NCBI RefSeq assembly: GCF_017051705.1 | Contig: NZ_JAFIDJ010000001.1 | Span: forward strand, 372,001 to 436,000 | Length of the DNA stretch: 64,000 bases | Reading direction: 5' to 3' | Origin: Algoriphagus lutimaris | Lineage (GTDB): Bacteria > Bacteroidota > Bacteroidia > Cytophagales > Cyclobacteriaceae | In this document: one piece after another, positions 1 to 64,000 of the stretch | How positions within the stretch are numbered: the stretch's first letter is position 1 | Layout of the letters: every line of letters begins with the position of its first letter | Translations under genes and position numbers: made by a program | Notes under the pieces: model-generated | What the model was told of the DNA's origin: nothing | Database searches by the model: none | What the model saw: the letters and a program-made list of their open reading frames with translations, nothing else

Positions 1-85
1 CGTATGGGAAATATTCGGGAGAAACATAAACACTTAAAAATAAAATCAGTGATAGGCAAAAGATTATTCCTGAGAGGTATTTCAT
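1..85 (-). CDS. 5' end of a leftward gene, membrane or secreted protein (partial)
   Basis: Reading the minus strand from an ATG at 85-83 gives 28 codons without a stop before the window edge. The translation starts MKYLSGIIFCLSLILFLSVY and continues VSPEYFPY, a short basic start followed by a strongly hydrophobic stretch, as in a signal anchor or signal peptide. No domain is visible because only the N-terminus lies in the window. It is transcribed away from the polysaccharide region, so it probably belongs to the neighbouring unrelated locus. Function unknown. Confidence 0.55.
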   Translation of the reverse strand, partial: MKYLSGIIFCLSLILFLSVYVSPEYFPY

Positions 86-148
86 AGGTAAGCTAAGTGG
101 ACTTCAAATTAAATGAGTCAAAATTAGAAATCAGAATATCTGAAAGGT

Positions 149-292
149 TTAATTTGTTTTAACAAATTCTTGGCCTTTTTCGTCTGTAATACGGTAAATT
201 AGATAAACTGTTGAAAAATTAGTTGCTTGGCCCTCATAGGTATGAAAATTGTCGTTTAAATTGAGAAAGGCTGGAATTTTGTAAGGAAGAAG
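149..292 (-). pseudogene. Possible coding remnant without a start codon
   Basis: The minus strand is open for 47 codons between a TAA at 295-293 and a TAA at 151-149. The translation looks protein-like, with stretches such as KIPAFLNLNDNFHTYEGQA and VYLIYRITDEKGQEFVKTN. There is no ATG, GTG or TTG in the frame. Reading further upstream through the single TAA reaches an ATG at 328-326, so this could be a small gene broken by a nonsense codon, or the tail of a deleted gene. The ending weakly recalls the wing of winged-helix regulators (ITDEKG), but that is a guess. It could also be a chance open frame. Confidence 0.3.
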
Positions 293-326
293 TTAATTGT
301 TTACTTGAAAGAGAAATCTCCGTATC

Positions 327-899
327 ATGAAAATACAATACTTAATTTGGGTATCCGCTATAGCTACCCTTTTATTTACTTCATGCGATCCTAAATCCTC
401 TGAATCTATTGAAAAGTCCGCTATGTCCAATTCGGATATGGAATCTGAGGAAGTAGAGAATAGACCCAGTCCTCTTGAAGTGAAAGACGGAATGGTAGCT
501 GGAAAAGCGTTTAAGGTACATTATGGTTCCCCAGCTGTAAAAGGGCGGGTCTTGTGGGGAGACTTGGTTCCTTATAATGTAGTTTGGCGGACTGGAGCCA
601 ATGAGGCTACCTATGTAGAACTGAGTGAGGATATGACCGTGGAAGGAGAATTGTTGAAAGCTGGAAAGTATTCACTTTTTACAATTCCAAAAGAAAACGC
701 TTCTTGGACCATCATCTTCAATTCTGAGTGGGATTTGGAGCATGGTCATTTTCAATATGATGAGGATAATGATGTGTTGAGGGTTGAAGTTGACCCAGTT
801 TGGGAAGAAAATTCTCAAGAAAGATTATCTATTGATTTAGAAACCCCAGGGTTAGTGATCCGTTGGGAAAAATTAAAGCTTCCAATTACAATTCAGTAA
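327..899 (+). CDS. DUF2911 family lipoprotein
   Basis: A 190-residue secreted lipoprotein. Residues 1-20 are a lipoprotein signal with lipobox LLFTSC, so the mature protein should start at the Cys and sit in a membrane facing the periplasm or surface. A Ser/Glu-rich linker of about 35 residues follows. The rest, from about residue 58, matches what I know of the Bacteroidota family DUF2911, with motifs like VHYGSPAVKGR, VWRTGANEAT and AGKYSLFTIP. The family's biochemical role is not established. It is monocistronic, closed by a strong terminator just downstream, and not obviously linked to the polysaccharide genes. Confidence 0.88.
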   Translation: MKIQYLIWVSAIATLLFTSCDPKSSESIEKSAMSNSDMESEEVENRPSPLEVKDGMVAGKAFKVHYGSPAVKGRVLWGDLVPYNVVWRTGANEATYVELSEDMTVEGELLKAGKYSLFTIPKENASWTIIFNSEWDLEHGHFQYDEDNDVLRVEVDPVWEENSQERLSIDLETPGLVIRWEKLKLPITIQ

Positions 900-915
900 A
901 ATAATAAACAAACTC

Positions 916-948
916 AAAGCCCTCAATTCATAATTGGGGGCTTTTTTT
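916..948 (+). terminator. Rho-independent terminator after the DUF2911 gene
   Basis: A 13-bp stem (916-928 with 932-944, one G-T pair) around a 3-base loop, ending in a run of seven T. It lies 17 bases after the stop codon of the DUF2911 gene and isolates it from the next gene. Confidence 0.85.
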
Positions 949-1083
949 GATTCATATCAAAACTTAATTTGAAAAATAGAGATTAAGAAAGAATGGATTA
1001 AATTCGCTCGATGTATGCTCTTTGGTATATCATGTAAATTGATTCTACCCTAATCTTATTCCAGTTCCCTTGTTTTAAAACAT

Positions 1084-3498
1084 ATGAAATATTTTTCCTT
1101 CCTATTTGTTCTCGGGATCACGATTGCTTTGGCTATATATATTTCAAGACCTATTGGACCTATTCCACCGATTGCACCTTTATTAGACCCCAATCATGGA
1201 TTTTGGCAAAATATGATCAGTGAGGATGAAAAAGCAGAATCTGAAATTTCGCTTCCAGGGTTAAGTGCACCGGTACAAGTAAATTATGATGAACACCTGA
1301 TTCCTCACATTTTTGCTCAAAATGCAAAGGATTTATACCAAGCTCAGGGATACATTACCGCCAAGCATAGGCTTTGGCAAATGGAGTTTCAGACAAGAGC
1401 TGCGGCTGGAAGACTATCAGAGATAGTAGGTGAAATCGCCTTAGACCTTGATCGAATTACCAGAAGAAAAGGACTTGGTTATGGTGCAGAGCTAGGGTTG
1501 GATTATTTGAAAGCCAATGATCAAGAAACGTTGGAATATATTGAGTCTTACTCCAAAGGAGTAAATCAATATATCCATGAGTTAAGTCCAGGTGAACTTC
1601 CTGTGGAATACAAGATTTTAAATTACCGACCTGAGGAATGGACTCCTTACAAAACTTTGTTGCTTTTAAAATACATGTCTGACATGTTGGTGGGTGATAG
1701 GGATTTAGAATATACCAACTTACGTAAGATTTTAGGGGCAGAAATGTTGGATAAGCTGTATCCTGATTTTTCAGAAGAAAGTGATCCTGTAATAGAAAAA
1801 GAAAAGGTTTGGGATTTTGAACCAATACCTATTGAAAAGCCAGAAGGGGTTGCTTATCCAAACGATTCATTGGTTTTTGAGCCTTTACCTCAGCCAGCTG
1901 AAGGAATAGGTTCTAATAATTGGGCAGTATCTGGTACAAAAACGAAGAATGGAAGACCAATTTTAGCCAACGATCCGCATCTTAGTCTGAACCTTCCATC
2001 ATTGTGGTATGCATTACAATTGACCACTCCTGAATTTTCTGTAAAAGGGGCTTCACTTCCCGGAGCTTTAGGAATCATTTCCGGTTTTAATGAAAATGTT
2101 GCCTGGGGAGTTACTAATGCCACAAAAGATGCAAGGGACTGGTACAAAATTACATTCCGGGATGGTAGTAGGAATGCCTACAAATATGGAGATGAATGGA
2201 GGAAAACTACATTTCGGATAGAGGAGATCAAGGTCAAAGGAAAAGAAGATTTTTTAGATACAGTAGTCTACACTCATTACGGTCCGATTGTATATGATAG
2301 AAATTTCCGAGGAGACAGACAGGATGTCAATTTTGCGTTGAAGTGGACAGTTCATATGGGTTCTAATGAACAGAAGACTTTTTTATCGCTCAATAAGGCT
2401 AAAAATCATCAGGATTATAACCAGGCCTTGGATCATTTTACAGCCCCTGCTCAAAACTTCGTTTTTGCATCTAATTCCGGTGATATTGCGATGAGAATCC
2501 AGGGGAAATTTGCACTAAAATGGCCTGAACAAGGTAAGTTTTTTATGGATGGTTCAGACCCTCGAATGGAATGGCAACAGTTTATTCCAAATAATCAAAA
2601 TCCAAGTACATTAAACCCTGAAAGAGGTTTTGTTTCCTCTGCAAACCAGCGACCGGTAAATTCGACTTACCCCTATTATGTTTTTGATAATAGTTATGAG
2701 CATTACAGAAATCATCGAATTAATGGAAGACTTAGGGAGATGGATCAAATTACGGTAGAGGACATGAAAGAATTACAGTTTGATGATTATTATCAGCAGG
2801 CTTCAGAAATTCTTCCTACCATGTTAAAGCTCCTGGGTGATCAAGTCCCTGAAGGGAAAAATTCACAGACCTTTTTGAAACAGCTTCAAAACTGGGATTA
2901 TTATGCTGAACCCAACCAAAAGGCTCCTACCGTTTATCATATCTGGTGGGATAAATTATATAACTTAATTTGGGAGAAATGGGATGAATTTGGCGTGGCG
3001 GTAGTCAAGCCAAATAGTTACCGCACCATACAGCTATTAATTCAAGAACCAGAGGGAGAGATTTTTGATAATAAAAGTACCTCAGAAAAAGAAACAGCAA
3101 CTACACTTGTCAGGAAATCATTTGAACTAATGGTGGAAGAATTGAATGAATATATTTTAAAAGAGGGAGATTATGCTTGGGCAAATTTCAAAAACACCAC
3201 CATCCAGCATCTAGTACCGCAGTTTAATTCATTTTCCAAATCACATGTGTATACAGGAGGTGGATCTGGAATAGTGAATGCTACCAGTGGAAGGAACGGA
3301 GCAAGTTGGAGAATGATCGTCGAGTTGGGAGATTCACCAAATGCCCATGGGGTATATCCTGGAGGACAGTCAGGCAATCCTGGGAGTAAATATTATGCTG
3401 ATTTGTTGCCCATTTGGGCAGAAGGGGACTATTTGAATTTCGATCTAAGAGCCCCGGAAAATTTAGAAGGGATACTGTTTCAAACTACTTTAAAGTAA
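1084..3498 (+). CDS. Penicillin acylase family protein (Ntn hydrolase, S45)
   Basis: An 804-residue protein of the penicillin amidase family, which hydrolyses amide bonds of beta-lactams, acyl-homoserine lactones or other N-acyl substrates in the periplasm. Residues 1-22 are a hydrophobic signal or anchor. The alpha-chain region follows (HLIPHIFAQNAKDLYQAQGY, TAKHRLWQMEF). The autoprocessing site is visible as GIGSNNWAVSG, with Ser277 the expected N-terminal nucleophile of the beta chain after self-cleavage. Further family signatures are LANDPHL, WGVTNATKDARDWY and PAQNFVFAS. Length fits the family. Substrate cannot be told from sequence; acyl-homoserine lactone degradation is one option. A small membrane-protein gene follows after 4 bases. 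Confidence 0.93.
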   Translation: MKYFSFLFVLGITIALAIYISRPIGPIPPIAPLLDPNHGFWQNMISEDEKAESEISLPGLSAPVQVNYDEHLIPHIFAQNAKDLYQAQGYITAKHRLWQMEFQTRAAAGRLSEIVGEIALDLDRITRRKGLGYGAELGLDYLKANDQETLEYIESYSKGVNQYIHELSPGELPVEYKILNYRPEEWTPYKTLLLLKYMSDMLVGDRDLEYTNLRKILGAEMLDKLYPDFSEESDPVIEKEKVWDFEPIPIEKPEGVAYPNDSLVFEPLPQPAEGIGSNNWAVSGTKTKNGRPILANDPHLSLNLPSLWYALQLTTPEFSVKGASLPGALGIISGFNENVAWGVTNATKDARDWYKITFRDGSRNAYKYGDEWRKTTFRIEEIKVKGKEDFLDTVVYTHYGPIVYDRNFRGDRQDVNFALKWTVHMGSNEQKTFLSLNKAKNHQDYNQALDHFTAPAQNFVFASNSGDIAMRIQGKFALKWPEQGKFFMDGSDPRMEWQQFIPNNQNPSTLNPERGFVSSANQRPVNSTYPYYVFDNSYEHYRNHRINGRLREMDQITVEDMKELQFDDYYQQASEILPTMLKLLGDQVPEGKNSQTFLKQLQNWDYYAEPNQKAPTVYHIWWDKLYNLIWEKWDEFGVAVVKPNSYRTIQLLIQEPEGEIFDNKSTSEKETATTLVRKSFELMVEELNEYILKEGDYAWANFKNTTIQHLVPQFNSFSKSHVYTGGGSGIVNATSGRNGASWRMIVELGDSPNAHGVYPGGQSGNPGSKYYADLLPIWAEGDYLNFDLRAPENLEGILFQTTLK

Positions 3499-3502
3499 CG
3501 TC

Positions 3503-3874
3503 ATGAAGTTTATATCACTAACAATTTTAATTGCTTTAATTGTGGTTTTTGTAAATCCATTTTTCCCTTACTGGATCGTAATGATTTTAATTGGGATTCT
3601 TTCAGTTGCTTTCGGTTTAAAAGGATTTGTCTCATTTTTAGCAGGAGGCTTAGGGATGGGACTTGCTTGGGTTGGTCAAACAGTTTATCTAAGTTTTATG
3701 ACGGGAAGCTCACTTCCAGATCAAATGGCTGAAATTATGGGGGCAAGTAGTGGTGTATTTCTTTCCGCAATCACAGGGTTGATTGGGTTTTTATTAGGAG
3801 CCTTTAGTGCCTATTCTGGGAGTTTGTTCAGAAGAATGCTTAAAAAGAGGCCGGATAATATTTACAGAGGATAA
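3503..3874 (+). CDS. Small integral membrane protein, unknown function
   Basis: A 123-residue hydrophobic protein starting 4 bases after the penicillin acylase stop, so very likely co-transcribed with it. About three to four membrane segments can be seen: around residues 4-38, 42-67 (with a Gly-rich GGLGMGLAW stretch) and 85-110. The C-terminus is basic (RRMLKKRP), predicting a cytoplasmic tail. I do not recognise a family; the pairing suggests an accessory role for the acylase, but this rests on position only. Confidence 0.72.
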   Translation: MKFISLTILIALIVVFVNPFFPYWIVMILIGILSVAFGLKGFVSFLAGGLGMGLAWVGQTVYLSFMTGSSLPDQMAEIMGASSGVFLSAITGLIGFLLGAFSAYSGSLFRRMLKKRPDNIYRG

Positions 3875-3926
3875 AATTTCAACTCATTTAAGCTTCTTGC
3901 TCCAACAAGTGTTTCAAAATAATCAT

Positions 3927-3968
3927 TTTGTTTTTTCAGTTCGTTCTAATGAGTACCTTTGTTACTCA
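3927..3968 (+). promoter_or_regulatory. Promoter/operator-like element A upstream of locus 1
   Basis: TACCTTTG at 3954-3961 fits the Bacteroidota -7 consensus TAnnTTTG. It lies inside an inverted repeat, TGAGTA (3950-3955), 7 bases, TACTCA (3963-3968), so a bound dimeric regulator would cover the -7 element. A TTTG at 3927-3930 is a poor -33 candidate because the spacing is 23 bases. Nearly the same sequence recurs at 27589-27606 ahead of locus 2. A weak second inverted repeat, TCACT/AGTGA (3966-3980), followed by six T lies just before the ATG at 3987. Confidence 0.55.
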
Positions 3969-3986
3969 CTATAAAAGTGATTTTTT

Positions 3987-4505
3987 ATGCTTGATTCATT
4001 AATTACTTCTAAGACTAGACTGAGACTTTTGGTCAAGTTTTTTGTCAATTCCAAAACCCATAGCCATTTGAGAGGTTTGGCTGAGGAATTTGGGGAATCT
4101 ACCAATGCCATTAGAAAAGAATTAAATAACCTGACCCAAGCAGGTATATTGGAAAGGCATACAGATAAAAATAAAATTGAATACCAAGCAAATGTAAAGC
4201 ATCCATTCTTTTCAAATATTCAAGAGATCATTCGGAAATATTTGGGATTGGATAAGTTGTTGGAGCAGATTTTAGAAAGGATGGGAGAAGTAGAGCAAGT
4301 GGTTTTGGTTGGAGATATTGCTGAAGGTATAGATTCTGGGAATATAGAAGTGTTGGTAGCGGGTGAAAGCTTAAATGCAGAATATATTAGCCACTTGACT
4401 AAAAGAGTGGAGGAGCTTATTGAAAGAAAAGTGGTATTTACCTTGCATGGAGAACGGATAACCTCTTCAGGTTTGGTACTATTTGATAAAGAAGCAGGAG
4501 TCTAA
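3987..4505 (+). CDS. Winged-helix regulator with a degenerate nucleotidyltransferase-like domain
   Basis: A 172-residue predicted transcription regulator at the head of locus 1. Residues about 1-80 look like a winged helix: a recognition region (LRGLAEEFGESTNAIRKELN) and a wing (LERHTDKNKIEYQAN). Residues about 85-165 resemble the small nucleotidyltransferase fold in outline: VVLVGDIAEGIDSGNIEVLV sits where active enzymes have a G-S motif and paired acidic residues, but here there is G-D and N-I-E, so it is probably catalytically dead. Its start lies only 18 bases after the inverted repeat at 3950-3968, so autoregulation is possible. The next gene begins 107 bases downstream, after the leader element. 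Regulation of polysaccharide genes is inferred from position. Confidence 0.7.
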   Translation: MLDSLITSKTRLRLLVKFFVNSKTHSHLRGLAEEFGESTNAIRKELNNLTQAGILERHTDKNKIEYQANVKHPFFSNIQEIIRKYLGLDKLLEQILERMGEVEQVVLVGDIAEGIDSGNIEVLVAGESLNAEYISHLTKRVEELIERKVVFTLHGERITSSGLVLFDKEAGV

Positions 4506-4551
4506 ATCCTGCTACAAGATATTCTTCAATTGCTAAGTACAAATATGTGAC

Positions 4552-4573
4552 TGAAAGGGCGAAGCTGTAGCCC
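4552..4573 (+). promoter_or_regulatory. GC-rich leader element, copy A
   Basis: TGAAAGGGCGAAGCTGTAGC followed by CC, in an otherwise AT-rich gap, 39 bases before the export gene. GGGC (4557-4560) can pair with GCCC (4570-4573), and AAGCT (4562-4566) can alternatively pair with AGCTT (4575-4579), so two mutually exclusive hairpins are possible. The same core occurs at 27748-27768 ahead of locus 2. Position and form recall ops/JUMPstart-type antitermination sites of polysaccharide operons, but no homology is claimed. Confidence 0.5.
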
Positions 4574-4612
4574 GAGCTTATTGATTTTGGAAATTTTATT
4601 GCAACTTACTTT

Positions 4613-7270
4613 ATGGTTAATACCAAAAATATAATGATCTCAGATGCTTTAAGAAGGCGATATCAAACAATTGATATCAGGGTATTTATGTTTACCGTCC
4701 TATTTTTCTTGATTGGATTAATGGTACAGGCCCAAAATCTATCAGATATCCAAAACTTGAAGGTGGATAATTTATCGGATGCTCAATTGGAACAATTGTT
4801 AAAGAGAGCAGAGGCAAATGGACTGACAGTGAATCAATTGGAAGCCTTAGCAAGAGAAAGGGGAATGCCTGCAATGGAAGCCGCAAAATTGAGGCAAAGA
4901 ATCAACCAACTACAAATGGCTGTAAGTCCTGAAAATGGAGTGACGCCTGTAGGCTCAGGTAGGTCAGTAGTAGGGGGAAATGGGAGAGATGTATTTGATT
5001 CTCTCAGAAGATCAGATCCCTATTATGATTTAACCCCAATTCAGAAAAAAATCTTTGGATTTAAGTTATTTCATAATAAAAATTTGGACTTTTCACCAAG
5101 TCTAAACCTTCCTACTCCTTTATCCTATGTTATTGGAGCTGGAGATCAGTTATTGCTGGATGTTTACGGAGCGTCCCAACAATCATTTGATTTGAATGTG
5201 ACTCCAGAAGGAAGAGTCTATCTGCCCAATATTGGTCCAATACAAGTGGGAGGCTCCACCATTGAGGCAGCAACAGCAAGGATAAAAACCTCTTTGGGAA
5301 GAATATATTCTGGGCTAAATGGAGCAGAGCCTAATACATTTATTCAATTACGTCTGGGAAATATTCGCTCTATCAAAGTTTCTATGGTGGGTGAATTGAC
5401 GAAACCTGGCACCTATACATTGCCTTCTTTTGCAACAGTTTTCAATGGTTTATATGCAGCTGGTGGCCCAAATGAAAATGGTGCATTTAGAAATATTCAA
5501 GTTTACAGAAACAGTAGATTGGTAGCGACAGTAGATATTTATGAATTCCTTTCTAAAGGTGAGCAGAGTTCAAATATCACGTTACAGGATAATGATGTCG
5601 TGATTGTTCCACCTGTCCAAGCTAGAGTGGAAGTGATTGGCCCAGTTAGGAGAGAGGGTTTATTTGAAGTTAAACCTGAGGAACACCTAACAGACTTATA
5701 CATCTATTCGGGAGGTTTTGAAAGTTTGGCTTATAAAGATCGAGTTACGATTAGAAGGATTGAGGATAATCAACGAAAAGTAATTGATGTTTCGTCTAGT
5801 CAATATAACTCCTTTCTTCTCAAAGATGGTGATGAAATTTTAATAGGTGAGGCATTGGATCGATTTGTAAATAGGGTTCAGATTTCGGGTGCAGTGAATC
5901 GTCCGGGGGAATATTCTTTTGAAGAAGGGAAGTTAACTGTAAAAGGATTGGTTGAAAAAGCCCAAGGGCTAAAACCAGAAGCGTTTACCAACAGATCTAC
6001 TTTATATAGAACAAGTACAGATTTGACTCTTGCTGCTGAATCATTGGATTTAGCTGGAATTTTGAATGGATCAAAACCTGATATTACTCTTCAGAACGAG
6101 GATTTATTATTTATCCCAAGTAGATATGATATTCAAGAAGAATATTATGTCAAAATATCCGGAGAGATCAATTTTCCTGGAACTTATCCATTTGCCTCTA
6201 ACATGACAGTTGGAGATTTGATTTTAAGATCCGGAGGATTATTACAATCTGCCTCGAATGCGTCAATTGAAATTGCGCGAAGAGTTAGAGATCCTAATTC
6301 TGGAAAAATTGCAGAAATTTCTAATTTATCTATAGATCCTAATTTAGAATTAACTGCCGAAGAGTCCAGTATGCCCTTAAAACCTTTTGACCATGTATTT
6401 ATTCGTAGAAGTCCAGGTTTTGAAAGAGAGCAATTAATAACCTTGCAAGGAGAAGTGGTACACCCTGGAGAGTTTGCGATCTCAGGAGCAGATGAAAGAA
6501 TTTCTGATGTAATTAAAAGGGCGGGCGGTTTGACTCAATTTGCCTATCCTAAAGGCGCAAGTTTGATAAGAAGAACCGTTTATTACAAAGGCCCGACAGA
6601 AGAGGAGATGAAAGAGGGGGCTTTAAGGAATTTAAAGGATAACCTGGACCCTGAAAGAAATCGTAATATCAATGAAGCTGAGGAGTTGATGTATGAAAGG
6701 ATTAATACGAAGTTAAGTCAAAAAGAGCAAGAGCGTATCTTGAGAGAAAGAGAACAGGAAAGAATGAAGCTGTTTGAATCCTCTAATTTAAACGATACAA
6801 TATCCCTAGATTCCACAATCAATCAAGTAAGAATCTCAGAGCAGGATTTAGTAGGGATTGATTTGGAGAAGATTATGCAAAACCCTGGTTCAGATGAGGA
6901 TTTGTTCTTAATGGAAGGAGATATTATCAGAGTACCTAAAGAGTTACAAACGGTCAGAATGGTAGGGGAGGTGTTGTTACCTACTACTAGCAGATATAAT
7001 AAAAAGAATAGTTTAAAAAATTACATATCAAAAGCAGGAGGATTCACAGAAGAGGCTAGAAAATCTAAAACCTATGTGATTTATGCGAACGGGGATGCCA
7101 AACGAACGCATAATTTTTTGGGAATAAAATTTTATCCTGAGCTTGAACCTGGAGCTGAAATTGTAGTGCCCAAAAAACCTCAAAGAAATAGACTTAATGC
7201 AGCGGGATGGATAGGACTTGCTTCTAGTTTAGCAACGTTAGGGATCCTAGTTGATCGATTATTAAATTAA
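4613..7270 (+). CDS. Polysaccharide export protein with multiple SLBB domains (Wza-like)
   Basis: An 885-residue outer-membrane/periplasmic export protein. A hydrophobic segment ending in QAQ (about residues 26-41) acts as signal; an ATG at 4688 would give a shorter, more usual signal peptide, so the start is uncertain. A poly-export domain (GAGDQLLLDVYG, about residues 175-250) is followed by about six SLBB modules, recognisable by repeated GEL/GPV/GAV/GEI/GEV plus P-G motifs: MVGELTKPGTY, VIGPVRREGLF, ISGAVNRPGEY, ISGEINFPGTY, LQGEVVHPGEF and MVGEVLLP. A charged coiled stretch (KEQERILREREQERM) sits before the last one. A C-terminal membrane segment (GLASSLATLGILVDRLL) ends the protein. It is much longer than E. 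coli Wza and resembles the large SLBB exporters common in Bacteroidota. ugd follows after 18 bases. Confidence 0.9.
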   Translation: MVNTKNIMISDALRRRYQTIDIRVFMFTVLFFLIGLMVQAQNLSDIQNLKVDNLSDAQLEQLLKRAEANGLTVNQLEALARERGMPAMEAAKLRQRINQLQMAVSPENGVTPVGSGRSVVGGNGRDVFDSLRRSDPYYDLTPIQKKIFGFKLFHNKNLDFSPSLNLPTPLSYVIGAGDQLLLDVYGASQQSFDLNVTPEGRVYLPNIGPIQVGGSTIEAATARIKTSLGRIYSGLNGAEPNTFIQLRLGNIRSIKVSMVGELTKPGTYTLPSFATVFNGLYAAGGPNENGAFRNIQVYRNSRLVATVDIYEFLSKGEQSSNITLQDNDVVIVPPVQARVEVIGPVRREGLFEVKPEEHLTDLYIYSGGFESLAYKDRVTIRRIEDNQRKVIDVSSSQYNSFLLKDGDEILIGEALDRFVNRVQISGAVNRPGEYSFEEGKLTVKGLVEKAQGLKPEAFTNRSTLYRTSTDLTLAAESLDLAGILNGSKPDITLQNEDLLFIPSRYDIQEEYYVKISGEINFPGTYPFASNMTVGDLILRSGGLLQSASNASIEIARRVRDPNSGKIAEISNLSIDPNLELTAEESSMPLKPFDHVFIRRSPGFEREQLITLQGEVVHPGEFAISGADERISDVIKRAGGLTQFAYPKGASLIRRTVYYKGPTEEEMKEGALRNLKDNLDPERNRNINEAEELMYERINTKLSQKEQERILREREQERMKLFESSNLNDTISLDSTINQVRISEQDLVGIDLEKIMQNPGSDEDLFLMEGDIIRVPKELQTVRMVGEVLLPTTSRYNKKNSLKNYISKAGGFTEEARKSKTYVIYANGDAKRTHNFLGIKFYPELEPGAEIVVPKKPQRNRLNAAGWIGLASSLATLGILVDRLLN

Positions 7271-7288
7271 TATTTAAGGAATAATTTT

Positions 7289-8608
7289 ATGAAAATTGCA
7301 GTAGTTGGTACCGGCTATGTTGGGTTGGTGTCAGGAGCTTGTTTTGCTGACGTAGGTATCGAAGTTACCTGTGTGGATATTGATCAAAAGAAAATAGAAA
7401 AATTAAAGAATGGGATCATGCCCATTTATGAACCAGGACTAGAAGAAATTGTGGTTCGAAATTATAAAAGTGGAAGATTACAATTTAGCACAGACTTAGG
7501 GGAAGCAATTCAAGGTGCATCTGTTGCATTTATCGCAGTAGGCACTCCTCCAGGAGAAGATGGCTCTGCGGATTTAAAATATGTATTGGCAGTGGCTGAT
7601 GAGATTGGTCAAAAGATGTCAGATTATATCGTTGTAGCTACTAAAAGTACTGTACCTGTTACTACTGGTGAAAAGGTAAGAGCAGCAATTAAAAATGCCT
7701 TAGATAAAAGGGGGGCTGATCTTCCCTTTGCAGTAGCTTCAAACCCTGAGTTTCTAAAAGAGGGAGCTGCTGTAGAGGATTTCTTAAAACCCGATAGAAT
7801 TGTAATCGGAGTGGATGATACTCGTGCAGAGGAAATCATGAAGCGCTTGTATAAACCATTTCAGCTAAGTGGTGAGAGAATCATCTATATGGATATTCCT
7901 TCTGCGGAAATGACTAAGTATGCAGCAAATGCCATGTTAGCGACAAAAATTTCTTTCATGAACGACATTGCCAACCTATGTGAAAAAGTAGGGGCGGATG
8001 CCAATATGGTCAGAAGAGGAATTGGAACAGATCCGAGAATTGGAAATAAATTCATTTACCCTGGTGTAGGATATGGTGGATCCTGTTTCCCTAAGGATGT
8101 TAAAGCCATTATCAAGACAGCCAAACAATATGGGTATGATCTGAGAGTTCTTCAGGCTGTAGAAGATGTGAACGATGACCAGAAGCATGTTCTAGCCAAT
8201 AAAGTGAAAGCACATTTTGGAGAGGATTTAAGCGGGATGACCTTTGCCATGTGGGGTTTAAGCTTTAAGCCGAATACCGATGATATGAGGGAAGCACCAG
8301 CTGCCGTAATCATTGATGAGTTAAGAGAAGCAGGAGCAACTGTTAAGGCTTATGATCCTGTTGCCATGGAAGAGGCTAAAGAACATTACCTATTTGATAA
8401 AGTGACTTATTGTAAGGATTCTTATGATGCTTTGGTCGATGCTGACGCATTGTTGCTAGTGACCGAATGGTCAGAGTTCAGAATTCCAAGTTGGGATGTA
8501 GTTTCCAAGCTCTTAAAAAACAAAGTGATATTCGATGGTAGAAATATCTATGATAGAAAATACTTGAATACTCTTGGTTTTGAAGTGTTTAATATCGGAT
8601 CTAAGTAA
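7289..8608 (+). CDS. ugd: UDP-glucose 6-dehydrogenase
   Basis: A 439-residue enzyme that oxidises UDP-glucose twice with NAD+ to UDP-glucuronate in the cytoplasm, a precursor for the polysaccharide. The N-terminal Rossmann motif GTGYVGLVSG is at residues 7-16. The central domain holds KSTVPVTTG, NPEFLKEG and the catalytic motif GYGGSCFPKD with Cys266. The C-terminal NAD/UDP-binding domain has WGLSFKPNTDDMREAP. Length and motif order are typical of bacterial Ugd (UDP-Glc type rather than UDP-ManNAc type). It follows the export gene by 18 bases and ends at a strong terminator, so wHTH, exporter and ugd could form the first transcription unit. Confidence 0.95.
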   Translation: MKIAVVGTGYVGLVSGACFADVGIEVTCVDIDQKKIEKLKNGIMPIYEPGLEEIVVRNYKSGRLQFSTDLGEAIQGASVAFIAVGTPPGEDGSADLKYVLAVADEIGQKMSDYIVVATKSTVPVTTGEKVRAAIKNALDKRGADLPFAVASNPEFLKEGAAVEDFLKPDRIVIGVDDTRAEEIMKRLYKPFQLSGERIIYMDIPSAEMTKYAANAMLATKISFMNDIANLCEKVGADANMVRRGIGTDPRIGNKFIYPGVGYGGSCFPKDVKAIIKTAKQYGYDLRVLQAVEDVNDDQKHVLANKVKAHFGEDLSGMTFAMWGLSFKPNTDDMREAPAAVIIDELREAGATVKAYDPVAMEEAKEHYLFDKVTYCKDSYDALVDADALLLVTEWSEFRIPSWDVVSKLLKNKVIFDGRNIYDRKYLNTLGFEVFNIGSK

Positions 8609-8619
8609 TTATGAAAGCT

Positions 8620-8656
8620 ATCCCCTGATTTTTATTCAGGGGATTCTTTTGTTTTG
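8620..8656 (+). terminator. Rho-independent terminator after ugd
   Basis: A perfect 9-bp inverted repeat, ATCCCCTGA (8620-8628) and TCAGGGGAT (8636-8644), around a 7-base loop, followed by a T-rich tail. It separates ugd from the legionaminic-acid genes. The rest of the gap to 8828 is AT-rich with one short inverted repeat (TGATT/AATCA, 8787-8800); I see no clear promoter in it. Confidence 0.85.
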
Positions 8657-8828
8657 ATAACAGGCTTAATTCCAAAGATTTTTTGTAGTTGACTTTTGAA
8701 TATCCCCATTATAATTAGTAGACAGTAAAAACTTCTAGGATGGAAAAAAGCAATTTTCCAATAACCTAATTCTGTCTAGATTTAATTGATTTTATAATCA
8801 GTTGATTGAAAACAATTTCTTGAATTAA

Positions 8829-10031
8829 ATGAATTATTTACATCTAATAGGTCGAAAGAAAGATCTTTTTTCAAATGAAATAAAGTCCTTTGATTCTTTT
8901 TTTTCGAAGCAAATATCACAGTCTAAATTCCTAGTATTAGGGGGTGCTGGTTCTATTGGCCAAGCTGTTTCAAAAGAGATTTTTAAACGAAATCCAAAGA
9001 AACTTCACATTGTTGATATTAGTGAAAATAATCTCGTAGAGCTCGTAAGAGATATTAGGAGTTCTTATGGATATATCGAGGGTGATTTTAAAACTTTTGC
9101 TTTAGATATTGGATCTAATATTTATGATGCATTTTGGAATTCGGACGGAGATTATGACTATGTGTTAAATCTTTCAGCTCTAAAACATGTAAGGAGCGAA
9201 AAGGATTCATTCACATTAATGCGGATGGTTGAGGTGAATATATTGAATACCCTAAAAACCGCTAGACAAGCAAAAGAAAACGGAATAAAAAAATATTTCT
9301 GCGTGTCTACGGACAAGGCAGCAAACCCAGTTAATATGATGGGGGCCTCAAAGCGCATAATGGAGTTTTTCCTAATGCGTGAGAGTAAGGACATTTCCAT
9401 ATCTACAGCAAGGTTTGCAAATGTCGCTTTTTCTGACGGATCATTATTGCATGGGTTCAATCTACGAATTCAAAAAAAACAACCCATCGTAGCCCCAAAC
9501 GACATTAAGCGGTATTTTGTCACTCCTCAGGAGTCTGGAGAGCTTTGTTTGATGTCCTGTCTTCTTGGAGATAATAGGGATATCTTTTTCCCTAAGTTAA
9601 GTGAAGATCTGCACCTTATTACATTTGCAGAAATAGCAGTAAATTATCTTAAAGGATTGGGTTACGAACCTTTTATCTGCGATTCAGAAGAACGGGCTCG
9701 TCAATTTTTCAAAATGGAAAACCAATTGCTGAAGGAGAATAGAAACTATTGGCCATGTTATTTCTCTAAAAGTGACACCACAGGCGAAAAAGATTTTGAG
9801 GAGTTTTTTATGGAAGGTGAGACTTTGGATATGGAGCGGTTCGAGAATCTAGGTATAGTAAAAAGCAATCTCTCTTTTAAAGAAGAAAAGCTAGATGGCT
9901 TTCTTTCATCTATTGACACCCTTATTGAAAGCAAGCAATGGACAAAAACTGACCTTGTCGATTTATTTCGCAGCCTATTACCTTCTTTTCAGCATAAGGA
10001 AACAGGTAAATATTTAGACGCTAAAATGTAA
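8829..10031 (+). CDS. legB: NDP-GlcNAc 4,6-dehydratase (LegB type)
   Basis: A 400-residue SDR dehydratase, predicted first step from NDP-GlcNAc towards legionaminic acid: formation of the 4-keto-6-deoxy sugar. The nucleotide motif GGAGSIGQAV is near residue 38. Asp-Ile and LSALKHVRSEKD follow, then the active-site segment STDKAANPVNMMGASK, with the Asp-Lys pair and Met/Lys typical of CapD/FlaA1-type dehydratases. The C-terminal tail (LLPSFQHKETGKYLD) is characteristic of LegB-type proteins in my recollection. It is followed after 2 bases by a LegC-type aminotransferase. PtmE downstream suggests the donor may be GDP-GlcNAc, as in Campylobacter. UDP-GlcNAc dehydratase activity for another pathway is the alternative. 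Confidence 0.85.
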   Translation: MNYLHLIGRKKDLFSNEIKSFDSFFSKQISQSKFLVLGGAGSIGQAVSKEIFKRNPKKLHIVDISENNLVELVRDIRSSYGYIEGDFKTFALDIGSNIYDAFWNSDGDYDYVLNLSALKHVRSEKDSFTLMRMVEVNILNTLKTARQAKENGIKKYFCVSTDKAANPVNMMGASKRIMEFFLMRESKDISISTARFANVAFSDGSLLHGFNLRIQKKQPIVAPNDIKRYFVTPQESGELCLMSCLLGDNRDIFFPKLSEDLHLITFAEIAVNYLKGLGYEPFICDSEERARQFFKMENQLLKENRNYWPCYFSKSDTTGEKDFEEFFMEGETLDMERFENLGIVKSNLSFKEEKLDGFLSSIDTLIESKQWTKTDLVDLFRSLLPSFQHKETGKYLDAKM

Positions 10032-10033
10032 AT

Positions 10034-11173
10034 ATGGTCTTCAAAGAAACCATTCAGTTTATTCAGGATAAATTCAATACCAAAGACTTTATTCCACTTC
10101 ATGTCCCCCATTTTAATGGGAATGAGCGCAAATATGTATTGGATACTTTGGATTCTACCTTTGTTTCTTCAGTAGGGGCTTATGTGGATAGAGGGGAGGC
10201 CATGATGACCGAGATCAGTCAGACCAAAGGCGCTGTGGCGGTTGTCAATGGGACTGCTGGATTACAAGTTGCGCTTCAGTTGGTTGGTGTAAAACCTGGA
10301 GAGGAGGTTCTTACCCAAGCTCTAACATTTGTGGCAACAACCAATGCCATCCAATACAATGGGGCTCAGCCGATTTTTTTGGATGTAGATTATGATACTA
10401 TGGGACTTTCTCCCAAATCAGTTTTGGATTTTCTTGAAGAATTTGGGGAACGACGAGACAAAGGGACATTCAATAAGAAATCAGGAAAAAGAATAGCAGC
10501 ATGTTTACCTATGCATACTTTTGGTTTCCCCGTTCATTTGGAAGAACTTTTAGCAGTATGTAAGGATTGGAATATTCCAATAGTAGAGGATGCGGCAGAA
10601 TCCTTAGGTAGTTCTTATAAAGGAAAACCTACAGGTTCATTTGGGAAGGTTGGTGTGTTCTCCTTTAATGGAAACAAAATAGTGACTTCTGGTGGGGGAG
10701 GTATGATAGTAACCAATGATGAAAAATTAGGCAAGTTAGGGAAGCATTTGACTACAACGGCTAAAATCCCTCATGCCTTTGAATATTTTCATGATCAAAC
10801 GGGATATAATTTTAGGATGCCTAATTTGAATGCCGCATTACTTTGTGCACAGTTAGAGCAATTAAGAAGCTTTTTGGAAAACAAGAGAAAATTAGCAGGG
10901 GATTATGCTGAGTTTTTTGAAAATCAAGGAATTACTTTTCGAAAGGAATTAGAAAACACAAAGGCTAATTATTGGCTAATGTGTGTGGAGATGGAAAATT
11001 TGGAGCATCGTAATAGTTTTTTGGAAGTTACGAATGGTTCCAAAGTAATGACAAGGCCTATTTGGCAATTGATGTTTAGGTTACCTATGTATGCACATTG
11101 CCAGCGAGATGCCCAGACTAATGCGGAGTTTTTGGAGCAAAGAATCGTCAATATTCCAAGTAGTGCCATCTAA
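10034..11173 (+). CDS. legC: LegC-type PLP aminotransferase
   Basis: A 379-residue DegT/DnrJ/EryC1-family aminotransferase, predicted to transfer an amino group to C4 of the LegB product. PLP-fold motifs are NGTAGLQVALQL (near residue 74), FVATTNAIQYNGAQPIFLDV, VEDAAESLGS and FSFNGNKIVTSGGGG, with Lys215 the expected Schiff-base lysine. The ending NIPSS is usual for LegC-like enzymes. It lies 2 bases after legB and 110 bases before legI; that gap contains a perfect palindrome TTCTCTAGAGAA at 11234-11245 of unknown role. Assignment to C4 amination rests on the surrounding pathway genes. Confidence 0.88.
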   Translation: MVFKETIQFIQDKFNTKDFIPLHVPHFNGNERKYVLDTLDSTFVSSVGAYVDRGEAMMTEISQTKGAVAVVNGTAGLQVALQLVGVKPGEEVLTQALTFVATTNAIQYNGAQPIFLDVDYDTMGLSPKSVLDFLEEFGERRDKGTFNKKSGKRIAACLPMHTFGFPVHLEELLAVCKDWNIPIVEDAAESLGSSYKGKPTGSFGKVGVFSFNGNKIVTSGGGGMIVTNDEKLGKLGKHLTTTAKIPHAFEYFHDQTGYNFRMPNLNAALLCAQLEQLRSFLENKRKLAGDYAEFFENQGITFRKELENTKANYWLMCVEMENLEHRNSFLEVTNGSKVMTRPIWQLMFRLPMYAHCQRDAQTNAEFLEQRIVNIPSSAI

Positions 11174-11283
11174 ATTCAATGAATTTATATTTCAAAGATA
11201 ATCTTCTAGTGGTCGAAATGAGAAAGAAAGTAGTTCTCTAGAGAATTTGTCATGCAGGAGAAAGCAATTCGATATTCTTGCTA

Positions 11284-12321
11284 ATGACTAGTAAAATGAA
11301 AAGAAATAAAGTTTTAATTATTGCAGAAGCCGGTGTAAATCACAATGGAGATTTGGCACTTGCAAAAAGGCTGATCGATGTGGCTGTAGTAGCCGGAGTT
11401 GATTTGGTGAAATTCCAAACTTTTAAAGCTGAAGATTTAGTTTCCAAAGAAGCCAAACAAGCGGACTATCAAAAGAAAAATATAGGTGAAGGTTCTGATT
11501 CACAATTTGAAATGCTAAAAAGGCTGGAGCTATCAGAAGAGGATCATCTAGAACTTGTAAATTATTGTGAAGAAAAGGGAATCGAATTCTTTTCAACAGC
11601 TTTTGATGTCAAAGGATTGGAATACCTAAACTCACTTGGTTTTTCTAGATTTAAAGTTCCCAGCGGAGAAATCACCAATTATCCTTACCTCAAAAAAATT
11701 TCGGAATTTGGTAAGCCAGTTATCCTTTCAACAGGGATGGCAGACTTAGTGGAAATAAAGGCCGCTTTATTAGTATTAGAAGAGGGTATTGCAAAAGAAA
11801 ATATTACAGTTTTGCACTGCAATACAGAATATCCCACGCCAATGGAGGATGTCAACCTAAAGGCTATGAACACTATTGCAAAAGAATGTGATGTAGAAGT
11901 GGGATACTCGGACCATACCTTGGGAATAGAAGTACCTATAGCAGCAGTAGCCATGGGCGCGGTGGTCATAGAAAAGCATTTCACACTAGATCGATCCCTA
12001 CCGGGGCCTGATCATGCGGCATCTTTGGAGCCTGATGAACTAAAAGCTATGGTTCAGGCGATTAGAAATATCGAAAAAGCTATTTCTGGTAATGGAATAA
12101 AGGCACCTAGTAAAAGTGAGTTGAAAAATAGAACAATTGCAAGGAAAAGCCTCCATTTAATAAATAACCTTGTACCAGGGCATATTTTGGTTAAGGAAGA
12201 TTTGGTTGCACTTCGACCTGGTGATGGAATCTCACCAATGATAATTAATGAAGTACTGGGAAAGGAAATAAACCAAAACCTTGATAAAGGTGCTAAACTG
12301 CTAAAAGAACACTTAAAGTGA
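11284..12321 (+). CDS. legI: N,N'-diacetyllegionaminate synthase (NeuB family)
   Basis: About 345 residues. NeuB-family synthase condensing phosphoenolpyruvate with 2,4-diacetamido-2,4,6-trideoxymannose to form legionaminate. The TIM barrel starts at IIAEAGVNHNGD; further motifs are VKFQTF, FSTAFD, KVPSGE, STGMA, LHCNTEYPTP, GYSDHT and EKHFTLD. The C-terminal SAF/antifreeze-like domain (ARKSLHL, LVALRPGDGISP) closes over the active site in this family. Start: first ATG at 11284; a further ATG at 11296 is also plausible, and neither has an SD. The stop overlaps the GTG start of legG. Legionaminate rather than Neu5Ac specificity is inferred from LegB, LegC and PtmE next to it. Confidence 0.9.
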   Translation: MTSKMKRNKVLIIAEAGVNHNGDLALAKRLIDVAVVAGVDLVKFQTFKAEDLVSKEAKQADYQKKNIGEGSDSQFEMLKRLELSEEDHLELVNYCEEKGIEFFSTAFDVKGLEYLNSLGFSRFKVPSGEITNYPYLKKISEFGKPVILSTGMADLVEIKAALLVLEEGIAKENITVLHCNTEYPTPMEDVNLKAMNTIAKECDVEVGYSDHTLGIEVPIAAVAMGAVVIEKHFTLDRSLPGPDHAASLEPDELKAMVQAIRNIEKAISGNGIKAPSKSELKNRTIARKSLHLINNLVPGHILVKEDLVALRPGDGISPMIINEVLGKEINQNLDKGAKLLKEHLK

Positions 12322-13442
12322 TTAGAGTTGGATTATTGACAAGTTCTCGAGCTGATTATGGGATTTATCTGCCTTTAATGAAGGCATTGAAGGCAGATAA
12401 AGAAATTGACCTTAAAATTATTGTTTTTGGTACTCATTTATCCAAATTCCACGGATATACGCTTAATCAAATATTGGCTGATGGTTTTGTCCCTTTTGGA
12501 AGTGTGGAGTCAATGTTAATTGGAGATACACCGAATGCTATATCGACCAGTTATGCCCTTACTGCTTTGAAGTTTTCTGATTTTTGGAAGGAAAACCAGA
12601 AAGAATTTGACATTGTTTTTTCTTTGGGAGATCGATTTGAAATGGCGGCGGCAGTTGCGGCCTCCCTGCCGTTTCAATTGAAAATAGCGCACATTCATGG
12701 AGGTGAAACGACTTTGGGGGCTATAGATAATATTTATAGGCACTCCATTTCACTTTCAAGTTATTTTCATTTTGTTTCGGCAGATCCTTTCAAAAGCAGG
12801 CTCATTCAACTGTTGGGATTAGAAGATCCAAGAATCTTTAATGTTGGGTCCCTAAGTTTGGAGAATTTGGCAAATATGCCTCTTCTTTCTGTTTGGGAGT
12901 TTAAGGATAAATGGGATATAGACCTAAATCAAGATACTCTATTAGTGACTATACATCCGGAAACAGTGGCATTTGAATTTAACGATAGATATTGTAACGA
13001 AGTAGCAATTGCTCTAGAAAGTCTAGCCCATCATTTTCAAATTGTAATCACAATGCCTAATGCAGATACTTCAGGAATGATTTTTAGGAATGCTTTTGAA
13101 AAGCTAGTTGAAAAAAACAAGAATATTAAGGCTATAGAAAACTTCGGAACACAATCTTACTTTACCTGCATGAAGTATTCTAAACTGATCATTGGGAATT
13201 CTTCAAGTGGGATAGTGGAAGCAGCTACTTTTAATAAATATGTTTTGAATATTGGAGATAGACAAAAAGGAAGATTGTCCGGAGAGAATGTGATTCAATT
13301 GCCATTTGAATCCGTAAAGATTATTGAGCAGGCGAAGTATTATTCTAAAATAGAATACCAAGGTTCAAATATTTATTTCCAACCAAACCCATCAGAAAAA
13401 ATAATAGGAGTCCTAAAAGATCAATATGCAAACTTTTCATAA
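12318..13442 (+). CDS. legG: Hydrolysing 2-epimerase, NeuC/LegG type
   Basis: A 374-residue UDP-GlcNAc-2-epimerase-family protein. In the legionaminate pathway the step is NDP release plus C2 inversion of the NDP-2,4-diacetamido sugar. It starts at GTG overlapping the legI stop (GTGA), a sign of translational coupling. GT-B-like epimerase motifs: LLTSSRADYGIYLPLM at the N-terminus, SLGDRFEMAAA, HIHGGETTLGAIDNIYRH, TIHPETV and IIGNSSSGIVEA, with NIGDRQKGR binding the nucleotide in the family. It overlaps the following gene by 17 bases. A plain UDP-GlcNAc 2-epimerase (NeuC) is the alternative; a second NeuC-like gene lies at 61946. Confidence 0.88.
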   Translation: MIRVGLLTSSRADYGIYLPLMKALKADKEIDLKIIVFGTHLSKFHGYTLNQILADGFVPFGSVESMLIGDTPNAISTSYALTALKFSDFWKENQKEFDIVFSLGDRFEMAAAVAASLPFQLKIAHIHGGETTLGAIDNIYRHSISLSSYFHFVSADPFKSRLIQLLGLEDPRIFNVGSLSLENLANMPLLSVWEFKDKWDIDLNQDTLLVTIHPETVAFEFNDRYCNEVAIALESLAHHFQIVITMPNADTSGMIFRNAFEKLVEKNKNIKAIENFGTQSYFTCMKYSKLIIGNSSSGIVEAATFNKYVLNIGDRQKGRLSGENVIQLPFESVKIIEQAKYYSKIEYQGSNIYFQPNPSEKIIGVLKDQYANFS

Positions 13443-14472
13443 GCATATATTAAATATTAATTCTTCAGTCAAAGAAGCTTTAAAACAATTAGATTCTTTG
13501 GCATCAGATGCCATTTTGTTTTTGGTAGATGGAGAAAGTAAATTATTGGGATCTCTAACAGATGGAGATTTGAGAAGGGGCTTTATCAGAGGGTTGGATT
13601 TTGAGAGTCATCTTACTGAATTTATTCAGGCCAATCCAAAATATATACAACAAGGGAAATATGATTTGAATGAGATCATCGAGTTAAGGAAAAAGCATTT
13701 TTCTGTTTTTCCAGTAGTCAATGCTCAGATGCAGATTATTAATGTGGTCAATTTTAAGCATCAAAAGTCTTATTTGCCTATTGATGTCATGATTATGGCT
13801 GGGGGAAGAGGAGAGCGACTTAAGCCACTTACTGATCATACCCCAAAACCTTTATTAAAAATAGGGGATAAACCTATCATTGAGCACAATATTGACAGAT
13901 TAGTTTCCTATGGTGTAGATGATATTTGGCTTTCAGTCAGGTATCTGGGAGATCAGTTAGTGGATTATTTTGGAGATGGATCGAAGAAAGGAATCCGAAT
14001 TAAATATGTAAGGGAAGAGGAGCCGCTAGGAACTGCAGGAGCACTTGGTCTCGTGAAGGATTTTGTTCATGATGATGTATTAATGATGAACTCGGATCTG
14101 TTAACCAACATTGATTTTGAAGACTTCTATATGTTCTTTGAAAGAGAAAAGGCAGATTTTGCCGTAGCCTGTATCTCTTTTCAAATCAATGTTCCCTATG
14201 CTGTTATGGAAACTGAAAACAAAAGAGTCATTGGATTGAAAGAAAAGCCAACTTATACTCATTATTCAAATGGAGGTATCTATTTGATGAAAAAGGAAAT
14301 AATCGATCAATTCCCAAAGGAGAAACATTACAATGCAACTGATTTGATGGAATCATTAATTTCCCAAGGCAAAAAAGTGGTTGCATACCCTCTGGTAGGG
14401 TATTGGTTAGATATTGGCAAACACGATGATTATAAGAAAGCGCAGCAGGATTTTAATCAGATTAAATTTTGA
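13426..14472 (+). CDS. ptmE: Sugar-1-phosphate nucleotidyltransferase with N-terminal CBS region (PtmE type)
   Basis: A 348-residue protein. Residues 1-115 form a CBS-like region (LVDGESKLLGSLTDGDLRRG). Residues about 120-348 are a nucleotidyltransferase: MAGGRGERLKPLTDHTPKPL with the nucleotide-binding Gly-rich loop, YVREEEPLGTAGAL, MMNSDLL and GYWLDIGKHDDY. This CBS-plus-transferase layout within a legionaminic-acid cluster is that of Campylobacter PtmE, which makes GDP-GlcN for a GDP-sugar route. Whether it uses GTP here is inferred. It overlaps legG by 17 bases and its TGA overlaps the TTG start of legF. Confidence 0.85.
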   Translation: MQTFHKHILNINSSVKEALKQLDSLASDAILFLVDGESKLLGSLTDGDLRRGFIRGLDFESHLTEFIQANPKYIQQGKYDLNEIIELRKKHFSVFPVVNAQMQIINVVNFKHQKSYLPIDVMIMAGGRGERLKPLTDHTPKPLLKIGDKPIIEHNIDRLVSYGVDDIWLSVRYLGDQLVDYFGDGSKKGIRIKYVREEEPLGTAGALGLVKDFVHDDVLMMNSDLLTNIDFEDFYMFFEREKADFAVACISFQINVPYAVMETENKRVIGLKEKPTYTHYSNGGIYLMKKEIIDQFPKEKHYNATDLMESLISQGKKVVAYPLVGYWLDIGKHDDYKKAQQDFNQIKF

Positions 14473-15167
14473 AACCATTAGTAGTTATTCCTGCCAGAGG
14501 GGGATCAAAAGGAGTACCTCGAAAAAATATCAAACTCCTGGGAGGAAAGCCGTTGATTCAATATACCATCGATGCGGCAAGGAAAGTCTTTCCTGATGAA
14601 GTTATTTGTGTATCCACAGATGATGAGGAAATTAGAGAAATAGTGAAATCATTGGGGTTACAAGTTCCATTCCTTCGGCCTGCGGAATTAGCTACTGATA
14701 ACACAGGCACCCATGAGGTTTTGTTACATGCCGTTGATTTTTATGAAAATTCCAATTATCAACCTGACGTTTTGATTCTTTTACAGCCTACTTCACCTTT
14801 CAGAACAGATGCCCATATCAAGGAAGCACTCGAGCGTTTTGATAAGTCTTGTGAAATGTTAGTATCAGTAAAAGAGACGAAGTCAAACCCTTATTATGTT
14901 TTGAGAGAGGAGAATGAAGCGGGTTGGCTAGTCAAATCCAAGGAAGGGGATTTTATTAGAAGGCAGGACTGTCCTAAAGTTTATGAGCTGAATGGAGCGA
15001 TATATATAATCCATGTAGATTCATTAAAATTAAAACCAATTCAAGATTTTAAGAAGGTGAGGAAGTATGAAATGGATGAGTTGAGTTCTCATGATATAGA
15101 CAATATCATGGATTTTTCTTTGGCAGAAATGATTTTGCATCAAAAAACGAAGCCCCAAAATTCTTAA
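14469..15167 (+). CDS. legF: CMP-legionaminate synthase (NeuA/LegF type)
   Basis: A 232-residue cytidylyltransferase that activates a nonulosonic acid with CTP to its CMP form, the transferase donor. The N-terminal signature IPARGGSKGVPRKNIK gives the family; STDDEEI, LLQPTSPFR and ELNGAIYI follow. It starts at a TTG whose last bases overlap the ptmE stop (TTGA); no ATG lies nearby in frame, so the non-ATG start is well supported. It closes the five-gene overlapped block legI-legG-ptmE-legF plus the acyltransferase 3 bases on. A paralogue is at 63100. Confidence 0.9.
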   Translation: MKPLVVIPARGGSKGVPRKNIKLLGGKPLIQYTIDAARKVFPDEVICVSTDDEEIREIVKSLGLQVPFLRPAELATDNTGTHEVLLHAVDFYENSNYQPDVLILLQPTSPFRTDAHIKEALERFDKSCEMLVSVKETKSNPYYVLREENEAGWLVKSKEGDFIRRQDCPKVYELNGAIYIIHVDSLKLKPIQDFKKVRKYEMDELSSHDIDNIMDFSLAEMILHQKTKPQNS

Positions 15168-15170
15168 CCA

Positions 15171-15695
15171 ATGTCGTTGTTCAAATTTTTACTTCATCAT
15201 TATAGAGCTTTTTGGAAAAAACTTCGAATTAGTCAAAACACCAAAAAGGCTAAAAAAGCTCTAGGTGGCTATGGGAATTCATTGAAAGTTAATTACAAAT
15301 GCGTTTTTAATGAAAATGTGTTTTTAGGAAACAACTGTCATTTTAATGGAATTGAAATCCCAAAAGGTGGAATTGTGAAGATTGGAGATAATTTTCATTC
15401 AGGTAAGTGCTGTATGATTTTATCAAAGTACCATAATTATGAAGGGGAAAAAGTCCCTTATGATAATACCTACATTGTCAAAAATGTTACCATAGAAGAT
15501 AACGTTTGGTTAGGGAATAATGTAATAATTTTAGGTGGAGTCACTATTGGAGAAGGTGCAATTATTCAAGCAGGAGCTGTAGTGGTTAGTGATATACCCG
15601 CCTGCGGAATTGCTGGAGGAAATCCTGCAAAAGTATTTAAGGAAAGGGACAAAGAACACTATTTTAAGCTTAAGAGAGAGGGGAAATTTCATTAA
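15171..15695 (+). CDS. Hexapeptide-repeat acyltransferase
   Basis: A 174-residue left-handed beta-helix acyltransferase. Imperfect hexapeptide turns run from about residue 50 (VFLGNN, VKIGDN) to residue 160 (VWLGNNVIILGGVTIGEGAII, then AGAVVVSD and GGNPAKVFK). An insertion with LSKYHNYEG carries the likely catalytic His. It resembles WbbJ/maltose-O-acetyltransferase-type enzymes that acetylate surface sugars. It starts 3 bases after legF. It may O-acetylate the glycan, or supply the N-acetylation of the legionaminate pathway, although the NeuD/PglD-like gene at 18572 fits the latter better. Confidence 0.82.
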   Translation: MSLFKFLLHHYRAFWKKLRISQNTKKAKKALGGYGNSLKVNYKCVFNENVFLGNNCHFNGIEIPKGGIVKIGDNFHSGKCCMILSKYHNYEGEKVPYDNTYIVKNVTIEDNVWLGNNVIILGGVTIGEGAIIQAGAVVVSDIPACGIAGGNPAKVFKERDKEHYFKLKREGKFH

Positions 15696-15730
15696 AATTT
15701 ATTTTTCTTAAGTAAGTCTAAGGTCTTTTT

Positions 15731-17137
15731 ATGTTCAAAAAATTATTTAGCCATACAGTTATTTATGGCTTTGCCCCTCAAATACCGAAAGTAGCTCAGC
15801 TTTTTATTTTGCCTGTAATTACCAGGGATTTAACAGAAGTTGATTTCGGGGTGGCAGGTATTCTTACGGCTTACACAAGTAGTATTGCAGTATTGGCATT
15901 TCTAGGGCTTCGAGTAATCTTAGTCAATACTTTTTATAAATCACCTAATCACTATAAGTGGGCTTGGAGGCAGATTTATGGGTTTTTAACCTTATGGAAT
16001 TTTGTGTATGCCCTACTATTGGGGTTTTTGATTTATTGGATTATCCCAGAGGAAGCTCATGATAATAGGTGGTTGATCATGTTACTAAATGTTGCCCCCT
16101 TGGTCTTATTCGGACCAATTGGAATCATTGGAACAACCTATTTTCAATTAAAGCAGAAACCATTACAAATAGGATTAAGGACTGCTTTATTTGGCATATT
16201 GACAGTCTTTTTGAACCTTTATTTTATTTCATTTCTGAAATTGGGCTATATGGGCTGGTTTTGGTCAAATTTAATAGCGACGGTTCTTTCTAATGCTTCC
16301 TACTATTATCCAATTAATTTTAAGCTCGGATTAAATCCAATTTTCAATTTCAAATGGAGGCTTATTAAGCAGTCCCTCAAGGTCAGTTTACCAACTGTAC
16401 CACATTTTTATTCTTCCTATTTACTGAACTCCTCAGATAAAGTGGTAATGGATTTATTCGGAGTAGGTGTAGATAAAATAGGAAAGTATAATGCAGCTTA
16501 TACAGTTGGGAATATTTTTCAGCAATTAGGAATGGCAGCAGGATATGCCATAGGGCCTATGATGATGCAGAAATTCAGGGAAGGAAAAGATTTAGTAGCT
16601 AGAAATTTAATATTTGGATTGCAATTCGCCTTTTTTGTCCTAACATTTTTGGTGAGTATTTGGCTTAAAGAGCTTTTTTCTTTTTTGTTAAAAAGCCCAG
16701 GATTGGATGAAATGTATTCATTGGGTATTATAATAATAATGGGTTATAATTATCGCCCTATGTACATGGGGTCTAGTAATAAATTATTTTTTGTAGAAAA
16801 GACCAATATTATATGGAAAGTTACTTTTGTTGCCGGACTAATTAATGTGATTTTTAATTCAGTTTTTATCCCTTATTATGGATTTGAAGTTGCTGCATAC
16901 ACTACTTTTATTTCATTAATGTTTATGGGGTATATTGGTTTTTTAATTCCTTCAGTAAAAGCAGAGAATCCTGTTAATTACCATCCTTTTAAATGGTTGG
17001 TTTTGACTTTTGTATTGACCTTTGGAGCTTATTTCATCGTTGATTTTCCTTTACAAATAAAAATAGTTATCACACTGGTTGTAATTGGAGTTTCAATCAT
17101 TTCTGGCTTCATGTTCAAAAAAAGATTTGAACAATGA
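15731..17137 (+). CDS. wzx: Polysaccharide flippase (Wzx, MOP superfamily)
   Basis: A 468-residue polytopic membrane protein with about 12 hydrophobic segments and the N-terminal pattern of Wzx flippases (GFAPQIPKVAQLFILPVITR, then DLTEVDFG). A mid-protein region SSDKVVMDLFGVGVDKIGKY matches the part of these flippases that precedes TM7. It would move the undecaprenyl-linked repeat unit of locus 1 across the inner membrane. The next gene overlaps by 4 bases (ATGA). It is one of two lipid-linked-glycan export candidates; the other is the ABC protein at 32480. Confidence 0.9.
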   Translation: MFKKLFSHTVIYGFAPQIPKVAQLFILPVITRDLTEVDFGVAGILTAYTSSIAVLAFLGLRVILVNTFYKSPNHYKWAWRQIYGFLTLWNFVYALLLGFLIYWIIPEEAHDNRWLIMLLNVAPLVLFGPIGIIGTTYFQLKQKPLQIGLRTALFGILTVFLNLYFISFLKLGYMGWFWSNLIATVLSNASYYYPINFKLGLNPIFNFKWRLIKQSLKVSLPTVPHFYSSYLLNSSDKVVMDLFGVGVDKIGKYNAAYTVGNIFQQLGMAAGYAIGPMMMQKFREGKDLVARNLIFGLQFAFFVLTFLVSIWLKELFSFLLKSPGLDEMYSLGIIIIMGYNYRPMYMGSSNKLFFVEKTNIIWKVTFVAGLINVIFNSVFIPYYGFEVAAYTTFISLMFMGYIGFLIPSVKAENPVNYHPFKWLVLTFVLTFGAYFIVDFPLQIKIVITLVVIGVSIISGFMFKKRFEQ

Positions 17138-18543
17138 ATTTTAGAGAAAGGCAAAAGATTATTGATTATCTCAATGTTTTTGAGGCGGAACACCCTACAG
17201 AAGATTGGCTTTTTGGAGGGATTAAAATTTGGCCTATACTCAAAACGACTTTGTTTTTAAGGTTGTTTTGGGGGATTAAAGCAAATCAAAAACAAAGGAC
17301 CAAGCGCTTTGAATTATTAAATTCCTTTAATCATGCCGTAAAAAGAATTAATTCAAGCTTGAGGTTTAAAAAAATAAAGCTGAATTCAACAGATTATCTG
17401 TTTTTTAGCGGCGTAAATTTTAGAGAAAAGTTTAATGGTGAATCTTTCAATAAATTTTATGATCCTATAGGGGACAAACTAGATAAGAAAAGTAAGGAGT
17501 TTCTTTTTTTGGAATACGGAGAAGAAATTCTAGAAAAGACGTATAAAAGTAGAGGGGAAAATATTCAATTAATTTACCGCTATTTTGAGAGTAAAATTAA
17601 AATGGCTGAGATTGACTATTCCAAAATGGTTGGTCTAGAGGAGTTCAAGTCTTTCATTGAAAAGAAGTTATCAAATTCAAATTTTTCATTTTACAAAGAA
17701 ACCCAAGAGACATTAAGAAAAATTCTCATTTGGGAGGCTAGTTTTGACTGGATATTGGAACAAACTAAACCCCAAAAAATTTTCTTACTCTCTTATTACA
17801 ATATTCCATGTTTTGGATTGCTGATCGCTGCAAGAAAGAGAGGGATTCAATGTATAGATATCCAACATGGTACTCAAGGAGTTTTACACCCGGCATATTC
17901 TGGATTTAAAGAGGACTATTCAATCCTTCCTACTTTGTTTTGGTTGTGGGATCAAAAAACTGAGGAACAGCTCAAAGAAAATCTGAAATTCTCCAATTTT
18001 CAAACCAAAGTAGGTGGAAATCCTTGGCATTATTTTTTAATAAATAAAACAAATGAGTTGAACCGAAAAAAACCTTCCATCTTATACACACTTCAGCCCT
18101 TAAACCCACTTATCGATGATTATTTAGTCGAAACTATTCTTAAGACAAAGGAAGATTTTGCTTGGCTAATTCGCTTACATCCAAGGATTGATATTAAGTC
18201 AAGAAATCAATTAATAGATAGATTTAAATCCTTAGAAATTTTTGATAAAGTATTATGGGATTTAGCAAATAAAACGCCTTTACCTTTGTTATTGAAAGAA
18301 GTGGATCTTCATATTTCCAAATTTTCAGGTTGCATTTCTGAAGCGGCTGATTTAGGCACATTTAGCATAATACTTGAAAAAAATGGTGAAATCACCTACA
18401 AACATTTGATTGAAGAGGGAATAGCAATAGGAGGAATAGAATTAAACTCCGAAAATTTATTGGATGCTATTAATTCTAATATTGGGAGAAAGAAAGCAAT
18501 AGATTCTGTTGATTTAGAATTGGTAATAGATCAATTATGTTGA
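17134..18543 (+). CDS. Putative GT-B-like transferase with HP motif (nonulosonate transferase candidate)
   Basis: A 469-residue soluble protein with no confidently recognised family. The N-terminal 180 residues are charged. Then come ILEQTKPQKIFLLSYYN, a nucleotide-sugar-like region IQHGTQG (His245), SILYTLQPLNP, RLHPRID (His349-Pro350) and SKFSGCISEAADLGT (Ser402). An HP motif followed by a serine motif is the pattern of several bacterial sialyltransferase and polysialyltransferase families, as established for GT38, GT52 and GT80. With wzx upstream and a NeuD-like gene downstream, transfer of legionaminate is a reasonable inference. A generic capsule glycosyltransferase is the alternative. 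It overlaps wzx by 4 bases. Confidence 0.6.
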   Translation: MNFRERQKIIDYLNVFEAEHPTEDWLFGGIKIWPILKTTLFLRLFWGIKANQKQRTKRFELLNSFNHAVKRINSSLRFKKIKLNSTDYLFFSGVNFREKFNGESFNKFYDPIGDKLDKKSKEFLFLEYGEEILEKTYKSRGENIQLIYRYFESKIKMAEIDYSKMVGLEEFKSFIEKKLSNSNFSFYKETQETLRKILIWEASFDWILEQTKPQKIFLLSYYNIPCFGLLIAARKRGIQCIDIQHGTQGVLHPAYSGFKEDYSILPTLFWLWDQKTEEQLKENLKFSNFQTKVGGNPWHYFLINKTNELNRKKPSILYTLQPLNPLIDDYLVETILKTKEDFAWLIRLHPRIDIKSRNQLIDRFKSLEIFDKVLWDLANKTPLPLLLKEVDLHISKFSGCISEAADLGTFSIILEKNGEITYKHLIEEGIAIGGIELNSENLLDAINSNIGRKKAIDSVDLELVIDQLC

Positions 18544-18571
18544 TTTTTCATTTTTCAAATACTTCTAACAT

Positions 18572-19192
18572 ATGATGGTAATAGCAGGGGCAGGAGGACA
18601 TGCATTGGAGGTTTTTGATGAGCTGAAAGGTATATTTCCCGAAAAATTAAATGAGAATTTTTACTGTTATGACCAGGATCTTAAAAAAATAAAATTTGTA
18701 AATGAGTTCCCAGTATTGCATTCCCCGGATGAATTAATAGGAGCAGTGTCCTCCGCTTTTTATTTCTGTCTTGGGATAGGAAATTCCTTCTTAAGAAAGA
18801 AGGTTTTTGATGAATTGGTAAAACTGGGCGGAGTTTTTCAACCTGTTCATTCCAACAGTTCAATCATTAGTGATTCAGCTATCGGGGATTTTGATGCCTT
18901 GAGTCAATCTTTTATAGGCCCCGATGTGAAAATTGGGACAGGCTCATTGGTCAATGTGGGTGCAAAAGTTCACCATGAAAGTTCTTTGGGGGAATTTGTA
19001 GAAATCGGACCTGGATCCATCGTGCTTGGAAATGCGTCGATTGGTGATTTTACTCAGATTGGTGCTGGAGCTGTAGTTCTTCCGGGAGTAAAAATTGGAA
19101 GTAATTGTAAAATTGGTGCTGGTTCAGTAGTGACTCGCGATTTAATGGATGGGGTGGTTGCCTTTGGTGTCCCTTGTAAAGTTAAAAAGTAA
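18572..19192 (+). CDS. NeuD/PglD-type sugar acetyltransferase (LegH candidate)
   Basis: A 206-residue enzyme with a small N-terminal Rossmann-like domain (AGAGGHALEVFDE) and a C-terminal left-handed beta-helix (VKIGTGSLVNVGAKVHHESS, IGPGSIVLGNASIGDFTQIG, GAGSVVTRDL, FGVPCKVKK). His135 in VHHESSLG aligns with the catalytic base of PglD/NeuD enzymes. PglD-type proteins acetylate the C4 amino group of the UDP-bacillosamine precursor, so this is the best candidate for the missing LegH step. O-acetylation of the nonulosonate is the alternative. It starts 28 bases after the preceding gene. Confidence 0.83.
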   Translation: MMVIAGAGGHALEVFDELKGIFPEKLNENFYCYDQDLKKIKFVNEFPVLHSPDELIGAVSSAFYFCLGIGNSFLRKKVFDELVKLGGVFQPVHSNSSIISDSAIGDFDALSQSFIGPDVKIGTGSLVNVGAKVHHESSLGEFVEIGPGSIVLGNASIGDFTQIGAGAVVLPGVKIGSNCKIGAGSVVTRDLMDGVVAFGVPCKVKK

Positions 19193-19231
19193 AAATAGAT
19201 CCCCTTTCTCAGAGGAAAATTTCAAAAAAAA

Positions 19232-20098
19232 GTGATAGTAGCTTCAGTAATTATCCCAACCTACCGAAGTTGGGACTATTTGTCAAAGTGCTTGGAAGCT
19301 TTGGAAAAGCAAAGTATTCCGAAAACCGAATTCGAAATACTTGTTATAAACAATAACCCGGATCATTCCATTCCCAAATGGCTAAAAATGCCTGATAATG
19401 CAGCGCTTTTTCTTCAATCTGAACCAGGGTCCTATGCTTGCCGGAACATGGGATTAAAGTATGCAAAAGGGAAATTCATTGCCTTCACTGACTCGGATTG
19501 TATCCCAGAACCTGATTGGCTTGAGAGAGGCATTCAATTACTAAATCAAGGCTACGATTTGGTCGGAGGGAAAATGGAGTTTTTTAAACCGAACGGAGGA
19601 AATCATCTGGCATTTATTTACGAACAAGCCTTTTCTTTTAATCAATTTAAAAATGTAACTCAAAAAGGTCAAAGTGTTACTGCCAACCTGATTTGCAAGA
19701 AATCAGTCATAGAAAAGATTGGAAAGTTTAATGAAACGCTTATGTCTGGGGGTGATTTTGAATGGACTAAGAGGGCAACAAATAGTGGATTCAAAATGGG
19801 ATATGGTCATGATGTGGTGGTAGCTCACCCTTCAAGAAAGAACCTAAATGAACTAATTAGAAAAAAGAAAAGGACAATTGGAGGGATGTATTCCAGATTT
19901 TATAAATTCTATACTCCCAAGCAAAAACTCTTTTTCGGCTTACATTTTATCAGACCTCATGTTTCTATCTTTACTTATCCCAATTTAAGTTTTACAGAAA
20001 AAACAAAGCTATTTTTTGCAACTTGGTATATAGAGTGTATAGGTATGAAAGAAATGTTGAAATTGGACTTTGGAATTAAAAAAGTTGAAAGAGAATGA
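19232..20098 (+). CDS. Glycosyltransferase family 2
   Basis: A 288-residue GT-A enzyme. The nucleotide-binding opening ASVIIPTYRSWDYLSKCLEAL, SEPGSYACRNMGLKYAKG and the metal-binding DSD (Asp87-Ser-Asp89, in FTDSDCIPEPDW) are clear, with SGGDFEWTKRA near residue 170 as the acceptor-side acidic motif. It starts at GTG 19232. It is a paralogue of the equally long protein at 24936, sharing the PGSY-aRN and TDSDCIP-PDW blocks and the same domain length. Linkage and sugar cannot be told. Confidence 0.88.
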   Translation: MIVASVIIPTYRSWDYLSKCLEALEKQSIPKTEFEILVINNNPDHSIPKWLKMPDNAALFLQSEPGSYACRNMGLKYAKGKFIAFTDSDCIPEPDWLERGIQLLNQGYDLVGGKMEFFKPNGGNHLAFIYEQAFSFNQFKNVTQKGQSVTANLICKKSVIEKIGKFNETLMSGGDFEWTKRATNSGFKMGYGHDVVVAHPSRKNLNELIRKKKRTIGGMYSRFYKFYTPKQKLFFGLHFIRPHVSIFTYPNLSFTEKTKLFFATWYIECIGMKEMLKLDFGIKKVERE

Positions 20099-20147
20099 AA
20101 AGATATTTTCAAAAAGATCAGGATTTCGTAAATCAGAGTTTTATTCT

Positions 20148-21239
20148 ATGAAAAATCAAATAAATAATATCCTGCTAAAAAATGATTTTACACTTCTCAA
20201 CTTAGTGAAATTAGGGAAAGCCAAGTTGAAAGTACTTATAGCTGCAATTGTATTCTTTATACTTATAGGGATCGCTTATTTTATTTCTACTCCAACCTCA
20301 TTTTCTTCTGCGACAATTTTATTGGTAGAAAGCCAAAATACAAGTTCCGCTGGAGGTTTGGGTTCACTGGCTCAAGTGGCAGGTTTTTCTGTACCGGGCT
20401 CCTCCGCAGAATTAGCAACATTGGATCCCGCTCTTTATCCAATGATCTTGCAAAGCAAACCATTTTTGGAGGATTTGATGAATTCAAAAATTAAATCTGA
20501 AACCTATCAAGATTCTGTTTCTCTTTTTAAATATTTCGTTGAAACACGGCCTGATAATGAGATTTATAAGTTTTTAAAAAGCCCGCTTTCAATTTTTAAA
20601 CCTGGTATTCAAGTAAATGATAGTGAAAGAGATTCTGTCAAACAGAAAGACAGAACAAGGTATGAACCGCTCGAGATGTATGTTTTGTATCGAATTTCTG
20701 AGCGAATAACTGTAAGCTCGGAGGGGAGATTATTAATCATTTCTACTACCATGCCGGAGCCAAACTTGGCATTCCAATTTTCCAAAATGGTCAAAAATTT
20801 ATTAGTGGAATATTCCACTAGATACCTTCAAGAAAAGCAAAAAAATCAGGTTCAATATTTAGAAGTTCAATACCAAAAAAGTGAGGAAGGGTTTAAAGAA
20901 GCTCAAAATGCTTTGACCACTTTCAAAGAAAGGAATCAAGGGTTGTTTTTGGAAAGTATGAAAGCCATAGAGCAAAACTTAAATGCTGAGTATAATCTAA
21001 AGTTTGAATTATATAGGACTATTGCAAAGGAGTTAGAAACCTCAAAAATTGAATTAAACAATCAAAAGCCCATTTTTACTGAGATCGAACCCCCGATTAT
21101 ACCTAATGGGCCTATAGCCCCTAACTTAATTTTAACCTTGGCATTTTGTATCACCTTAGGTTTTATTTTTGGTCTGATCTTGATTTTCATACTTTATATC
21201 AAGCAATACATCAAGCTACATCAAGAAATTGAAGTCTGA
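20148..21239 (+). CDS. Wzz-like chain-length/co-polymerase protein
   Basis: About 363 residues from the ATG at 20148; an in-frame TTG at 20070 would add 26 charged residues overlapping the previous gene and looks wrong. It has a first membrane segment (VLIAAIVFFILIGIAYFI) followed by the Wzz-domain start (FSSATILLVESQ), then a long periplasmic part. A predicted coiled coil (FKEAQNALTTFKERNQG) leads to a P-rich segment PPIIPNGPIAPN and a second membrane segment (ILTLAFCITLGFIFGLILIF). This is the usual layout for polysaccharide co-polymerases without a kinase domain, which set chain length together with Wzy. It overlaps the following GT2 gene. Confidence 0.83.
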   Translation: MKNQINNILLKNDFTLLNLVKLGKAKLKVLIAAIVFFILIGIAYFISTPTSFSSATILLVESQNTSSAGGLGSLAQVAGFSVPGSSAELATLDPALYPMILQSKPFLEDLMNSKIKSETYQDSVSLFKYFVETRPDNEIYKFLKSPLSIFKPGIQVNDSERDSVKQKDRTRYEPLEMYVLYRISERITVSSEGRLLIISTTMPEPNLAFQFSKMVKNLLVEYSTRYLQEKQKNQVQYLEVQYQKSEEGFKEAQNALTTFKERNQGLFLESMKAIEQNLNAEYNLKFELYRTIAKELETSKIELNNQKPIFTEIEPPIIPNGPIAPNLILTLAFCITLGFIFGLILIFILYIKQYIKLHQEIEV

Positions 21240-22236
21240 TTTGAAAGTATCTGTAATTGTACCCTGTTTCAACAACGAACGGTTAATTACTGATACCTTA
21301 GAATCTGTTATCCAACAAACCTATTTCAATTGGGAGTGTATCGTAGTAGATGACGGCTCTGATGACCGTTCTGTTGAAAAGATTCTAAGTTATGTGAATA
21401 GAGATCATCGATTCAGGCTATTAAAGAGGCCAAGTGATCTTCCCAAAGGTGCTAATTCATGTAGAAATTATGGGGTCTTAAAAAGTTCAGGAGAATATCT
21501 GATATTTCTTGATGCCGATGATTTACTTGCTAATAATTGCATTGAGCGTAGAGTTAATTCAATATCAGTAGAAGATTTAATAATTCATTCTACCGCCCAT
21601 TTTACTGAAGAAATAGATCAAGCATCCCCATTTTTCCCAAACCTTAATTCAAATTTATCGGCTATTGAATACAGGAATATGTTTTTAGAATATATGATTC
21701 CATGGCATACCAGTAGTGGGATTTGGAAAAAAGATTTTTTTAATGAAATAAATGGGTTTAACGATAGGTTGTTAAGGTTTCAGGATGTGGATTTACATGT
21801 AAGAGCATTATCCTTTCCTTTGATTAAGTTCAAATTGGATGATTCTTCAAGTTTTACATCTTATTACCGGAAATCCGAGTTTCATCAAAAGGTCACCAAA
21901 GAAAAACGGAGATTTATTTTAAATCAAGGACTTGCTTTTGCAAGTGAATTGAAGTCGTTACTAAAGCCAAATGACTTCATATCTGTTCAAGGGCTATTTG
22001 TTTATTTACTATTTAGGTTTGAAGAAGTGGTTGGTTTAGAGGATTTAAAGGTGATTAAAAACCTTATGCAAACGAATTCAGGGGAATCGGAGTCACATTC
22101 ACTTGCATATGAATTCAACTTTCTTGTTTGGGTTTATGGGACTTGGATGACAAACCCCAGTCGATTTAGAAAGTATTTGAGTTTTATCGTGTTCAAAAAA
22201 TATTCTTATTCAATCCGAAAGAAGTTGAACCATTGA
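21229..22236 (+). CDS. Glycosyltransferase family 2
   Basis: A 335-residue GT-A enzyme: VSVIVPCFNNERLITDTLES, VVDDGSDDRSVEKIL, PKGANSCRNYGVLKSSGEY and FLDADDLLANN with the DxDD metal site. The C-terminal 130 residues are not recognised. Starts are non-ATG: TTG at 21229, overlapping the preceding stop, or TTG at 21241, which would give the typical MKVSVIVP opening. The stop overlaps the TTG start of the next gene by 4 bases. Confidence 0.86.
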   Translation: MKSDLKVSVIVPCFNNERLITDTLESVIQQTYFNWECIVVDDGSDDRSVEKILSYVNRDHRFRLLKRPSDLPKGANSCRNYGVLKSSGEYLIFLDADDLLANNCIERRVNSISVEDLIIHSTAHFTEEIDQASPFFPNLNSNLSAIEYRNMFLEYMIPWHTSSGIWKKDFFNEINGFNDRLLRFQDVDLHVRALSFPLIKFKLDDSSSFTSYYRKSEFHQKVTKEKRRFILNQGLAFASELKSLLKPNDFISVQGLFVYLLFRFEEVVGLEDLKVIKNLMQTNSGESESHSLAYEFNFLVWVYGTWMTNPSRFRKYLSFIVFKKYSYSIRKKLNH

Positions 22237-23435
22237 AAGTCTATTATGAAAATATTGAGTTTTGGCATTTAATTACCTTGCCCATTTACTTCGTTTTGGT
22301 TTATTTAATTCTGACGACGTTTGCCAAAAGGATTTTAATTTCAGATAGTAAGTATATCAACATCCATTTTCTTGGTCTTTTATTGTTTTATCTTGCCATT
22401 GGGTTAGTTGATTATAAGATCAAGCTGATTCCTTATTTCCCGGATACAAATCTATTTACTAGGATTTTAGAAACAGGTGTAACGCCACAAAATCAATCCA
22501 TTGGTGTGAAAATTGGATATAAATTTCTAGCTATTCCAATCTATTTGATTTCACTAAAATCAATATTTAATTATTTCTTATTCAATATTCTGTTCTTCCA
22601 ACTTGGACTGATTTTCTTGGCTGGCGCATTTAACCGAACCTATGATATTAAAGATGTTTGGGTTCAACGGTTTTATTTACTCCTAGCTGCATTAGCCCCG
22701 TCTATAGTGGTTTATTCTTTTACACCACTTCGAGAGAGTTACTTCGTCCTTGCTTTAGGTTTATTCTTTTACGGGATGACCGGGAAATATAAACTCAATT
22801 ACTACTTAATTTTCGGGGTTATTTTGGCTGGGATTCTTAGGATTCAACTTCTTCTGTATTTTTTTATCATTGTCGGGTTGCAATACTTGGTTCAATTAAA
22901 GTTGAACCGAAAAATGGTAATTGGTCTCATTTTAGTTTTATTTCCTGTATTTTTTGTAGTGTTGAATTTCTTGTCTACCAGCATTTTGAATATACCTATT
23001 TCACCACAGAGTTTATCCTTGTTTAGAAATGTACAACGAATGAATTATTTTGAATCTGGGGTTACCTACCCAGAAGTAGATTGGAGGACTTGGTTGGACT
23101 TAATTTTAGACTTTCCTGGTTTGTTTTTTCAATTTTTACTGGCCCCTTTTCCAGTAATTATTTTCATCCCATTTTGGACAAAATTGGCCTATTTTGCTGA
23201 CGGATTGTATTTGCTTTTCCTTTTATTTATTTGCCTTATTTTCATAAAAAATATCAAGAAATATTCCTTATGGATGATCTACATAGGGGTTTATGTTGGA
23301 ATGTCGGCTTTTTTTGAATTTCATTTGCTAGGGGCAGTCCGTCATAGATTACCTGCAACCTTATTATTATTGAGTATTGCTGCACAAGCATTAGCGTATT
23401 ACTTGCCAAAATATAAATGGATTTTCAGGTATTGA
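22233..23435 (+). CDS. Putative Wzy-type polysaccharide polymerase
   Basis: A 400-residue polytopic membrane protein with about 10 hydrophobic segments. A large loop (residues about 65-95, PDTNLFTRILETGVTPQNQS) and a second loop (residues about 265-290, RNVQRMNYFESGVTYPEVDW) resemble the periplasmic loops of Wzy polymerases. TPLRESYFVLALGLFFYG is another recurrent feature of EpsG/Wzy-like proteins. No clear family signature, so the call rests on topology and on lying between wzz and glycosyltransferases in a locus that otherwise lacks a polymerase. TTG start overlapping the upstream stop (TTGA). Confidence 0.62.
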   Translation: MKVYYENIEFWHLITLPIYFVLVYLILTTFAKRILISDSKYINIHFLGLLLFYLAIGLVDYKIKLIPYFPDTNLFTRILETGVTPQNQSIGVKIGYKFLAIPIYLISLKSIFNYFLFNILFFQLGLIFLAGAFNRTYDIKDVWVQRFYLLLAALAPSIVVYSFTPLRESYFVLALGLFFYGMTGKYKLNYYLIFGVILAGILRIQLLLYFFIIVGLQYLVQLKLNRKMVIGLILVLFPVFFVVLNFLSTSILNIPISPQSLSLFRNVQRMNYFESGVTYPEVDWRTWLDLILDFPGLFFQFLLAPFPVIIFIPFWTKLAYFADGLYLLFLLFICLIFIKNIKKYSLWMIYIGVYVGMSAFFEFHLLGAVRHRLPATLLLLSIAAQALAYYLPKYKWIFRY

Positions 23436-24178
23436 TTTCGACAATGAATCCAACGCCAGATTCATTCAAAGGAAAAAGTTTTAATGCATTGGTCATTTCC
23501 CAAAACCAAACTGGAATCAGATTCCACGATAAAAACTTAGAGTTTATTTCTTTTGATGAAAAAGGATTGTCAAAGAGTAGAAATCGGGCTATGGAAAAAG
23601 GAAAAGCGGATTTAGTCTTAATTGCTGATGACGATGTGGATTTCTGTGAAAAATTTGATGTTAAAATCAAAAAAGCTTTTCAAGAGTTTCCCGATGCGGA
23701 TATTATTACCTTCAAAATATTGACTCCAACAGGAGAAAACTATAAAAATTATCCCGAGAGTTCTTATAGACATACACGTAAAAGTATTTTTACAGTGTCC
23801 TCTGTAGAAATAGTTTTTAAACTTGAAAGTTTGAAAAAAGCTGGAATTAAGTTTGATGAAAGATTTGGCTTGGGGGCTTCTTATCCTAGTGGAGAAGAAA
23901 CCATTTTTTTAAACGACGCAATGAATAAAGGGTTGAACATATATTTTGTACCTGAATATATAGTGGTGCATCCCCTTGAAAGCTCCGGGAAAATTTTGGA
24001 TACAAAGTATTATAAAAGTAAAGGAGCCCTAATTAAAAGGTTATATGGTTATTCTTTTAATTTAGTTTTGGGGATAGCTTTTTTGATAAAGCAATATTTA
24101 AAACCGCAAAGATCTATTCCTTTTTTTAGTTCATTTAAAGAAAGTTTGATAGGTTTCAACTCAATCAACAAAGGATAA
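23417..24178 (+). CDS. Glycosyltransferase (GT2-like, divergent N-terminus)
   Basis: A 253-residue protein with a shortened GT-A start (VLISTMNPTPDSF), then EKGLSKSRNRAMEKGKADLV and LIADDDVDFCEKF (the DDD metal site). SGEETIFLNDAMNKG near residue 158 is the acceptor-side acidic motif. It lacks the usual VSVIIP opening; proteins of this kind in capsule loci are usually called GT2-family or galactosyltransferase-like. It overlaps the upstream membrane protein by 19 bases and the downstream gene by one base (TAATG). Confidence 0.78.
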   Translation: MDFQVLISTMNPTPDSFKGKSFNALVISQNQTGIRFHDKNLEFISFDEKGLSKSRNRAMEKGKADLVLIADDDVDFCEKFDVKIKKAFQEFPDADIITFKILTPTGENYKNYPESSYRHTRKSIFTVSSVEIVFKLESLKKAGIKFDERFGLGASYPSGEETIFLNDAMNKGLNIYFVPEYIVVHPLESSGKILDTKYYKSKGALIKRLYGYSFNLVLGIAFLIKQYLKPQRSIPFFSSFKESLIGFNSINKG

Positions 24179-24933
24179 TGCTTGTATCGATAATTACTCC
24201 TGTTTACAATGCCCACTCTCATATAGAGGAGACGATACAGTCAATTATGGCGCAGACCTATACTGATTGGGAATTGATCCTGATAGATGACTATTCCACT
24301 GATAATGGTATTCATATTTTAAGCCGTTATACAGAATTGGATGCAAGAATTCATTTGCATGAAAACCCTAAAAATCTAGGTGCTGCTGTCAGTCGAAATA
24401 AAGGAATTGAAATGGCTAAAGGTAGGTTTATTGCATTTTTAGATAGTGATGATCTATGGGAGCCTACAAAGCTTGAAACTCAAGTAAGGTTTATGTTGGA
24501 AAATAAACATGCATTTACATTTGCTGGTTATTTTAAAATTAAGAATGATGTCATAGTAGGAGAACATGAAGTTCCCTCTAAAGTAAATCATAATGATTTA
24601 TTAAAAACTTGCTCCATTGGGTGTTTGACAGCAATGTATGATACGGACCAACTTGGGAAAGTTTATATGCCTATAATATCGAAAAGACAGGATTTTGCAC
24701 TTTGGCTTAAAATATTGAAGCTAATTCCTTACGCCTATGGTATAAATCAACCGTTGGCAAAATATAGGTTAAGGGATGATTCTATTTCAGGGAATAAATT
24801 CAAGGCCGCTAAATATCAATGGATTGTTTATCGTGAATTTGAGCATCTGAACTTTTTTAAATCTATTTATTATTTCATGCATTACACTTTTTTTGGGGTA
24901 CTGAAAACGTATTTTCATAAAGCGAAAAAATAA
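24178..24933 (+). CDS. Glycosyltransferase family 2
   Basis: A 251-residue enzyme with a complete GT-A opening (VSIITPVYNAHSHIEETIQS, MAQTYTDWELILIDDYSTD), NLGAAVSRNKGIEMAKG, the metal site FLDSDDLWEP and RQDFALWLKI near residue 180. It resembles WcaA/SpsA-type capsule transferases. Translationally coupled to the preceding gene by a one-base overlap. Acceptor and sugar unknown. Confidence 0.88.
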   Translation: MLVSIITPVYNAHSHIEETIQSIMAQTYTDWELILIDDYSTDNGIHILSRYTELDARIHLHENPKNLGAAVSRNKGIEMAKGRFIAFLDSDDLWEPTKLETQVRFMLENKHAFTFAGYFKIKNDVIVGEHEVPSKVNHNDLLKTCSIGCLTAMYDTDQLGKVYMPIISKRQDFALWLKILKLIPYAYGINQPLAKYRLRDDSISGNKFKAAKYQWIVYREFEHLNFFKSIYYFMHYTFFGVLKTYFHKAKK

Positions 24934-24935
24934 GA

Positions 24936-25802
24936 TTGAACCAGGTGTTTATTAGTGTAATTATTCCTGTTTATCAAGATTGGGAACGTCTATTGACCTG
25001 CCTGAATGCCCTGGATAAGCAAGAAAATATCGATTCAATCTTTGAGGTAATTATTGTAAATAATGATCCTAATGACGATTACAGGCCCAGTGAAAAATTT
25101 TCTTTCCCTATTCAGTTTTTAACGGAACCTTCTCCGGGTTCTTATTCAGCAAGAAATAGAGGGTTGACCTTAGCAAAAGGATATGGTGTCTTATTTACCG
25201 ATTCTGATTGTATCCCAGGTCCTGATTGGATTTTTCAAGCTAAAAACCTTCTTGAAAAAGGAGAAGCTGATTTATATGGAGGGCTGATCGAAGTATTCTC
25301 ACACCTCGAGAATAAATTTGTCAAATTTGAGAAAGCATTTGCCTTCCCAAATTCATTTTATGTAGAACATTGTAACTTTAGTGTAACTGCTAACCTTTTG
25401 GTAAAAAAAGCGGTTGTAGATACAATTGGTGGATTTAATTCTTCCTTACTGACAGGGGGAGATTCGGAGTTTTGCAATCGAGCTGTGAAAGCAGGGTTCA
25501 AAATAAACTTTAGTCCATTGATGTCACTTAAACACCCGGCAAGAACAACTTGGGAAGAGATGAAAGTGAAGGCCATCCGCTTTGGAGGAAGATTGCCCAA
25601 AGGAAAAAATAGACTCATTATCATACTGAAGTTATTAGGTAAATTCCGAATTAGGTTGACAGATATTCAACAGGTTTATAAATTGACGGGCTTTGGAATT
25701 ACAGATAAATTGGAGTTTTACTTCATCAAACAAAGGTTAAGGTGGGTGGAAGCGCATGAATCAGTACGTGTTTATTTAGGTAAAAAACCTGGAAGAAAAT
25801 AA
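24936..25802 (+). CDS. Glycosyltransferase family 2, paralogue of 19232
   Basis: A 288-residue GT-A enzyme starting at TTG 24936, two bases after the previous stop. ISVIIPVYQDWERLLTCLNA, PSPGSYSARNRGLTLAKG, the metal site TDSDCIPGPDW and LTGGDSEFCNRAVKAGF match the protein at 19232 block for block and in total length. The two probably arose by duplication and then diverged widely, so they may add the same kind of sugar at two places in the repeat unit. Confidence 0.88.
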   Translation: MNQVFISVIIPVYQDWERLLTCLNALDKQENIDSIFEVIIVNNDPNDDYRPSEKFSFPIQFLTEPSPGSYSARNRGLTLAKGYGVLFTDSDCIPGPDWIFQAKNLLEKGEADLYGGLIEVFSHLENKFVKFEKAFAFPNSFYVEHCNFSVTANLLVKKAVVDTIGGFNSSLLTGGDSEFCNRAVKAGFKINFSPLMSLKHPARTTWEEMKVKAIRFGGRLPKGKNRLIIILKLLGKFRIRLTDIQQVYKLTGFGITDKLEFYFIKQRLRWVEAHESVRVYLGKKPGRK

Positions 25803-25804
25803 TC

Positions 25805-27532
25805 ATGTTAAAGAAGGCTGAAAATGGTGTAAATCGACCCAACTTTCAATTTGGGGTTCTACTCTTGCTTACGATTTTTTCTTTTTATTTTGACACTCAA
25901 GCTCAGATTCTAAATACGGATTTCCCAGTATTGGAACAATACCTAAGGAGGGAGCAGTTATTAGGAGAATTTCCCCTTCACCATTCTTTTACTCTCAGGC
26001 CAATTCGTTTTGATGGAAGGGATTCTACAGCAGGGACCAATGCAGTTTCTAAGATTCTCACAAGGGCTTCGAAAATTGAAACCCCCCAAAAGCGGATCAA
26101 TTTATTACCTCTTATTTCTACAACGGAAATTAATACAAAAAGGCCCTATGGTTGGGGAAATAAAGGTTTGATACCTAATGTAGGATTTCAAACATATTTC
26201 AGCGCTGGAATTTATGCTCGATTTAAGTTTTTGGAAATTCAGCTTCAACCAGAACTTTCATTTTCTCAAAATAGACCATTTGATGGATTTGAAGCACAGT
26301 TCTCCGGTTTTGAAAATTATTCCAGATATTTTTATTGGAATAATGGAGATAATCCAGAACGATTTGGGAATGAGTCGATAAGTAGATTTTGGTGGGGCCA
26401 GTCAAGTGTAAATATTTTAATGGGGCCGATGGCTCTTGGTATTTCAACCCAAAATATTTGGTGGGGACCAGGACAATTTAATTCTTTGATTTTTTCGGAT
26501 AATTCGGAGGGATTCCCTCATTTGTCTTTATCCACCCGAAGACCTCTCAAGTCAATTGTAGGGAATTTTGAATTGCAGCTGATTTTGGGCAGGCTTGAAG
26601 ATTCAGGGTTATTTCCTTCTCAAAATGAGGTGTTAAATAGGAGGTATTTCCGGAGATTTGATGGAGATTGGCGCTACTTGAATGGTTTGAAATTAAATTA
26701 TAATCCTTCTTTTTTAAAGCATTTGTTTGTAGGATTCAGTAGGACTTTTCATCAATACAGTAAGTACATGGGAAGTTCTTTTAATGACTATTTCCCGGTT
26801 TTTGAAGTTTTTCAAAAGAAAACTTTGTTTCAAAATGGTAATTCGATAGCCTATGACGGAAGAGGTCAGGATCAACAAGTCGCCTTGTCCATGAGGTATG
26901 TGGTACCCAAGGCGAATTTTGAAATCTATGCAGAATATGGGAGGAGGGACCATGCCTACAATTGGAGAGATTTTATTTTAAATCCTGATCACGCAAGGGC
27001 ATATTTATTTGGATTTCAAAAACTCTTTCCTATTCATGAAAGAAATTCATTTCTTCAAGTGAGAGGGGAAATGACTCAACAGCAAGAATCTGTCAATAGG
27101 TATGTGAGATATCCTGGACTGATTGGAAATCAAACTTGGAATACCCATGGTTTGGCTCGGGCTTTCGGTAATTATGGGGAAAATTTAGGGGTAGGGATAG
27201 GAGTAGGTTCAAACGTTCAAACTCTCGAGATAACAGAGGTGAAGGGAATGATGAAAAGAGGAATCTTATTAGAGCGTTTAGAGAATAATCAAGATTACTT
27301 TTTTAGAGCATTTGGTTTAAATACAGAGAAAAAACCATGGGTAGATTTAAGCTTTGGTTTGCTTTGGGATCAGCGATTTGATAGACTTATTCTCAGCGGC
27401 AAAGCTCAATTTATCAAAGCCAATAATTATCAGTGGCAGTCCCAAGGAATAAGTACGAATGATTATCCCAACGGTAGAAAAGTCTTTTCTTTTTATGGGA
27501 ATCTGAATATTATTTATCAGTTAAAGAAGTAA
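25805..27532 (+). CDS. wzi: Wzi-family capsule assembly outer-membrane protein
   Basis: A 575-residue protein with an N-terminal signal (VLLLLTIFSFYFDTQAQ) and a beta-barrel-like body. Family features: LRREQLLGEFPLHHSFTLRP near the N-terminus, RPYGWGNKGLIPNVGFQTYF, a run of alternating aromatic strands, and SINILMGP-like and GISTQNIWWGPGQFNS motifs. NIIYQLKK at the C-terminus is a typical final strand. Wzi proteins bind and organise capsule on the cell surface. It is the last gene of locus 1; about 310 non-coding bases follow. Confidence 0.88.
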   Translation: MLKKAENGVNRPNFQFGVLLLLTIFSFYFDTQAQILNTDFPVLEQYLRREQLLGEFPLHHSFTLRPIRFDGRDSTAGTNAVSKILTRASKIETPQKRINLLPLISTTEINTKRPYGWGNKGLIPNVGFQTYFSAGIYARFKFLEIQLQPELSFSQNRPFDGFEAQFSGFENYSRYFYWNNGDNPERFGNESISRFWWGQSSVNILMGPMALGISTQNIWWGPGQFNSLIFSDNSEGFPHLSLSTRRPLKSIVGNFELQLILGRLEDSGLFPSQNEVLNRRYFRRFDGDWRYLNGLKLNYNPSFLKHLFVGFSRTFHQYSKYMGSSFNDYFPVFEVFQKKTLFQNGNSIAYDGRGQDQQVALSMRYVVPKANFEIYAEYGRRDHAYNWRDFILNPDHARAYLFGFQKLFPIHERNSFLQVRGEMTQQQESVNRYVRYPGLIGNQTWNTHGLARAFGNYGENLGVGIGVGSNVQTLEITEVKGMMKRGILLERLENNQDYFFRAFGLNTEKKPWVDLSFGLLWDQRFDRLILSGKAQFIKANNYQWQSQGISTNDYPNGRKVFSFYGNLNIIYQLKK

Positions 27533-27570
27533 GTAGTTAATGGATTTTAATTTTTCCAAAACCTATTACA

Positions 27571-27606
27571 TTTGCATTCATGCTCAAATGAGTAACTTTG
27601 GTACTC
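27571..27606 (+). promoter_or_regulatory. Promoter/operator-like element B upstream of locus 2
   Basis: TTTG (27571-27574), 18 bases, TAACTTTG (27593-27600), close to the Bacteroidota TTTG-N19-TAnnTTTG consensus. The -7 element is enclosed by an inverted repeat GAGTA (27590-27594), 7 bases, TACTC (27602-27606). ATGAGTAnCTTTGnTACTC is shared with 3949-3967, differing at two positions only. It lies about 240 bases before the first gene of locus 2, leaving a long leader. Nothing else coding is seen in 27533-27844. Confidence 0.65.
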
Positions 27607-27733
27607 GTTTTAATAGCTATCTTTAAATCAATTCTTTTTGGTCTATTTCCAATGAAGCAAAAACATCCTTTATGGGGAGTTTCTACTATTCATTGAGAAT
27701 TTATTTAAAGAAAAAAAGTAAGTCAAATAGTGC

Positions 27734-27769
27734 TGGGTTCATGGGACCGAAAGGGCGAAGCTGAGCCCA
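27734..27769 (+). promoter_or_regulatory. GC-rich leader element, copy B
   Basis: GAAAGGGCGAAGCTGAGCCC at 27749-27768, matching copy A at 4553-4573 apart from one missing base. GGGC/GCCC can form the small hairpin seen in copy A. Here a longer alternative pairing exists too: TGGGTTC (27734-27740) with GAGCCCA (27763-27769), including one G-T pair. It lies about 76 bases before the start codon and about 150 bases after the promoter-like element, so it would be in the 5' untranslated RNA. Confidence 0.5.
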
Positions 27770-27781
27770 CTGAATATGTGT

Positions 27782-27801
27782 TTCTGCTAGTTATAGCAGG
27801 A
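27782..27801 (+). repeat. Hairpin in the locus 2 leader
   Basis: An inverted repeat TTCTGCTA / TAGCAGGA (8 pairs including one G-T) around a GTTA tetraloop. It follows the GC-rich element by 13 bases and is not followed by a T-run, so it is more likely a leader RNA structure than a terminator. CCTGCTA also occurs at 4508-4514 in the locus 1 leader. Confidence 0.4.
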
Positions 27802-27844
27802 ATTTAGAAATTGAAATAACACAACGTAAAACATAGTATTTTTA

Positions 27845-29143
27845 ATGTCGACACCTATCAAAGAAGTTAAAATTGCCGTTATAGGCTTAGGGTATGTTGG
27901 TCTTCCTTTGGCAGTAGAGTTTGCCAAAAAATATCCAACTGTCGGTTTTGATATTGATACCAAGAGGGTTTCAGAACTTATAGCTGGTGTGGACCATACA
28001 CTGGAAGTAGAAGATGAGCTGCTTCAATCAGTATTAACTGATTCTTTAAATGGTGATAAAGGTTTATTACCAAGTTTTGATTCTGAGGTTTTGGCTGATT
28101 GTAATATTTATATTGTTACTGTTCCTACACCAACAGACAAGCACAATCGACCTGTACTAATCCCTATGCTCAAAGCTTCCGAAAATATTGGAAAGTATTT
28201 AAAGAAGGGAGATATCGTTATCTATGAATCGACGGTATATCCTGGGGTGACTGAAGATGAATGTGTGCCTGTTTTAGAGCAAGTTTCCGGCTTGAAATTC
28301 AATCAGGATTTCTTCGCTGGGTATTCTCCAGAAAGAATTAATCCTGGTGATAAAGAGCATACTGTTGCAAAAATATTGAAAGTCACTTCTGGAAGTACTC
28401 CAGAAATAGCGGAGTATGTGGACCAATTGTATAAAACTGTCATTGTAGCAGGTACCCACAAGGCCTCATCTATCAAAGTAGCTGAAGCGGCAAAAGTGAT
28501 TGAAAACTCGCAGCGAGATATCAATATTGCATTTGTCAATGAACTCTCCAAAATCTTTAATCTGATGGGAATTGATACCAATGAGGTGTTAGAAGCTGCA
28601 GGGACAAAATGGAATTTCCTCAAGTTTAAACCTGGATTAGTGGGGGGGCATTGTATTGGAGTAGACCCTTTTTATCTTGCTCAAAAAGCACAGGAATTGG
28701 GATACCACCCTGAAATTATCCTTGCAGGAAGAAGGTTAAATGACTCAATGGGTAAGCATGTCGCTACTGAGGTAATAAAACTGATGATGAGAAAAGACCT
28801 GAAGGTCATTGATTCTAAGGTGCTTATATTAGGGTTTACTTTTAAAGAAGATTGTCCTGACGTTAGAAATACTCGAGTGATTGATATTTATAAGGAGTTA
28901 AAATCCTTTGACATGGAAGTGGATGTTTACGATCCATGGGCCAACCCTGCTGAGGTTGAACATGAATATGGAGTTCAGATTATTTCTGGTAAGCAAGCTC
29001 CGGAATTTGCTCAATATTCTGCTGTAATTTTAGCTGTTTCTCATAAGGAATTTAAGCAACTACAAATCAAGAAATCTGATACTCAAGTGGTATTTGATGT
29101 GAAGGGATTTTTGGATAAATCTGACGTGGATGCCAGATTATAA
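27845..29143 (+). CDS. tviB: UDP-N-acetylhexosamine 6-dehydrogenase (TviB/WbpA type)
   Basis: A 432-residue NAD-dependent dehydrogenase that oxidises C6 of a UDP-HexNAc (UDP-GlcNAc or UDP-GalNAc) to the uronic acid. Rossmann motif GLGYVGLPLAVEF near residue 13; YESTVYPGVTE, GYSPERINPGDKEH and AAKVIENSQRDINIAF in the core; catalytic motif GGHCIGVDPFY with Cys270; C-terminal domain GFTFKEDCPDVRN. These sub-motifs (SPERINPGD, GGHCIGVDP) separate it from the UDP-glucose enzyme at 7289. It opens locus 2 after a 240-base leader. The AsnB homologue at 50095 may amidate its product. Confidence 0.9.
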   Translation: MSTPIKEVKIAVIGLGYVGLPLAVEFAKKYPTVGFDIDTKRVSELIAGVDHTLEVEDELLQSVLTDSLNGDKGLLPSFDSEVLADCNIYIVTVPTPTDKHNRPVLIPMLKASENIGKYLKKGDIVIYESTVYPGVTEDECVPVLEQVSGLKFNQDFFAGYSPERINPGDKEHTVAKILKVTSGSTPEIAEYVDQLYKTVIVAGTHKASSIKVAEAAKVIENSQRDINIAFVNELSKIFNLMGIDTNEVLEAAGTKWNFLKFKPGLVGGHCIGVDPFYLAQKAQELGYHPEIILAGRRLNDSMGKHVATEVIKLMMRKDLKVIDSKVLILGFTFKEDCPDVRNTRVIDIYKELKSFDMEVDVYDPWANPAEVEHEYGVQIISGKQAPEFAQYSAVILAVSHKEFKQLQIKKSDTQVVFDVKGFLDKSDVDARL

Positions 29144-29197
29144 TTTTGCAGAAATACTTGCCTAAATAAATAAAAGTTTAAAATTCTGATTAATTCT

Positions 29198-29205
29198 TAT
29201 TTTTG
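29198..29205 (+). promoter_or_regulatory. Possible internal promoter (-7 element)
   Basis: TATTTTTG fits TAnnTTTG and lies 50 bases before the Wza-type gene in a 112-base gap. No good TTTG -33 element is found at the expected distance, so this is a weak candidate for a second start of the wza-wzc unit. Confidence 0.3.
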
Positions 29206-29255
29206 ATCCCGTATTCAAATTCTGAAGAGATCCTTTTTCTACATTTAACTAATTC

Positions 29256-30080
29256 ATGAATAAAATTTTAAGAAACCTGTTCTTTTTTGGGGTAATCGCA
29301 TTAGGCTTTTACTCGTGTGTTCCCAATAAGAAAATGATTTATATGCAGCAGTTAGAGGAAAGTCAGGGGCCTTTGATTGAATCAAGTGAAAAATATTCCT
29401 ATGAAACAGAGGAATATCTGTTACAGATTAACGATAATGTAGAAATCACAATTAAAACTACTGATGAGGACTTGAACCTGATTTTTGGAGCTATCAGTAA
29501 TGAAAATCAGACATCTGCCCAAATGGGAGGAAGCCAAGGAGCAGGAGATGCTTTTTTCTTAAATGGGTATACAATTGACGAAAGGGGGATGGTTGAAATT
29601 CCTTTAATTGGTGAAGTTAAATTGCTTGGACTTGATACAAAGCAAGCAAAAGAGTTGATCGAGAATGAGGTTTTGAAATATGTAAAGGCGAATGAGTTTT
29701 TTGTCAGAGTGAGGTTAGGAGGTATTCGCTTTAGTGCTTTGGGAGAATTTACTAGATCTGGGAAATACACTATTTTACAAAATAGAGTAACCATTTTTGA
29801 GGCAATTGCCTTCGCCGGAGATCTAAACAGGGTTGCCAAAAGAGATCAAGTGCTCTTGGTGAGACAATATCCTGATGGTTCACAGATTCATAAAATTAAT
29901 TTATTGGATAGGGACTTACTTGGCTCAGAATTTTACTTTTTAAAGCCCAATGATTTAATCTATGCTGAACCAATGAAAGTTAGAGAGTTGGGAGCAGGTA
30001 CAAACTTAGTAGAAACCTTGACCTTGCTGACGACGACGATCACAGCAGTAGCTTTGGTTCTTACTTTAATTAAAAATTAA
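29256..30080 (+). CDS. wza: Polysaccharide export outer-membrane lipoprotein (Wza)
   Basis: A 274-residue lipoprotein: signal with lipobox GFYSC (Cys21), then the export domain beginning LLQINDNVEITIKTTDED and containing GYTIDERGMVEIPLIGEVKL. An SLBB domain follows (SALGEFTRSGKYTILQNRVT), then a C-terminal membrane helix (TLTLLTTTITAVALVLTLI) that would cross the outer membrane as in Wza. It is the standard partner of the Wzc kinase, whose gene starts 13 bases downstream. Confidence 0.92.
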   Translation: MNKILRNLFFFGVIALGFYSCVPNKKMIYMQQLEESQGPLIESSEKYSYETEEYLLQINDNVEITIKTTDEDLNLIFGAISNENQTSAQMGGSQGAGDAFFLNGYTIDERGMVEIPLIGEVKLLGLDTKQAKELIENEVLKYVKANEFFVRVRLGGIRFSALGEFTRSGKYTILQNRVTIFEAIAFAGDLNRVAKRDQVLLVRQYPDGSQIHKINLLDRDLLGSEFYFLKPNDLIYAEPMKVRELGAGTNLVETLTLLTTTITAVALVLTLIKN

Positions 30081-30093
30081 CATTTCCAAGAAT

Positions 30094-32463
30094 ATGAGTT
30101 TCGATCAAGAGGAAAGCGATTTTTTCCAAGAGGATGACAGCAGTTTTGATTTAAAAACGCTGTTTCCTAAAATTTTAAAAATTTGGCCCATAATCTTAGG
30201 GACTGTAGTCTTCTTTCTCGGAGCCGCGTATTATTATACCAGTACTACCGTTCCTACTTATTTGGTGTCAAGTAAGTTTTTTATCAAGGAACAGGAAAGT
30301 GCTTTATCCTTATTTGAAAACCCAGCTTTAGGTAATCAGCAAGGAATTGGAATCACCAATGAGATCATTATTCTAAAATCCAGACCGATTGCGGAAGCAA
30401 CTTTGATCCAATTGGATTTTGATGTTGAATACTACGAAAAAGGCCGATTCATCAAAAGAGAGGTATTTAGAAAAACTCCTATTGTGGTGGAGGTGGATTG
30501 GGGATTTCCTCAACTGATCAATGGATTGGTAGAAGTAAAATGGGAGAATGCTAATGAATACTCCTTGACTTTTAATGATGAAAATTATTCCCAATATTTT
30601 CCCGATGGAAGTTTTGGGGTAGGAGTTCCGAATCAAGAGGGTACCTATAAATTCAATGAATGGATAGAAACTCCACAATTCAAAGTTAAAATCAATAATA
30701 CCTCCAATCAGGATGCTGGAGAGGCCTATTACATTGTAAGAGATAATAACTATTTGATCAACAAATATTCCGGCGGGCTCATTGTTGATTTGGAGGAAAA
30801 GAACTCTACCATCCTAAACTTGAGTATGGCCGTTCCTAATGTGGATAAAGGACAAACCTACCTCAATGCATTGATGGAAACCTATCTTGAACTGGAGCTT
30901 CAGGAAAAGAATGAGATCGCCAACAGAACCATCAACTTCATTGATAAGCAGGTGGCAGGAGTGGCAGATTCATTGACTCAATTTGAAAATAAGCTACAGG
31001 CCTTCAGGTCCAGTAACAAGATATATAACCTCAACAATGAAAGTAGTACAGTATATGGCAGATTGACAGAAATTGAGTCTGAATTAGCCAATGCCAATCT
31101 CAAGAGTAGGTACTATCAAAGTTTGAAAGACTATTTGGTGAGGGAAAATTACAATGAAATCGTAGTTCCTTCCGGTTTGGGTATTGAAGACCCTTATTTG
31201 AATGGACTGATTGAAAACCTCTTGTCTGTCCAAGTGGAGCGTTCCAGATTAATGGCAACTCAGACAGACCTTTCACCTGCGGTAAGGGAGGCCAATAAAA
31301 AGCTCGATGATTTGAATAAATCCATTCGGGAGATTTTGGACAACGTGGATCTGAACAATAAGATGACGATCCAGGATTTGGAACAAAGAAAGAATGAAAT
31401 TGAATCTTCTTTTAGGAATTTGCCTCAAGCAGAGCAGAACTTGATTGCCCTTCAAAGACAGGCCGATCTTTCTGAAAGTATCTATAATTTCTTGAGTGAG
31501 AAAAGAGCAGAGTCTGCGATTACCAAGGCTTCCAATCGACCCAATAACAAGATCATTGAATTTGCAAAAGTAATTGGAGGCCCTATTACCCCAAAACCAC
31601 AGCGGAATTACCTTTTTGCGTTCTTCTGTGGTCTGATGCTTCCGATCCTTTTCGTTTTTGGAAGGGAGTTGTTTAGAGTACGAATCGAAGATATTTCTTA
31701 TTTAGAGAAGCGGCTTAAAATTCCGGTGATTGCCACTATTCTAAAAAATAAGGAAGAAAACAACCTGGTTGTTTTTAATAATGGTAAATCAGGTATCGCT
31801 GAATCCTTTAGATCTTTGAGAGCAAACATCCGCTATCTGATGCAAAAAGATAAGCAGGTGACCCTTATGCTTACCTCTACTATTTCAAGTGAAGGAAAAA
31901 CCTTCTGTGCCATGAACTTGGCTTCGGTCTATTCCTTGACAGGAAAGAAAACCATCTTGGTAGGTTGTGACATGAGGAAGCCAAAGATCTTTGATGATTT
32001 TGGATTGAAAAATGATGTAGGACTTTCCACGGTTCTAAGTAATCAGGTAGATGACTGGAAAGAAGCAGTTCAAAACTCCAAGTTTGACAATTTGGATATC
32101 ATGGTTTCAGGACCTATACCACCGAATCCAGCAGAATTATTATCTGGGGATCAATTTGAAAGTTTGGTGAACGACCTCAAAAAAGTGTATGATGTCATCA
32201 TTCTGGATACTCCACCAATTGGTTTGGTGAGTGAAACCATAGAATTATTGAATTTTGTTGATTTGACCTTGTTTGTCTTTAGACAGGATTATAGCCAGCG
32301 AAACTTTATAGATGCTCTTAATGGCTTGAAAACCAGTAAGGGAATCAAGAATATCTATGCATTATTTAATGGAGTAGAAGGAAAAGGAGTTACCTATGGC
32401 TATGGCTATAGCTATGGCTATGGATACGGATATTATAGTGATGATAAACAAATCAAGAAGTAA
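30094..32463 (+). CDS. wzc: Polysaccharide co-polymerase with tyrosine autokinase domain (Wzc)
   Basis: A 789-residue inner-membrane protein controlling polymer length and export. TM1 at about residue 32 (IWPIILGTVVFFLGAAYYY), a large periplasmic coiled-coil domain, and TM2 near residue 508 (YLFAFFCGLMLPILFVFG). The cytoplasmic BY-kinase has a Walker A region STISSEGKT (Lys602), Walker A' GCDMRKPKI, and Walker B VIILDTPPIG. The C-terminus is a tyrosine cluster with YG repeats that would be autophosphorylated in trans. Fusion of both parts in one protein is the usual proteobacterial/Bacteroidota form. Confidence 0.94.
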   Translation: MSFDQEESDFFQEDDSSFDLKTLFPKILKIWPIILGTVVFFLGAAYYYTSTTVPTYLVSSKFFIKEQESALSLFENPALGNQQGIGITNEIIILKSRPIAEATLIQLDFDVEYYEKGRFIKREVFRKTPIVVEVDWGFPQLINGLVEVKWENANEYSLTFNDENYSQYFPDGSFGVGVPNQEGTYKFNEWIETPQFKVKINNTSNQDAGEAYYIVRDNNYLINKYSGGLIVDLEEKNSTILNLSMAVPNVDKGQTYLNALMETYLELELQEKNEIANRTINFIDKQVAGVADSLTQFENKLQAFRSSNKIYNLNNESSTVYGRLTEIESELANANLKSRYYQSLKDYLVRENYNEIVVPSGLGIEDPYLNGLIENLLSVQVERSRLMATQTDLSPAVREANKKLDDLNKSIREILDNVDLNNKMTIQDLEQRKNEIESSFRNLPQAEQNLIALQRQADLSESIYNFLSEKRAESAITKASNRPNNKIIEFAKVIGGPITPKPQRNYLFAFFCGLMLPILFVFGRELFRVRIEDISYLEKRLKIPVIATILKNKEENNLVVFNNGKSGIAESFRSLRANIRYLMQKDKQVTLMLTSTISSEGKTFCAMNLASVYSLTGKKTILVGCDMRKPKIFDDFGLKNDVGLSTVLSNQVDDWKEAVQNSKFDNLDIMVSGPIPPNPAELLSGDQFESLVNDLKKVYDVIILDTPPIGLVSETIELLNFVDLTLFVFRQDYSQRNFIDALNGLKTSKGIKNIYALFNGVEGKGVTYGYGYSYGYGYGYYSDDKQIKK
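32395..32436 (+). repeat. Hexamer repeat encoding the Wzc tyrosine cluster
   Basis: Seven near-identical 6-base units (TATGGC, TATGGC, TATAGC, TATGGC, TATGGA, TACGGA, TATTAT) encode alternating Tyr-Gly/Ser at about residues 768-781. Unit changes are in-frame and would change the number of phosphorylatable tyrosines without breaking the protein. Confidence 0.8.
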
Positions 32464-32479
32464 TCTGAAACAATTCTAA

Positions 32480-34276
32480 GTGAAATTGATTTCAAAATAC
32501 TTCCGGCACTTCCTCTTCTTTTATTCCTATTTAGGAAATAGGATTATCCTGTTAATAGGTTTAAGCTTAGTAGGCGGGTTTTTGGATGGATTTGGCCTGG
32601 CTTTATTTATTCCTTTGATCCAGGTTGCTGGCAAAGATCAAATAGATAAAGCAGAGGCAGCCGAATCTTTAGGTTCCTTAAGTTTCTTATTGGACTTCAT
32701 TACATGGACCGGTTTGGAGCTGACGGCGGTAGTCATCCTTGTTTTTTTACTTTCCATATTTGTTGCCAAAGGACTTTTTAAATACATGGAAAGCCATTAC
32801 AAAGTGATGGTGCAGATGTTCTTTGTAAAGAAGATCCGTTACCAAATGGTGGATAGTCTTGGCGATATGGAGTACCGAAACTTTTTAGGATTGGATGCCG
32901 GTAGGGTTCAAAATACCCTTTCAGGAGAAATATATAAGATTGTATCTGCTTATGTGTCTTATTTCAATACCCTTCAATCCTTTGTTTTATTACTAGTATA
33001 TGTTGTTTTGGCATTACTTGCCAATTTTCAATTCGCATTGGTAGTCAGTGTAGGTGGGTATTTATCCAATCTGATCTTCAAAGTAATTTTTAAATACACC
33101 GAATCAGCTTCTCTCAATAACAGCCAGCTCAGTCATAAATATCAATCTTCCCTGATTCAGGCGGTTCACAATTTCAAATACCTCAAGGCTACCAATTACT
33201 TTCAGAGGTATAAAATTAAGCTCAAGGACTATGTGGATAAAATTGAGTATGAACAAAAGAAGATAGGCATCTTTAATGCGATTCTATTGGCAGCTAGAGA
33301 ACCATTGGTAATCGCAATTGTAGTGGGAGCAATTCTGGTGGAAATAAAGCTCCTGAACGGAAACATTGCTGCCATCTTTTTGAGTCTGATGTTTTTCTAT
33401 CGGGCTTTGAATTTCATTATGTTGGTACAAACGCACTGGCAGGCATTTACGGCCAATCTCGGGGGATTGCATGTGGGCTTGGAATTGTTGAAAGACTTAG
33501 AAACGGGGAAAGAACAAGACATTTCCAAAAAACAGGTGGAAAATATCAAATCCCTTTCCTTACAAAAGGTGGGCTTTTATTACCATCCTGAAAAAATGGT
33601 TCTTCATCAGATTGATCTGACCATTGAGAATAATAGGTCCTATGCCTTGGTTGGGAAAAGTGGGAGTGGAAAAACTACTTTAACCAATCTATTGGTGGGA
33701 TTGGTACATCCGACTGCTGGGAAATTCCTCCTAAACGGGGAACCCTTGCGATCTTTTAACCTGGCAAGTTATCGCTCCAAAATCGGATATATCACCCAGG
33801 AAGCAGTGATTTTCAATGATACTGTTTTTAACAATGTGACCTTTTGGTCAGATAAGACAGAAGAAAACTACAAGAAGTTCGAACATGCCTTGAATCTTGC
33901 GAATCTCAGTGAGTTGGTAGATTCTCTTCCTTTGAAAGAAGAAACCATTTTGGGTGACAGTGGGGCTTTGATCAGTGGAGGACAGAAACAGAGGATTTCT
34001 ATTGCCAGAGAATTATTTAAAGAAGCTCAGCTCTTGATTTTCGACGAGGCTACCTCAGCCTTGGACAGTGAAACGGAGAAGATGATCCAACAGAATATTG
34101 ACTCTTTAAAAGGTAGCTGCAACATTGTTTTGATTGCCCACCGATTGAGTACCGTAAAGAATGCAGATGAGATCCTTTTGATGAAAGATGGAGAAGTGGA
34201 ATGCAGAGGCACCTTTAGTCAATTACTGAATGAAAGTGAAACCTTTAAATCAATGGTGGAACTCCAAGAGTTTTAA
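32480..34276 (+). CDS. ABC exporter with fused membrane and ATPase domains (PglK/MsbA-like)
   Basis: A 598-residue half-transporter: membrane domain with about six helices in residues 1-330, ATPase domain from about residue 350. Walker A is GKSGSGKTT (Lys398), Q-loop GYITQEAVIFND, signature ISGGQKQRISIARE, Walker B LLIFDEATSALD and the H-loop IAHRLS. The layout matches lipid or lipid-linked-oligosaccharide flippases such as PglK. Position right after wzc suggests it flips the locus 2 glycan, in place of or besides Wzx. GTG start 17 bases after the wzc stop. Export of another substrate cannot be excluded. Confidence 0.87.
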   Translation: MKLISKYFRHFLFFYSYLGNRIILLIGLSLVGGFLDGFGLALFIPLIQVAGKDQIDKAEAAESLGSLSFLLDFITWTGLELTAVVILVFLLSIFVAKGLFKYMESHYKVMVQMFFVKKIRYQMVDSLGDMEYRNFLGLDAGRVQNTLSGEIYKIVSAYVSYFNTLQSFVLLLVYVVLALLANFQFALVVSVGGYLSNLIFKVIFKYTESASLNNSQLSHKYQSSLIQAVHNFKYLKATNYFQRYKIKLKDYVDKIEYEQKKIGIFNAILLAAREPLVIAIVVGAILVEIKLLNGNIAAIFLSLMFFYRALNFIMLVQTHWQAFTANLGGLHVGLELLKDLETGKEQDISKKQVENIKSLSLQKVGFYYHPEKMVLHQIDLTIENNRSYALVGKSGSGKTTLTNLLVGLVHPTAGKFLLNGEPLRSFNLASYRSKIGYITQEAVIFNDTVFNNVTFWSDKTEENYKKFEHALNLANLSELVDSLPLKEETILGDSGALISGGQKQRISIARELFKEAQLLIFDEATSALDSETEKMIQQNIDSLKGSCNIVLIAHRLSTVKNADEILLMKDGEVECRGTFSQLLNESETFKSMVELQEF

Positions 34277-34296
34277 TTAAACCCTTAAAGATATCT

Positions 34297-35409
34297 ATGG
34301 TAAAATTCCTAGACCTTCTAAAAATAAACCTTGCTCACGAAGCAGAAATACAAGAAGCTTTAAATCAGGTTTTATTAAATGGCTGGTACATCAGAGGTAA
34401 ATTTCATGATGAATTTGAACAGAAGTTTGCGGGATACTGTGGGACTTCAAGATGTGTTGGAGTAGCCAATGGTTTGGATGCATTGATTTTGATTTTCAAA
34501 GGCTTTAAGGAATTAAGTCTTCTCAAAGACGGAGATGAAGTAATTGTGCAGGCCAATACCTATATCGCTTCCATCATTTCAATTACCGCTTCAGGCTTGG
34601 TTCCAGTTTTTGTGGAGCCGGATGAGGAAACCTACAACTTGAGCGTCGAAAATGTAAAAAAAGCCATTACCAGTAAAACCAAAGCAATCTTGGCAGTTCA
34701 TCTTTATGGTCAATTGACCCCGATGAAGGAGCTGAAAGAACTGGCTGAGGAGAAGGGCCTATTATTAGTGGAAGATTGTGCCCAGTCCCATGGAGCGATG
34801 GATGAGAGAGGTCTTAAAGCCGGTAATCTTTCTGATGCAGCCGCTTTTTCATTTTATCCTGGTAAAAATATGGGAGCCTTGGGAGATGCCGGAGCAGTCA
34901 CTACTTCCAATGAATCCTTGGCTGATATGGTCAAAACCATGGGGAATTATGGCAGCCAAAAGAAATATTTCAACGAGGTGCAAGGAGTGAATTCCAGATT
35001 GGATGAAATTCAGGCAGCAGTCTTACTTGTTAAACTGAAATACATCGATCAAGAAAATTCCGTCAGGAGAAGAATTGCCAAGAGATACCTCACTGAAATA
35101 AAAAACCCCCATTTGATTCTACCAACATCCCAACCGGATAGCTTGGATCATGTGTTTCATGTGTTCGTCATCAGAACCAAAAACAGAAAAGAATTAATCG
35201 AATTCACCGATGCTCAAGGAATCCAAACCTTGATCCATTATCCGATTCCTTTTCACAAACAAGGGGCTTACCAGGAATATTCTTCACTCCAACTTCCCAT
35301 TACAGAACGGATCCATGAGGAGATTTTAAGTATTCCAATTAGCCCGGTGATGGAAGAAGCAGAAGTAGATGAGGTAATCAGAGTGTTAAATGAATATCAA
35401 CCTGGATAA
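34297..35409 (+). CDS. fdtB: dTDP-3-keto-6-deoxyhexose aminotransferase (FdtB/QdtB type)
   Basis: A 370-residue DegT/DnrJ/EryC1 aminotransferase. VKFLDLLKINL opening, NGWYIRGKFHDEFEQKFA, GVANGLDALILIFKGF, VHLYGQLTPM and VEDCAQSHGA, then FSFYPGKNMGALGDAGA with Lys190 as the expected PLP lysine. The sequence type is that of FdtB/QdtB, which make dTDP-3-amino-3,6-dideoxyhexose (Fuc3N or Qui3N). Matching ketoisomerase-like and acetyltransferase genes lie 17 kb downstream at 51979-53258. RmlA and RmlB, needed to make the dTDP-4-keto substrate, are not in the window. It overlaps the next gene by 20 bases. Confidence 0.87.
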   Translation: MVKFLDLLKINLAHEAEIQEALNQVLLNGWYIRGKFHDEFEQKFAGYCGTSRCVGVANGLDALILIFKGFKELSLLKDGDEVIVQANTYIASIISITASGLVPVFVEPDEETYNLSVENVKKAITSKTKAILAVHLYGQLTPMKELKELAEEKGLLLVEDCAQSHGAMDERGLKAGNLSDAAAFSFYPGKNMGALGDAGAVTTSNESLADMVKTMGNYGSQKKYFNEVQGVNSRLDEIQAAVLLVKLKYIDQENSVRRRIAKRYLTEIKNPHLILPTSQPDSLDHVFHVFVIRTKNRKELIEFTDAQGIQTLIHYPIPFHKQGAYQEYSSLQLPITERIHEEILSIPISPVMEEAEVDEVIRVLNEYQPG

Positions 35410-36292
35410 TCAAGTGAAACACACTCCTTTGGTCAGTATCATCGCCATTGCTTATAACCATGAGGAGTTTTTGGAAGAAGCGCTGGACAGTATCATTGCC
35501 CAAACCTATCCGGAGATTGAAATTGTCCTAGTGGATGCATGCTCCAAAGACCAAAGTGTTTCCAAAATCAACGCATGGATCGCTAGAAACCCAGATGTAA
35601 AAGTCAAAACCATCTTCCAGTCCTCTACCAAGAAGATTACCGAAAATGCCAATGACGCATTGGAATTGGTTGAAGGTGAATATTACCAGGTTTTAAGTTG
35701 TGATGATGTGTTGCTTCCTCATAAAATCAAGGATCAGGTAAACCTATTTCAGCAATCTGACAATCAGCTAGGAGTGGTGTATTGTGACGCTGAGAAAATC
35801 GATAGAGAAAGTAAATCCATGCATTTACCTACATTTTTTCAGGAAAGAAATTGGACTTCAGCTTCCCAATTGCCTTCTGGAATGATCTTCCCTATACTTT
35901 TGATGGATTATTTCATCTGTGCCCCTACGGTATTGGTCAAGAAAGAGTTGGCTTTGAAAGTGGGAGGGTATAATCCAGAATCCATGATGGAAGACCTGGA
36001 CCTGTTCTTGAAAATGGCACAGAATTATTCTTTCAAAGGAATCCTGCAAGTAGGAGTGAAATACCGCATTTTAGAAACTTCCTTATTGAGATCCACAGAT
36101 CCATTTCATAGGCAGGCTACAAGATTGAAGATTTACTCAGATTATTTAGGGCAAAAAGGGGAATGGGATAGATTTATTTTATATCAATTTCTTTTGGCAC
36201 ATAAGACAAAATCTTCAGTTTTAAGAGTTTTGTTCTCAATTCAGCAAGCCATTCAAAAATTCTTAAAATCTCGATTCAAGGATAACTACTGA
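35390..36292 (+). CDS. Glycosyltransferase family 2
   Basis: A 300-residue GT-A enzyme: VSIIAIAYNHEEFLEEALDS, AQTYPEIEIVLVDACSKDQS and the metal-site pair Asp105-Asp106 in SCDDVLLPHK. MMEDLDLFLKMAQNY near residue 200 is the acceptor-side motif. Overlaps fdtB by 20 bases, so translation is probably coupled. Sugar specificity unknown. Confidence 0.86.
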   Translation: MNINLDNQVKHTPLVSIIAIAYNHEEFLEEALDSIIAQTYPEIEIVLVDACSKDQSVSKINAWIARNPDVKVKTIFQSSTKKITENANDALELVEGEYYQVLSCDDVLLPHKIKDQVNLFQQSDNQLGVVYCDAEKIDRESKSMHLPTFFQERNWTSASQLPSGMIFPILLMDYFICAPTVLVKKELALKVGGYNPESMMEDLDLFLKMAQNYSFKGILQVGVKYRILETSLLRSTDPFHRQATRLKIYSDYLGQKGEWDRFILYQFLLAHKTKSSVLRVLFSIQQAIQKFLKSRFKDNY

Positions 36293-36300
36293 TTTCTGAA

Positions 36301-37479
36301 ATGATTTTTAAAAAAAGGGTCTTGTTTATTGTGCCTGGAATTGCTGGTCCAGGAGGACAAGAACTTGAAAATATTGGATTTGCCAGTTTTTTAAATTCTG
36401 ACCCAAGATTTGAAATTGAAATTTTGAATTTTTTTTGCCTTTTGGAATCTACTGAATTTAATAACCTTCCAAAAGTTGTCTGGAATTTCCAATTATTGAA
36501 AAATGTTTTTTTAAGTAAACAGTTCCTTAAAATTTATATTAAATCTGGTTTTAAGCTTAACCAAAGTTTATCCAATTGTTTTAGGAATTTTCCTCACCTT
36601 TTTGACTCTTGGTTGAGTGCAATTCTTAATGATTTTGATTTGTGTTTCGCAGGTGTGAGTCCAACAAAATTGTTGCCTCATATTTTGAATTTATGTGTAA
36701 AATCAAATGTCCTTTTTGCTTATCATGAATCTTCTATCTGCCATCCCAAGAACCATTTATTTTACAAACAATTAGAGATTTATGGCTTCTTCTTGATTTC
36801 TGCAAAAGAGAAAGAAAACTATATTTTGGAGAACTATCCGGATGCCAGGTACTTCCTTATGAAGCAATGGATCTATTTGGGACAAAGTGATTTTCTTTCC
36901 ATTTCCCCATCCAAAAATAATGTGATAAGATTTGGATCAATTGGAAGGTTAGACTTAGGCAAAAATTTCATTTTAATTATGGAAGCACTCAAAATACTCA
37001 ATGATAGAAAAATAAAAGTGGAGTTTGTTTTGTATGGTGACGGGCCTGAATTAGAAAATCTTAAAAAATCCGCTGTTGACTGGGGATTAAATGAAATAGT
37101 ATCTTTTAAGGGAGCTATTCCATTTGAGGATAGATATTTATGTTTTGAGGATATGGACGTTTTTATTATGACGTCTAATTTTGAGGGTGGACCTTTGGTG
37201 ATTCTTGAAGCGATGGCTTCAGGGAAGCCAATAATTTCAACCATAGTAGGAGATGTACCCAATCGAGTATTCGAGGATATAAATGGATATAGCTTACCTC
37301 CCTTTTGTTCAGCTTCGGATGTGGCGAATGAAATGGAAAAATATATTTTTGATTACGAAAAAGTGGAAAAACACGGTAGAAATAGCAGAGAGGTTTTTTT
37401 GAAGGAATTCGAAAAAAGTAAATCGGAGGAACTATTCAAAACCTGCATAATGAATATTTTAGACTCAAAAAAGGTATAA
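36301..37479 (+). CDS. Glycosyltransferase family 4
   Basis: A 392-residue GT-B enzyme: N-terminal FIVPGIAGPGGQELENIGF, middle RFGSIGRLDLGKNFILIMEA, then VLYGDGPELENL and the family's E-x7-E motif EGGPLVILE (Glu295 to Glu303) followed by AMASGKPII. It starts 8 bases after the previous gene. A retaining transferase; donor unknown. Base composition is a little lower in GC than in the wzc-fdtB block, by eye. Confidence 0.86.
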   Translation: MIFKKRVLFIVPGIAGPGGQELENIGFASFLNSDPRFEIEILNFFCLLESTEFNNLPKVVWNFQLLKNVFLSKQFLKIYIKSGFKLNQSLSNCFRNFPHLFDSWLSAILNDFDLCFAGVSPTKLLPHILNLCVKSNVLFAYHESSICHPKNHLFYKQLEIYGFFLISAKEKENYILENYPDARYFLMKQWIYLGQSDFLSISPSKNNVIRFGSIGRLDLGKNFILIMEALKILNDRKIKVEFVLYGDGPELENLKKSAVDWGLNEIVSFKGAIPFEDRYLCFEDMDVFIMTSNFEGGPLVILEAMASGKPIISTIVGDVPNRVFEDINGYSLPPFCSASDVANEMEKYIFDYEKVEKHGRNSREVFLKEFEKSKSEELFKTCIMNILDSKKV

Positions 37480-37486
37480 AAACTCC

Positions 37487-38698
37487 GTGAAAATATTAGT
37501 AATAGCTGAAGATTTAAGGATTTCTGGAACGAGTGAAGGTCAAGTTAGTAGGTCATTTATTTATAGATTGGTTTCTCATCCCAATGTAGAGAAAGTCGAT
37601 CTTTTATACTTACAAAAAGAAAGTGGTGACCATGATATTGAAATGTTGGAAGTAAATCAATTTTGGCAACATGAAATATTGTTTTCTAAAAATCCAGTTT
37701 TAAAGTTCATTGAAAAAGTTGGGCACAAATTATTGGGTAGATCATTAGAGGATGAAATAAAACTATCCAAAATCCATAAAATATTATCAAAGGTAAAATT
37801 CGATGAATATGATTTCATTGCAGTTAGAAGTACTGGGCATTCTTTTCTTTCCCTAAGGTCCATTAAAGATTTTAAATATTTAAAGGAGAAAGTAGTACTG
37901 TTTTTTCACGATCCTTATCCTGTTTTCTGGGATCCTGGATATTCTGGCCCTTTGAATAGAAGATCGCTTTTTGAATTTAAAGAAATGAAATCTTTGATAG
38001 ATATAGGATTTAAATGTGTGACTCCTTCCAATTTGCTCAGTAGGGATCTTAGATTTTTATATAGAAGTAAGAAGAATTTTTTTACTCTTCCGCATCAATT
38101 TGCTCCTGAAGTATTTGTTAGTTCCAATGCGTCAGGACTTAAGAAAGTCTCTGAAAAAGTTACCATCATGTATCATGGAGCCATTCAACTTGGAAGGAAA
38201 ATTGATCCATTTATTGATACTTGTAAAAATTTAATTTCCGAAAACCCTTCATTTGAACAGGAAGTTGAATTGATCTTTAGAATAAAAGGTAATGATACAG
38301 AAAGACTGAAAAATAAATATAAGGATATGGGGAATTTGAAAATTCTCCCGACAGTTAATTCAGCAATAGCATTATGGGAATCAAAAGAAATTGCTGATAT
38401 CAACTTGATAATTGAACCTTCTGGGAACTATAGTAATATTTTAGTTGGGAAAGCTCCTTTGTTGGATTACGTCAATCGAAGAATCTTGGTTTTGGGTCCA
38501 GAAGAAAGTGAATTGAGAAATTTACTGATAGACAAATCTTCTTTTGCTTTGGCTGATTCTTATTCAGAAATTAAAATGGCAATCTTAATAGCGATTAAAA
38601 AAATCAAAAATGAGAAATCTAATAATCCAGTTTTTGGAGATTATTTCTCAAAAGAAAATTTCAATAAGATTGCGGACACTATTTTTGCTTCTAAATAA
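37487..38698 (+). CDS. Putative GT-B glycosyltransferase
   Basis: A 403-residue protein starting at GTG 37487. It opens like a GT-B enzyme (MKILVIAEDLRISGTSEGQ), has FFHDPYPVFWDPGY, CVTPSNLLSRDLRFLYR, and then a second domain opening IMYHGAIQLGRKIDP. The C-terminal half has IADINLIIEPSGNYSNILVG and LLDYVNRRILVLGPEE where GT4 enzymes have their E-x7-E segment, which is not intact here. Fold-level assignment only. Confidence 0.62.
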   Translation: MKILVIAEDLRISGTSEGQVSRSFIYRLVSHPNVEKVDLLYLQKESGDHDIEMLEVNQFWQHEILFSKNPVLKFIEKVGHKLLGRSLEDEIKLSKIHKILSKVKFDEYDFIAVRSTGHSFLSLRSIKDFKYLKEKVVLFFHDPYPVFWDPGYSGPLNRRSLFEFKEMKSLIDIGFKCVTPSNLLSRDLRFLYRSKKNFFTLPHQFAPEVFVSSNASGLKKVSEKVTIMYHGAIQLGRKIDPFIDTCKNLISENPSFEQEVELIFRIKGNDTERLKNKYKDMGNLKILPTVNSAIALWESKEIADINLIIEPSGNYSNILVGKAPLLDYVNRRILVLGPEESELRNLLIDKSSFALADSYSEIKMAILIAIKKIKNEKSNNPVFGDYFSKENFNKIADTIFASK

Positions 38699-38709
38699 TA
38701 TTTCATTTA

Positions 38710-40119
38710 GTGACTAAGAAAATTCTATTTGTCATACCGGATGGGGTCGGAATTAGAAATTACCTCTATTCTGATTTGTTTTATCATTTAAACAAAAAAG
38801 GATTTCAAATTCACTTGATGCATAATCTGGAAACTCAGTTTTTGAATTATGTAAAAAATGAAAAAGGAATTGACTTTACAGATGAACCATTAAGAAAAGT
38901 TACTGAATCCAGGTTTCAACAATTTTTGAGAGAGACATCAACTTATGCCAGGTTGAAACATAACTCTAAGCTAAAGCAAAACCCTACCATTCTAACCAAT
39001 TGGTTTAAAGTAAGAAACAACCCTTTGAAGAGGATCTTTCAAAAGACATCAGAATTGGCAAGTGCTTCATTAGCCAATTATGATGGCATTAAATACCTAG
39101 AAGAAACGAATAGATTAAAGTGGAGACGTAGTCCCGCCTATAAAGAGTTTAGATCAGATATCCGAAGAATTCAACCCGATTTGATCTTTATTACTCATCA
39201 AAGAGTTTCAACTTTAGAACCGCTTTGCTTGGCTGCTGCAGATATGGGGGTCAAGACCGTTACTGCTATATTTTCTTGGGACAATCTCCCAAAAGCTAGG
39301 TTGCCAATTCGTACTGATCACTATGCGGTGTGGTCTGAATACATGAAAGGTGAACTCTTAGAATACTATCCTGAAATTTCTGAAAGCTCCATATCTGTAG
39401 TTGGGACACCTCAATTCGATTTTCATTTTCAGACTGAATTGTTGGAGTCAAGAGAAGAATTTGCCTCTAAATATGGATTGGATGTTTCAAAAAAATGGAT
39501 TCTTTTTTCAGGTGATGATGATTTGACTTCTCCTCATGATCCTGAATATTTGAAAGATGTGGCATCTGCATTGGATTCAAATCCTCAAGTTTCTATTCTG
39601 TTTAGGCAGGTCCCTGTTTGTACCGTAGATCGATATCAAACAGTATTGGACCACTATTCAAATATCACTCATATTCCACCTAAATGGGAAAAAGGAACAA
39701 GTTGGATGTCATTTTATCCTCTCTTCGAGGATGTGAAACTGTTGATGAACCTTTGCCTCCATTGTGAATTCTCGGTAAATATTGGATCAACTATCGGTTT
39801 GGATTTTTCATACTTTGGAAAGCCAACGGTGTTTTTGGCATATGATACGGTGCAAGATAAAAACTGGAGTACAGATGTGGTATATAAATTCCAGCACTTT
39901 AGGTCTTTTGAAGGATTGGATGCGGTGGTTTTTGCAAATGAAAAATCAAGCTTGGCTACCCTCTTGAAGCAGGTATTAGAAAACCCAAGCCAGTTTTCTA
40001 CCCAAAAACATCTGTGGAGAGATAAAATCGCTGCCAATACAGAAAATGCGCCTTCTTCCGCACAAATCGCAGCTTTTTTGGAATCCCTATTGGTTGAAAA
40101 AGAGGTAGTTCAGGAATAA
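38710..40119 (+). CDS. Putative GT-B transferase (capsule glycosyl/glycerophosphotransferase-like)
   Basis: A 469-residue protein from GTG 38710. ILFVIPDGVGIRNYLYSDLF at the start; RRIQPDLIFITHQRVST, TAIFSWDNLPKARLP and VVGTPQFDFHF in the middle; and VNIGSTIGLDFSYFGKPTVF near the C-terminus. The last motif resembles the serine-containing nucleotide-binding segment of CDP-glycerol transferases and capsule GT-B enzymes. No precise family recognised. It lies in a run of transferases and most likely adds one unit of the locus 2 glycan. Confidence 0.62.
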   Translation: MTKKILFVIPDGVGIRNYLYSDLFYHLNKKGFQIHLMHNLETQFLNYVKNEKGIDFTDEPLRKVTESRFQQFLRETSTYARLKHNSKLKQNPTILTNWFKVRNNPLKRIFQKTSELASASLANYDGIKYLEETNRLKWRRSPAYKEFRSDIRRIQPDLIFITHQRVSTLEPLCLAAADMGVKTVTAIFSWDNLPKARLPIRTDHYAVWSEYMKGELLEYYPEISESSISVVGTPQFDFHFQTELLESREEFASKYGLDVSKKWILFSGDDDLTSPHDPEYLKDVASALDSNPQVSILFRQVPVCTVDRYQTVLDHYSNITHIPPKWEKGTSWMSFYPLFEDVKLLMNLCLHCEFSVNIGSTIGLDFSYFGKPTVFLAYDTVQDKNWSTDVVYKFQHFRSFEGLDAVVFANEKSSLATLLKQVLENPSQFSTQKHLWRDKIAANTENAPSSAQIAAFLESLLVEKEVVQE

Positions 40120-40148
40120 CTCAAAACAATTCGTTAAGAAATTAGATC

Positions 40149-41294
40149 ATGCATATTTGCTTTTTATCCAGTGAATACCCAAAAGCAGGTTTTCCCCATG
40201 GAGGAGTAGGAACTTTTCTCCAGATTCTGGCTAGGAATCTTGTAAAGCATGACATCCGTGTTTCCATTGTAGGGTTGAATTATACGGAAGAATACGAAGA
40301 ATCTCTTGATGAAGGAGTTCACATATTTAGATTGAAGCCAAGGAAAGTAAAACCGATTACTTGGTATTTGACATTTCAAGCGATCAACTCTAAAATCAAG
40401 GAAATTCATCAAAAAAATCCAATATCTATCGTAGAATCCACAGAGTTGGGCTTGGCTTTTATCAGAAAGATTCCTGGTATAAAATACTTGATACGAATGA
40501 ATGGAGGTCATCATTTCTTCGCTGAATCAGAAAATAGGCCAATCGACCCTTGGAAAGGGTATCAGGAAAAGCGGTCATTTAAAAAGGCAGATTTGGTTTT
40601 TGGAGTAAGTGAATATGTGATTAGCCATACTGCTAAATACTTGGATTTTAAAGATAAGAAAGGACCCGTTATTTATAACCCTGCGAATCTTGAACATTTT
40701 TATAAAGCAGACCCAAGTAAGATTGTGCCTGGAAGAATATTTTTTGCAGGTACAGTTTGTGAGAAAAAAGGAGTAAGGCAATTGATTTTGGCCTTTCCAA
40801 AAATCAAAGAAAAATTTCCTGAAAGTGAATTGTATATCGCTGGAAGAGATTGGTTTTTCCCGGATGGAAGGTCCTATATTCAGTATTTGAAAGATTCTCA
40901 AATTCACGATTCTGTAAAAGATTCTATTAAGTTCTTAGGACCAGTAGCAAACCATAAACTTCCTAAATATATGGAAGAAGCAGAAATCTGTGCTTATCCC
41001 TCTCATATGGAAGCGATGCCATTGGCATGGATTGAGGTGTTGAGTATGGGCAAGGCATTTTTAGGATCTAATTTAGGGCCTGGTCCAGAAGTGGTGAATG
41101 ATCAAGTAACCGGAAGGGTATGTGATCCTAGAGATGTATCAAGTGTGGAAAGGGTGTTATCGGAAATGCTTTCGGATAAGGACCAAAATTTGAAAATGGC
41201 AGAAGCGGCAAGAAAAGATGTATTGGAACGCTTCTCAATCGATAAATTAGTTCATAAAAACATTGACCTTTTTAGGCAAGTAGTAGCTGGATGA
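40149..41294 (+). CDS. Glycosyltransferase family 4
   Basis: A 381-residue GT-B enzyme with the classical opening LSSEYPKAGFPHGGVGTFLQ, the donor-domain start RIFFAGTVCEKKGVRQLILA, LYIAGRDW, and the E-x7-E motif EAMPLAWIE followed by VLSMGKAF. Overlaps the following gene by 4 bases (ATGA). Donor unknown. Confidence 0.88.
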   Translation: MHICFLSSEYPKAGFPHGGVGTFLQILARNLVKHDIRVSIVGLNYTEEYEESLDEGVHIFRLKPRKVKPITWYLTFQAINSKIKEIHQKNPISIVESTELGLAFIRKIPGIKYLIRMNGGHHFFAESENRPIDPWKGYQEKRSFKKADLVFGVSEYVISHTAKYLDFKDKKGPVIYNPANLEHFYKADPSKIVPGRIFFAGTVCEKKGVRQLILAFPKIKEKFPESELYIAGRDWFFPDGRSYIQYLKDSQIHDSVKDSIKFLGPVANHKLPKYMEEAEICAYPSHMEAMPLAWIEVLSMGKAFLGSNLGPGPEVVNDQVTGRVCDPRDVSSVERVLSEMLSDKDQNLKMAEAARKDVLERFSIDKLVHKNIDLFRQVVAG

Positions 41295-42421
41295 ATTTTT
41301 TGATTCTTACCCATGTGCATCATGTCAGAAAGAGAGGTAAATACTACGCCTATGGTCCCTATGTGAGGGAAATGAATATCTGGACAAAATTTTTTACCTC
41401 TGTAACGATCCTAGCACCCTTATCAGAGGATAGAGAATTGAATCCAATAGAGATTGCATACGAGCATGATAATATCCGTTTTATTACTGTTCAGGAAATC
41501 AATTTAACCACCTGGAAAGGTAGAGTCTTGACCTTATTGTCCTTACCTGTATCCCTCGCAAAAATTCTTCAAGCCATGAGGTCAACAGATCATATTCATT
41601 TGAGATGCCCCGGAAATATGGGATTGGCGGGAGCTACCCTTCAATATTTATTTCCTTCCAAAGCAAAAACAGCCAAATATGCTGGGAATTGGGATCCTAA
41701 AAGTGAACAACCTTATACCTATAAGCTCCAACAGCGATTGGTTTCCAATCCAAGGTTTGCAAAAAACATGAAGGTGTTGGTTTATGGAAAATGGCCTAAC
41801 CAAAGTCAGAATATAGTGTCTTTTTTTACTTTCTCATATAGCCAGGGGGAATCCCAAGAAGACCACAGAGAGCCTCTATATGAAGGAAATAAACTACAAT
41901 TACTTTTTGTGGGTGCACTTGTTCCCGGAAAAAATCCGCTCATGGCAGCAGAAGTAGCTAATATTCTAAAATTGCAGAAAGTGAATTTTAAATTGACTTT
42001 TTGTGGAGAAGGAGATCAAATGGAACCTCTTCGCCAATTTGTAAAAGAAAATAGCCTGGACGAAGAAGTGGAACTTTGTGGGAATTTGGATAGTGAACGA
42101 TTGAAGAATCAGTACAAACAATCTCACTTTTTAATATTTTTATCGGAAAGTGAAGGATGGCCTAAAGTTGTAGCTGAATCCATGTATTTTGGTTGTCTAC
42201 CCATTACAACTCCTGTATCTTGCGTTCCATTTATGTTGGCAAATGGGGAGCGTGGGGACTTAGTGGATAAGGATCCAAATGAGGTAGTAAAAAGAATCAA
42301 CTATTATTTGTCAAACCCACAAGATTTTTTTAGAAAGTCTAAAAATTCAAAAGAATGGTCCAAAGCTTTTACCAAGGAAAGCTTTGAACTGGAAATAAAG
42401 AAGTTAATTAATAATGTATAA
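41291..42421 (+). CDS. Glycosyltransferase family 4
   Basis: A 376-residue GT-B protein. HHVRKRGKYYAYGPYVREMN near the N-terminus; HLRCPGNMGLAGATLQYLFP; donor domain LLFVGALVPGKNPLMAAEVA, FCGEGDQMEPLRQF and the E-x7-E motif EGWPKVVAE. ATGA overlap with the previous gene and an 8-base overlap with the methyltransferase gene that follows. Confidence 0.84.
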   Translation: MNFLILTHVHHVRKRGKYYAYGPYVREMNIWTKFFTSVTILAPLSEDRELNPIEIAYEHDNIRFITVQEINLTTWKGRVLTLLSLPVSLAKILQAMRSTDHIHLRCPGNMGLAGATLQYLFPSKAKTAKYAGNWDPKSEQPYTYKLQQRLVSNPRFAKNMKVLVYGKWPNQSQNIVSFFTFSYSQGESQEDHREPLYEGNKLQLLFVGALVPGKNPLMAAEVANILKLQKVNFKLTFCGEGDQMEPLRQFVKENSLDEEVELCGNLDSERLKNQYKQSHFLIFLSESEGWPKVVAESMYFGCLPITTPVSCVPFMLANGERGDLVDKDPNEVVKRINYYLSNPQDFFRKSKNSKEWSKAFTKESFELEIKKLINNV

Positions 42422-43112
42422 AGAGGGAACCTATTTTTCTGATACAAAGCGGCACTTGGAAGATTCTGATTTTAAGGTCAGTGCGATTCTAAGATTGCTT
42501 AATCCTATTTTAGATAAAGCTAATATAAAAGTAAATTCTTATGCTGATGTAGGCTGTGGTGCCGGGGGAGTTTTACTTGGTATATCGGAAGCATTCTTTC
42601 AAAAAGGTTATCCTATCCATGAGGTCAAAGGATATGATGTTTCCCCACATGTGAATGCCATGAAGATGGATCATGTTACCTTCGAACATGGAGATTTTGT
42701 AGAAATAGGGACCAATGCGGACTTGATAACTTTAACAGATGTGTTTGAACACGTAACAGATCCAGTAAATTTTATCAAAAATGTATCTAAGAAAGGAAAG
42801 ATTCTTGCCTTTCACATCCCTTTGGATGATTGCTTAAGTGTTAATTTGAGAAATCTTCAAAGGAAAAAAATCCAGAATCCTGGTCATTTGATATTTTTGA
42901 ATGTAAACTCTGCTTTGAATATGATTACCATGGCAGGATTACAGATTTTGGATTATGATTTTTCTCGAGAGACGATCAAGGCTCCCTCGAATAATGAAAC
43001 TATCCTTCAAAAAATCTTTTCTCCATTAAAAAGGACCATGGTGGCTTTGAATCCATGGTTATATTCCAAAATCTTTGGGTTCAGCTTAGTAGTGATTGCC
43101 AAATCAAATTAA
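42414..43112 (+). CDS. Class I SAM-dependent methyltransferase
   Basis: A 232-residue methyltransferase. SAM-binding motif I is YADVGCGAGGVLLGI near residue 43; the post-I acidic residue is in GYDVSPH; the motif IV region is ADLITLTDVFEHVTDPVNF. It resembles the Methyltransf_23 group that methylates sugars in surface glycans. Target is unknown; a terminal O-methyl group that stops chain growth is one possibility. Its TAA overlaps the next ATG by one base. Confidence 0.83.
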   Translation: MYKEGTYFSDTKRHLEDSDFKVSAILRLLNPILDKANIKVNSYADVGCGAGGVLLGISEAFFQKGYPIHEVKGYDVSPHVNAMKMDHVTFEHGDFVEIGTNADLITLTDVFEHVTDPVNFIKNVSKKGKILAFHIPLDDCLSVNLRNLQRKKIQNPGHLIFLNVNSALNMITMAGLQILDYDFSRETIKAPSNNETILQKIFSPLKRTMVALNPWLYSKIFGFSLVVIAKSN

Positions 43113-44239
43113 TGAGAACAAATAACTCGAAAAAGCCAAAGGTTTTTCAAATGGTGGATTCCCTCAGTATGGGTGGCATAGAGAGGATGTCTGTAAATAT
43201 TGCCAATGGCTTAACTGAAATAGGAGTGGAGAGTGGCTTGATCGTCACAAGAGAATCTGGGGGGTTGGAGGAATATTTATTACCCTCGGTAAAGAAATTC
43301 ATATTCAAGAAGAAAGGAAAGCTGGATGTTTTTACCTTCTTCAAGATTTTGAGCTTATTGAAAAAAGAGGCTCCGGATGTACTTCATATACATCAGACAT
43401 CTATTTTTTGGGGAGCTTTGCTAAAGAAATTTCTCCCGAAAGCCAAATTAATATGGCATGATCACTTTGGGATGAGTGAACAGTTGGATCTACATCCAAG
43501 AAATGAAATGGATTATCTTATTTCTTCTGTGGATTTGATCATTTCTGTAAATGAGAAAATTGAAAGCTATTGGAAATCAAGATTTCCAATGATGGCAGAA
43601 TCCACCTATTTCATTGAGAATTTTTCAGGGAAACTTAATGCAGTTCCCGAAAGGAAATTGAACTCCACATTCAAAATCATCAATATTGCGAATTTTAGAA
43701 GGCAAAAAGATCAGCTAACACTTATAAGGTCTCTTATTGGATTAAAGGAAAAAATAGGAGATTTTAAAGTGTATTTGATAGGAGAGTTTGTAGAGAAGGA
43801 TTGGTTGACTGAAATAAAAGAGGAAATAGAGGCGCTTGGATTACTGGAGCAGGTAGAGATTGTAGGACCAGTTGTGAATGTTACTCCTTATATAGAAATG
43901 GCACATTTGGGGATTTTGAGTTCAGAATCCGAAGGATTACCTGTTGCCCTTTTGGAATATGGGATGGGCGCTTTGCCTACCATTGCAACTAATGTAGGAC
44001 AATGTGCAGATGTCTTAGGGAATGGTTCCTTGGGTGAATTGATCCCTTCTAAATCAAGGGAACAGCTCCATAAAGCAATTCTTAATGTTTTTAATAAGTA
44101 TCCTCAGGCCATTCAGCGTGGGTATCAATTTCAAGAACAGACAGAAGCAAACTATGGACCTTCAAACTTCTTTAAAAAGTATTTACCGATCGCTTTACCA
44201 GAGTTTGAACAAAAAGTGGCTAACTCTCAACCTTTATGA
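43112..44239 (+). CDS. Glycosyltransferase family 4
   Basis: A 375-residue GT-B enzyme. The ATG at 43112, coupled to the preceding stop (TAATG), is preferred over an upstream in-frame ATG at 43055, which would place 57 bases inside the methyltransferase gene. Motifs: VDSLSMGGIERMSVNIANGL, HIHQTSIFWGALLK, IINIANFRRQKDQLTLIRSL and the E-x7-E motif EGLPVALLE. Overlaps the next gene by 4 bases. Confidence 0.87.
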   Translation: MRTNNSKKPKVFQMVDSLSMGGIERMSVNIANGLTEIGVESGLIVTRESGGLEEYLLPSVKKFIFKKKGKLDVFTFFKILSLLKKEAPDVLHIHQTSIFWGALLKKFLPKAKLIWHDHFGMSEQLDLHPRNEMDYLISSVDLIISVNEKIESYWKSRFPMMAESTYFIENFSGKLNAVPERKLNSTFKIINIANFRRQKDQLTLIRSLIGLKEKIGDFKVYLIGEFVEKDWLTEIKEEIEALGLLEQVEIVGPVVNVTPYIEMAHLGILSSESEGLPVALLEYGMGALPTIATNVGQCADVLGNGSLGELIPSKSREQLHKAILNVFNKYPQAIQRGYQFQEQTEANYGPSNFFKKYLPIALPEFEQKVANSQPL

Positions 44240-45654
44240 TTAAGCGAATTATCAGTTCTAAATCGCGATTTGGATGGTTGTTATTCCATGTCTTTTTGGG
44301 GATCGTGTCGTCGATTACTCCTTGGGGATTAATTGCCTGGTTTTATTTGGTATTTGCGACTTCGTTTTATGGCGTTATCAAAAGTAAATCCATCTTTCCT
44401 TTTTGCCTGTTTATTGCCTATTTGACTTCTTTTGAGCTGTTGGCAAGGATGTCACAGACTTCCCCTTTTATTCCTTACGAATTGGGGAAATACCTTTTGT
44501 TTCTGATGCTTTGTATCGGGATATATAAGTTTAAGAGCAAAAGTCATATTGGGCTGGTAATGGTCATTTTACTCTTACCTTCTGCATTTTTCGATCTTTC
44601 TGGGGAGGTGAACAGAGGTTCACTCATTTTTAATTTGATGGGGCCGATCAATGTGGCCATGGCAATATGGCTTTTTTATGGAAAATCGATTTCTAAAGTT
44701 CAAATGATTCGCTTATTAAGGATTAGTATACTGCCGTTAGTAGCTATTCTTTCTTCTACTATTTTTAAAACTCCTTCTTATAATGAGCTGGAATTTACCT
44801 TGGGAGCAAATTTTGCTACCAGCGGAGGAGGAGGATCCAATCAGGTGTCCACTGTATTGGGTTTAGGAATGTTTATTTCTTTCATTTTTCTCATCAATAA
44901 ATGGAATTTGACCGGATACAGGATTACCGATTTTTTGTTATTTTTCTTATTCGGGTTCCAAGGTTTATTGACCTTTTCCAGAGGTGGAATCCTAGGAGGA
45001 GCATTGGGGATTATGATCGTATTTTACTTTGTTATCAAAACTCCCAAAAGGCAGAAAACCCTTTTCAAGTTACCTAATTTGGGTAAGGCTTTCTTACTAT
45101 CTTTATTTCTGATTTTGATTACTTTTCAAGTGGCCGACAGCTTAACAGGAGGCTTATTGAGCTTAAGGTATTTGGGCGAAACAGAAGGTACATTGGCAGG
45201 AACCAAAGAAAAGTCAATCAACTCTATTACTACAGGAAGAGTAGAGATTTTTCTAGAGGATATGGAGTTATGGGGGGATTTCCCCATTTTTGGTGTTGGA
45301 GCGGGAGCATCTTCCTATATGCGTAATTTTAGTTATTTCTACCTTTCCCACGTGGAGATGAGTAGATTGATATCGGAGCATGGGTTATTAGGAATCATTT
45401 ATTTTGTGCTGTTACACTATATATTGCTCCAAATATTATTAAAAAAACAAACTCCAATGGAAAAAGGGATCATGGTTGCCTTTTTTATCATTGCGTTGTA
45501 CACGACTTTTCATGCTGCTATGAGAACTTACCTAACTCCATTGTTTATAGGATTAAGTTTACTTTATGTTAAACCTGCAAAGGGGAAAAAGGTACCTTCA
45601 ACAGGAATTAAAAAGCTTGAACCTATCAACCCTGAACCTGTTTCCATAAGTTAA
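44236..45654 (+). CDS. O-antigen ligase/polymerase family membrane protein
   Basis: A 472-residue membrane protein with about 11-12 hydrophobic segments. The Wzy_C/O-antigen-ligase signature is visible: LTFSRGGILGGALGIMIVFY, then a large periplasmic loop with TGRVEIFLEDMELWGDFPIF, GVGAGASSYM, and SRLISEHGLLGIIYF. These proteins either polymerise the repeat unit or join glycan to an acceptor. As the only such gene in locus 2 it is probably its polymerase, but a ligase role (for example to lipid A core or to T9SS cargo) cannot be told apart by sequence. Confidence 0.84.
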   Translation: MIKRIISSKSRFGWLLFHVFLGIVSSITPWGLIAWFYLVFATSFYGVIKSKSIFPFCLFIAYLTSFELLARMSQTSPFIPYELGKYLLFLMLCIGIYKFKSKSHIGLVMVILLLPSAFFDLSGEVNRGSLIFNLMGPINVAMAIWLFYGKSISKVQMIRLLRISILPLVAILSSTIFKTPSYNELEFTLGANFATSGGGGSNQVSTVLGLGMFISFIFLINKWNLTGYRITDFLLFFLFGFQGLLTFSRGGILGGALGIMIVFYFVIKTPKRQKTLFKLPNLGKAFLLSLFLILITFQVADSLTGGLLSLRYLGETEGTLAGTKEKSINSITTGRVEIFLEDMELWGDFPIFGVGAGASSYMRNFSYFYLSHVEMSRLISEHGLLGIIYFVLLHYILLQILLKKQTPMEKGIMVAFFIIALYTTFHAAMRTYLTPLFIGLSLLYVKPAKGKKVPSTGIKKLEPINPEPVSIS

Positions 45655-45655
45655 A

Positions 45656-46972
45656 ATGTTGAATATTCTTGATTTATTAAAGTTTCAGGGATACCCCATT
45701 GAAGCTGCACAAAAAGAATTGGCAATCATCCAATCTTACTCAAAAGACCAGTTTGAAGATTGGAGAAATAAAAAAGCCTGGGAGATTGCCAAATTCCACT
45801 TTGACCATAATTCCCTTTATAAAAAACTGGTAGGGAACCATTTCCCAGACAGATGGGAAGATTTACCCATAGTGAAGAAAAAAGATATCCAAGTGGATTT
45901 TAGTGAAAAATTGACTCAGGGGATCTCCAAAAAAAATCTACACTTTGGGAATACTTCAGGTTCATCTGGAATTCCTTTAAAATATGCCAAGGATAAATTT
46001 TGTCATAGCATGACCTGGGCATTGATCGTAGATCGATACCAGAAAATCGGGTTTTCTCAAAATGATTTTCAGGCAAGATTTTACGGCATACCTTTAGATT
46101 TTCCCCATTATCATAAAGAAAGGCTAAAGGATAAATTGATGAACCGGTATAGGTTTATAATTTTTGACTTTTCTGATGAGAACATGGAGTCATTTGTTCA
46201 AAAATTCAAAAAAGAAAAATTTATCTATACTTATGGATATGCCAATTCACAATTGTTTTTGGCCCGTTACCTGCAGAAAAAAGGAGTTATTTTAAAGGAT
46301 ATTTGCCCTAGTTTAAAAGGGACCATTGTGACTTCAGAGCAATGTTCTGATGAAAATAAGATGTTTCTGGAATCCCAATTTGGATTGCCAGTTTACAATG
46401 AATATGGGGCCTCTGAATTGGAGTTCCTTGCGATTACCGACTCGAAGGGAATCAGAAGACTATCTTCAGAAACATTGATTACAGAAGTGGTAGATGAAAA
46501 CTATCAGCTTTTGAACCCGGAAAAAGGAGGGAATTTAATTTTCACGAACATTTACAACAAAGCCATGCCTTTTATCCGCTACGAGTTGGGGGATTTAGGT
46601 GCGTTTAAAAAGGATGAACATGCCATCCAGGATGAGTTGACCCAGCTCAATGGAAGAATAAATGACACCATTGTTCTACCTTCAGGAAGAAAAGCATCGG
46701 GTTTTTGCCTTTATTATATTTCCAGGCATTTGAACACCAAGTTGGGAACCTTACAAGAATATCAGGTTAGACAGACCAAGCGAGACACGTTTGAGGTGGA
46801 TTTGGTTTTATCAGGTGAATTGGATCAAAATACCATTCTGACTATTAATGAAGCATTCGATCAATATGTAGAAAAAGGGCTTCAAATTATCATCAAAAAA
46901 GTGGATCAAATAAATCGCGAAAAGTCAGGAAAGCTGAGGCATTTTTTACCCTTGGAGGAGTTTCATTCATGA
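45656..46972 (+). CDS. CapK-like adenylate-forming enzyme (phenylacetate-CoA ligase family)
   Basis: A 438-residue ANL-superfamily protein. The phosphate-binding loop is FGNTSGSSGIPLKY. YGYANSQLFLARYLQKKG, GTIVTSEQCSDENK, NEYGASELEFLA and MPFIRYELGDLG match the order of motifs in phenylacetate-CoA ligases and CapK proteins of capsule loci. It should activate a carboxylic acid as an acyl-adenylate, possibly to acylate the glycan; the acid and acceptor are unknown. It starts one base after the preceding stop. Confidence 0.84.
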   Translation: MLNILDLLKFQGYPIEAAQKELAIIQSYSKDQFEDWRNKKAWEIAKFHFDHNSLYKKLVGNHFPDRWEDLPIVKKKDIQVDFSEKLTQGISKKNLHFGNTSGSSGIPLKYAKDKFCHSMTWALIVDRYQKIGFSQNDFQARFYGIPLDFPHYHKERLKDKLMNRYRFIIFDFSDENMESFVQKFKKEKFIYTYGYANSQLFLARYLQKKGVILKDICPSLKGTIVTSEQCSDENKMFLESQFGLPVYNEYGASELEFLAITDSKGIRRLSSETLITEVVDENYQLLNPEKGGNLIFTNIYNKAMPFIRYELGDLGAFKKDEHAIQDELTQLNGRINDTIVLPSGRKASGFCLYYISRHLNTKLGTLQEYQVRQTKRDTFEVDLVLSGELDQNTILTINEAFDQYVEKGLQIIIKKVDQINREKSGKLRHFLPLEEFHS

Positions 46973-48165
46973 ACATCCTTTATTTCTATCAGTATTTTGC
47001 TACCTCCAAAGGATCTTGGGGTACAAGAGTTCATGAATTTACAAAAGAGTGGGTGAAAGAAGGACATCAAATAACTGTAGTGACCAGTGTTTATTCTAAA
47101 TCCGATATTTCAGCCTCCAAATTTATTGAGACTAAATTCTATGAAGGAGTAAAAGTGATCATCATCAATGTGAGAATTGATAATCGACAGCCATTTTTGA
47201 AAAGGATTTATTCGTTTTTGGCATATTCTTTCATCTCTTGTTGGTATGCCTTGACCTATTCCTGCGATCTCGCTATTGCATCCAGTGGACCCATTACAGT
47301 AGGATTACCTGGTTTGATTGCGAGGTATTTTCGTGGAAGAAAATTGGTTTTTGAAGTTCGGGATTTATGGCCAGATGGAGCTATTGAGCTTGGGATCATC
47401 AAAAATCCAATGCTGAAGAAATTATCGCTTGCCTTTGAAAAGTTTTGTTACAAATCCTCCAGTCTCGTGGTTGCGCTTTCCGAAGGGATGAAGTCAGAGA
47501 TTTTGGAAAAATCTCCTCAAAGCAAGGTGATTTCAGTCACCAATGCGGCGAACATATCCTTGTTTTCTACACCAGTCAATTTTCCTGAAGATGCACCGGT
47601 CAAGCCCTATCATTATGCCATATATACGGGGAATATAGGAGAGGTCAATAATTCAATCTGGTTATTGGATGCTGCAAGAATTCTTCAAGAAAGGGGTATT
47701 GATGATGTCCAGATTTTGATGATTGGGGAAGGGCAACAAAGGGAATTGATCGATCAAGCAATTCAAGATGAAGGTTTAAACACTATTATCAGGTTAGGCT
47801 TGATGCCAAAATATAAATTGGTTCCACTCATTCAACATGCCATGGCTTCTTTGGTTCCATTGAAAGGAACCCGAGTCTTAGATACCTCTTCACCCAATAA
47901 GTTTTTTGAATCGCTATCGGCTGGTATCCCTGTTGTTCAAAATACCCAAGGCTGGATGAAGGATTTTTTAGAGAAAAATAAAATTGGCTACACACTGTCA
48001 CCCAACGATCCTGCACAATTAGCTGATTTGTTGGTCTATTTAAGGGACAATAAAACCATATTGGATGACATGGGGATCAGGAGTATGAACATAGCGAAAG
48101 AGGAATTTGATGCGGATTTCTTAGCAAGAAAAATGCTTTCAGGGATTATAAATGCTTGTCAATGA
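46969..48165 (+). CDS. Glycosyltransferase family 4 (WbuB-like)
   Basis: A 398-residue GT-B enzyme with the WbuB-type opening LYFYQYFATSKGSWGTRVHE, FTKEWVKEGHQITVVTSV, EVRDLWPDGAIELG and the donor segment IYTGNIGEVNNSIWLLDA. RVLDTSSPNKFFESLSAGIP near the C-terminus replaces the plain E-x7-E motif, as usual in this subgroup, which often transfers N-acetylfucosamine-type sugars. ATGA overlaps on both sides. Confidence 0.86.
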   Translation: MNILYFYQYFATSKGSWGTRVHEFTKEWVKEGHQITVVTSVYSKSDISASKFIETKFYEGVKVIIINVRIDNRQPFLKRIYSFLAYSFISCWYALTYSCDLAIASSGPITVGLPGLIARYFRGRKLVFEVRDLWPDGAIELGIIKNPMLKKLSLAFEKFCYKSSSLVVALSEGMKSEILEKSPQSKVISVTNAANISLFSTPVNFPEDAPVKPYHYAIYTGNIGEVNNSIWLLDAARILQERGIDDVQILMIGEGQQRELIDQAIQDEGLNTIIRLGLMPKYKLVPLIQHAMASLVPLKGTRVLDTSSPNKFFESLSAGIPVVQNTQGWMKDFLEKNKIGYTLSPNDPAQLADLLVYLRDNKTILDDMGIRSMNIAKEEFDADFLARKMLSGIINACQ

Positions 48166-49058
48166 GAGTGCTTTTGACAGGTGGTAGTGGATTTTTAGGT
48201 TCCTATATTTATAAAGCCCTTGCCAATAATCATGATGTGATTACTCTTGGGAGATCTGGAAAGAATACATTACAGGCAGACTTTAATAAAGAACTTCCAG
48301 CATTACCAAATGTAGATTGGGTGATCCATGCTGCCAGTCCAGCTCATTTTATCCCGAAAACCGAATCAGAAAAACAGTCGTTTTTTGATATCAATGTTTC
48401 TGGGACTGAAAAGTTGCTAAAAGGACTTACCAAGCTTCCAAAGATCTTCGTTTTCATTAGTACTGTCGCAGTTTATGGATTAGAGGAAGGGGAAATGATA
48501 AAAGAATCTGCCTCTCTTAATGCGGACACTCCCTATGGGAAAAGCAAAGCGGAGGCAGAAATTTTAATACAGAATTGGGCAAAGGTGAATGGAGTAAAAG
48601 CTTTTATTTTCAGGTTACCTTTAGTGGTAGGAAAAAATCCTCCAGGTAACCTTTCCGCGATTGCGAAGTCAATCAAGAAAAAGATGTATTTCAGGATAGG
48701 GAAAGGACTCAACAAAAAGTCTATGGTTTTGGCAGAAGATGTGGCCAACCTGATTAGTCAACTAGAGACCAAACCTTCAGGGATTTATCATTTATGTGAT
48801 CCTCAACCTGCGAGTTTATCAGAAATAGATGCTTCCATTGCTGCCCAATTTGGTTATAAGGTGAAAACAATACCAGATCTCCCAATCACCTTGGCCGCTA
48901 AGATTGGAGACCTTCTTCCATTTTTCCCACTTAATACTTTAAAAGTAAAAAAGCTTTCCAGTACACTCACATTTGACACCAAAAAGGCAATTAATGAACT
49001 AAATTGGAAACCAAATAGTGTTCTTGGCTTTTTGAAAAACACCTCCATTATTTCATGA
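48162..49058 (+). CDS. NAD-dependent epimerase/dehydratase (extended SDR)
   Basis: About 298 residues from ATG 48162 (overlapping the previous stop as ATGA; an in-frame TTG two codons earlier is less likely). NAD-binding motif LLTGGSGFLGSYI, VIHAASPAHF, FISTVAVYG and the catalytic YGKSK (Tyr/Lys). Likely a 4-epimerase, 4-ketoreductase or dehydratase acting on a nucleotide sugar. It lies right after a WbuB-like transferase, a combination seen in deoxyhexosamine pathways, but the substrate is not known. Confidence 0.84.
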   Translation: MRVLLTGGSGFLGSYIYKALANNHDVITLGRSGKNTLQADFNKELPALPNVDWVIHAASPAHFIPKTESEKQSFFDINVSGTEKLLKGLTKLPKIFVFISTVAVYGLEEGEMIKESASLNADTPYGKSKAEAEILIQNWAKVNGVKAFIFRLPLVVGKNPPGNLSAIAKSIKKKMYFRIGKGLNKKSMVLAEDVANLISQLETKPSGIYHLCDPQPASLSEIDASIAAQFGYKVKTIPDLPITLAAKIGDLLPFFPLNTLKVKKLSSTLTFDTKKAINELNWKPNSVLGFLKNTSIIS

Positions 49059-50089
49059 GAATTTTATTTCTAGGAGAAACCTACCGAGCTGATGCCATCA
49101 GTTGGATAAAGGGAGTTGAAGCAAACTTGGGAGTAAAATTGGAAACCCTGGAATTGCCAAAAGGAAATTCAAGAGTTTTGAGAATGATTGCAGCCTTTGG
49201 TTTTTTTGGAAAGTTGTTATTGACTCGGTTCTCCAAACCTTATGACCTGGTGTTGGCAGAGCGAGCGACCAGCTATGGGTTTTTCTCCTTATTCGTACAT
49301 GCCAAAAAGCGAGTAGTTGCACAACAGGGAATTACCGATGTGTTTCCAGAAGGTGGATTCTCAGGTTTCTATAAAAGTATTCTCCAAAGGTTAGCTTATA
49401 AAAAGGTGGATTTGATCCATGCCTGGGGAAATGTGATGACATATGCAATGTTGGAATCAGGAGCAAGTCCATCCAAAATCATGGTGCTTCCAAAAGGAAT
49501 CGATCTAGGAAAATATCATTTTCCAGATAAGAGGGATTTGGCGCCGGCTTTTGTTGTGACAAGGTCTCTTTATGATTTGTACAGACATATCGATATTGTT
49601 GAGGCAGTAAAAATTCTAAAGGATAAATCCATTAATATTAAAGGGTACATAGTGGGAGATGGTCCGGAAAAAATTCAAATACAGGCTTTAATCAATAAGT
49701 ATCAGCTCGAAAAGGATGTTTTTCTAAAAGGACACATTCCCAATACTCAACTCCCCGAGTTGATGGATTTGTGCCGTTATTACATAGCAGTACCGACCAC
49801 AGAAGGTGTTTCCAGTTCACTTTTTGAAGCGATGGCTTCAGGATGTTATCCAATTGTAACTGATCTTCCTGCCAACCAAGCTTTTATAAAAAACAAAGAA
49901 AACGGAGAACTTGTGACTCCTTGCGTTCCTTCTGAATTGGCAGATGCAATAGAATCAGCATTGGTAAATGGAATTCATGTGAACACTGCATTGGAAGAAA
50001 ATAGAAAGTATATTGAAGATCATGTGGACCACCAAAAAAACATGAAAATCATTACAGATAGATATAAAACCTTATTAGAAATTAACTAA
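49055..50089 (+). CDS. Glycosyltransferase family 4
   Basis: A 344-residue GT-B enzyme: LFLGETYRADAISWIKGVE, AERATSYGFFSLFVHAKK, KIMVLPKGIDLGKY, FVVTRSLYDLYRHIDIVEAV, YIVGDGPEKIQIQAL and the E-x7-E motif EGVSSSLFE followed by AMASGCYPI. ATGA overlap with the SDR gene. Donor unknown. Confidence 0.87.
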   Translation: MRILFLGETYRADAISWIKGVEANLGVKLETLELPKGNSRVLRMIAAFGFFGKLLLTRFSKPYDLVLAERATSYGFFSLFVHAKKRVVAQQGITDVFPEGGFSGFYKSILQRLAYKKVDLIHAWGNVMTYAMLESGASPSKIMVLPKGIDLGKYHFPDKRDLAPAFVVTRSLYDLYRHIDIVEAVKILKDKSINIKGYIVGDGPEKIQIQALINKYQLEKDVFLKGHIPNTQLPELMDLCRYYIAVPTTEGVSSSLFEAMASGCYPIVTDLPANQAFIKNKENGELVTPCVPSELADAIESALVNGIHVNTALEENRKYIEDHVDHQKNMKIITDRYKTLLEIN

Positions 50090-50094
50090 TACTC

Positions 50095-51954
50095 ATGTGT
50101 GGAATTGTAGGTTTTTGGAATAAAGAACTACCGGCTTCAGAATCTACGCTGATAGCCATGAGAGAATCTTTGGTTCATAGAGGTCCTGATGCAGGTTCCC
50201 ATTGGGCAGAAGGTAAAATCGGCTTGGGGCATAGAAGACTTTCGATTTTGGATTTAAGTGAAGGTGCAAACCAGCCCTTTGAATCTCCCTGCGGGAATTT
50301 CATTTTAGTATTTAATGGGGAAATTTTTAACTACAAAACTTTTTACCCAGAGCTGAAGAACAAAGGCTATAACTTTAAAACTACCTCTGACACAGAAGTT
50401 CTATTATTCCTGTTAATGGAATATGGGACAGAATGTCTGCACCGACTCAATGGATTTTTTGCATTTTCTTTCTTGGATAAAAGAAACCAGGAAATGATTT
50501 TGGTGAGAGATAGATTCGGTGTCAAGCCATTTTTCTATTCCAATAACCATCGCGGGTTTTATTTTGCCAGTGAGATCAAGGCGCTATGGGCTGGAGAAGT
50601 TCCCAAAGAAATCGAGGAATCTCAACTCGATGAATTATTCCTTTACCGATATACTTCCGGTGAGAATACCGTGTTCAAAAACATTTTCAGATTGTTGCCG
50701 GGTTATCTGATTCGATTGAAAGATTCAGGCCGGCAAATAAGTTCTGAACGCTGGTTTCATCTAGGAAATGAAATCGCTGCCCAAAAGTCTATCGCCAATC
50801 CTTACGAATGGTTTGAGCAGACCTTCCATGAAAGTATTCGTCTTAGGATGATTTCTGATGTACCAGTAGGTACCCTTTTAAGTGGAGGACTGGATAGTAG
50901 CAGTACTCTATTTAGTCAAGCTTCGCAGGGCTTTGATGATTTAAGTGCTTGGAATATTTCATTCAGCAATAAAGAACATGATGAATCGCATCTGGCTAGG
51001 AAATTGTCACAGGAATTGGGGGCAAACTTCCATAGCTACGAATTCGATAATGAGCAATTGGTTGACTTGACTACCCGTTCGATTATTCAGCATGATGAAC
51101 CAATCATGCATTTTTCTGATGGGCACTTGTTGGGTATTTCAGAGAAAGCTAAATCAGAAGTGAAGGTACTACTTTCTGGTGAAGGGGCAGATGAAATCCT
51201 TGGAGGGTATGTACGGTACAAAGTTCACGACAATGAACTTCGCTATAACTTATTGAATCTGATTCGTTTCTTTCCAGACAAATGGTTGAAAAATGACCGC
51301 TTGAGAAAGATGAAGCGCTATCTGGGGATGGGTAATCGAGAGGCTGAAATTTTGATGAATGCCAACGAATTGTATTTGGCTGATCTGAAAAAATTAGGAG
51401 TGCTTTCCTCTGATTTACTTCCTGAGTTCAGGGTGAAAATCCTGGAAGAAGCCAAAAAGGTTTATCCCAAAAACAGATTGAGACAGTTACTTTATCTTGA
51501 GCAACATACCCACCTTTATACACTCAATGACCGAAATGATCGAACCACGATGGGGGCCTCTATCGAATGCAGAGATCCATTTTTAGATCCTAATTTGGTC
51601 ATAGGAGTAGGGAGTCTTCCCGATCAGTATTTTCATATCAAAGGAAAAGGAAAAGACCTATTGATGAATAGTATTGGCAAAAAGCTTCCGGAATATATAA
51701 CCAGCCACCGAAAAGTAGGATTGTCTGTACCATGGGATGAACTGATTTTACAAAATCCAATTCTGCGGGAACATTTGGAGAATTTACCAAATTCCGACTT
51801 ATTTTTAATGAGGCCATATTGCTACCTTGATGCGAAAAGCATCGTGGAAAATTTCAAAAAGAACCCAAAACTTTATTACCCAACTATCAGGCAAATATTC
51901 TTTACAGCGATGTGGTTCCAAACTAAATTTGAATTTTCATCCAAAGAAAAATAA
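50095..51954 (+). CDS. asnB: Asparagine-synthetase-type glutamine amidotransferase
   Basis: A 619-residue AsnB-family enzyme. The N-terminal glutaminase starts MCGIVGFW with Cys2 as nucleophile, then RESLVHRGPDAG and RLSILDLS. The synthetase domain has the PP-loop SGGLDSS (residues 263-269) and LLSGEGADEILGGY. In polysaccharide loci such proteins (WbpS type) turn a uronic acid into its amide using glutamine and ATP, which would fit the HexNAc uronate made by the dehydrogenase at 27845. Free asparagine synthesis is the alternative. It starts 5 bases after the previous gene. Confidence 0.9.
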   Translation: MCGIVGFWNKELPASESTLIAMRESLVHRGPDAGSHWAEGKIGLGHRRLSILDLSEGANQPFESPCGNFILVFNGEIFNYKTFYPELKNKGYNFKTTSDTEVLLFLLMEYGTECLHRLNGFFAFSFLDKRNQEMILVRDRFGVKPFFYSNNHRGFYFASEIKALWAGEVPKEIEESQLDELFLYRYTSGENTVFKNIFRLLPGYLIRLKDSGRQISSERWFHLGNEIAAQKSIANPYEWFEQTFHESIRLRMISDVPVGTLLSGGLDSSSTLFSQASQGFDDLSAWNISFSNKEHDESHLARKLSQELGANFHSYEFDNEQLVDLTTRSIIQHDEPIMHFSDGHLLGISEKAKSEVKVLLSGEGADEILGGYVRYKVHDNELRYNLLNLIRFFPDKWLKNDRLRKMKRYLGMGNREAEILMNANELYLADLKKLGVLSSDLLPEFRVKILEEAKKVYPKNRLRQLLYLEQHTHLYTLNDRNDRTTMGASIECRDPFLDPNLVIGVGSLPDQYFHIKGKGKDLLMNSIGKKLPEYITSHRKVGLSVPWDELILQNPILREHLENLPNSDLFLMRPYCYLDAKSIVENFKKNPKLYYPTIRQIFFTAMWFQTKFEFSSKEK

Positions 51955-51978
51955 GTCAGAATATTCCATATCTTTTTT

Positions 51979-52386
51979 ATGCAAAGAAATGAACAAGTAA
52001 AACTCCCTCAGATATTTGATCCCAGAGGGAATCTCACATTTTTACAGTATCCCGATCAAATCCCTTTTGTGATAAAAAGAGTGTTCTGGACTTATGATGT
52101 TCCAGGAGGGGAAATCCGTGGTGGTCACGCATTCAGGCAACAACAGGAATTAATAATAGCTTTAAGTGGATCCTTTGATGTGGTCATAACCAATGAAAGG
52201 GGAGAAGAAATTAGGACTTCACTAAACAGGTCTTATCATGCTTTGTTTTTGCCAAAAATGACATGGAGACATTTGGAGAATTTTTCTACCAATGCAGTGG
52301 CATTGCATTTATCCGATACTGAATATTTGAAAGAAGATTATATCCGGGATTTTGAAATTTACAAAGAACTTAAGAATGGTAAATAA
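51979..52386 (+). CDS. WxcM/FdtA-like cupin, first of a tandem pair
   Basis: A 135-residue single-domain cupin of the dTDP-sugar 3,4-ketoisomerase family: FDPRGNLTFLQYPDQIPF, RVFWTYDVPGGEIRGGHA, ALSGSFDVVI and DYIRDFEIYKEL. The usual histidine pair R-G-x-H-A-H is R-G-G-H-A-F here: His50 is kept, Phe52 replaces the second His. It may thus be a non-catalytic partner or have altered activity. Overlaps the next cupin gene by 11 bases. Confidence 0.85.
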   Translation: MQRNEQVKLPQIFDPRGNLTFLQYPDQIPFVIKRVFWTYDVPGGEIRGGHAFRQQQELIIALSGSFDVVITNERGEEIRTSLNRSYHALFLPKMTWRHLENFSTNAVALHLSDTEYLKEDYIRDFEIYKELKNGK

Positions 52387-52810
52387 CACAATTTGGGATT
52401 GCAATTTGGTATACCTACCTAAATTAGGGGATAGAAAAGGACATATTACTCCGGTCACCAACCTGAAAGAATTGCCTTTTGAAACCAAAAGAGTGTTTTA
52501 TCTCTACGATATCCCTGGAGGTGAAAGTAGAGGGGCCCATGCTCACTACGAATGCCATCAATTTTTGGTAGCAGTAAGTGGTGCATTTGAAGTTTTATTG
52601 GATGACGGAAATTCAAAAAGACAAGTTTTGTTGAATAGGCCAGATTTAGGATTGTTAATTCCAGCGGGTATTTGGGCTTCAGAGATCAACTTTTCTTCAG
52701 GAGCTGTTTGTTTGGTATTAGCTAGTGAGAAGTACAACGAAAAAGATTATATCAGAGATTACAATGATTATTTAAACTTTAAACAGCCCAATGATACATC
52801 CGCTAGCTGA
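52376..52810 (+). CDS. fdtA: dTDP-sugar 3,4-ketoisomerase-like cupin (FdtA/QdtA type)
   Basis: About 144 residues from ATG 52376 (an in-frame TTG at 52352 lies inside the previous gene and is less likely). [37 protein letters not shown] with both histidines (His55, His57), [13 protein letters not shown] and [14 protein letters not shown]. FdtA/QdtA enzymes move the keto group from C4 to C3 of dTDP-4-keto-6-deoxyglucose, giving the substrate for the FdtB at 34297. Overlaps the acetyltransferase gene by 20 bases. Confidence 0.86.
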
Positions 52811-53258
52811 CGTACAAACAGAAAAGATTGGGGAAAATACCCGCATCTGGCAATATGCGGTTATTTTGCAAGGAGCCTCAATAGGGAAAGATTGTAATGT
52901 GAACTGTCATACCTTTATTGAAAATGATGTCTTGATTGGAGACCGGGTGACAGTGAAATCGGGTGTTTATCTATGGGATGGATTGACTATTGAAGATGAT
53001 GTATTTATCGGTCCAAATGTCACTTTTACCAATGATAAATATCCCAGGTCAAAAAAATATCCATTAGAGTTTCAAAGAACAATTATCAAAAAAGGAGCTT
53101 CCATTGGTGCTGCATCAGTAATATTAGGTGGATGCACTATAGGGGAAAATTCCATGGTGGGTGCAGGTTCTCTGGTGACCAGAGATGTTCCGCCTAATAC
53201 CCTGGTGATGGGAAGACCTGCCAGAGTTTTCAGGAAATTGGTGGAAGATGCTGAATAA
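52791..53258 (+). CDS. fdtC: Hexapeptide N-acetyltransferase (FdtC/QdtC/WbpD type)
   Basis: A 155-residue left-handed beta-helix enzyme: [60 protein letters not shown] and [20 protein letters not shown], then [10 protein letters not shown]. The insertion with N-D-x-x-P is typical of the 3-N-acetyltransferases QdtC/FdtC and of WbpD. With FdtA and FdtB it completes a dTDP-3-acetamido-3,6-dideoxyhexose pathway from the 4-keto sugar. WbpD-like acetylation of a 3-amino uronate is the alternative. Confidence 0.86.
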
Positions 53259-53306
53259 TGATTGTATTAAATTCTCTAAAATGAATTCCAAAAAGATTGA
53301 GAAGTC

Positions 53307-54311
53307 ATGAGAACAGGAATTAACCCTGCAAAATTAGATTCCAAAATTTCCCAAAAATATCATCACAGGATCATCATTCCTGTGTTTATTCCGGAGATTT
53401 CTGGCTACTTCAAGGATTTGATGGAAGTGTACCGATTGTGCATTGAATCAGCCCATTTGACCCAGCATGGGAGGTCAGCAATTACTGTGGTAGACAATGG
53501 TTCCTGCGATCAGGTGAAGACTTGGTTGAGGGGATTGCAGGATCAAGGAGTCATAGAGACTTTGATTACCCACGGAGAAAATGTCGGTAAAATTGATGCC
53601 ATCATTGGAGCTGCCAGGGGATGCAGGGAGGAACTGATTACCTTATCCGATAGTGATATACTGTTCAGGAATGGTTGGCAGGAGGAAGTGGAAAAAGTTT
53701 TCAGGAATTTTCCCAAAGCAGGTTCAGTGGCACCATTTCCAATCGCCAGACATATGTATTATCATTCTTCTTCGACCCAAAAATCCGTAGTGACAGGTGA
53801 ACTGGGTTTTAAGTTTCAGGAAGCCAAAGAGCCTGAATTAATTAAAGAAGTATATGAATCCTATGGATGGAATTATGAATGTGATTATGATGGTTTATTG
53901 CCAATTGTAAGTAAAAATGGAGTGGATGCTGTGATGGGCAGCGGCCATCAGGTATTTACCATAAGAAGAGAATTGTTTTTTAAAATGCCCTTAGAACCCA
54001 GTTTTATCAAAATAGGGGCGGGATCTGAATTAAATTGGATCGATAAACCGATAAATGAACTTGGTACATTGAGGTTGAGTACTGTCAATACCTTGGTTCA
54101 TCATATGGGAAATCAATCGACAAAAGAAAATTACACAGAATTTGAAAAATTGGTAAAAAATAAAAATACACCTGATTTACTAAATTTATCTCCTTTAATA
54201 CTCTCACAAATTAATTCTTTGGAGCATAGAGCTTTACTAAAAATTTTCAAAATAAAATACGATAAAAGGCCTCCTGCACCTGAATTAAAAGTACAATTTA
54301 AAAGTTTGTAA
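53307..54311 (+). CDS. Glycosyltransferase family 2
   Basis: A 334-residue protein with GT-A elements: RIIIPVFIPEISGYFKDLME, TVVDNGSCDQVKTWL, GENVGKIDAIIGAARG and the metal site TLSDSDILFRNGW. The N-terminal strand is preceded by about 25 extra residues. It is the last transferase before the 424-base gap and probably ends the glycan part of this transcript. Confidence 0.82.
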   Translation: MRTGINPAKLDSKISQKYHHRIIIPVFIPEISGYFKDLMEVYRLCIESAHLTQHGRSAITVVDNGSCDQVKTWLRGLQDQGVIETLITHGENVGKIDAIIGAARGCREELITLSDSDILFRNGWQEEVEKVFRNFPKAGSVAPFPIARHMYYHSSSTQKSVVTGELGFKFQEAKEPELIKEVYESYGWNYECDYDGLLPIVSKNGVDAVMGSGHQVFTIRRELFFKMPLEPSFIKIGAGSELNWIDKPINELGTLRLSTVNTLVHHMGNQSTKENYTEFEKLVKNKNTPDLLNLSPLILSQINSLEHRALLKIFKIKYDKRPPAPELKVQFKSL

Positions 54312-54734
54312 ATTCTGAATCACCAATCAAAAAGTACTTTTCTAAGTTAATAAGGCCTAATACGATTGTAGACCTTTCATAAAAAAGATAATTTTTTGAA
54401 TATGATTTTCCGCATTCACACTAAAAAGAAGTCTTTTTTCTTCATTTTTTCGGATAATCGTCCTTAGACGACTGTCAAAAACCCACTGCTGGAACAAATG
54501 AAATTCAATCCTTAGTTTATTTTGGAAGTGGTAAGAATAGGGATATTCAGTTTTATTTATATAAAATTGAAAAAGGCATCCATGAATTGTTTTTTGGACT
54601 TTTAATTAAGTTGCATAGTTTTTGTAACTTCTAAAATCCCATGGTATTGAGTTCTGATTAACATGGGATTCAATTGCAAAGGGTTTGGTTTTTCCTCACC
54701 TTTAAGAGATAATTTGATTGATTTAAAAAAGTAG
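54312..54734 (+). other. 423-base non-coding gap before the giant adhesin gene
   Basis: AT-rich, no convincing open frame. It holds an AT-only imperfect palindrome followed by T-rich DNA near 54425-54450 (possible weak terminator), a short inverted repeat TCGTC/GACGA (54458-54471), and a promoter candidate at 54593-54624. The long region between that promoter and the ATG (about 110 bases) holds nothing else I recognise. Confidence 0.6.
54593..54624 (+). promoter_or_regulatory. Promoter candidate for the adhesin-neuBCA unit
   Basis: TTTG (54593-54596), 19 bases, then TAGTTTTTG (54616-54624), which is the Bacteroidota -7 element TAnnTTTG with one extra base. Spacing to the -33 TTTG is ideal. 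It lacks the GAGTA/TACTC inverted repeat of the two locus promoters, so the adhesin unit may be controlled separately. Confidence 0.5.
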
Positions 54735-57700
54735 ATGGCAAAAATTTTACTTGGCTTGTCTAGAATATTTTGGTTCCATTTTCAAAAATGGAAGAAGCTT
54801 TATGCAATGGCAGCTCAGGTGCTTTTTGTTTGTTTATCTATTGGCATAACTCCTCTTGAGGCCCAAACGATTGTTATTCCAAGGGAGGGTTTTCCATATT
54901 GTCAGCCATTTCAAGGCAATGGGCCATTCGATTATACAATCTTAGGAGGGGAAATTAGAATTCCTGTAGGAGTTCCTGAAAACCTAACACCAGTTACTAT
55001 CATTAATCCATTTAGTGCTAATCCGACTGGAGAATCTTTGCAATTCACTCCTTATGAATATTGGCATTCTGGCTATGCGATTGTCGATATTCCATTTTCT
55101 TCGGAGTTTGGTATAAAAACCTCATTTGAGTATTTTTCTTACGGTTCTCCAGATCCAAGAGGAAACGCTGACGGGATTAGTTTTTTTATGTTTGATGCGG
55201 ATCAGCCCATTGACATTGGATACTTAGGTGGTTCATTGGCTTATGCTCCCTATATAGATTTAGATGGTTCTATCCTGCAGCCAGGGATTTCTGGTGGATA
55301 TGTAGGAATAGGTTTTGATGAATGGGGCAATTTTGGAGTAGGGACTGTTGGAGAACCTATTGCGAACTGGGACCCTAGAATTTCAAACAGTATTACCATT
55401 AGGGGGCCAGAGAGTCTTAATTACGATGTGTATGAGAGGTATGTGACAAAAAAAGTCAATGCATTTGGAATTGACTATTTTCCACCATCTCCTTTAGATG
55501 CCGATCCAACAAAATGGTTTGATATTGATCACAGTAGCGGTGTAAGAACTACGGATTGTCTGTTGCCGGGATATAGAAAAGTTTTTATTGAACTGACCCC
55601 TAAGAGTTCAGGAATTGGATACAATATTGAAATTACCATGCTGGTAAATACTACTGCTAATGGTCAGCAATTAGTTTCATTTCCCCCAATTGATTATCCC
55701 TTCAATGCTCCCGATCGATTAAAGATAGGGTTTGCGGGGAGTACTGGTTATGGAAAGAATAATCATGAAATCAGAAACGTAACGGTAAACGTGGCAGACA
55801 TATCTGCAGCTCTTTTACCTGAGGTGTCTGATCAGAATAAAGTTATTTGTATCGATGAGGATTTAGAATTTGAATTTCCAGTCGTTCTTCAGGCAGGTTC
55901 AGATGCTTTTATTACCTGTATGCAGCTTTTTGAAAACAATCCAGGTCCACCTGATAACACGGTTCCACCTACAAATTATGATTGTGGATTTGATGGATCC
56001 TTATGTGCTGCAAAATGTGATCCGGACAATTATGAAGTTCCGGTTTACGATGCCAGTGGTAACCTGTTGGGAACTTTTTATTCTATCCTAGAAGAATTAA
56101 ATACCGGCAATTTTGAGGATGAAAGAAATAAAGCCACCATCCGGTTTGAACCTGCACCAGGATTTACCGGAGAGGCATCAGTTTATTATAATGTAACTGA
56201 TAACTATGGATTGACCTCACAACCAGCAAAGATTACGGTGGTTGCCAATCCATTTCCGGTAAAAATTCAAGATGCATCCTTAGAGAATCCTTCTTGTGAT
56301 GGGCAGCAGGATGGTAGAATTTATGACATCATTATAGGGGACCTTGTAGATGGATTTGATTATGAATGGCTCTACGACGGTAACTCAATCGGAAAATCTG
56401 GAGCTTCAGTAAGTCCATTGGTAAATGGAGAAGCAACCTTTGAATTGGACGGAATCAATTTAGGAACCTATACCTTAAATGTTTGGAACCCATCAGATTC
56501 CCAAAATGGCGGCTGTTACGAAACTGTTGAGGTAATTGTAGATCAGGAAGATGGAACTCCTGTCGATATCGAAGTGCCTAACCAGACTATCTGTGAAGGG
56601 GAGGATGTTTCATTTTTACCTTTGATTGATCCTGCATATAATCCTTCTGGTGCTGCCCCTAATTTTTTATGGTATCAAAATGCAAATCGGGCAGGAGGGG
56701 CATTAGTGAATGGATCTACCATAACAATCGGAGGCAACCCAGTGGAAGTTTTCATTTCTTCTACTGGAGAATTGACCTTGTCCGGATTGAAAAATACAGC
56801 AGGTGCATCTACTTATGAGTTTTATGTGGAGGCAGCTACCCAATCTCAAACAGGAGGAAACTTTTGTCCTTATATAGGTGATGTGCTTACCAAAGCGACT
56901 GTTCTAGTCAACCCTCCTATAGAATTTACAATTTCACATACCGATGATTGGTGTTTGAGTTATGTTGGTGAAATTATAGGTACCGTCACTGGAGCTACAG
57001 ATGTTACCTACTATTTATTGGATGAAACTGGTAATCCATTTAGAAATAATTCTACAGGTGTATTTTCAAATTTACCAGCAGGTACCTATCAGATTTATGG
57101 AAATTCACCTTCCCTAGGCTGTAGTACTCCTGTGGAGAAGGTGATTATAGAAGGTCCTTCAGAGGGTTTGGTGATTACTCCTGCACAAATTGATAATGCC
57201 TACTGTGAACTTCCAAATGGGCAGATTGATTTTGTGGTAAGCGGAGGTAACATGCCTTATCAGTCTGTGAAAGTGAATGGGGCAGACGTTCCTGTGACTT
57301 CAGATGGGATTTATGCTGTCTCTGGACTAGCAGAGGGAAGCTATACCATTGAAGTTATCGATGCTCAAGGGTGTAATACAAGCATTTCTATGGAAGTACC
57401 AGGAGATGAACCTTCCAATTTCACAACCCTAGGTTCTGAAATCTGTGAAGGAAAGGTAGGAACTGCCACCATAGATATCAACGATCCTTCAACAGGAACT
57501 CCGACTTATGGATGGTATTTTGAAGATGCTTCCGGAAACTATCAGCAAATTACGGATGGATTGACTTTGGGTGACATTTCTTATGAAATCAACCCGAGCA
57601 TGGAACTATCTGTTACCGGTTTGACTGCCAATCCAAGCCCTTATATCTATTATTTATTGATTACTGGAGATAGAATCTGTGATCAAGGCTATATTCCTAC

Positions 57701-60700
57701 TGAAATTTTAGTGACTCCTGGCCCTGAAATGAATCCTCCGATCGTGACTGAAACTTGCTTTGGGGAATCTACAGGAAGTATTCAAGCGCAAATACCTGGA
57801 AGTAACTACTCGGATTTTGAATTTAGTCTGTTAGGTGATAACGGAGTTTTTGTAGACTTTGCCAAAAATGATGGAGTCTTCCAAGATTTACCTGCAGGAA
57901 TCTATGAGTTAAGCATCAAAGATGACTTAGATTGTATCACCACTTTGGATGGAATTGAGGTAAAAGAACCAGCTGCTCCTATATCTATCAATACGAATTA
58001 TTCCATCGAAAGGGCATCCTGTGGATTGGCTAATGGTGTGATCAAAGATATTCAGCTAAGTGGAGGTTGGGGGAATTATACCGTAGAATGGCGTAAAGGG
58101 GCCCTTGATGGCCCTGTGATTCCAGGTGACTTGACCGGAGCAAATAACTTATTGCCAGACACTTATTATGCTATAGTTACTGATGCCATAGGCTGTTCCA
58201 TTACGTTTGATTTTGAAGTAGGAGCGCTGTCAGATCCTGTGTATGATATTGTTCCACCGATTGACGTCTGTGTGGAGGAGCAAGTGGAAATTAGACCTAT
58301 TCATTTGGCCCCTGATCCTAATCTACCTCCAGCAGCATTTACAGAGGTTTTCTGGTACAAGGATTCAGGACAACAAGGATTGATCACGACGGGGCCTGAT
58401 ACTAGCATGCCTGGCGTTAGCTACACAGTAGACGACTCGGATTGGTTAAATCCTAAATTGCTCATCGATGGACTTCCGGCAGGTGTGTATGAGTACTATT
58501 TTTATGTGGCTTGTACTGGTCAGGAAATAAAAGTAGATGTAGAGGTATTTGCAGTACCAACAGTGGCTCTGGAAACCACACCAGTTTCATGTTTTGGTGG
58601 GGATGATGGAAAAGTAATATTCGTTTCAGGAACAAATGCTGATTATCAATACAGCATCAATTCCGCTGCGCCAATTTCTCAAAGTGAATTTGAGTTGATG
58701 AATTTTGCTGCAGGAACCTATCAAGTAGAAGTAACTACTCCTGCAGGATGTCCTCAGGAATTGGAATTTATAATAGAGGAACCCGATTCAGCATTGGAGG
58801 TAACACCACTTATTGGTGTAGATCCCGTATGTGGAGCATTGAATGGGAGTTTGGAGACAACTATTACTGGTGGTTGGAGCCCTTATCAAGTCACTGTGAT
58901 CAAGGACGGCGCAATTCTTCAGACTATTGAGGATTCTGGAAATTCGGTTGTATTGAATGGACTTGGAGCAGGAATTTATTCCTTAGAAATTGAAGATGCC
59001 CAAGGTTGTCAGATAATTTCCACCGAATTGGAGCTTGTAGATGGACCTTCACAGGTTTTGGTAGATGATCAAGCTGTTTGTGAAGGGCAACAAGTAGTAT
59101 TTAGCCCATCCATTGATCCAGCGGCTCCAGGAGCAACATTTGAGTGGTATTTCGATGCTAATACCACTCAAAAAATCCCTTCTAGTTCTACTCCAAATGG
59201 ACAAGGTATTACCTACGAAATCAATTCTTCAACAGGGGAATTGACCATCACTGGTTTATCGGTGTCAGCCACCCCTTATAAGTATTATGTGATTGCAGTT
59301 GGGAGTGAGGTGTGTACTGGATTTGTAGCTGAAGCAGAAGCCATGGTTTATGGAACACCATCTGCCACCTATGTCAAGACGGATGAAGTTTGTTTTGAGG
59401 ATGGAGGAACTATCGAAGTGACAGCAACAGGTGGTTCAGGGAATTATACCTTTACATTAGATGGCCAGATATCACAAGATAACGGTCTATTTGAAAACGT
59501 GCCTAAAGGAGTTCATATCATTACTATTTCAACTCCTGAAACCTGTGAAATTACACTGGATAATATTGAAATAATAGGTCCAGATAGTCCATTGGAAGGT
59601 GAAATTATAGATATTGTGAATCCTGCTTGTGAAATGTCCAATGGATCGATTACCCTTGCATTAACTGGTGGAATACCTTCTTATACTGTAGAAGTAATCA
59701 AAGATGGAATTAGCCAGGGAACCCAAACTTCTGATCAAAATGGTGAGGTGGTTATATCTGGAATCAGCAAAGGGGAATTTGTCTTTGAAATTACGGATGC
59801 TTTAGGATGTACCATCACTCTTTCAGAACCATTGGATTTAGTGGAAGTTCCCACTGAGATCAATTTGGAAGATCAACAAATTTGTGAAGGACAAGATGGT
59901 GTCTTGACCCCAGAAGTTCCAAGCAATATCAACGCTCCTGTATTTACTTGGTTCTTTGATGAGGAAATGAATAATCCTTTGCAGTCAGGTGTGGTCAATG
60001 GGGTTACTTATACTATTGATTCGCAAGGTGAAATGACTATTTCAGGATTGCCTTCGAGAGATCAACCTTATGAGTATTATGCCATGGTAAATGGTGTAGG
60101 TGTCTGTGGAGTAATACCTGAAAAAGTGGAAGTAAAAGTCAGTCCGTTCCCTAATTTACGGGTATCTAATCCTTCCATTGTTTGTGATCCAAATGGAACG
60201 GTGGATTTGACCAATTACATTGAAGGTTATAATCCTTCGGTTTATGAATACAATATTATAAGCCCATTGGGCAATGCGTTGGTAGGAAGTGAAGTAAGTG
60301 CTGTGAACGTTTCAGGAAATTATGAAGTAAGTTCCTCTTTGAAAGGTTCTGGTTGTTGGACTGCATCACAACGAATCCTAGTAAGGATTGCTGAAGAATT
60401 ATTGCAATCAAACTTTGTATACCATGCTGATCAAGGAGATGGAATCATTGTCAGCAATGGGGATATTCAGATTCTTGAAAATGTTGATTTTGAAGATATT
60501 TCCAGTGGAGAAGTCATTATGTGGGAGTGGGATTTTGGAGATGGAGCAACTAGCACAGAACAGAACCCAAGCCATGTCTATTCCAAAAAAGGTACATTTA
60601 CTGTAACATTGAAAACAACGGACTCCATTGGTTGCCAAAGTATCTATTCGATTTTGGTGAATGTGAAAGATGATTATTTGTTGATGATGCCAAATGCCTT

Positions 60701-60947
60701 TACTCCGGATGGTGTCAAAAACCAATATTATAAACCTATGCATAGAGGACTTGCCAGTCTTGATTTTTATGTATTTAACACATGGGGAGAACTGATCTAC
60801 CATTCAGATTCCTTGGAAGATTTAGGTTGGGATGGTACACTGAATGGCAAACCAGCACCAAATGGTAATTATGTTTATAAAGTGAAATACCAAACCAGGT
60901 CTGGAAATGTGTTTGATGAAGGAGGAGTATTTATTTTAATTCGATAG
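54735..60947 (+). CDS. Giant T9SS-exported adhesin: L-type lectin, Ig/SprB-like super-repeats, PKD, type B CTD
   Basis: 2070 residues. A long signal region ends near residue 44 (ITPLEAQ); an ATG at 54807 would give a shorter signal. Residues about 45-350 resemble an L-type (legume-like) lectin: GNADGISFFMFD near 143, GGYVGIGFDEWGNF near 188. A cadherin-like segment (about 360-515) follows. Then a three-part module recurs about every 270 residues: an Ig-like part anchored at C-E-G (Cys 620, 904, 1179, 1449, 1717; C-V-E in the third) and two SprB-like parts (Cys 740, 1008, 1286, 1553 and Cys 824, 1096, 1366, 1632). A PKD domain (WDFGDGATS, near 1933) precedes a gliding-motility-type C-terminal domain (MPNAFTPDG near 1987, FNTWGELIYHS, GTLNGKPAPNGNYVYKV), the type B T9SS sorting signal. 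The product should be surface-anchored and bind sugars. neuB starts directly after its stop. Confidence 0.9.
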   Translation: MAKILLGLSRIFWFHFQKWKKLYAMAAQVLFVCLSIGITPLEAQTIVIPREGFPYCQPFQGNGPFDYTILGGEIRIPVGVPENLTPVTIINPFSANPTGESLQFTPYEYWHSGYAIVDIPFSSEFGIKTSFEYFSYGSPDPRGNADGISFFMFDADQPIDIGYLGGSLAYAPYIDLDGSILQPGISGGYVGIGFDEWGNFGVGTVGEPIANWDPRISNSITIRGPESLNYDVYERYVTKKVNAFGIDYFPPSPLDADPTKWFDIDHSSGVRTTDCLLPGYRKVFIELTPKSSGIGYNIEITMLVNTTANGQQLVSFPPIDYPFNAPDRLKIGFAGSTGYGKNNHEIRNVTVNVADISAALLPEVSDQNKVICIDEDLEFEFPVVLQAGSDAFITCMQLFENNPGPPDNTVPPTNYDCGFDGSLCAAKCDPDNYEVPVYDASGNLLGTFYSILEELNTGNFEDERNKATIRFEPAPGFTGEASVYYNVTDNYGLTSQPAKITVVANPFPVKIQDASLENPSCDGQQDGRIYDIIIGDLVDGFDYEWLYDGNSIGKSGASVSPLVNGEATFELDGINLGTYTLNVWNPSDSQNGGCYETVEVIVDQEDGTPVDIEVPNQTICEGEDVSFLPLIDPAYNPSGAAPNFLWYQNANRAGGALVNGSTITIGGNPVEVFISSTGELTLSGLKNTAGASTYEFYVEAATQSQTGGNFCPYIGDVLTKATVLVNPPIEFTISHTDDWCLSYVGEIIGTVTGATDVTYYLLDETGNPFRNNSTGVFSNLPAGTYQIYGNSPSLGCSTPVEKVIIEGPSEGLVITPAQIDNAYCELPNGQIDFVVSGGNMPYQSVKVNGADVPVTSDGIYAVSGLAEGSYTIEVIDAQGCNTSISMEVPGDEPSNFTTLGSEICEGKVGTATIDINDPSTGTPTYGWYFEDASGNYQQITDGLTLGDISYEINPSMELSVTGLTANPSPYIYYLLITGDRICDQGYIPTEILVTPGPEMNPPIVTETCFGESTGSIQAQIPGSNYSDFEFSLLGDNGVFVDFAKNDGVFQDLPAGIYELSIKDDLDCITTLDGIEVKEPAAPISINTNYSIERASCGLANGVIKDIQLSGGWGNYTVEWRKGALDGPVIPGDLTGANNLLPDTYYAIVTDAIGCSITFDFEVGALSDPVYDIVPPIDVCVEEQVEIRPIHLAPDPNLPPAAFTEVFWYKDSGQQGLITTGPDTSMPGVSYTVDDSDWLNPKLLIDGLPAGVYEYYFYVACTGQEIKVDVEVFAVPTVALETTPVSCFGGDDGKVIFVSGTNADYQYSINSAAPISQSEFELMNFAAGTYQVEVTTPAGCPQELEFIIEEPDSALEVTPLIGVDPVCGALNGSLETTITGGWSPYQVTVIKDGAILQTIEDSGNSVVLNGLGAGIYSLEIEDAQGCQIISTELELVDGPSQVLVDDQAVCEGQQVVFSPSIDPAAPGATFEWYFDANTTQKIPSSSTPNGQGITYEINSSTGELTITGLSVSATPYKYYVIAVGSEVCTGFVAEAEAMVYGTPSATYVKTDEVCFEDGGTIEVTATGGSGNYTFTLDGQISQDNGLFENVPKGVHIITISTPETCEITLDNIEIIGPDSPLEGEIIDIVNPACEMSNGSITLALTGGIPSYTVEVIKDGISQGTQTSDQNGEVVISGISKGEFVFEITDALGCTITLSEPLDLVEVPTEINLEDQQICEGQDGVLTPEVPSNINAPVFTWFFDEEMNNPLQSGVVNGVTYTIDSQGEMTISGLPSRDQPYEYYAMVNGVGVCGVIPEKVEVKVSPFPNLRVSNPSIVCDPNGTVDLTNYIEGYNPSVYEYNIISPLGNALVGSEVSAVNVSGNYEVSSSLKGSGCWTASQRILVRIAEELLQSNFVYHADQGDGIIVSNGDIQILENVDFEDISSGEVIMWEWDFGDGATSTEQNPSHVYSKKGTFTVTLKTTDSIGCQSIYSILVNVKDDYLLMMPNAFTPDGVKNQYYKPMHRGLASLDFYVFNTWGELIYHSDSLEDLGWDGTLNGKPAPNGNYVYKVKYQTRSGNVFDEGGVFILIR
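56592..60150 (+). repeat. Four-fold ~270-residue protein super-repeat in the adhesin
   Basis: Coding repeat: cysteine anchors of three module types recur with spacing 284, 275, 270, 268 (Ig-like), 268, 278, 267 (first SprB-like) and 272, 270, 266 residues (second SprB-like). The codons have diverged, so the DNA repeats are weak and recombination between them is probably rare. Confidence 0.75.
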
Positions 60948-61949
60948 ATGATAATTGCCGAGATAGGCCAGGCCCATGATGGAAGCCTGGGGAATGCACA
61001 TGCTTTTATTGATGCCTTAGCAGAAACAGGGGTAGATGCTATAAAATTTCAAACCCACATAGCGGAAGCAGAATCTTCTAGTTTTGAACCTTTTCGGGTA
61101 AAGTTTTCCAAGCAGGACAATACTCGTTTTGACTACTGGAAAAGGATGGAGTTCACTCCAGCACAATGGAAAGGAATTAAAGCACATTGTGAAGAGAAGA
61201 ATCTGAAATTCATCTCTTCTCCTTTCAGTAATGCAGCGGTGAACTTACTTGAATCAATACAGGTGGAATCCTATAAAATAGGATCAGGAGAGATTGGAAA
61301 TTTTTTGATGTTGGAAAAGATTGCCCGTACCGGAAAACCAATAATGCTAAGCTCAGGGATGAGTTCATTTGAGGAACTGGACAAAACGTTTGAGTTTTTA
61401 AGACCTTTTGGAAATGCCCTAAGTATTTTACAATGTACTACAGCTTATCCGACACAACCGGAACAATGGGGTTTAAATGTAATGGCTGAATTAAAAGCTC
61501 GGTATCAGGTACCTGTGGGATTTTCAGATCACAGTGGAGATATTTTTGCCTGCTTGTCTGCAGCTACTTTGGGAGCTGAGATTTTTGAATTTCATGTGGT
61601 CTTTGACAAAAGACAATTTGGACCAGATTCCCCTGCCAGTATCAGCATAGACCAAACAAAGGTGCTCTGTGAGGGAATCAAGAAAATCCAAAGTGCATTA
61701 AGAAATCCTGTGATTAAATCTGAAAACCAGAAATATTCTGAGTTGAAAGTGATGTTTGGAAAATCCTTGGCAGTAAATAAAGCTTTACCGAAAGGTCATC
61801 TATTGACGATGGATGACTTAGAATCCAAAAAACCTGGGGATAAAGGAATTCCTGCCTCTCAATACCAAATCGTCATTGGAAAAGAGTTAAATAGAAATCT
61901 AGAAAAATATGATTTTCTGAATCTGGAAGATCTTAAGACAGACTCATGA
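60948..61949 (+). CDS. neuB: Nonulosonate synthase (NeuB family), second copy
   Basis: A 333-residue sialic-acid-synthase-type enzyme: IIAEIGQAHDGSLGNAH, AIKFQTHIAEAES, FISSPFSNAAVNLL, KIGSGEIGN, LSSGMSSFEEL, LQCTTAYPTQPE, GFSDHSGDIF and EFHVVFDKR, followed by a C-terminal SAF domain (SLAVNKALPKGHLL, ESKKPGDKGIP). The loop reads GQAHDG where the copy at 11284 has GVNHNG, so substrate choice may differ. With only NeuC and NeuA beside it the simplest product is N-acetylneuraminate. Its ATG follows the adhesin stop with no gap; overlaps neuC by 4 bases. Confidence 0.9.
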   Translation: MIIAEIGQAHDGSLGNAHAFIDALAETGVDAIKFQTHIAEAESSSFEPFRVKFSKQDNTRFDYWKRMEFTPAQWKGIKAHCEEKNLKFISSPFSNAAVNLLESIQVESYKIGSGEIGNFLMLEKIARTGKPIMLSSGMSSFEELDKTFEFLRPFGNALSILQCTTAYPTQPEQWGLNVMAELKARYQVPVGFSDHSGDIFACLSAATLGAEIFEFHVVFDKRQFGPDSPASISIDQTKVLCEGIKKIQSALRNPVIKSENQKYSELKVMFGKSLAVNKALPKGHLLTMDDLESKKPGDKGIPASQYQIVIGKELNRNLEKYDFLNLEDLKTDS

Positions 61950-63100
61950 AAAGAAAAATCTGTGTTGTAATCACTGCACGCCCTTCCTATTCCAGGATTA
62001 AGACAGCCTTGGCAGCGATCAATAATCATCCTGATTTGGAATTACAATTGGTAGTAGCGGCCTCTGCTTTATTGGACCGCTATGGAAATGCTGTCAATAA
62101 TATTGAGAAAGACGGCTTTAAGATTTCTGCAAAAGTTTTTAATGTACTGGAGGGAGAGAACTTGACTGCTGCTGCAAAAACAACAGGAATAGGTATTCTG
62201 GAGCTTTCCACTGTTTTCAATAACCTGAACCCTGATATTGTCGTGACGGTGGCGGACCGTTTTGAAACCATGGCCACGGCAATTTCCGCCAGTTACATGA
62301 ACATCCCTTTGGCACATATCCAAGGAGGTGAAGTAACGGGAAATATTGATGAGAAAGTGAGGCATGCTATTACCAAATTATCTGACTACCATTTCGTGGC
62401 ATCCGAGGATGCATATCAAAGAGTAGTGAAACTGGGAGAAAATCCATCTTATGTCTTTAATACGGGCTGTCCTAGTATTGATTTGGCCTATGAAATCAAA
62501 CAAAACCCCAAGTTGGACTTTGACCCCATTCAAAAATATGGAGGAGTAGGAAAAGTGATGGATTACTCCAATGGGTATTGGGTAGTCATGCAACACCCTG
62601 TAACGACGGAAGTAGGTAATTCAAGATTTCATATTGAGGAGACACTACATGCGATGTATAGTTTAAATCAACCCGTTTTTTGGTTTTGGCCAAATGTAGA
62701 TGCGGGAGCAGATGGGACCAGTACAGGAATCAGATCTTTTAGGGAAACACATGATTTAGAGAATTTTCATTTCTTTAAGAATATGGAGCCTCAGGATTTC
62801 TTAAAGCTCCTTTATTCCAGTAAAGGCCTTATTGGAAATAGTTCTGTAGGAATTAGAGAATGTGCGTTTATGGGAGTGCCTGTCGTGAATATCGGGTCTC
62901 GACAAAATAGTAGAGAAAGAGGGAATAATGTCAAAGATGTTGGCTATTCTAGAGTAGAAATACTTCATGCGCTTAATGAAATTGAAAATTCGCCAAAACC
63001 TGAGATTTCTAAGATCTATGGAAATGGAGATGCGGGTGAGAAAATTGCGCAGCACTTATCTGAACTCCCATTGATTTTTCATAAAACCATCACCTTTTAA
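61946..63100 (+). CDS. neuC: UDP-GlcNAc 2-epimerase, hydrolysing (NeuC), second copy
   Basis: A 384-residue epimerase: VVITARPSYSRIKTALAAI, TVADRFETMATAISASYMNI, HIQGGEVTGNIDEKVRHAIT, FNTGCPSIDL, MQHPVTTE, LIGNSSVGIREC and NIGSRQNSRERGNN. It would convert UDP-GlcNAc to ManNAc plus UDP, or act on the 2,4-diacetamido sugar. It is clearly diverged from LegG at 12318 (different sequence between shared motifs), consistent with a different substrate. ATGA overlap with neuB and a one-base overlap with neuA. Confidence 0.9.
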   Translation: MKRKICVVITARPSYSRIKTALAAINNHPDLELQLVVAASALLDRYGNAVNNIEKDGFKISAKVFNVLEGENLTAAAKTTGIGILELSTVFNNLNPDIVVTVADRFETMATAISASYMNIPLAHIQGGEVTGNIDEKVRHAITKLSDYHFVASEDAYQRVVKLGENPSYVFNTGCPSIDLAYEIKQNPKLDFDPIQKYGGVGKVMDYSNGYWVVMQHPVTTEVGNSRFHIEETLHAMYSLNQPVFWFWPNVDAGADGTSTGIRSFRETHDLENFHFFKNMEPQDFLKLLYSSKGLIGNSSVGIRECAFMGVPVVNIGSRQNSRERGNNVKDVGYSRVEILHALNEIENSPKPEISKIYGNGDAGEKIAQHLSELPLIFHKTITF

Positions 63101-63798
63101 TGAGAGTTTTAGGTCTTATACCAGCTAGAGGAGGTTCCAAAGGAGTACCTGGAAAAAACATTAAGTTTTTGGGAGGAAAACCACTTCTTGCTTACACTGC
63201 TGAATCTGCATTTGAATCTAAGTTTTTGGAAAAGACTATATTGAGTACAGATGATCAAAATATTGCAGTAGTAGGTGAAAGTCTTGGGGTGGAGGTACCA
63301 TTCATTAGGCCTGAAAAGCTTGCATTAGATCAAACTCCAACTTTGCCTGTAATCAACCATGCTTTGGATTATTATGAATCCCTTGGGGAAAAATTTGATG
63401 TGGTTTGCTTATTACAAGTTACATCACCTTTTAGACCAGCTGGTTTTATTGATCAGGCAATTTTAAAATTTAAAAATTCTAAGGCAGACTCCCTTGTTTC
63501 CGTTTTGGAAGTTCCTGATCACTTTAATCCACATTGGACATTTGAGGATAGCGCTAATGGATTTTTATCGATAGCCACCGGTGAAAAAGAATTGATAACG
63601 AGGAGACAGGAACTTCCTAAGGCCTATTACCGTGATGGGAGTTTATATCTGACAAAAACTTCTGTTATCCGAAATGGATCCCTATATGGTGATAAATTGA
63701 CTTATATTGTTAATGACCCTGAATATTATGTGAATATCGACACCTTAGAAGATTGGGAGAAGGCGGAAAATTGGATTAAAGTGAAAAAGAGCTTTTGA
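63100..63798 (+). CDS. neuA: CMP-nonulosonate synthase (NeuA), second copy
   Basis: A 232-residue cytidylyltransferase with signature LIPARGGSKGVPGKNIKFLG, STDDQNI, LLQVTSPFRPAGF and YRDGSLYLTK. Same length as LegF at 14469 and similar over its motifs (SKGVP-KNIK, TDNTG/DQTPT region, LLQ-TSPFR). It makes the CMP-activated sugar and ends the polysaccharide region within the window. TAATG overlap with neuC. Confidence 0.9.
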   Translation: MRVLGLIPARGGSKGVPGKNIKFLGGKPLLAYTAESAFESKFLEKTILSTDDQNIAVVGESLGVEVPFIRPEKLALDQTPTLPVINHALDYYESLGEKFDVVCLLQVTSPFRPAGFIDQAILKFKNSKADSLVSVLEVPDHFNPHWTFEDSANGFLSIATGEKELITRRQELPKAYYRDGSLYLTKTSVIRNGSLYGDKLTYIVNDPEYYVNIDTLEDWEKAENWIKVKKSF

Positions 63799-63882
63799 TT
63801 TTTTTATACTATTCTTAAAGGAATTTACCCTTGGAAATGATCTTTGAATATACGCTTAATGATTTAGTTGTTTAAGGGTGAT

Positions 63883-63917
63883 ATTAATTTTTTCAGGTAT
63901 TAAAAATTAATTTTTTT
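63883..63917 (+). terminator. AT-only hairpin with T-run, possible terminator
   Basis: ATTAATTTTT (63883-63892) and AAAAATTAAT (63902-63911) form a perfect 10-bp inverted repeat with a 9-base loop, followed by T to 63917. The stem lacks G-C pairs, so it would be weak. It lies 85 bases after neuA. A second short repeat, TCAAG/CTTGA, follows at 63917-63936. Confidence 0.3.
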
Positions 63918-63963
63918 CAAGAAAAAAAATACTTGAGATATTAAATCAATAACTAGGTAAGTA

Positions 63964-63981
63964 ATTAGAATATTTGTACTC
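63964..63981 (+). promoter_or_regulatory. Possible degenerate third copy of the locus promoter element
   Basis: ATTAGAATATTTGTACTC aligns with ATGAGTAnCTTTGnTACTC of elements A and B at about 14 of 19 positions with one gap; the left arm of the inverted repeat is not kept. It may mark the start of another transcript to the right, outside the window. Confidence 0.25.
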
Positions 63982-64000
63982 CAAATAAGTAAAAATTAGG

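Follow-up and report, generated by a model that had tools for sequence, protein, structure and literature searches.

The window analysed here, a stretch of 64,000 nucleotides from Algoriphagus lutimaris, contains two polysaccharide loci whose leaders carry the same short element, and the question is what this element does and which factor may read it. A preliminary description had reported two exact 15-base matches, and these are present: GAAAGGGCGAAGCTG occurs on the + strand at 4553-4567 and 27749-27763. Elsewhere in the window, no further match with up to two mismatches is found; with up to three mismatches, there are five matches in all against 1.09 expected. The conserved unit is a sharply bounded element of 24 nt, which begins upstream of this string and ends 43 nt (copy 1, ATG at 4613) and 79 nt (copy 2, ATG at 27845) before the first genes, in line with the spacing first described. 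The features are the following.

4546..4569, + strand: element copy 1, 24 nt, TGTGACTGAAAGGGCGAAGCTGTA, matrix score 40.8; it consists of the upstream block TGTGACTGA, a spacer of 3 nt, the mini-hairpin GGC-GAA-GCT, a G, and the T(-1) and A(+1) of the proposed pause
4558..4566, + strand: putative non-template-strand DNA mini-hairpin GGC-GAA-GCT of copy 1 (third stem pair covaries; d(GCGAAGC) is a known hairpin)
4613..7270, + strand: SLBB/Poly_export (Wza-like) exporter, 885 aa, first gene behind copy 1 (Pfam PF10531, PF22461, PF02563)
27742..27765, + strand: element copy 2, 24 nt, TGGGACCGAAAGGGCGAAGCTGAG, matrix score 38.0
27754..27762, + strand: putative mini-hairpin of copy 2, the same as that of copy 1 and on the same basis
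27845..29143, + strand: protein of the UDP-glucose/GDP-mannose dehydrogenase family (TviB/WbpA-like), 432 aa, first gene behind copy 2 (Pfam PF03721, PF00984, PF03720)
29256..30080, + strand: Poly_export protein of the second locus (Pfam PF02563)
30094..32463, + strand: Wzz/tyrosine-kinase-like protein of the second locus, with a GNVR domain (Pfam PF13807 above its cutoff)

The best other site in the window reaches a matrix score of 6.3, against 40.8 for copy 1. A search of the window against Rfam gave no known leader RNA at the gathering threshold, and a literature text search for GGGCGAAGCTG returned only papers that are unrelated judging by their titles and abstract openings. Genome-wide, GAAAGGGCGAAGCTG is found exactly in three copies, the third at C1:584693. 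With the longer core GGGANYGAAAGNGCGAAGCTK and up to three mismatches, four forward sites were obtained in the whole genome against three for a reversed-pattern control, and the fourth element copy, at C1:465827, was found in this way. Polysaccharide clusters lie downstream of all four copies. The AGCCC that had been noted behind the string is present at both window copies and falls outside the conserved element, GCCC being found within 14 nt in only 5 of 67 sites; by the same count, the GGGC/GCCC hairpin that had been proposed is not conserved.

A scan of the genus gave 103 matches in 36 genomes (A. lutimaris included), compared with 5 for the reversed pattern. All 25 genomes larger than 3 Mb have two to five sites each. 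The 11 genomes below 3 Mb are incomplete metagenome-assembled genomes, and a convincing element was seen in one of them and a paralogue-like NusG match in all 11. The 73 motif loci were reduced to 66 by dropping L030, L032, L044, L088 and L092 (chance-like), L045 (from another genus) and L046 (no plausible first reading frame); since L032, L044, L088 and L092 do not contain GCGAAGC, their removal makes the inner stem seem more constant. A glycan gene lies downstream at 62 of the 66 kept sites, as the first reading frame in 51 cases and, in 11, directly after a small gene of four-helix or winged-helix type. Where at least 1 kb is available on both sides (26 sites), a same-strand reading frame starts within 200 nt in 21 and the arrangement is divergent in 2; over all 66 sites the counts are 54 and 3, the divergent count being unfair as 40 loci are close to the end of a contig or offer no more than about 400 nt of upstream sequence. 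The flanks beyond the 24 nt are not conserved in the genus. T at the proposed position -1 is found in 60 of 67 sites and a purine at +1 in 59, both positions being outside the search pattern. At the putative pause, the GG, T and purine of the consensus are kept at a spacing that matches ops, and copy 2 of the window is without the usual T. A promoter with a -7 box (TAnnTTTG) at a constant distance was also considered and rejected, as no single position has the box in more than 5 of 67 sites.

The element recurs across Bacteroidota as TGKGASTGANNNGGCGRAGCYNTR or variants of it. In a phylum-wide sample, it was detected in 71 of 395 genomes and the reversed control in 3; the list of elements left out one weak antisense match (L174) and the copies of one genome (G123), which has 30 copies, those read belonging to a longer repeat. 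The possibilities named in the preliminary description, that the motif is spread at random or not conserved, were tested, and the results did not bear them out. At least two NusG genes are present in 70 of the 71 genomes with the element, compared with 131 of the 324 without it (Fisher p 1e-22, with no correction for phylogeny); seen from the other side, of the 201 sampled genomes that have two or more NusG genes, 131 yield no element at the search stringency used. In other families, the element often stands directly before an upxY-like gene, or between such a gene and the next glycan gene. At 80 named UpxY-like loci, the matrix scan gave 31 sense and 7 antisense matches. A matrix-free search for GC-GNA-GC from -150 to +70 of the matched start gave 14 sense and no antisense hits among the 80, with 0 to 7 in other sense windows. 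In Bacteroidales, this core is found at 9 of 12 UpxY-like loci versus 0 of 12; the idea of a GNA core there arose from L272-L274, and the core was then found in 6 of the 9 loci read later, though L277/L278 and L282/L283 resemble near-copies. Five of the nine Bacteroidales cores fall within the upxY frame, and hence coding could account for them. Several copies from other families or classes (L216, L218, L245, L251, L253 and L254) precede genes which, by eye, have no evident glycan role.

The preliminary description had found no NusG-like gene in the window and had proposed that a paralogue be sought in genomes carrying the motif. A. lutimaris has two NusG genes, one of which belongs to the UpxY family (NF033644, 156 bits, cutoff 100) and lies outside the window at C1:2089253; the element closest to it is about 1.5 Mb away. 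The upxY gene is not a leading gene of any element-bearing cluster and adjoins, by eye, an RND-efflux-like gene; in other families, upxY is a leading gene of its own cluster. The protein scores below the cutoffs of the RfaH model (60.6 bits, cutoff 144.5) and the LoaP model (64.6 bits, cutoff 125). The solved structures nearest to the UpxY profile are those of RfaH, and the ops-contact residues K10, H20, R23 and R73 of RfaH are not conserved in UpxY, being A12, R22, E25 and P73 in the A. lutimaris protein. A search for the partner UpxZ by PF06603 matched none of the 395 genomes, and also none of 14 controls.

According to PMC4686876, d(GCGAAGC) is an ultra-stable DNA mini-hairpin with a Tm of 78 C, and the core GC-GNA-GC of the element corresponds to its sequence. 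The inner stem pairs were fixed by the choice of cores and are therefore uninformative on structure. The third stem pair covaries: it is paired in 88 of 92 sites against 80.5 in shuffles, three of the pairs being C-G, in a count that ignores kinship. For stem pairs past the third, covariation is absent (p 0.37 and 0.99 against shuffles), and in a standard DNA energy model the 3-bp hairpin form does not fold.

From these comparisons, the element is probably a site that, like ops, recruits a NusG paralogue belonging to the UpxY family. Such a site in Bacteroidota glycan loci had been suggested at the outset, and the paralogue, its co-occurrence and its linkage support it well. Polysaccharide clusters are preceded, on the coding strand, by two blocks, TGKGASTGA and then GGC-GNA-GCY followed by NTR. 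RNA polymerase would transcribe the element and pause in a register where positions -11/-10 are GG, -1 is T and +1 is a purine, and the exposed non-template strand would snap into the GC-GNA-GC mini-hairpin while TGKGASTGA sits in the re-annealed upstream duplex. The NGN domain of UpxY may then read the hairpin and the conserved RQWSDRKK stretch the duplex, so that UpxY replaces NusG on the polymerase; once loaded, it would suppress pauses and termination along the whole of the long glycan cluster. A single UpxY gene, unlinked to its targets, would act on several clusters in Algoriphagus, as RfaH does, and in many other families UpxY would be encoded in the cluster that it serves.

An action at the level of RNA, by a nascent hairpin or by a sequence bound by UpxY in the manner of LoaP in Bacillus, is unlikely. 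The element is apparently transcribed in several lineages, overlapping start codons or lying within annotated upxY, an inverted repeat such as TTACCTG..CAGGTAA precedes some Bacteroidaceae copies, and LoaP with its UNCG hairpin offers a precedent (PMC12691694). However, an upstream hairpin spotted by eye (AGTTC..GGGACT) was rejected, having at best 4.87 of 6 pairs over 68 sites, where shuffled sequences have 4.56, and a UNCG hairpin of at least four pairs occurs within 100 nt of only 1 of the 66 Algoriphagus sites (L027, from another genome than that of A. lutimaris). The missing covariation past the third pair, and a core identical to a hairpin described for DNA in PMC4686876, also argue against RNA.

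It is more improbable still that a polysaccharide regulator or a sigma factor uses the element as a double-stranded operator or as part of a promoter. Its shortness, sharp bounds and closeness to gene starts would fit this role, but the orientation bias (21 same-strand versus 2 divergent among 26 sites), the covarying third pair, the tie to a NusG paralogue and the copies that lie inside upxY or separate it from the glycan gene that follows do not. An origin by chance, or as one of a family of scattered repeats without any regulatory function, is very improbable: the similar core within the repeat family of G123 speaks for it, whereas the reversed controls in genus and phylum and the unconserved Algoriphagus flanks, unlike those of a mobile repeat, speak against it.

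The proposed recruitment of UpxY to such a site has close relatives. In Bacteroides, recruitment of UpxY to capsule operon leaders is reported by Chatzidaki-Livanis (2009) and Saba (2024, Nat Commun 15:10862); UpxY reportedly joins a paused polymerase via non-template DNA that is exposed and via the duplex DNA upstream. The protein family and operon class are common to both cases and the reported recruitment mode is similar. Calling the site undescribed was too strong as far as the mechanism is concerned, UpxY recruitment via transcribed DNA being reportedly published for Bacteroides. What differs is that Algoriphagus would use one unlinked UpxY for several clusters, with an RfaH-like target set, that a 24-nt consensus is defined here outside Bacteroidales and recurs across the phylum, and that a GNA mini-hairpin is proposed as the shared core; these are the new points relative to that work. 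The upstream-duplex contact of Bacteroides UpxY is mentioned in PMC12691694. RfaH of E. coli, as described in PMC5995543, is a NusG paralogue that is unlinked to its targets and acts on several leaders through ops, a 12-nt site that forms a small non-template DNA hairpin with the pair C3:G8 and the loop G4-A7. The unlinked paralogue, the matching register and the small non-template hairpin (both putative here) are alike in the two systems, whereas the element described here has a GNA triloop (GAA in A. lutimaris), an extra conserved upstream block and a paralogue in which the RfaH contact residues are not conserved. LoaP, according to PMC12691694, binds a UNCG hairpin in the RNA of the dfn leader with no discernible pause; it resembles the present case as a NusG paralogue with a leader element for long operons, and differs in that 65 of 66 Algoriphagus sites have no UNCG hairpin nearby. 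The 7-mer d(GCGAAGC) is identical to the element core and appears in PMC4686876 as a stabilising part of aptamers rather than as a regulatory site.

The original observation is thus confirmed as real and is larger in reach than first noted. A wider and more tentative idea is that ops of E. coli (GC-GGTA-GC) and the Bacteroidota element (GC-GNA-GC) might be instances of one general code, in which specialised NusG proteins are recruited by very stable GNA or GNNA mini-hairpins that are extruded from the non-template strand of paused RNA polymerase; in Bacteroidota, this would work as a default switch, governing glycan clusters and probably further long operons, among them those of contractile injection systems. 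If the reading of the element as a UpxY recruitment site is right, the code by which an entire class of elongation factors is recruited would become testable through a seven-base hairpin of known physics, and the unusually stable DNA mini-hairpin d(GCGAAGC) would acquire a natural role. Genomes of Bacteroidota could then be scanned for UpxY-controlled operons, giving a regulon map of capsules, exopolysaccharides and other long operons.

The 15-nt string of the preliminary description lies exactly where that description had placed it, at positions 4553-4567 and 27749-27763 of the window. The string has three exact copies in the whole genome of Algoriphagus lutimaris (4.7 Mb, 61 contigs) and lies within a 24-nt element (window 4546-4569 and 27742-27765) made of the blocks TGKGASTGA and GGC-GNA-GCY followed by NTR. 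With a longer core, four sites were found in this genome, all on the + strand of contig NZ_JAFIDJ010000001.1 (C1) inside 210 kb, and each has a polysaccharide locus downstream. Pfam was applied to six genes of the window and three of loci 3 and 4, the remaining genes being named by eye.

Polysaccharide loci downstream of the element in A. lutimaris (+ strand)
Locus 1, first gene at window 4613: SLBB/Poly_export exporter
Locus 2, first gene at window 27845: nucleotide-sugar dehydrogenase, with export and Wzz-type genes
Locus 3, after C1:584687: TviB-like dehydrogenase, epimerase, Wzx-like and glycosyltransferase genes
Locus 4, after C1:465827: membrane protein, MBOAT, ABC exporter and glycosyltransferase-like genes

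A 21-nt pattern searched with at most two mismatches gave 103 matches in 36 Algoriphagus genomes, A. lutimaris included, versus 5 for the reversed pattern, so that neither the random spread nor the lack of conservation named beforehand as counter-evidence was seen. All 25 genomes above 3 Mb carry 2-5 sites each. Among the 11 genomes below 3 Mb, two have matches to this pattern, both chance-like, and G005 has one divergent copy with an SLBB-like gene downstream; a paralogue-like NusG match is retained in all 11. Of 73 motif loci examined, 66 were retained, and across these and one site from genome G045 (67 sites) the conserved region spans 24 columns, with background level on either side.

The gene after each of the 66 sites was taken as the first same-strand ORF of at least 100 aa. 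This ORF matches strings of glycan exporters, enzymes or the pre-MBOAT membrane gene at 50 sites and is SLBB by eye at one more (locus L024); it is a four-helix-bundle gene at nine, a winged-helix gene at five and without clear assignment at one (L107). Behind the small four-helix-bundle or winged-helix gene, ManC, TviB, Wzm or a glycosyltransferase was found within the fetched stretch in 11 of 14 cases, and none of these within that of L037, L040 and L108; adding the 11 to the 50 and L024, a glycan gene is therefore reached from 62 of the 66 sites. The element, upxY and exporter genes often have as a neighbour a conserved winged-helix-like gene with the product sequence MLDSLVTSKTRxKLLLKFF or similar (L036, L095, L113, L130:4449-4988, L131:3859-4392, L262, L263). 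It may encode a second regulator, and two of these genes received no confident name from NCBIfam. A short inverted repeat, GAGTAA..TTACTC, stands some tens of nucleotides 5' of the element at L015, L036, L037, L087, L089, L095, L096, L097, L108 and L113, many of the winged-helix/Wzm type; it may be a terminator, an operator or part of a promoter.

The A. lutimaris genome has two NusG genes. The canonical one adjoins SecE-, RplK- and RplA-like genes (by eye), and the second encodes a 170-aa paralogue assigned by NCBIfam to the UpxY family of antiterminators. A profile of 44 UpxY-like proteins has RfaH, then NusG, as closest solved relatives; the basic residues R14, K17, K18 and the stretch RQWSDRKK are conserved in these sequences, and the ops-contact residues of RfaH are not. 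The beta3-beta4 hairpin of RfaH has been proposed to contact upstream DNA (PMC5995543).

Three further families of the order have an UpxY-like gene inside a glycan cluster, and a GCGAAGC core stands between that gene and the following glycan gene; three more UpxY-like loci examined alongside had no such core there. A matrix of 36 distinct 24-mers (35 from Algoriphagus, one from G045) gave 31 sense versus 7 antisense matches in 80 named UpxY-like loci. Eleven of the sense matches overlap the upxY-like start or end at most 30 nt from it, and four precede wza-like genes by eye (L137, L139, L141, L144); an SLBB-like gene follows four of the seven antisense matches. At L161:8519 and L165:8477, in UpxY-bearing loci, the end of the element falls on the start codon (ATG) of a small, presumably DUF2061-like gene (MSxVNKxKAEKRHIAKAITWR).

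Over the phylum, TGKGASTGANNNGGCGRAGCYNTR with at most one mismatch was found in 71 of 395 sampled genomes (reversed control, 3). At least two NusG genes were present in 70 of these 71 versus 131 of the 324 genomes without the element, and the sole exception, G251, has one match that scores like a paralogue.

Placement of the element at loci of other Bacteroidota
L217, L219, L220, L232, L234, L265: before upxY
L222, L262, L263: before a winged-helix gene
L236-L241: between upxY and an asparagine-synthase-like gene
L257, L264: before tviB- or GDP-fucose-synthase-like genes
L243, L244 (genomes G318, G251): directly before a tail-sheath-like gene (MAVQxxYPGVYVQE), by eye

The last placement, before a gene of the kind found in contractile injection systems, hints that UpxY also serves long operons outside glycan synthesis. 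Other copies in the phylum sample stand before genes without evident glycan role. Family f25 is treated here as Flavobacteriaceae on the strength of the match between L269 and the named Flavobacterium locus L214. In this family, a variant whose spacer is one base longer was found in 6 of 20 genomes that have two or more NusG genes and in none of 20 that have a single one; the control gave 0. In five of the six, the variant lies between upxY and tviB. In genome G123 (L246-L249), TGGGACTYACCAGGCGAAGCTCTG or a close form of it is present 30 times; the seven copies examined lie in a longer conserved repeat, perhaps attC-like or otherwise dispersed, with possible stems GTRAGTCC..GGGACTYAC and CTTACAGG..CCTGTAAG whose pairing, judged by eye, is only partly kept.

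The Bacteroidales set comprised 12 UpxY or NusG-family genes of Bacteroides, Phocaeicola, Parabacteroides and fecal scaffolds; a GC-GNA-GC core was found on the sense strand from -150 to +70 of the matched start in nine, with none on the antisense strand (loops GTA in five, GAA in four). Five cores lie inside the upxY frame, where coding constraint is a caveat, and four seem to be in the leader (L276, L280, L282, L283). In Bacteroidaceae L272-L274 and L276, the core is preceded by an inverted repeat (TTACCTG..CAGGTAA or CAGTG..CACTG, for example) that could be a pause-promoting RNA hairpin.

GNA loops on at least two G-C pairs form extraordinarily stable DNA mini-hairpins (Hirao and co-workers), GCGAAGC having a Tm of 78 C (PMC4686876). 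In 92 distinct cores, for which the two inner stem pairs were required at selection, the third pair is G-T in 55, G-C in 24, A-T in 6, C-G in 3 and other in 4; it is formed in 88 versus a shuffled mean of 80.5, with 0 of 5000 shuffles as high and relatedness not controlled. The core of the E. coli RfaH site ops, whose sequence we take to be GGCGGTAGCGTG, reads as a GNNA member of this class, and when ops is aligned with the element without gaps, GGCG and GT(G/R) fall in the same register by our comparison. The ops loop G4-A7 is closed by the pair C3:G8, and the pause bases are T11 G12 (PMC5995543). We infer that polymerase would pause, the hairpin would then be extruded and UpxY would then load, with R14, K17, K18 and RQWSDRKK as candidates to contact the hairpin and upstream duplex.

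In the work of Saba 2024, recognition of the paused polymerase by Bacteroides UpxY reportedly relies on the non-template strand and on duplex DNA upstream, with RNA hairpins helping; the class of mechanism is therefore already known. PMC12691694 cites Saba 2024 for the upstream-duplex contact of UpxY. A 2020 paper (PMC7593976) reports divergent NusG paralogues in about half of Bacteroidota and calls the recruitment of operon-encoded ones unknown. The titles, abstract openings and excerpts consulted on UpxY, GGGCGAAGCTG, Bacteroides antitermination and JUMPstart give no account of the element. Within this literature, the additions are a consensus outside Bacteroidales, an unlinked RfaH-like target set and the mini-hairpin generalisation.
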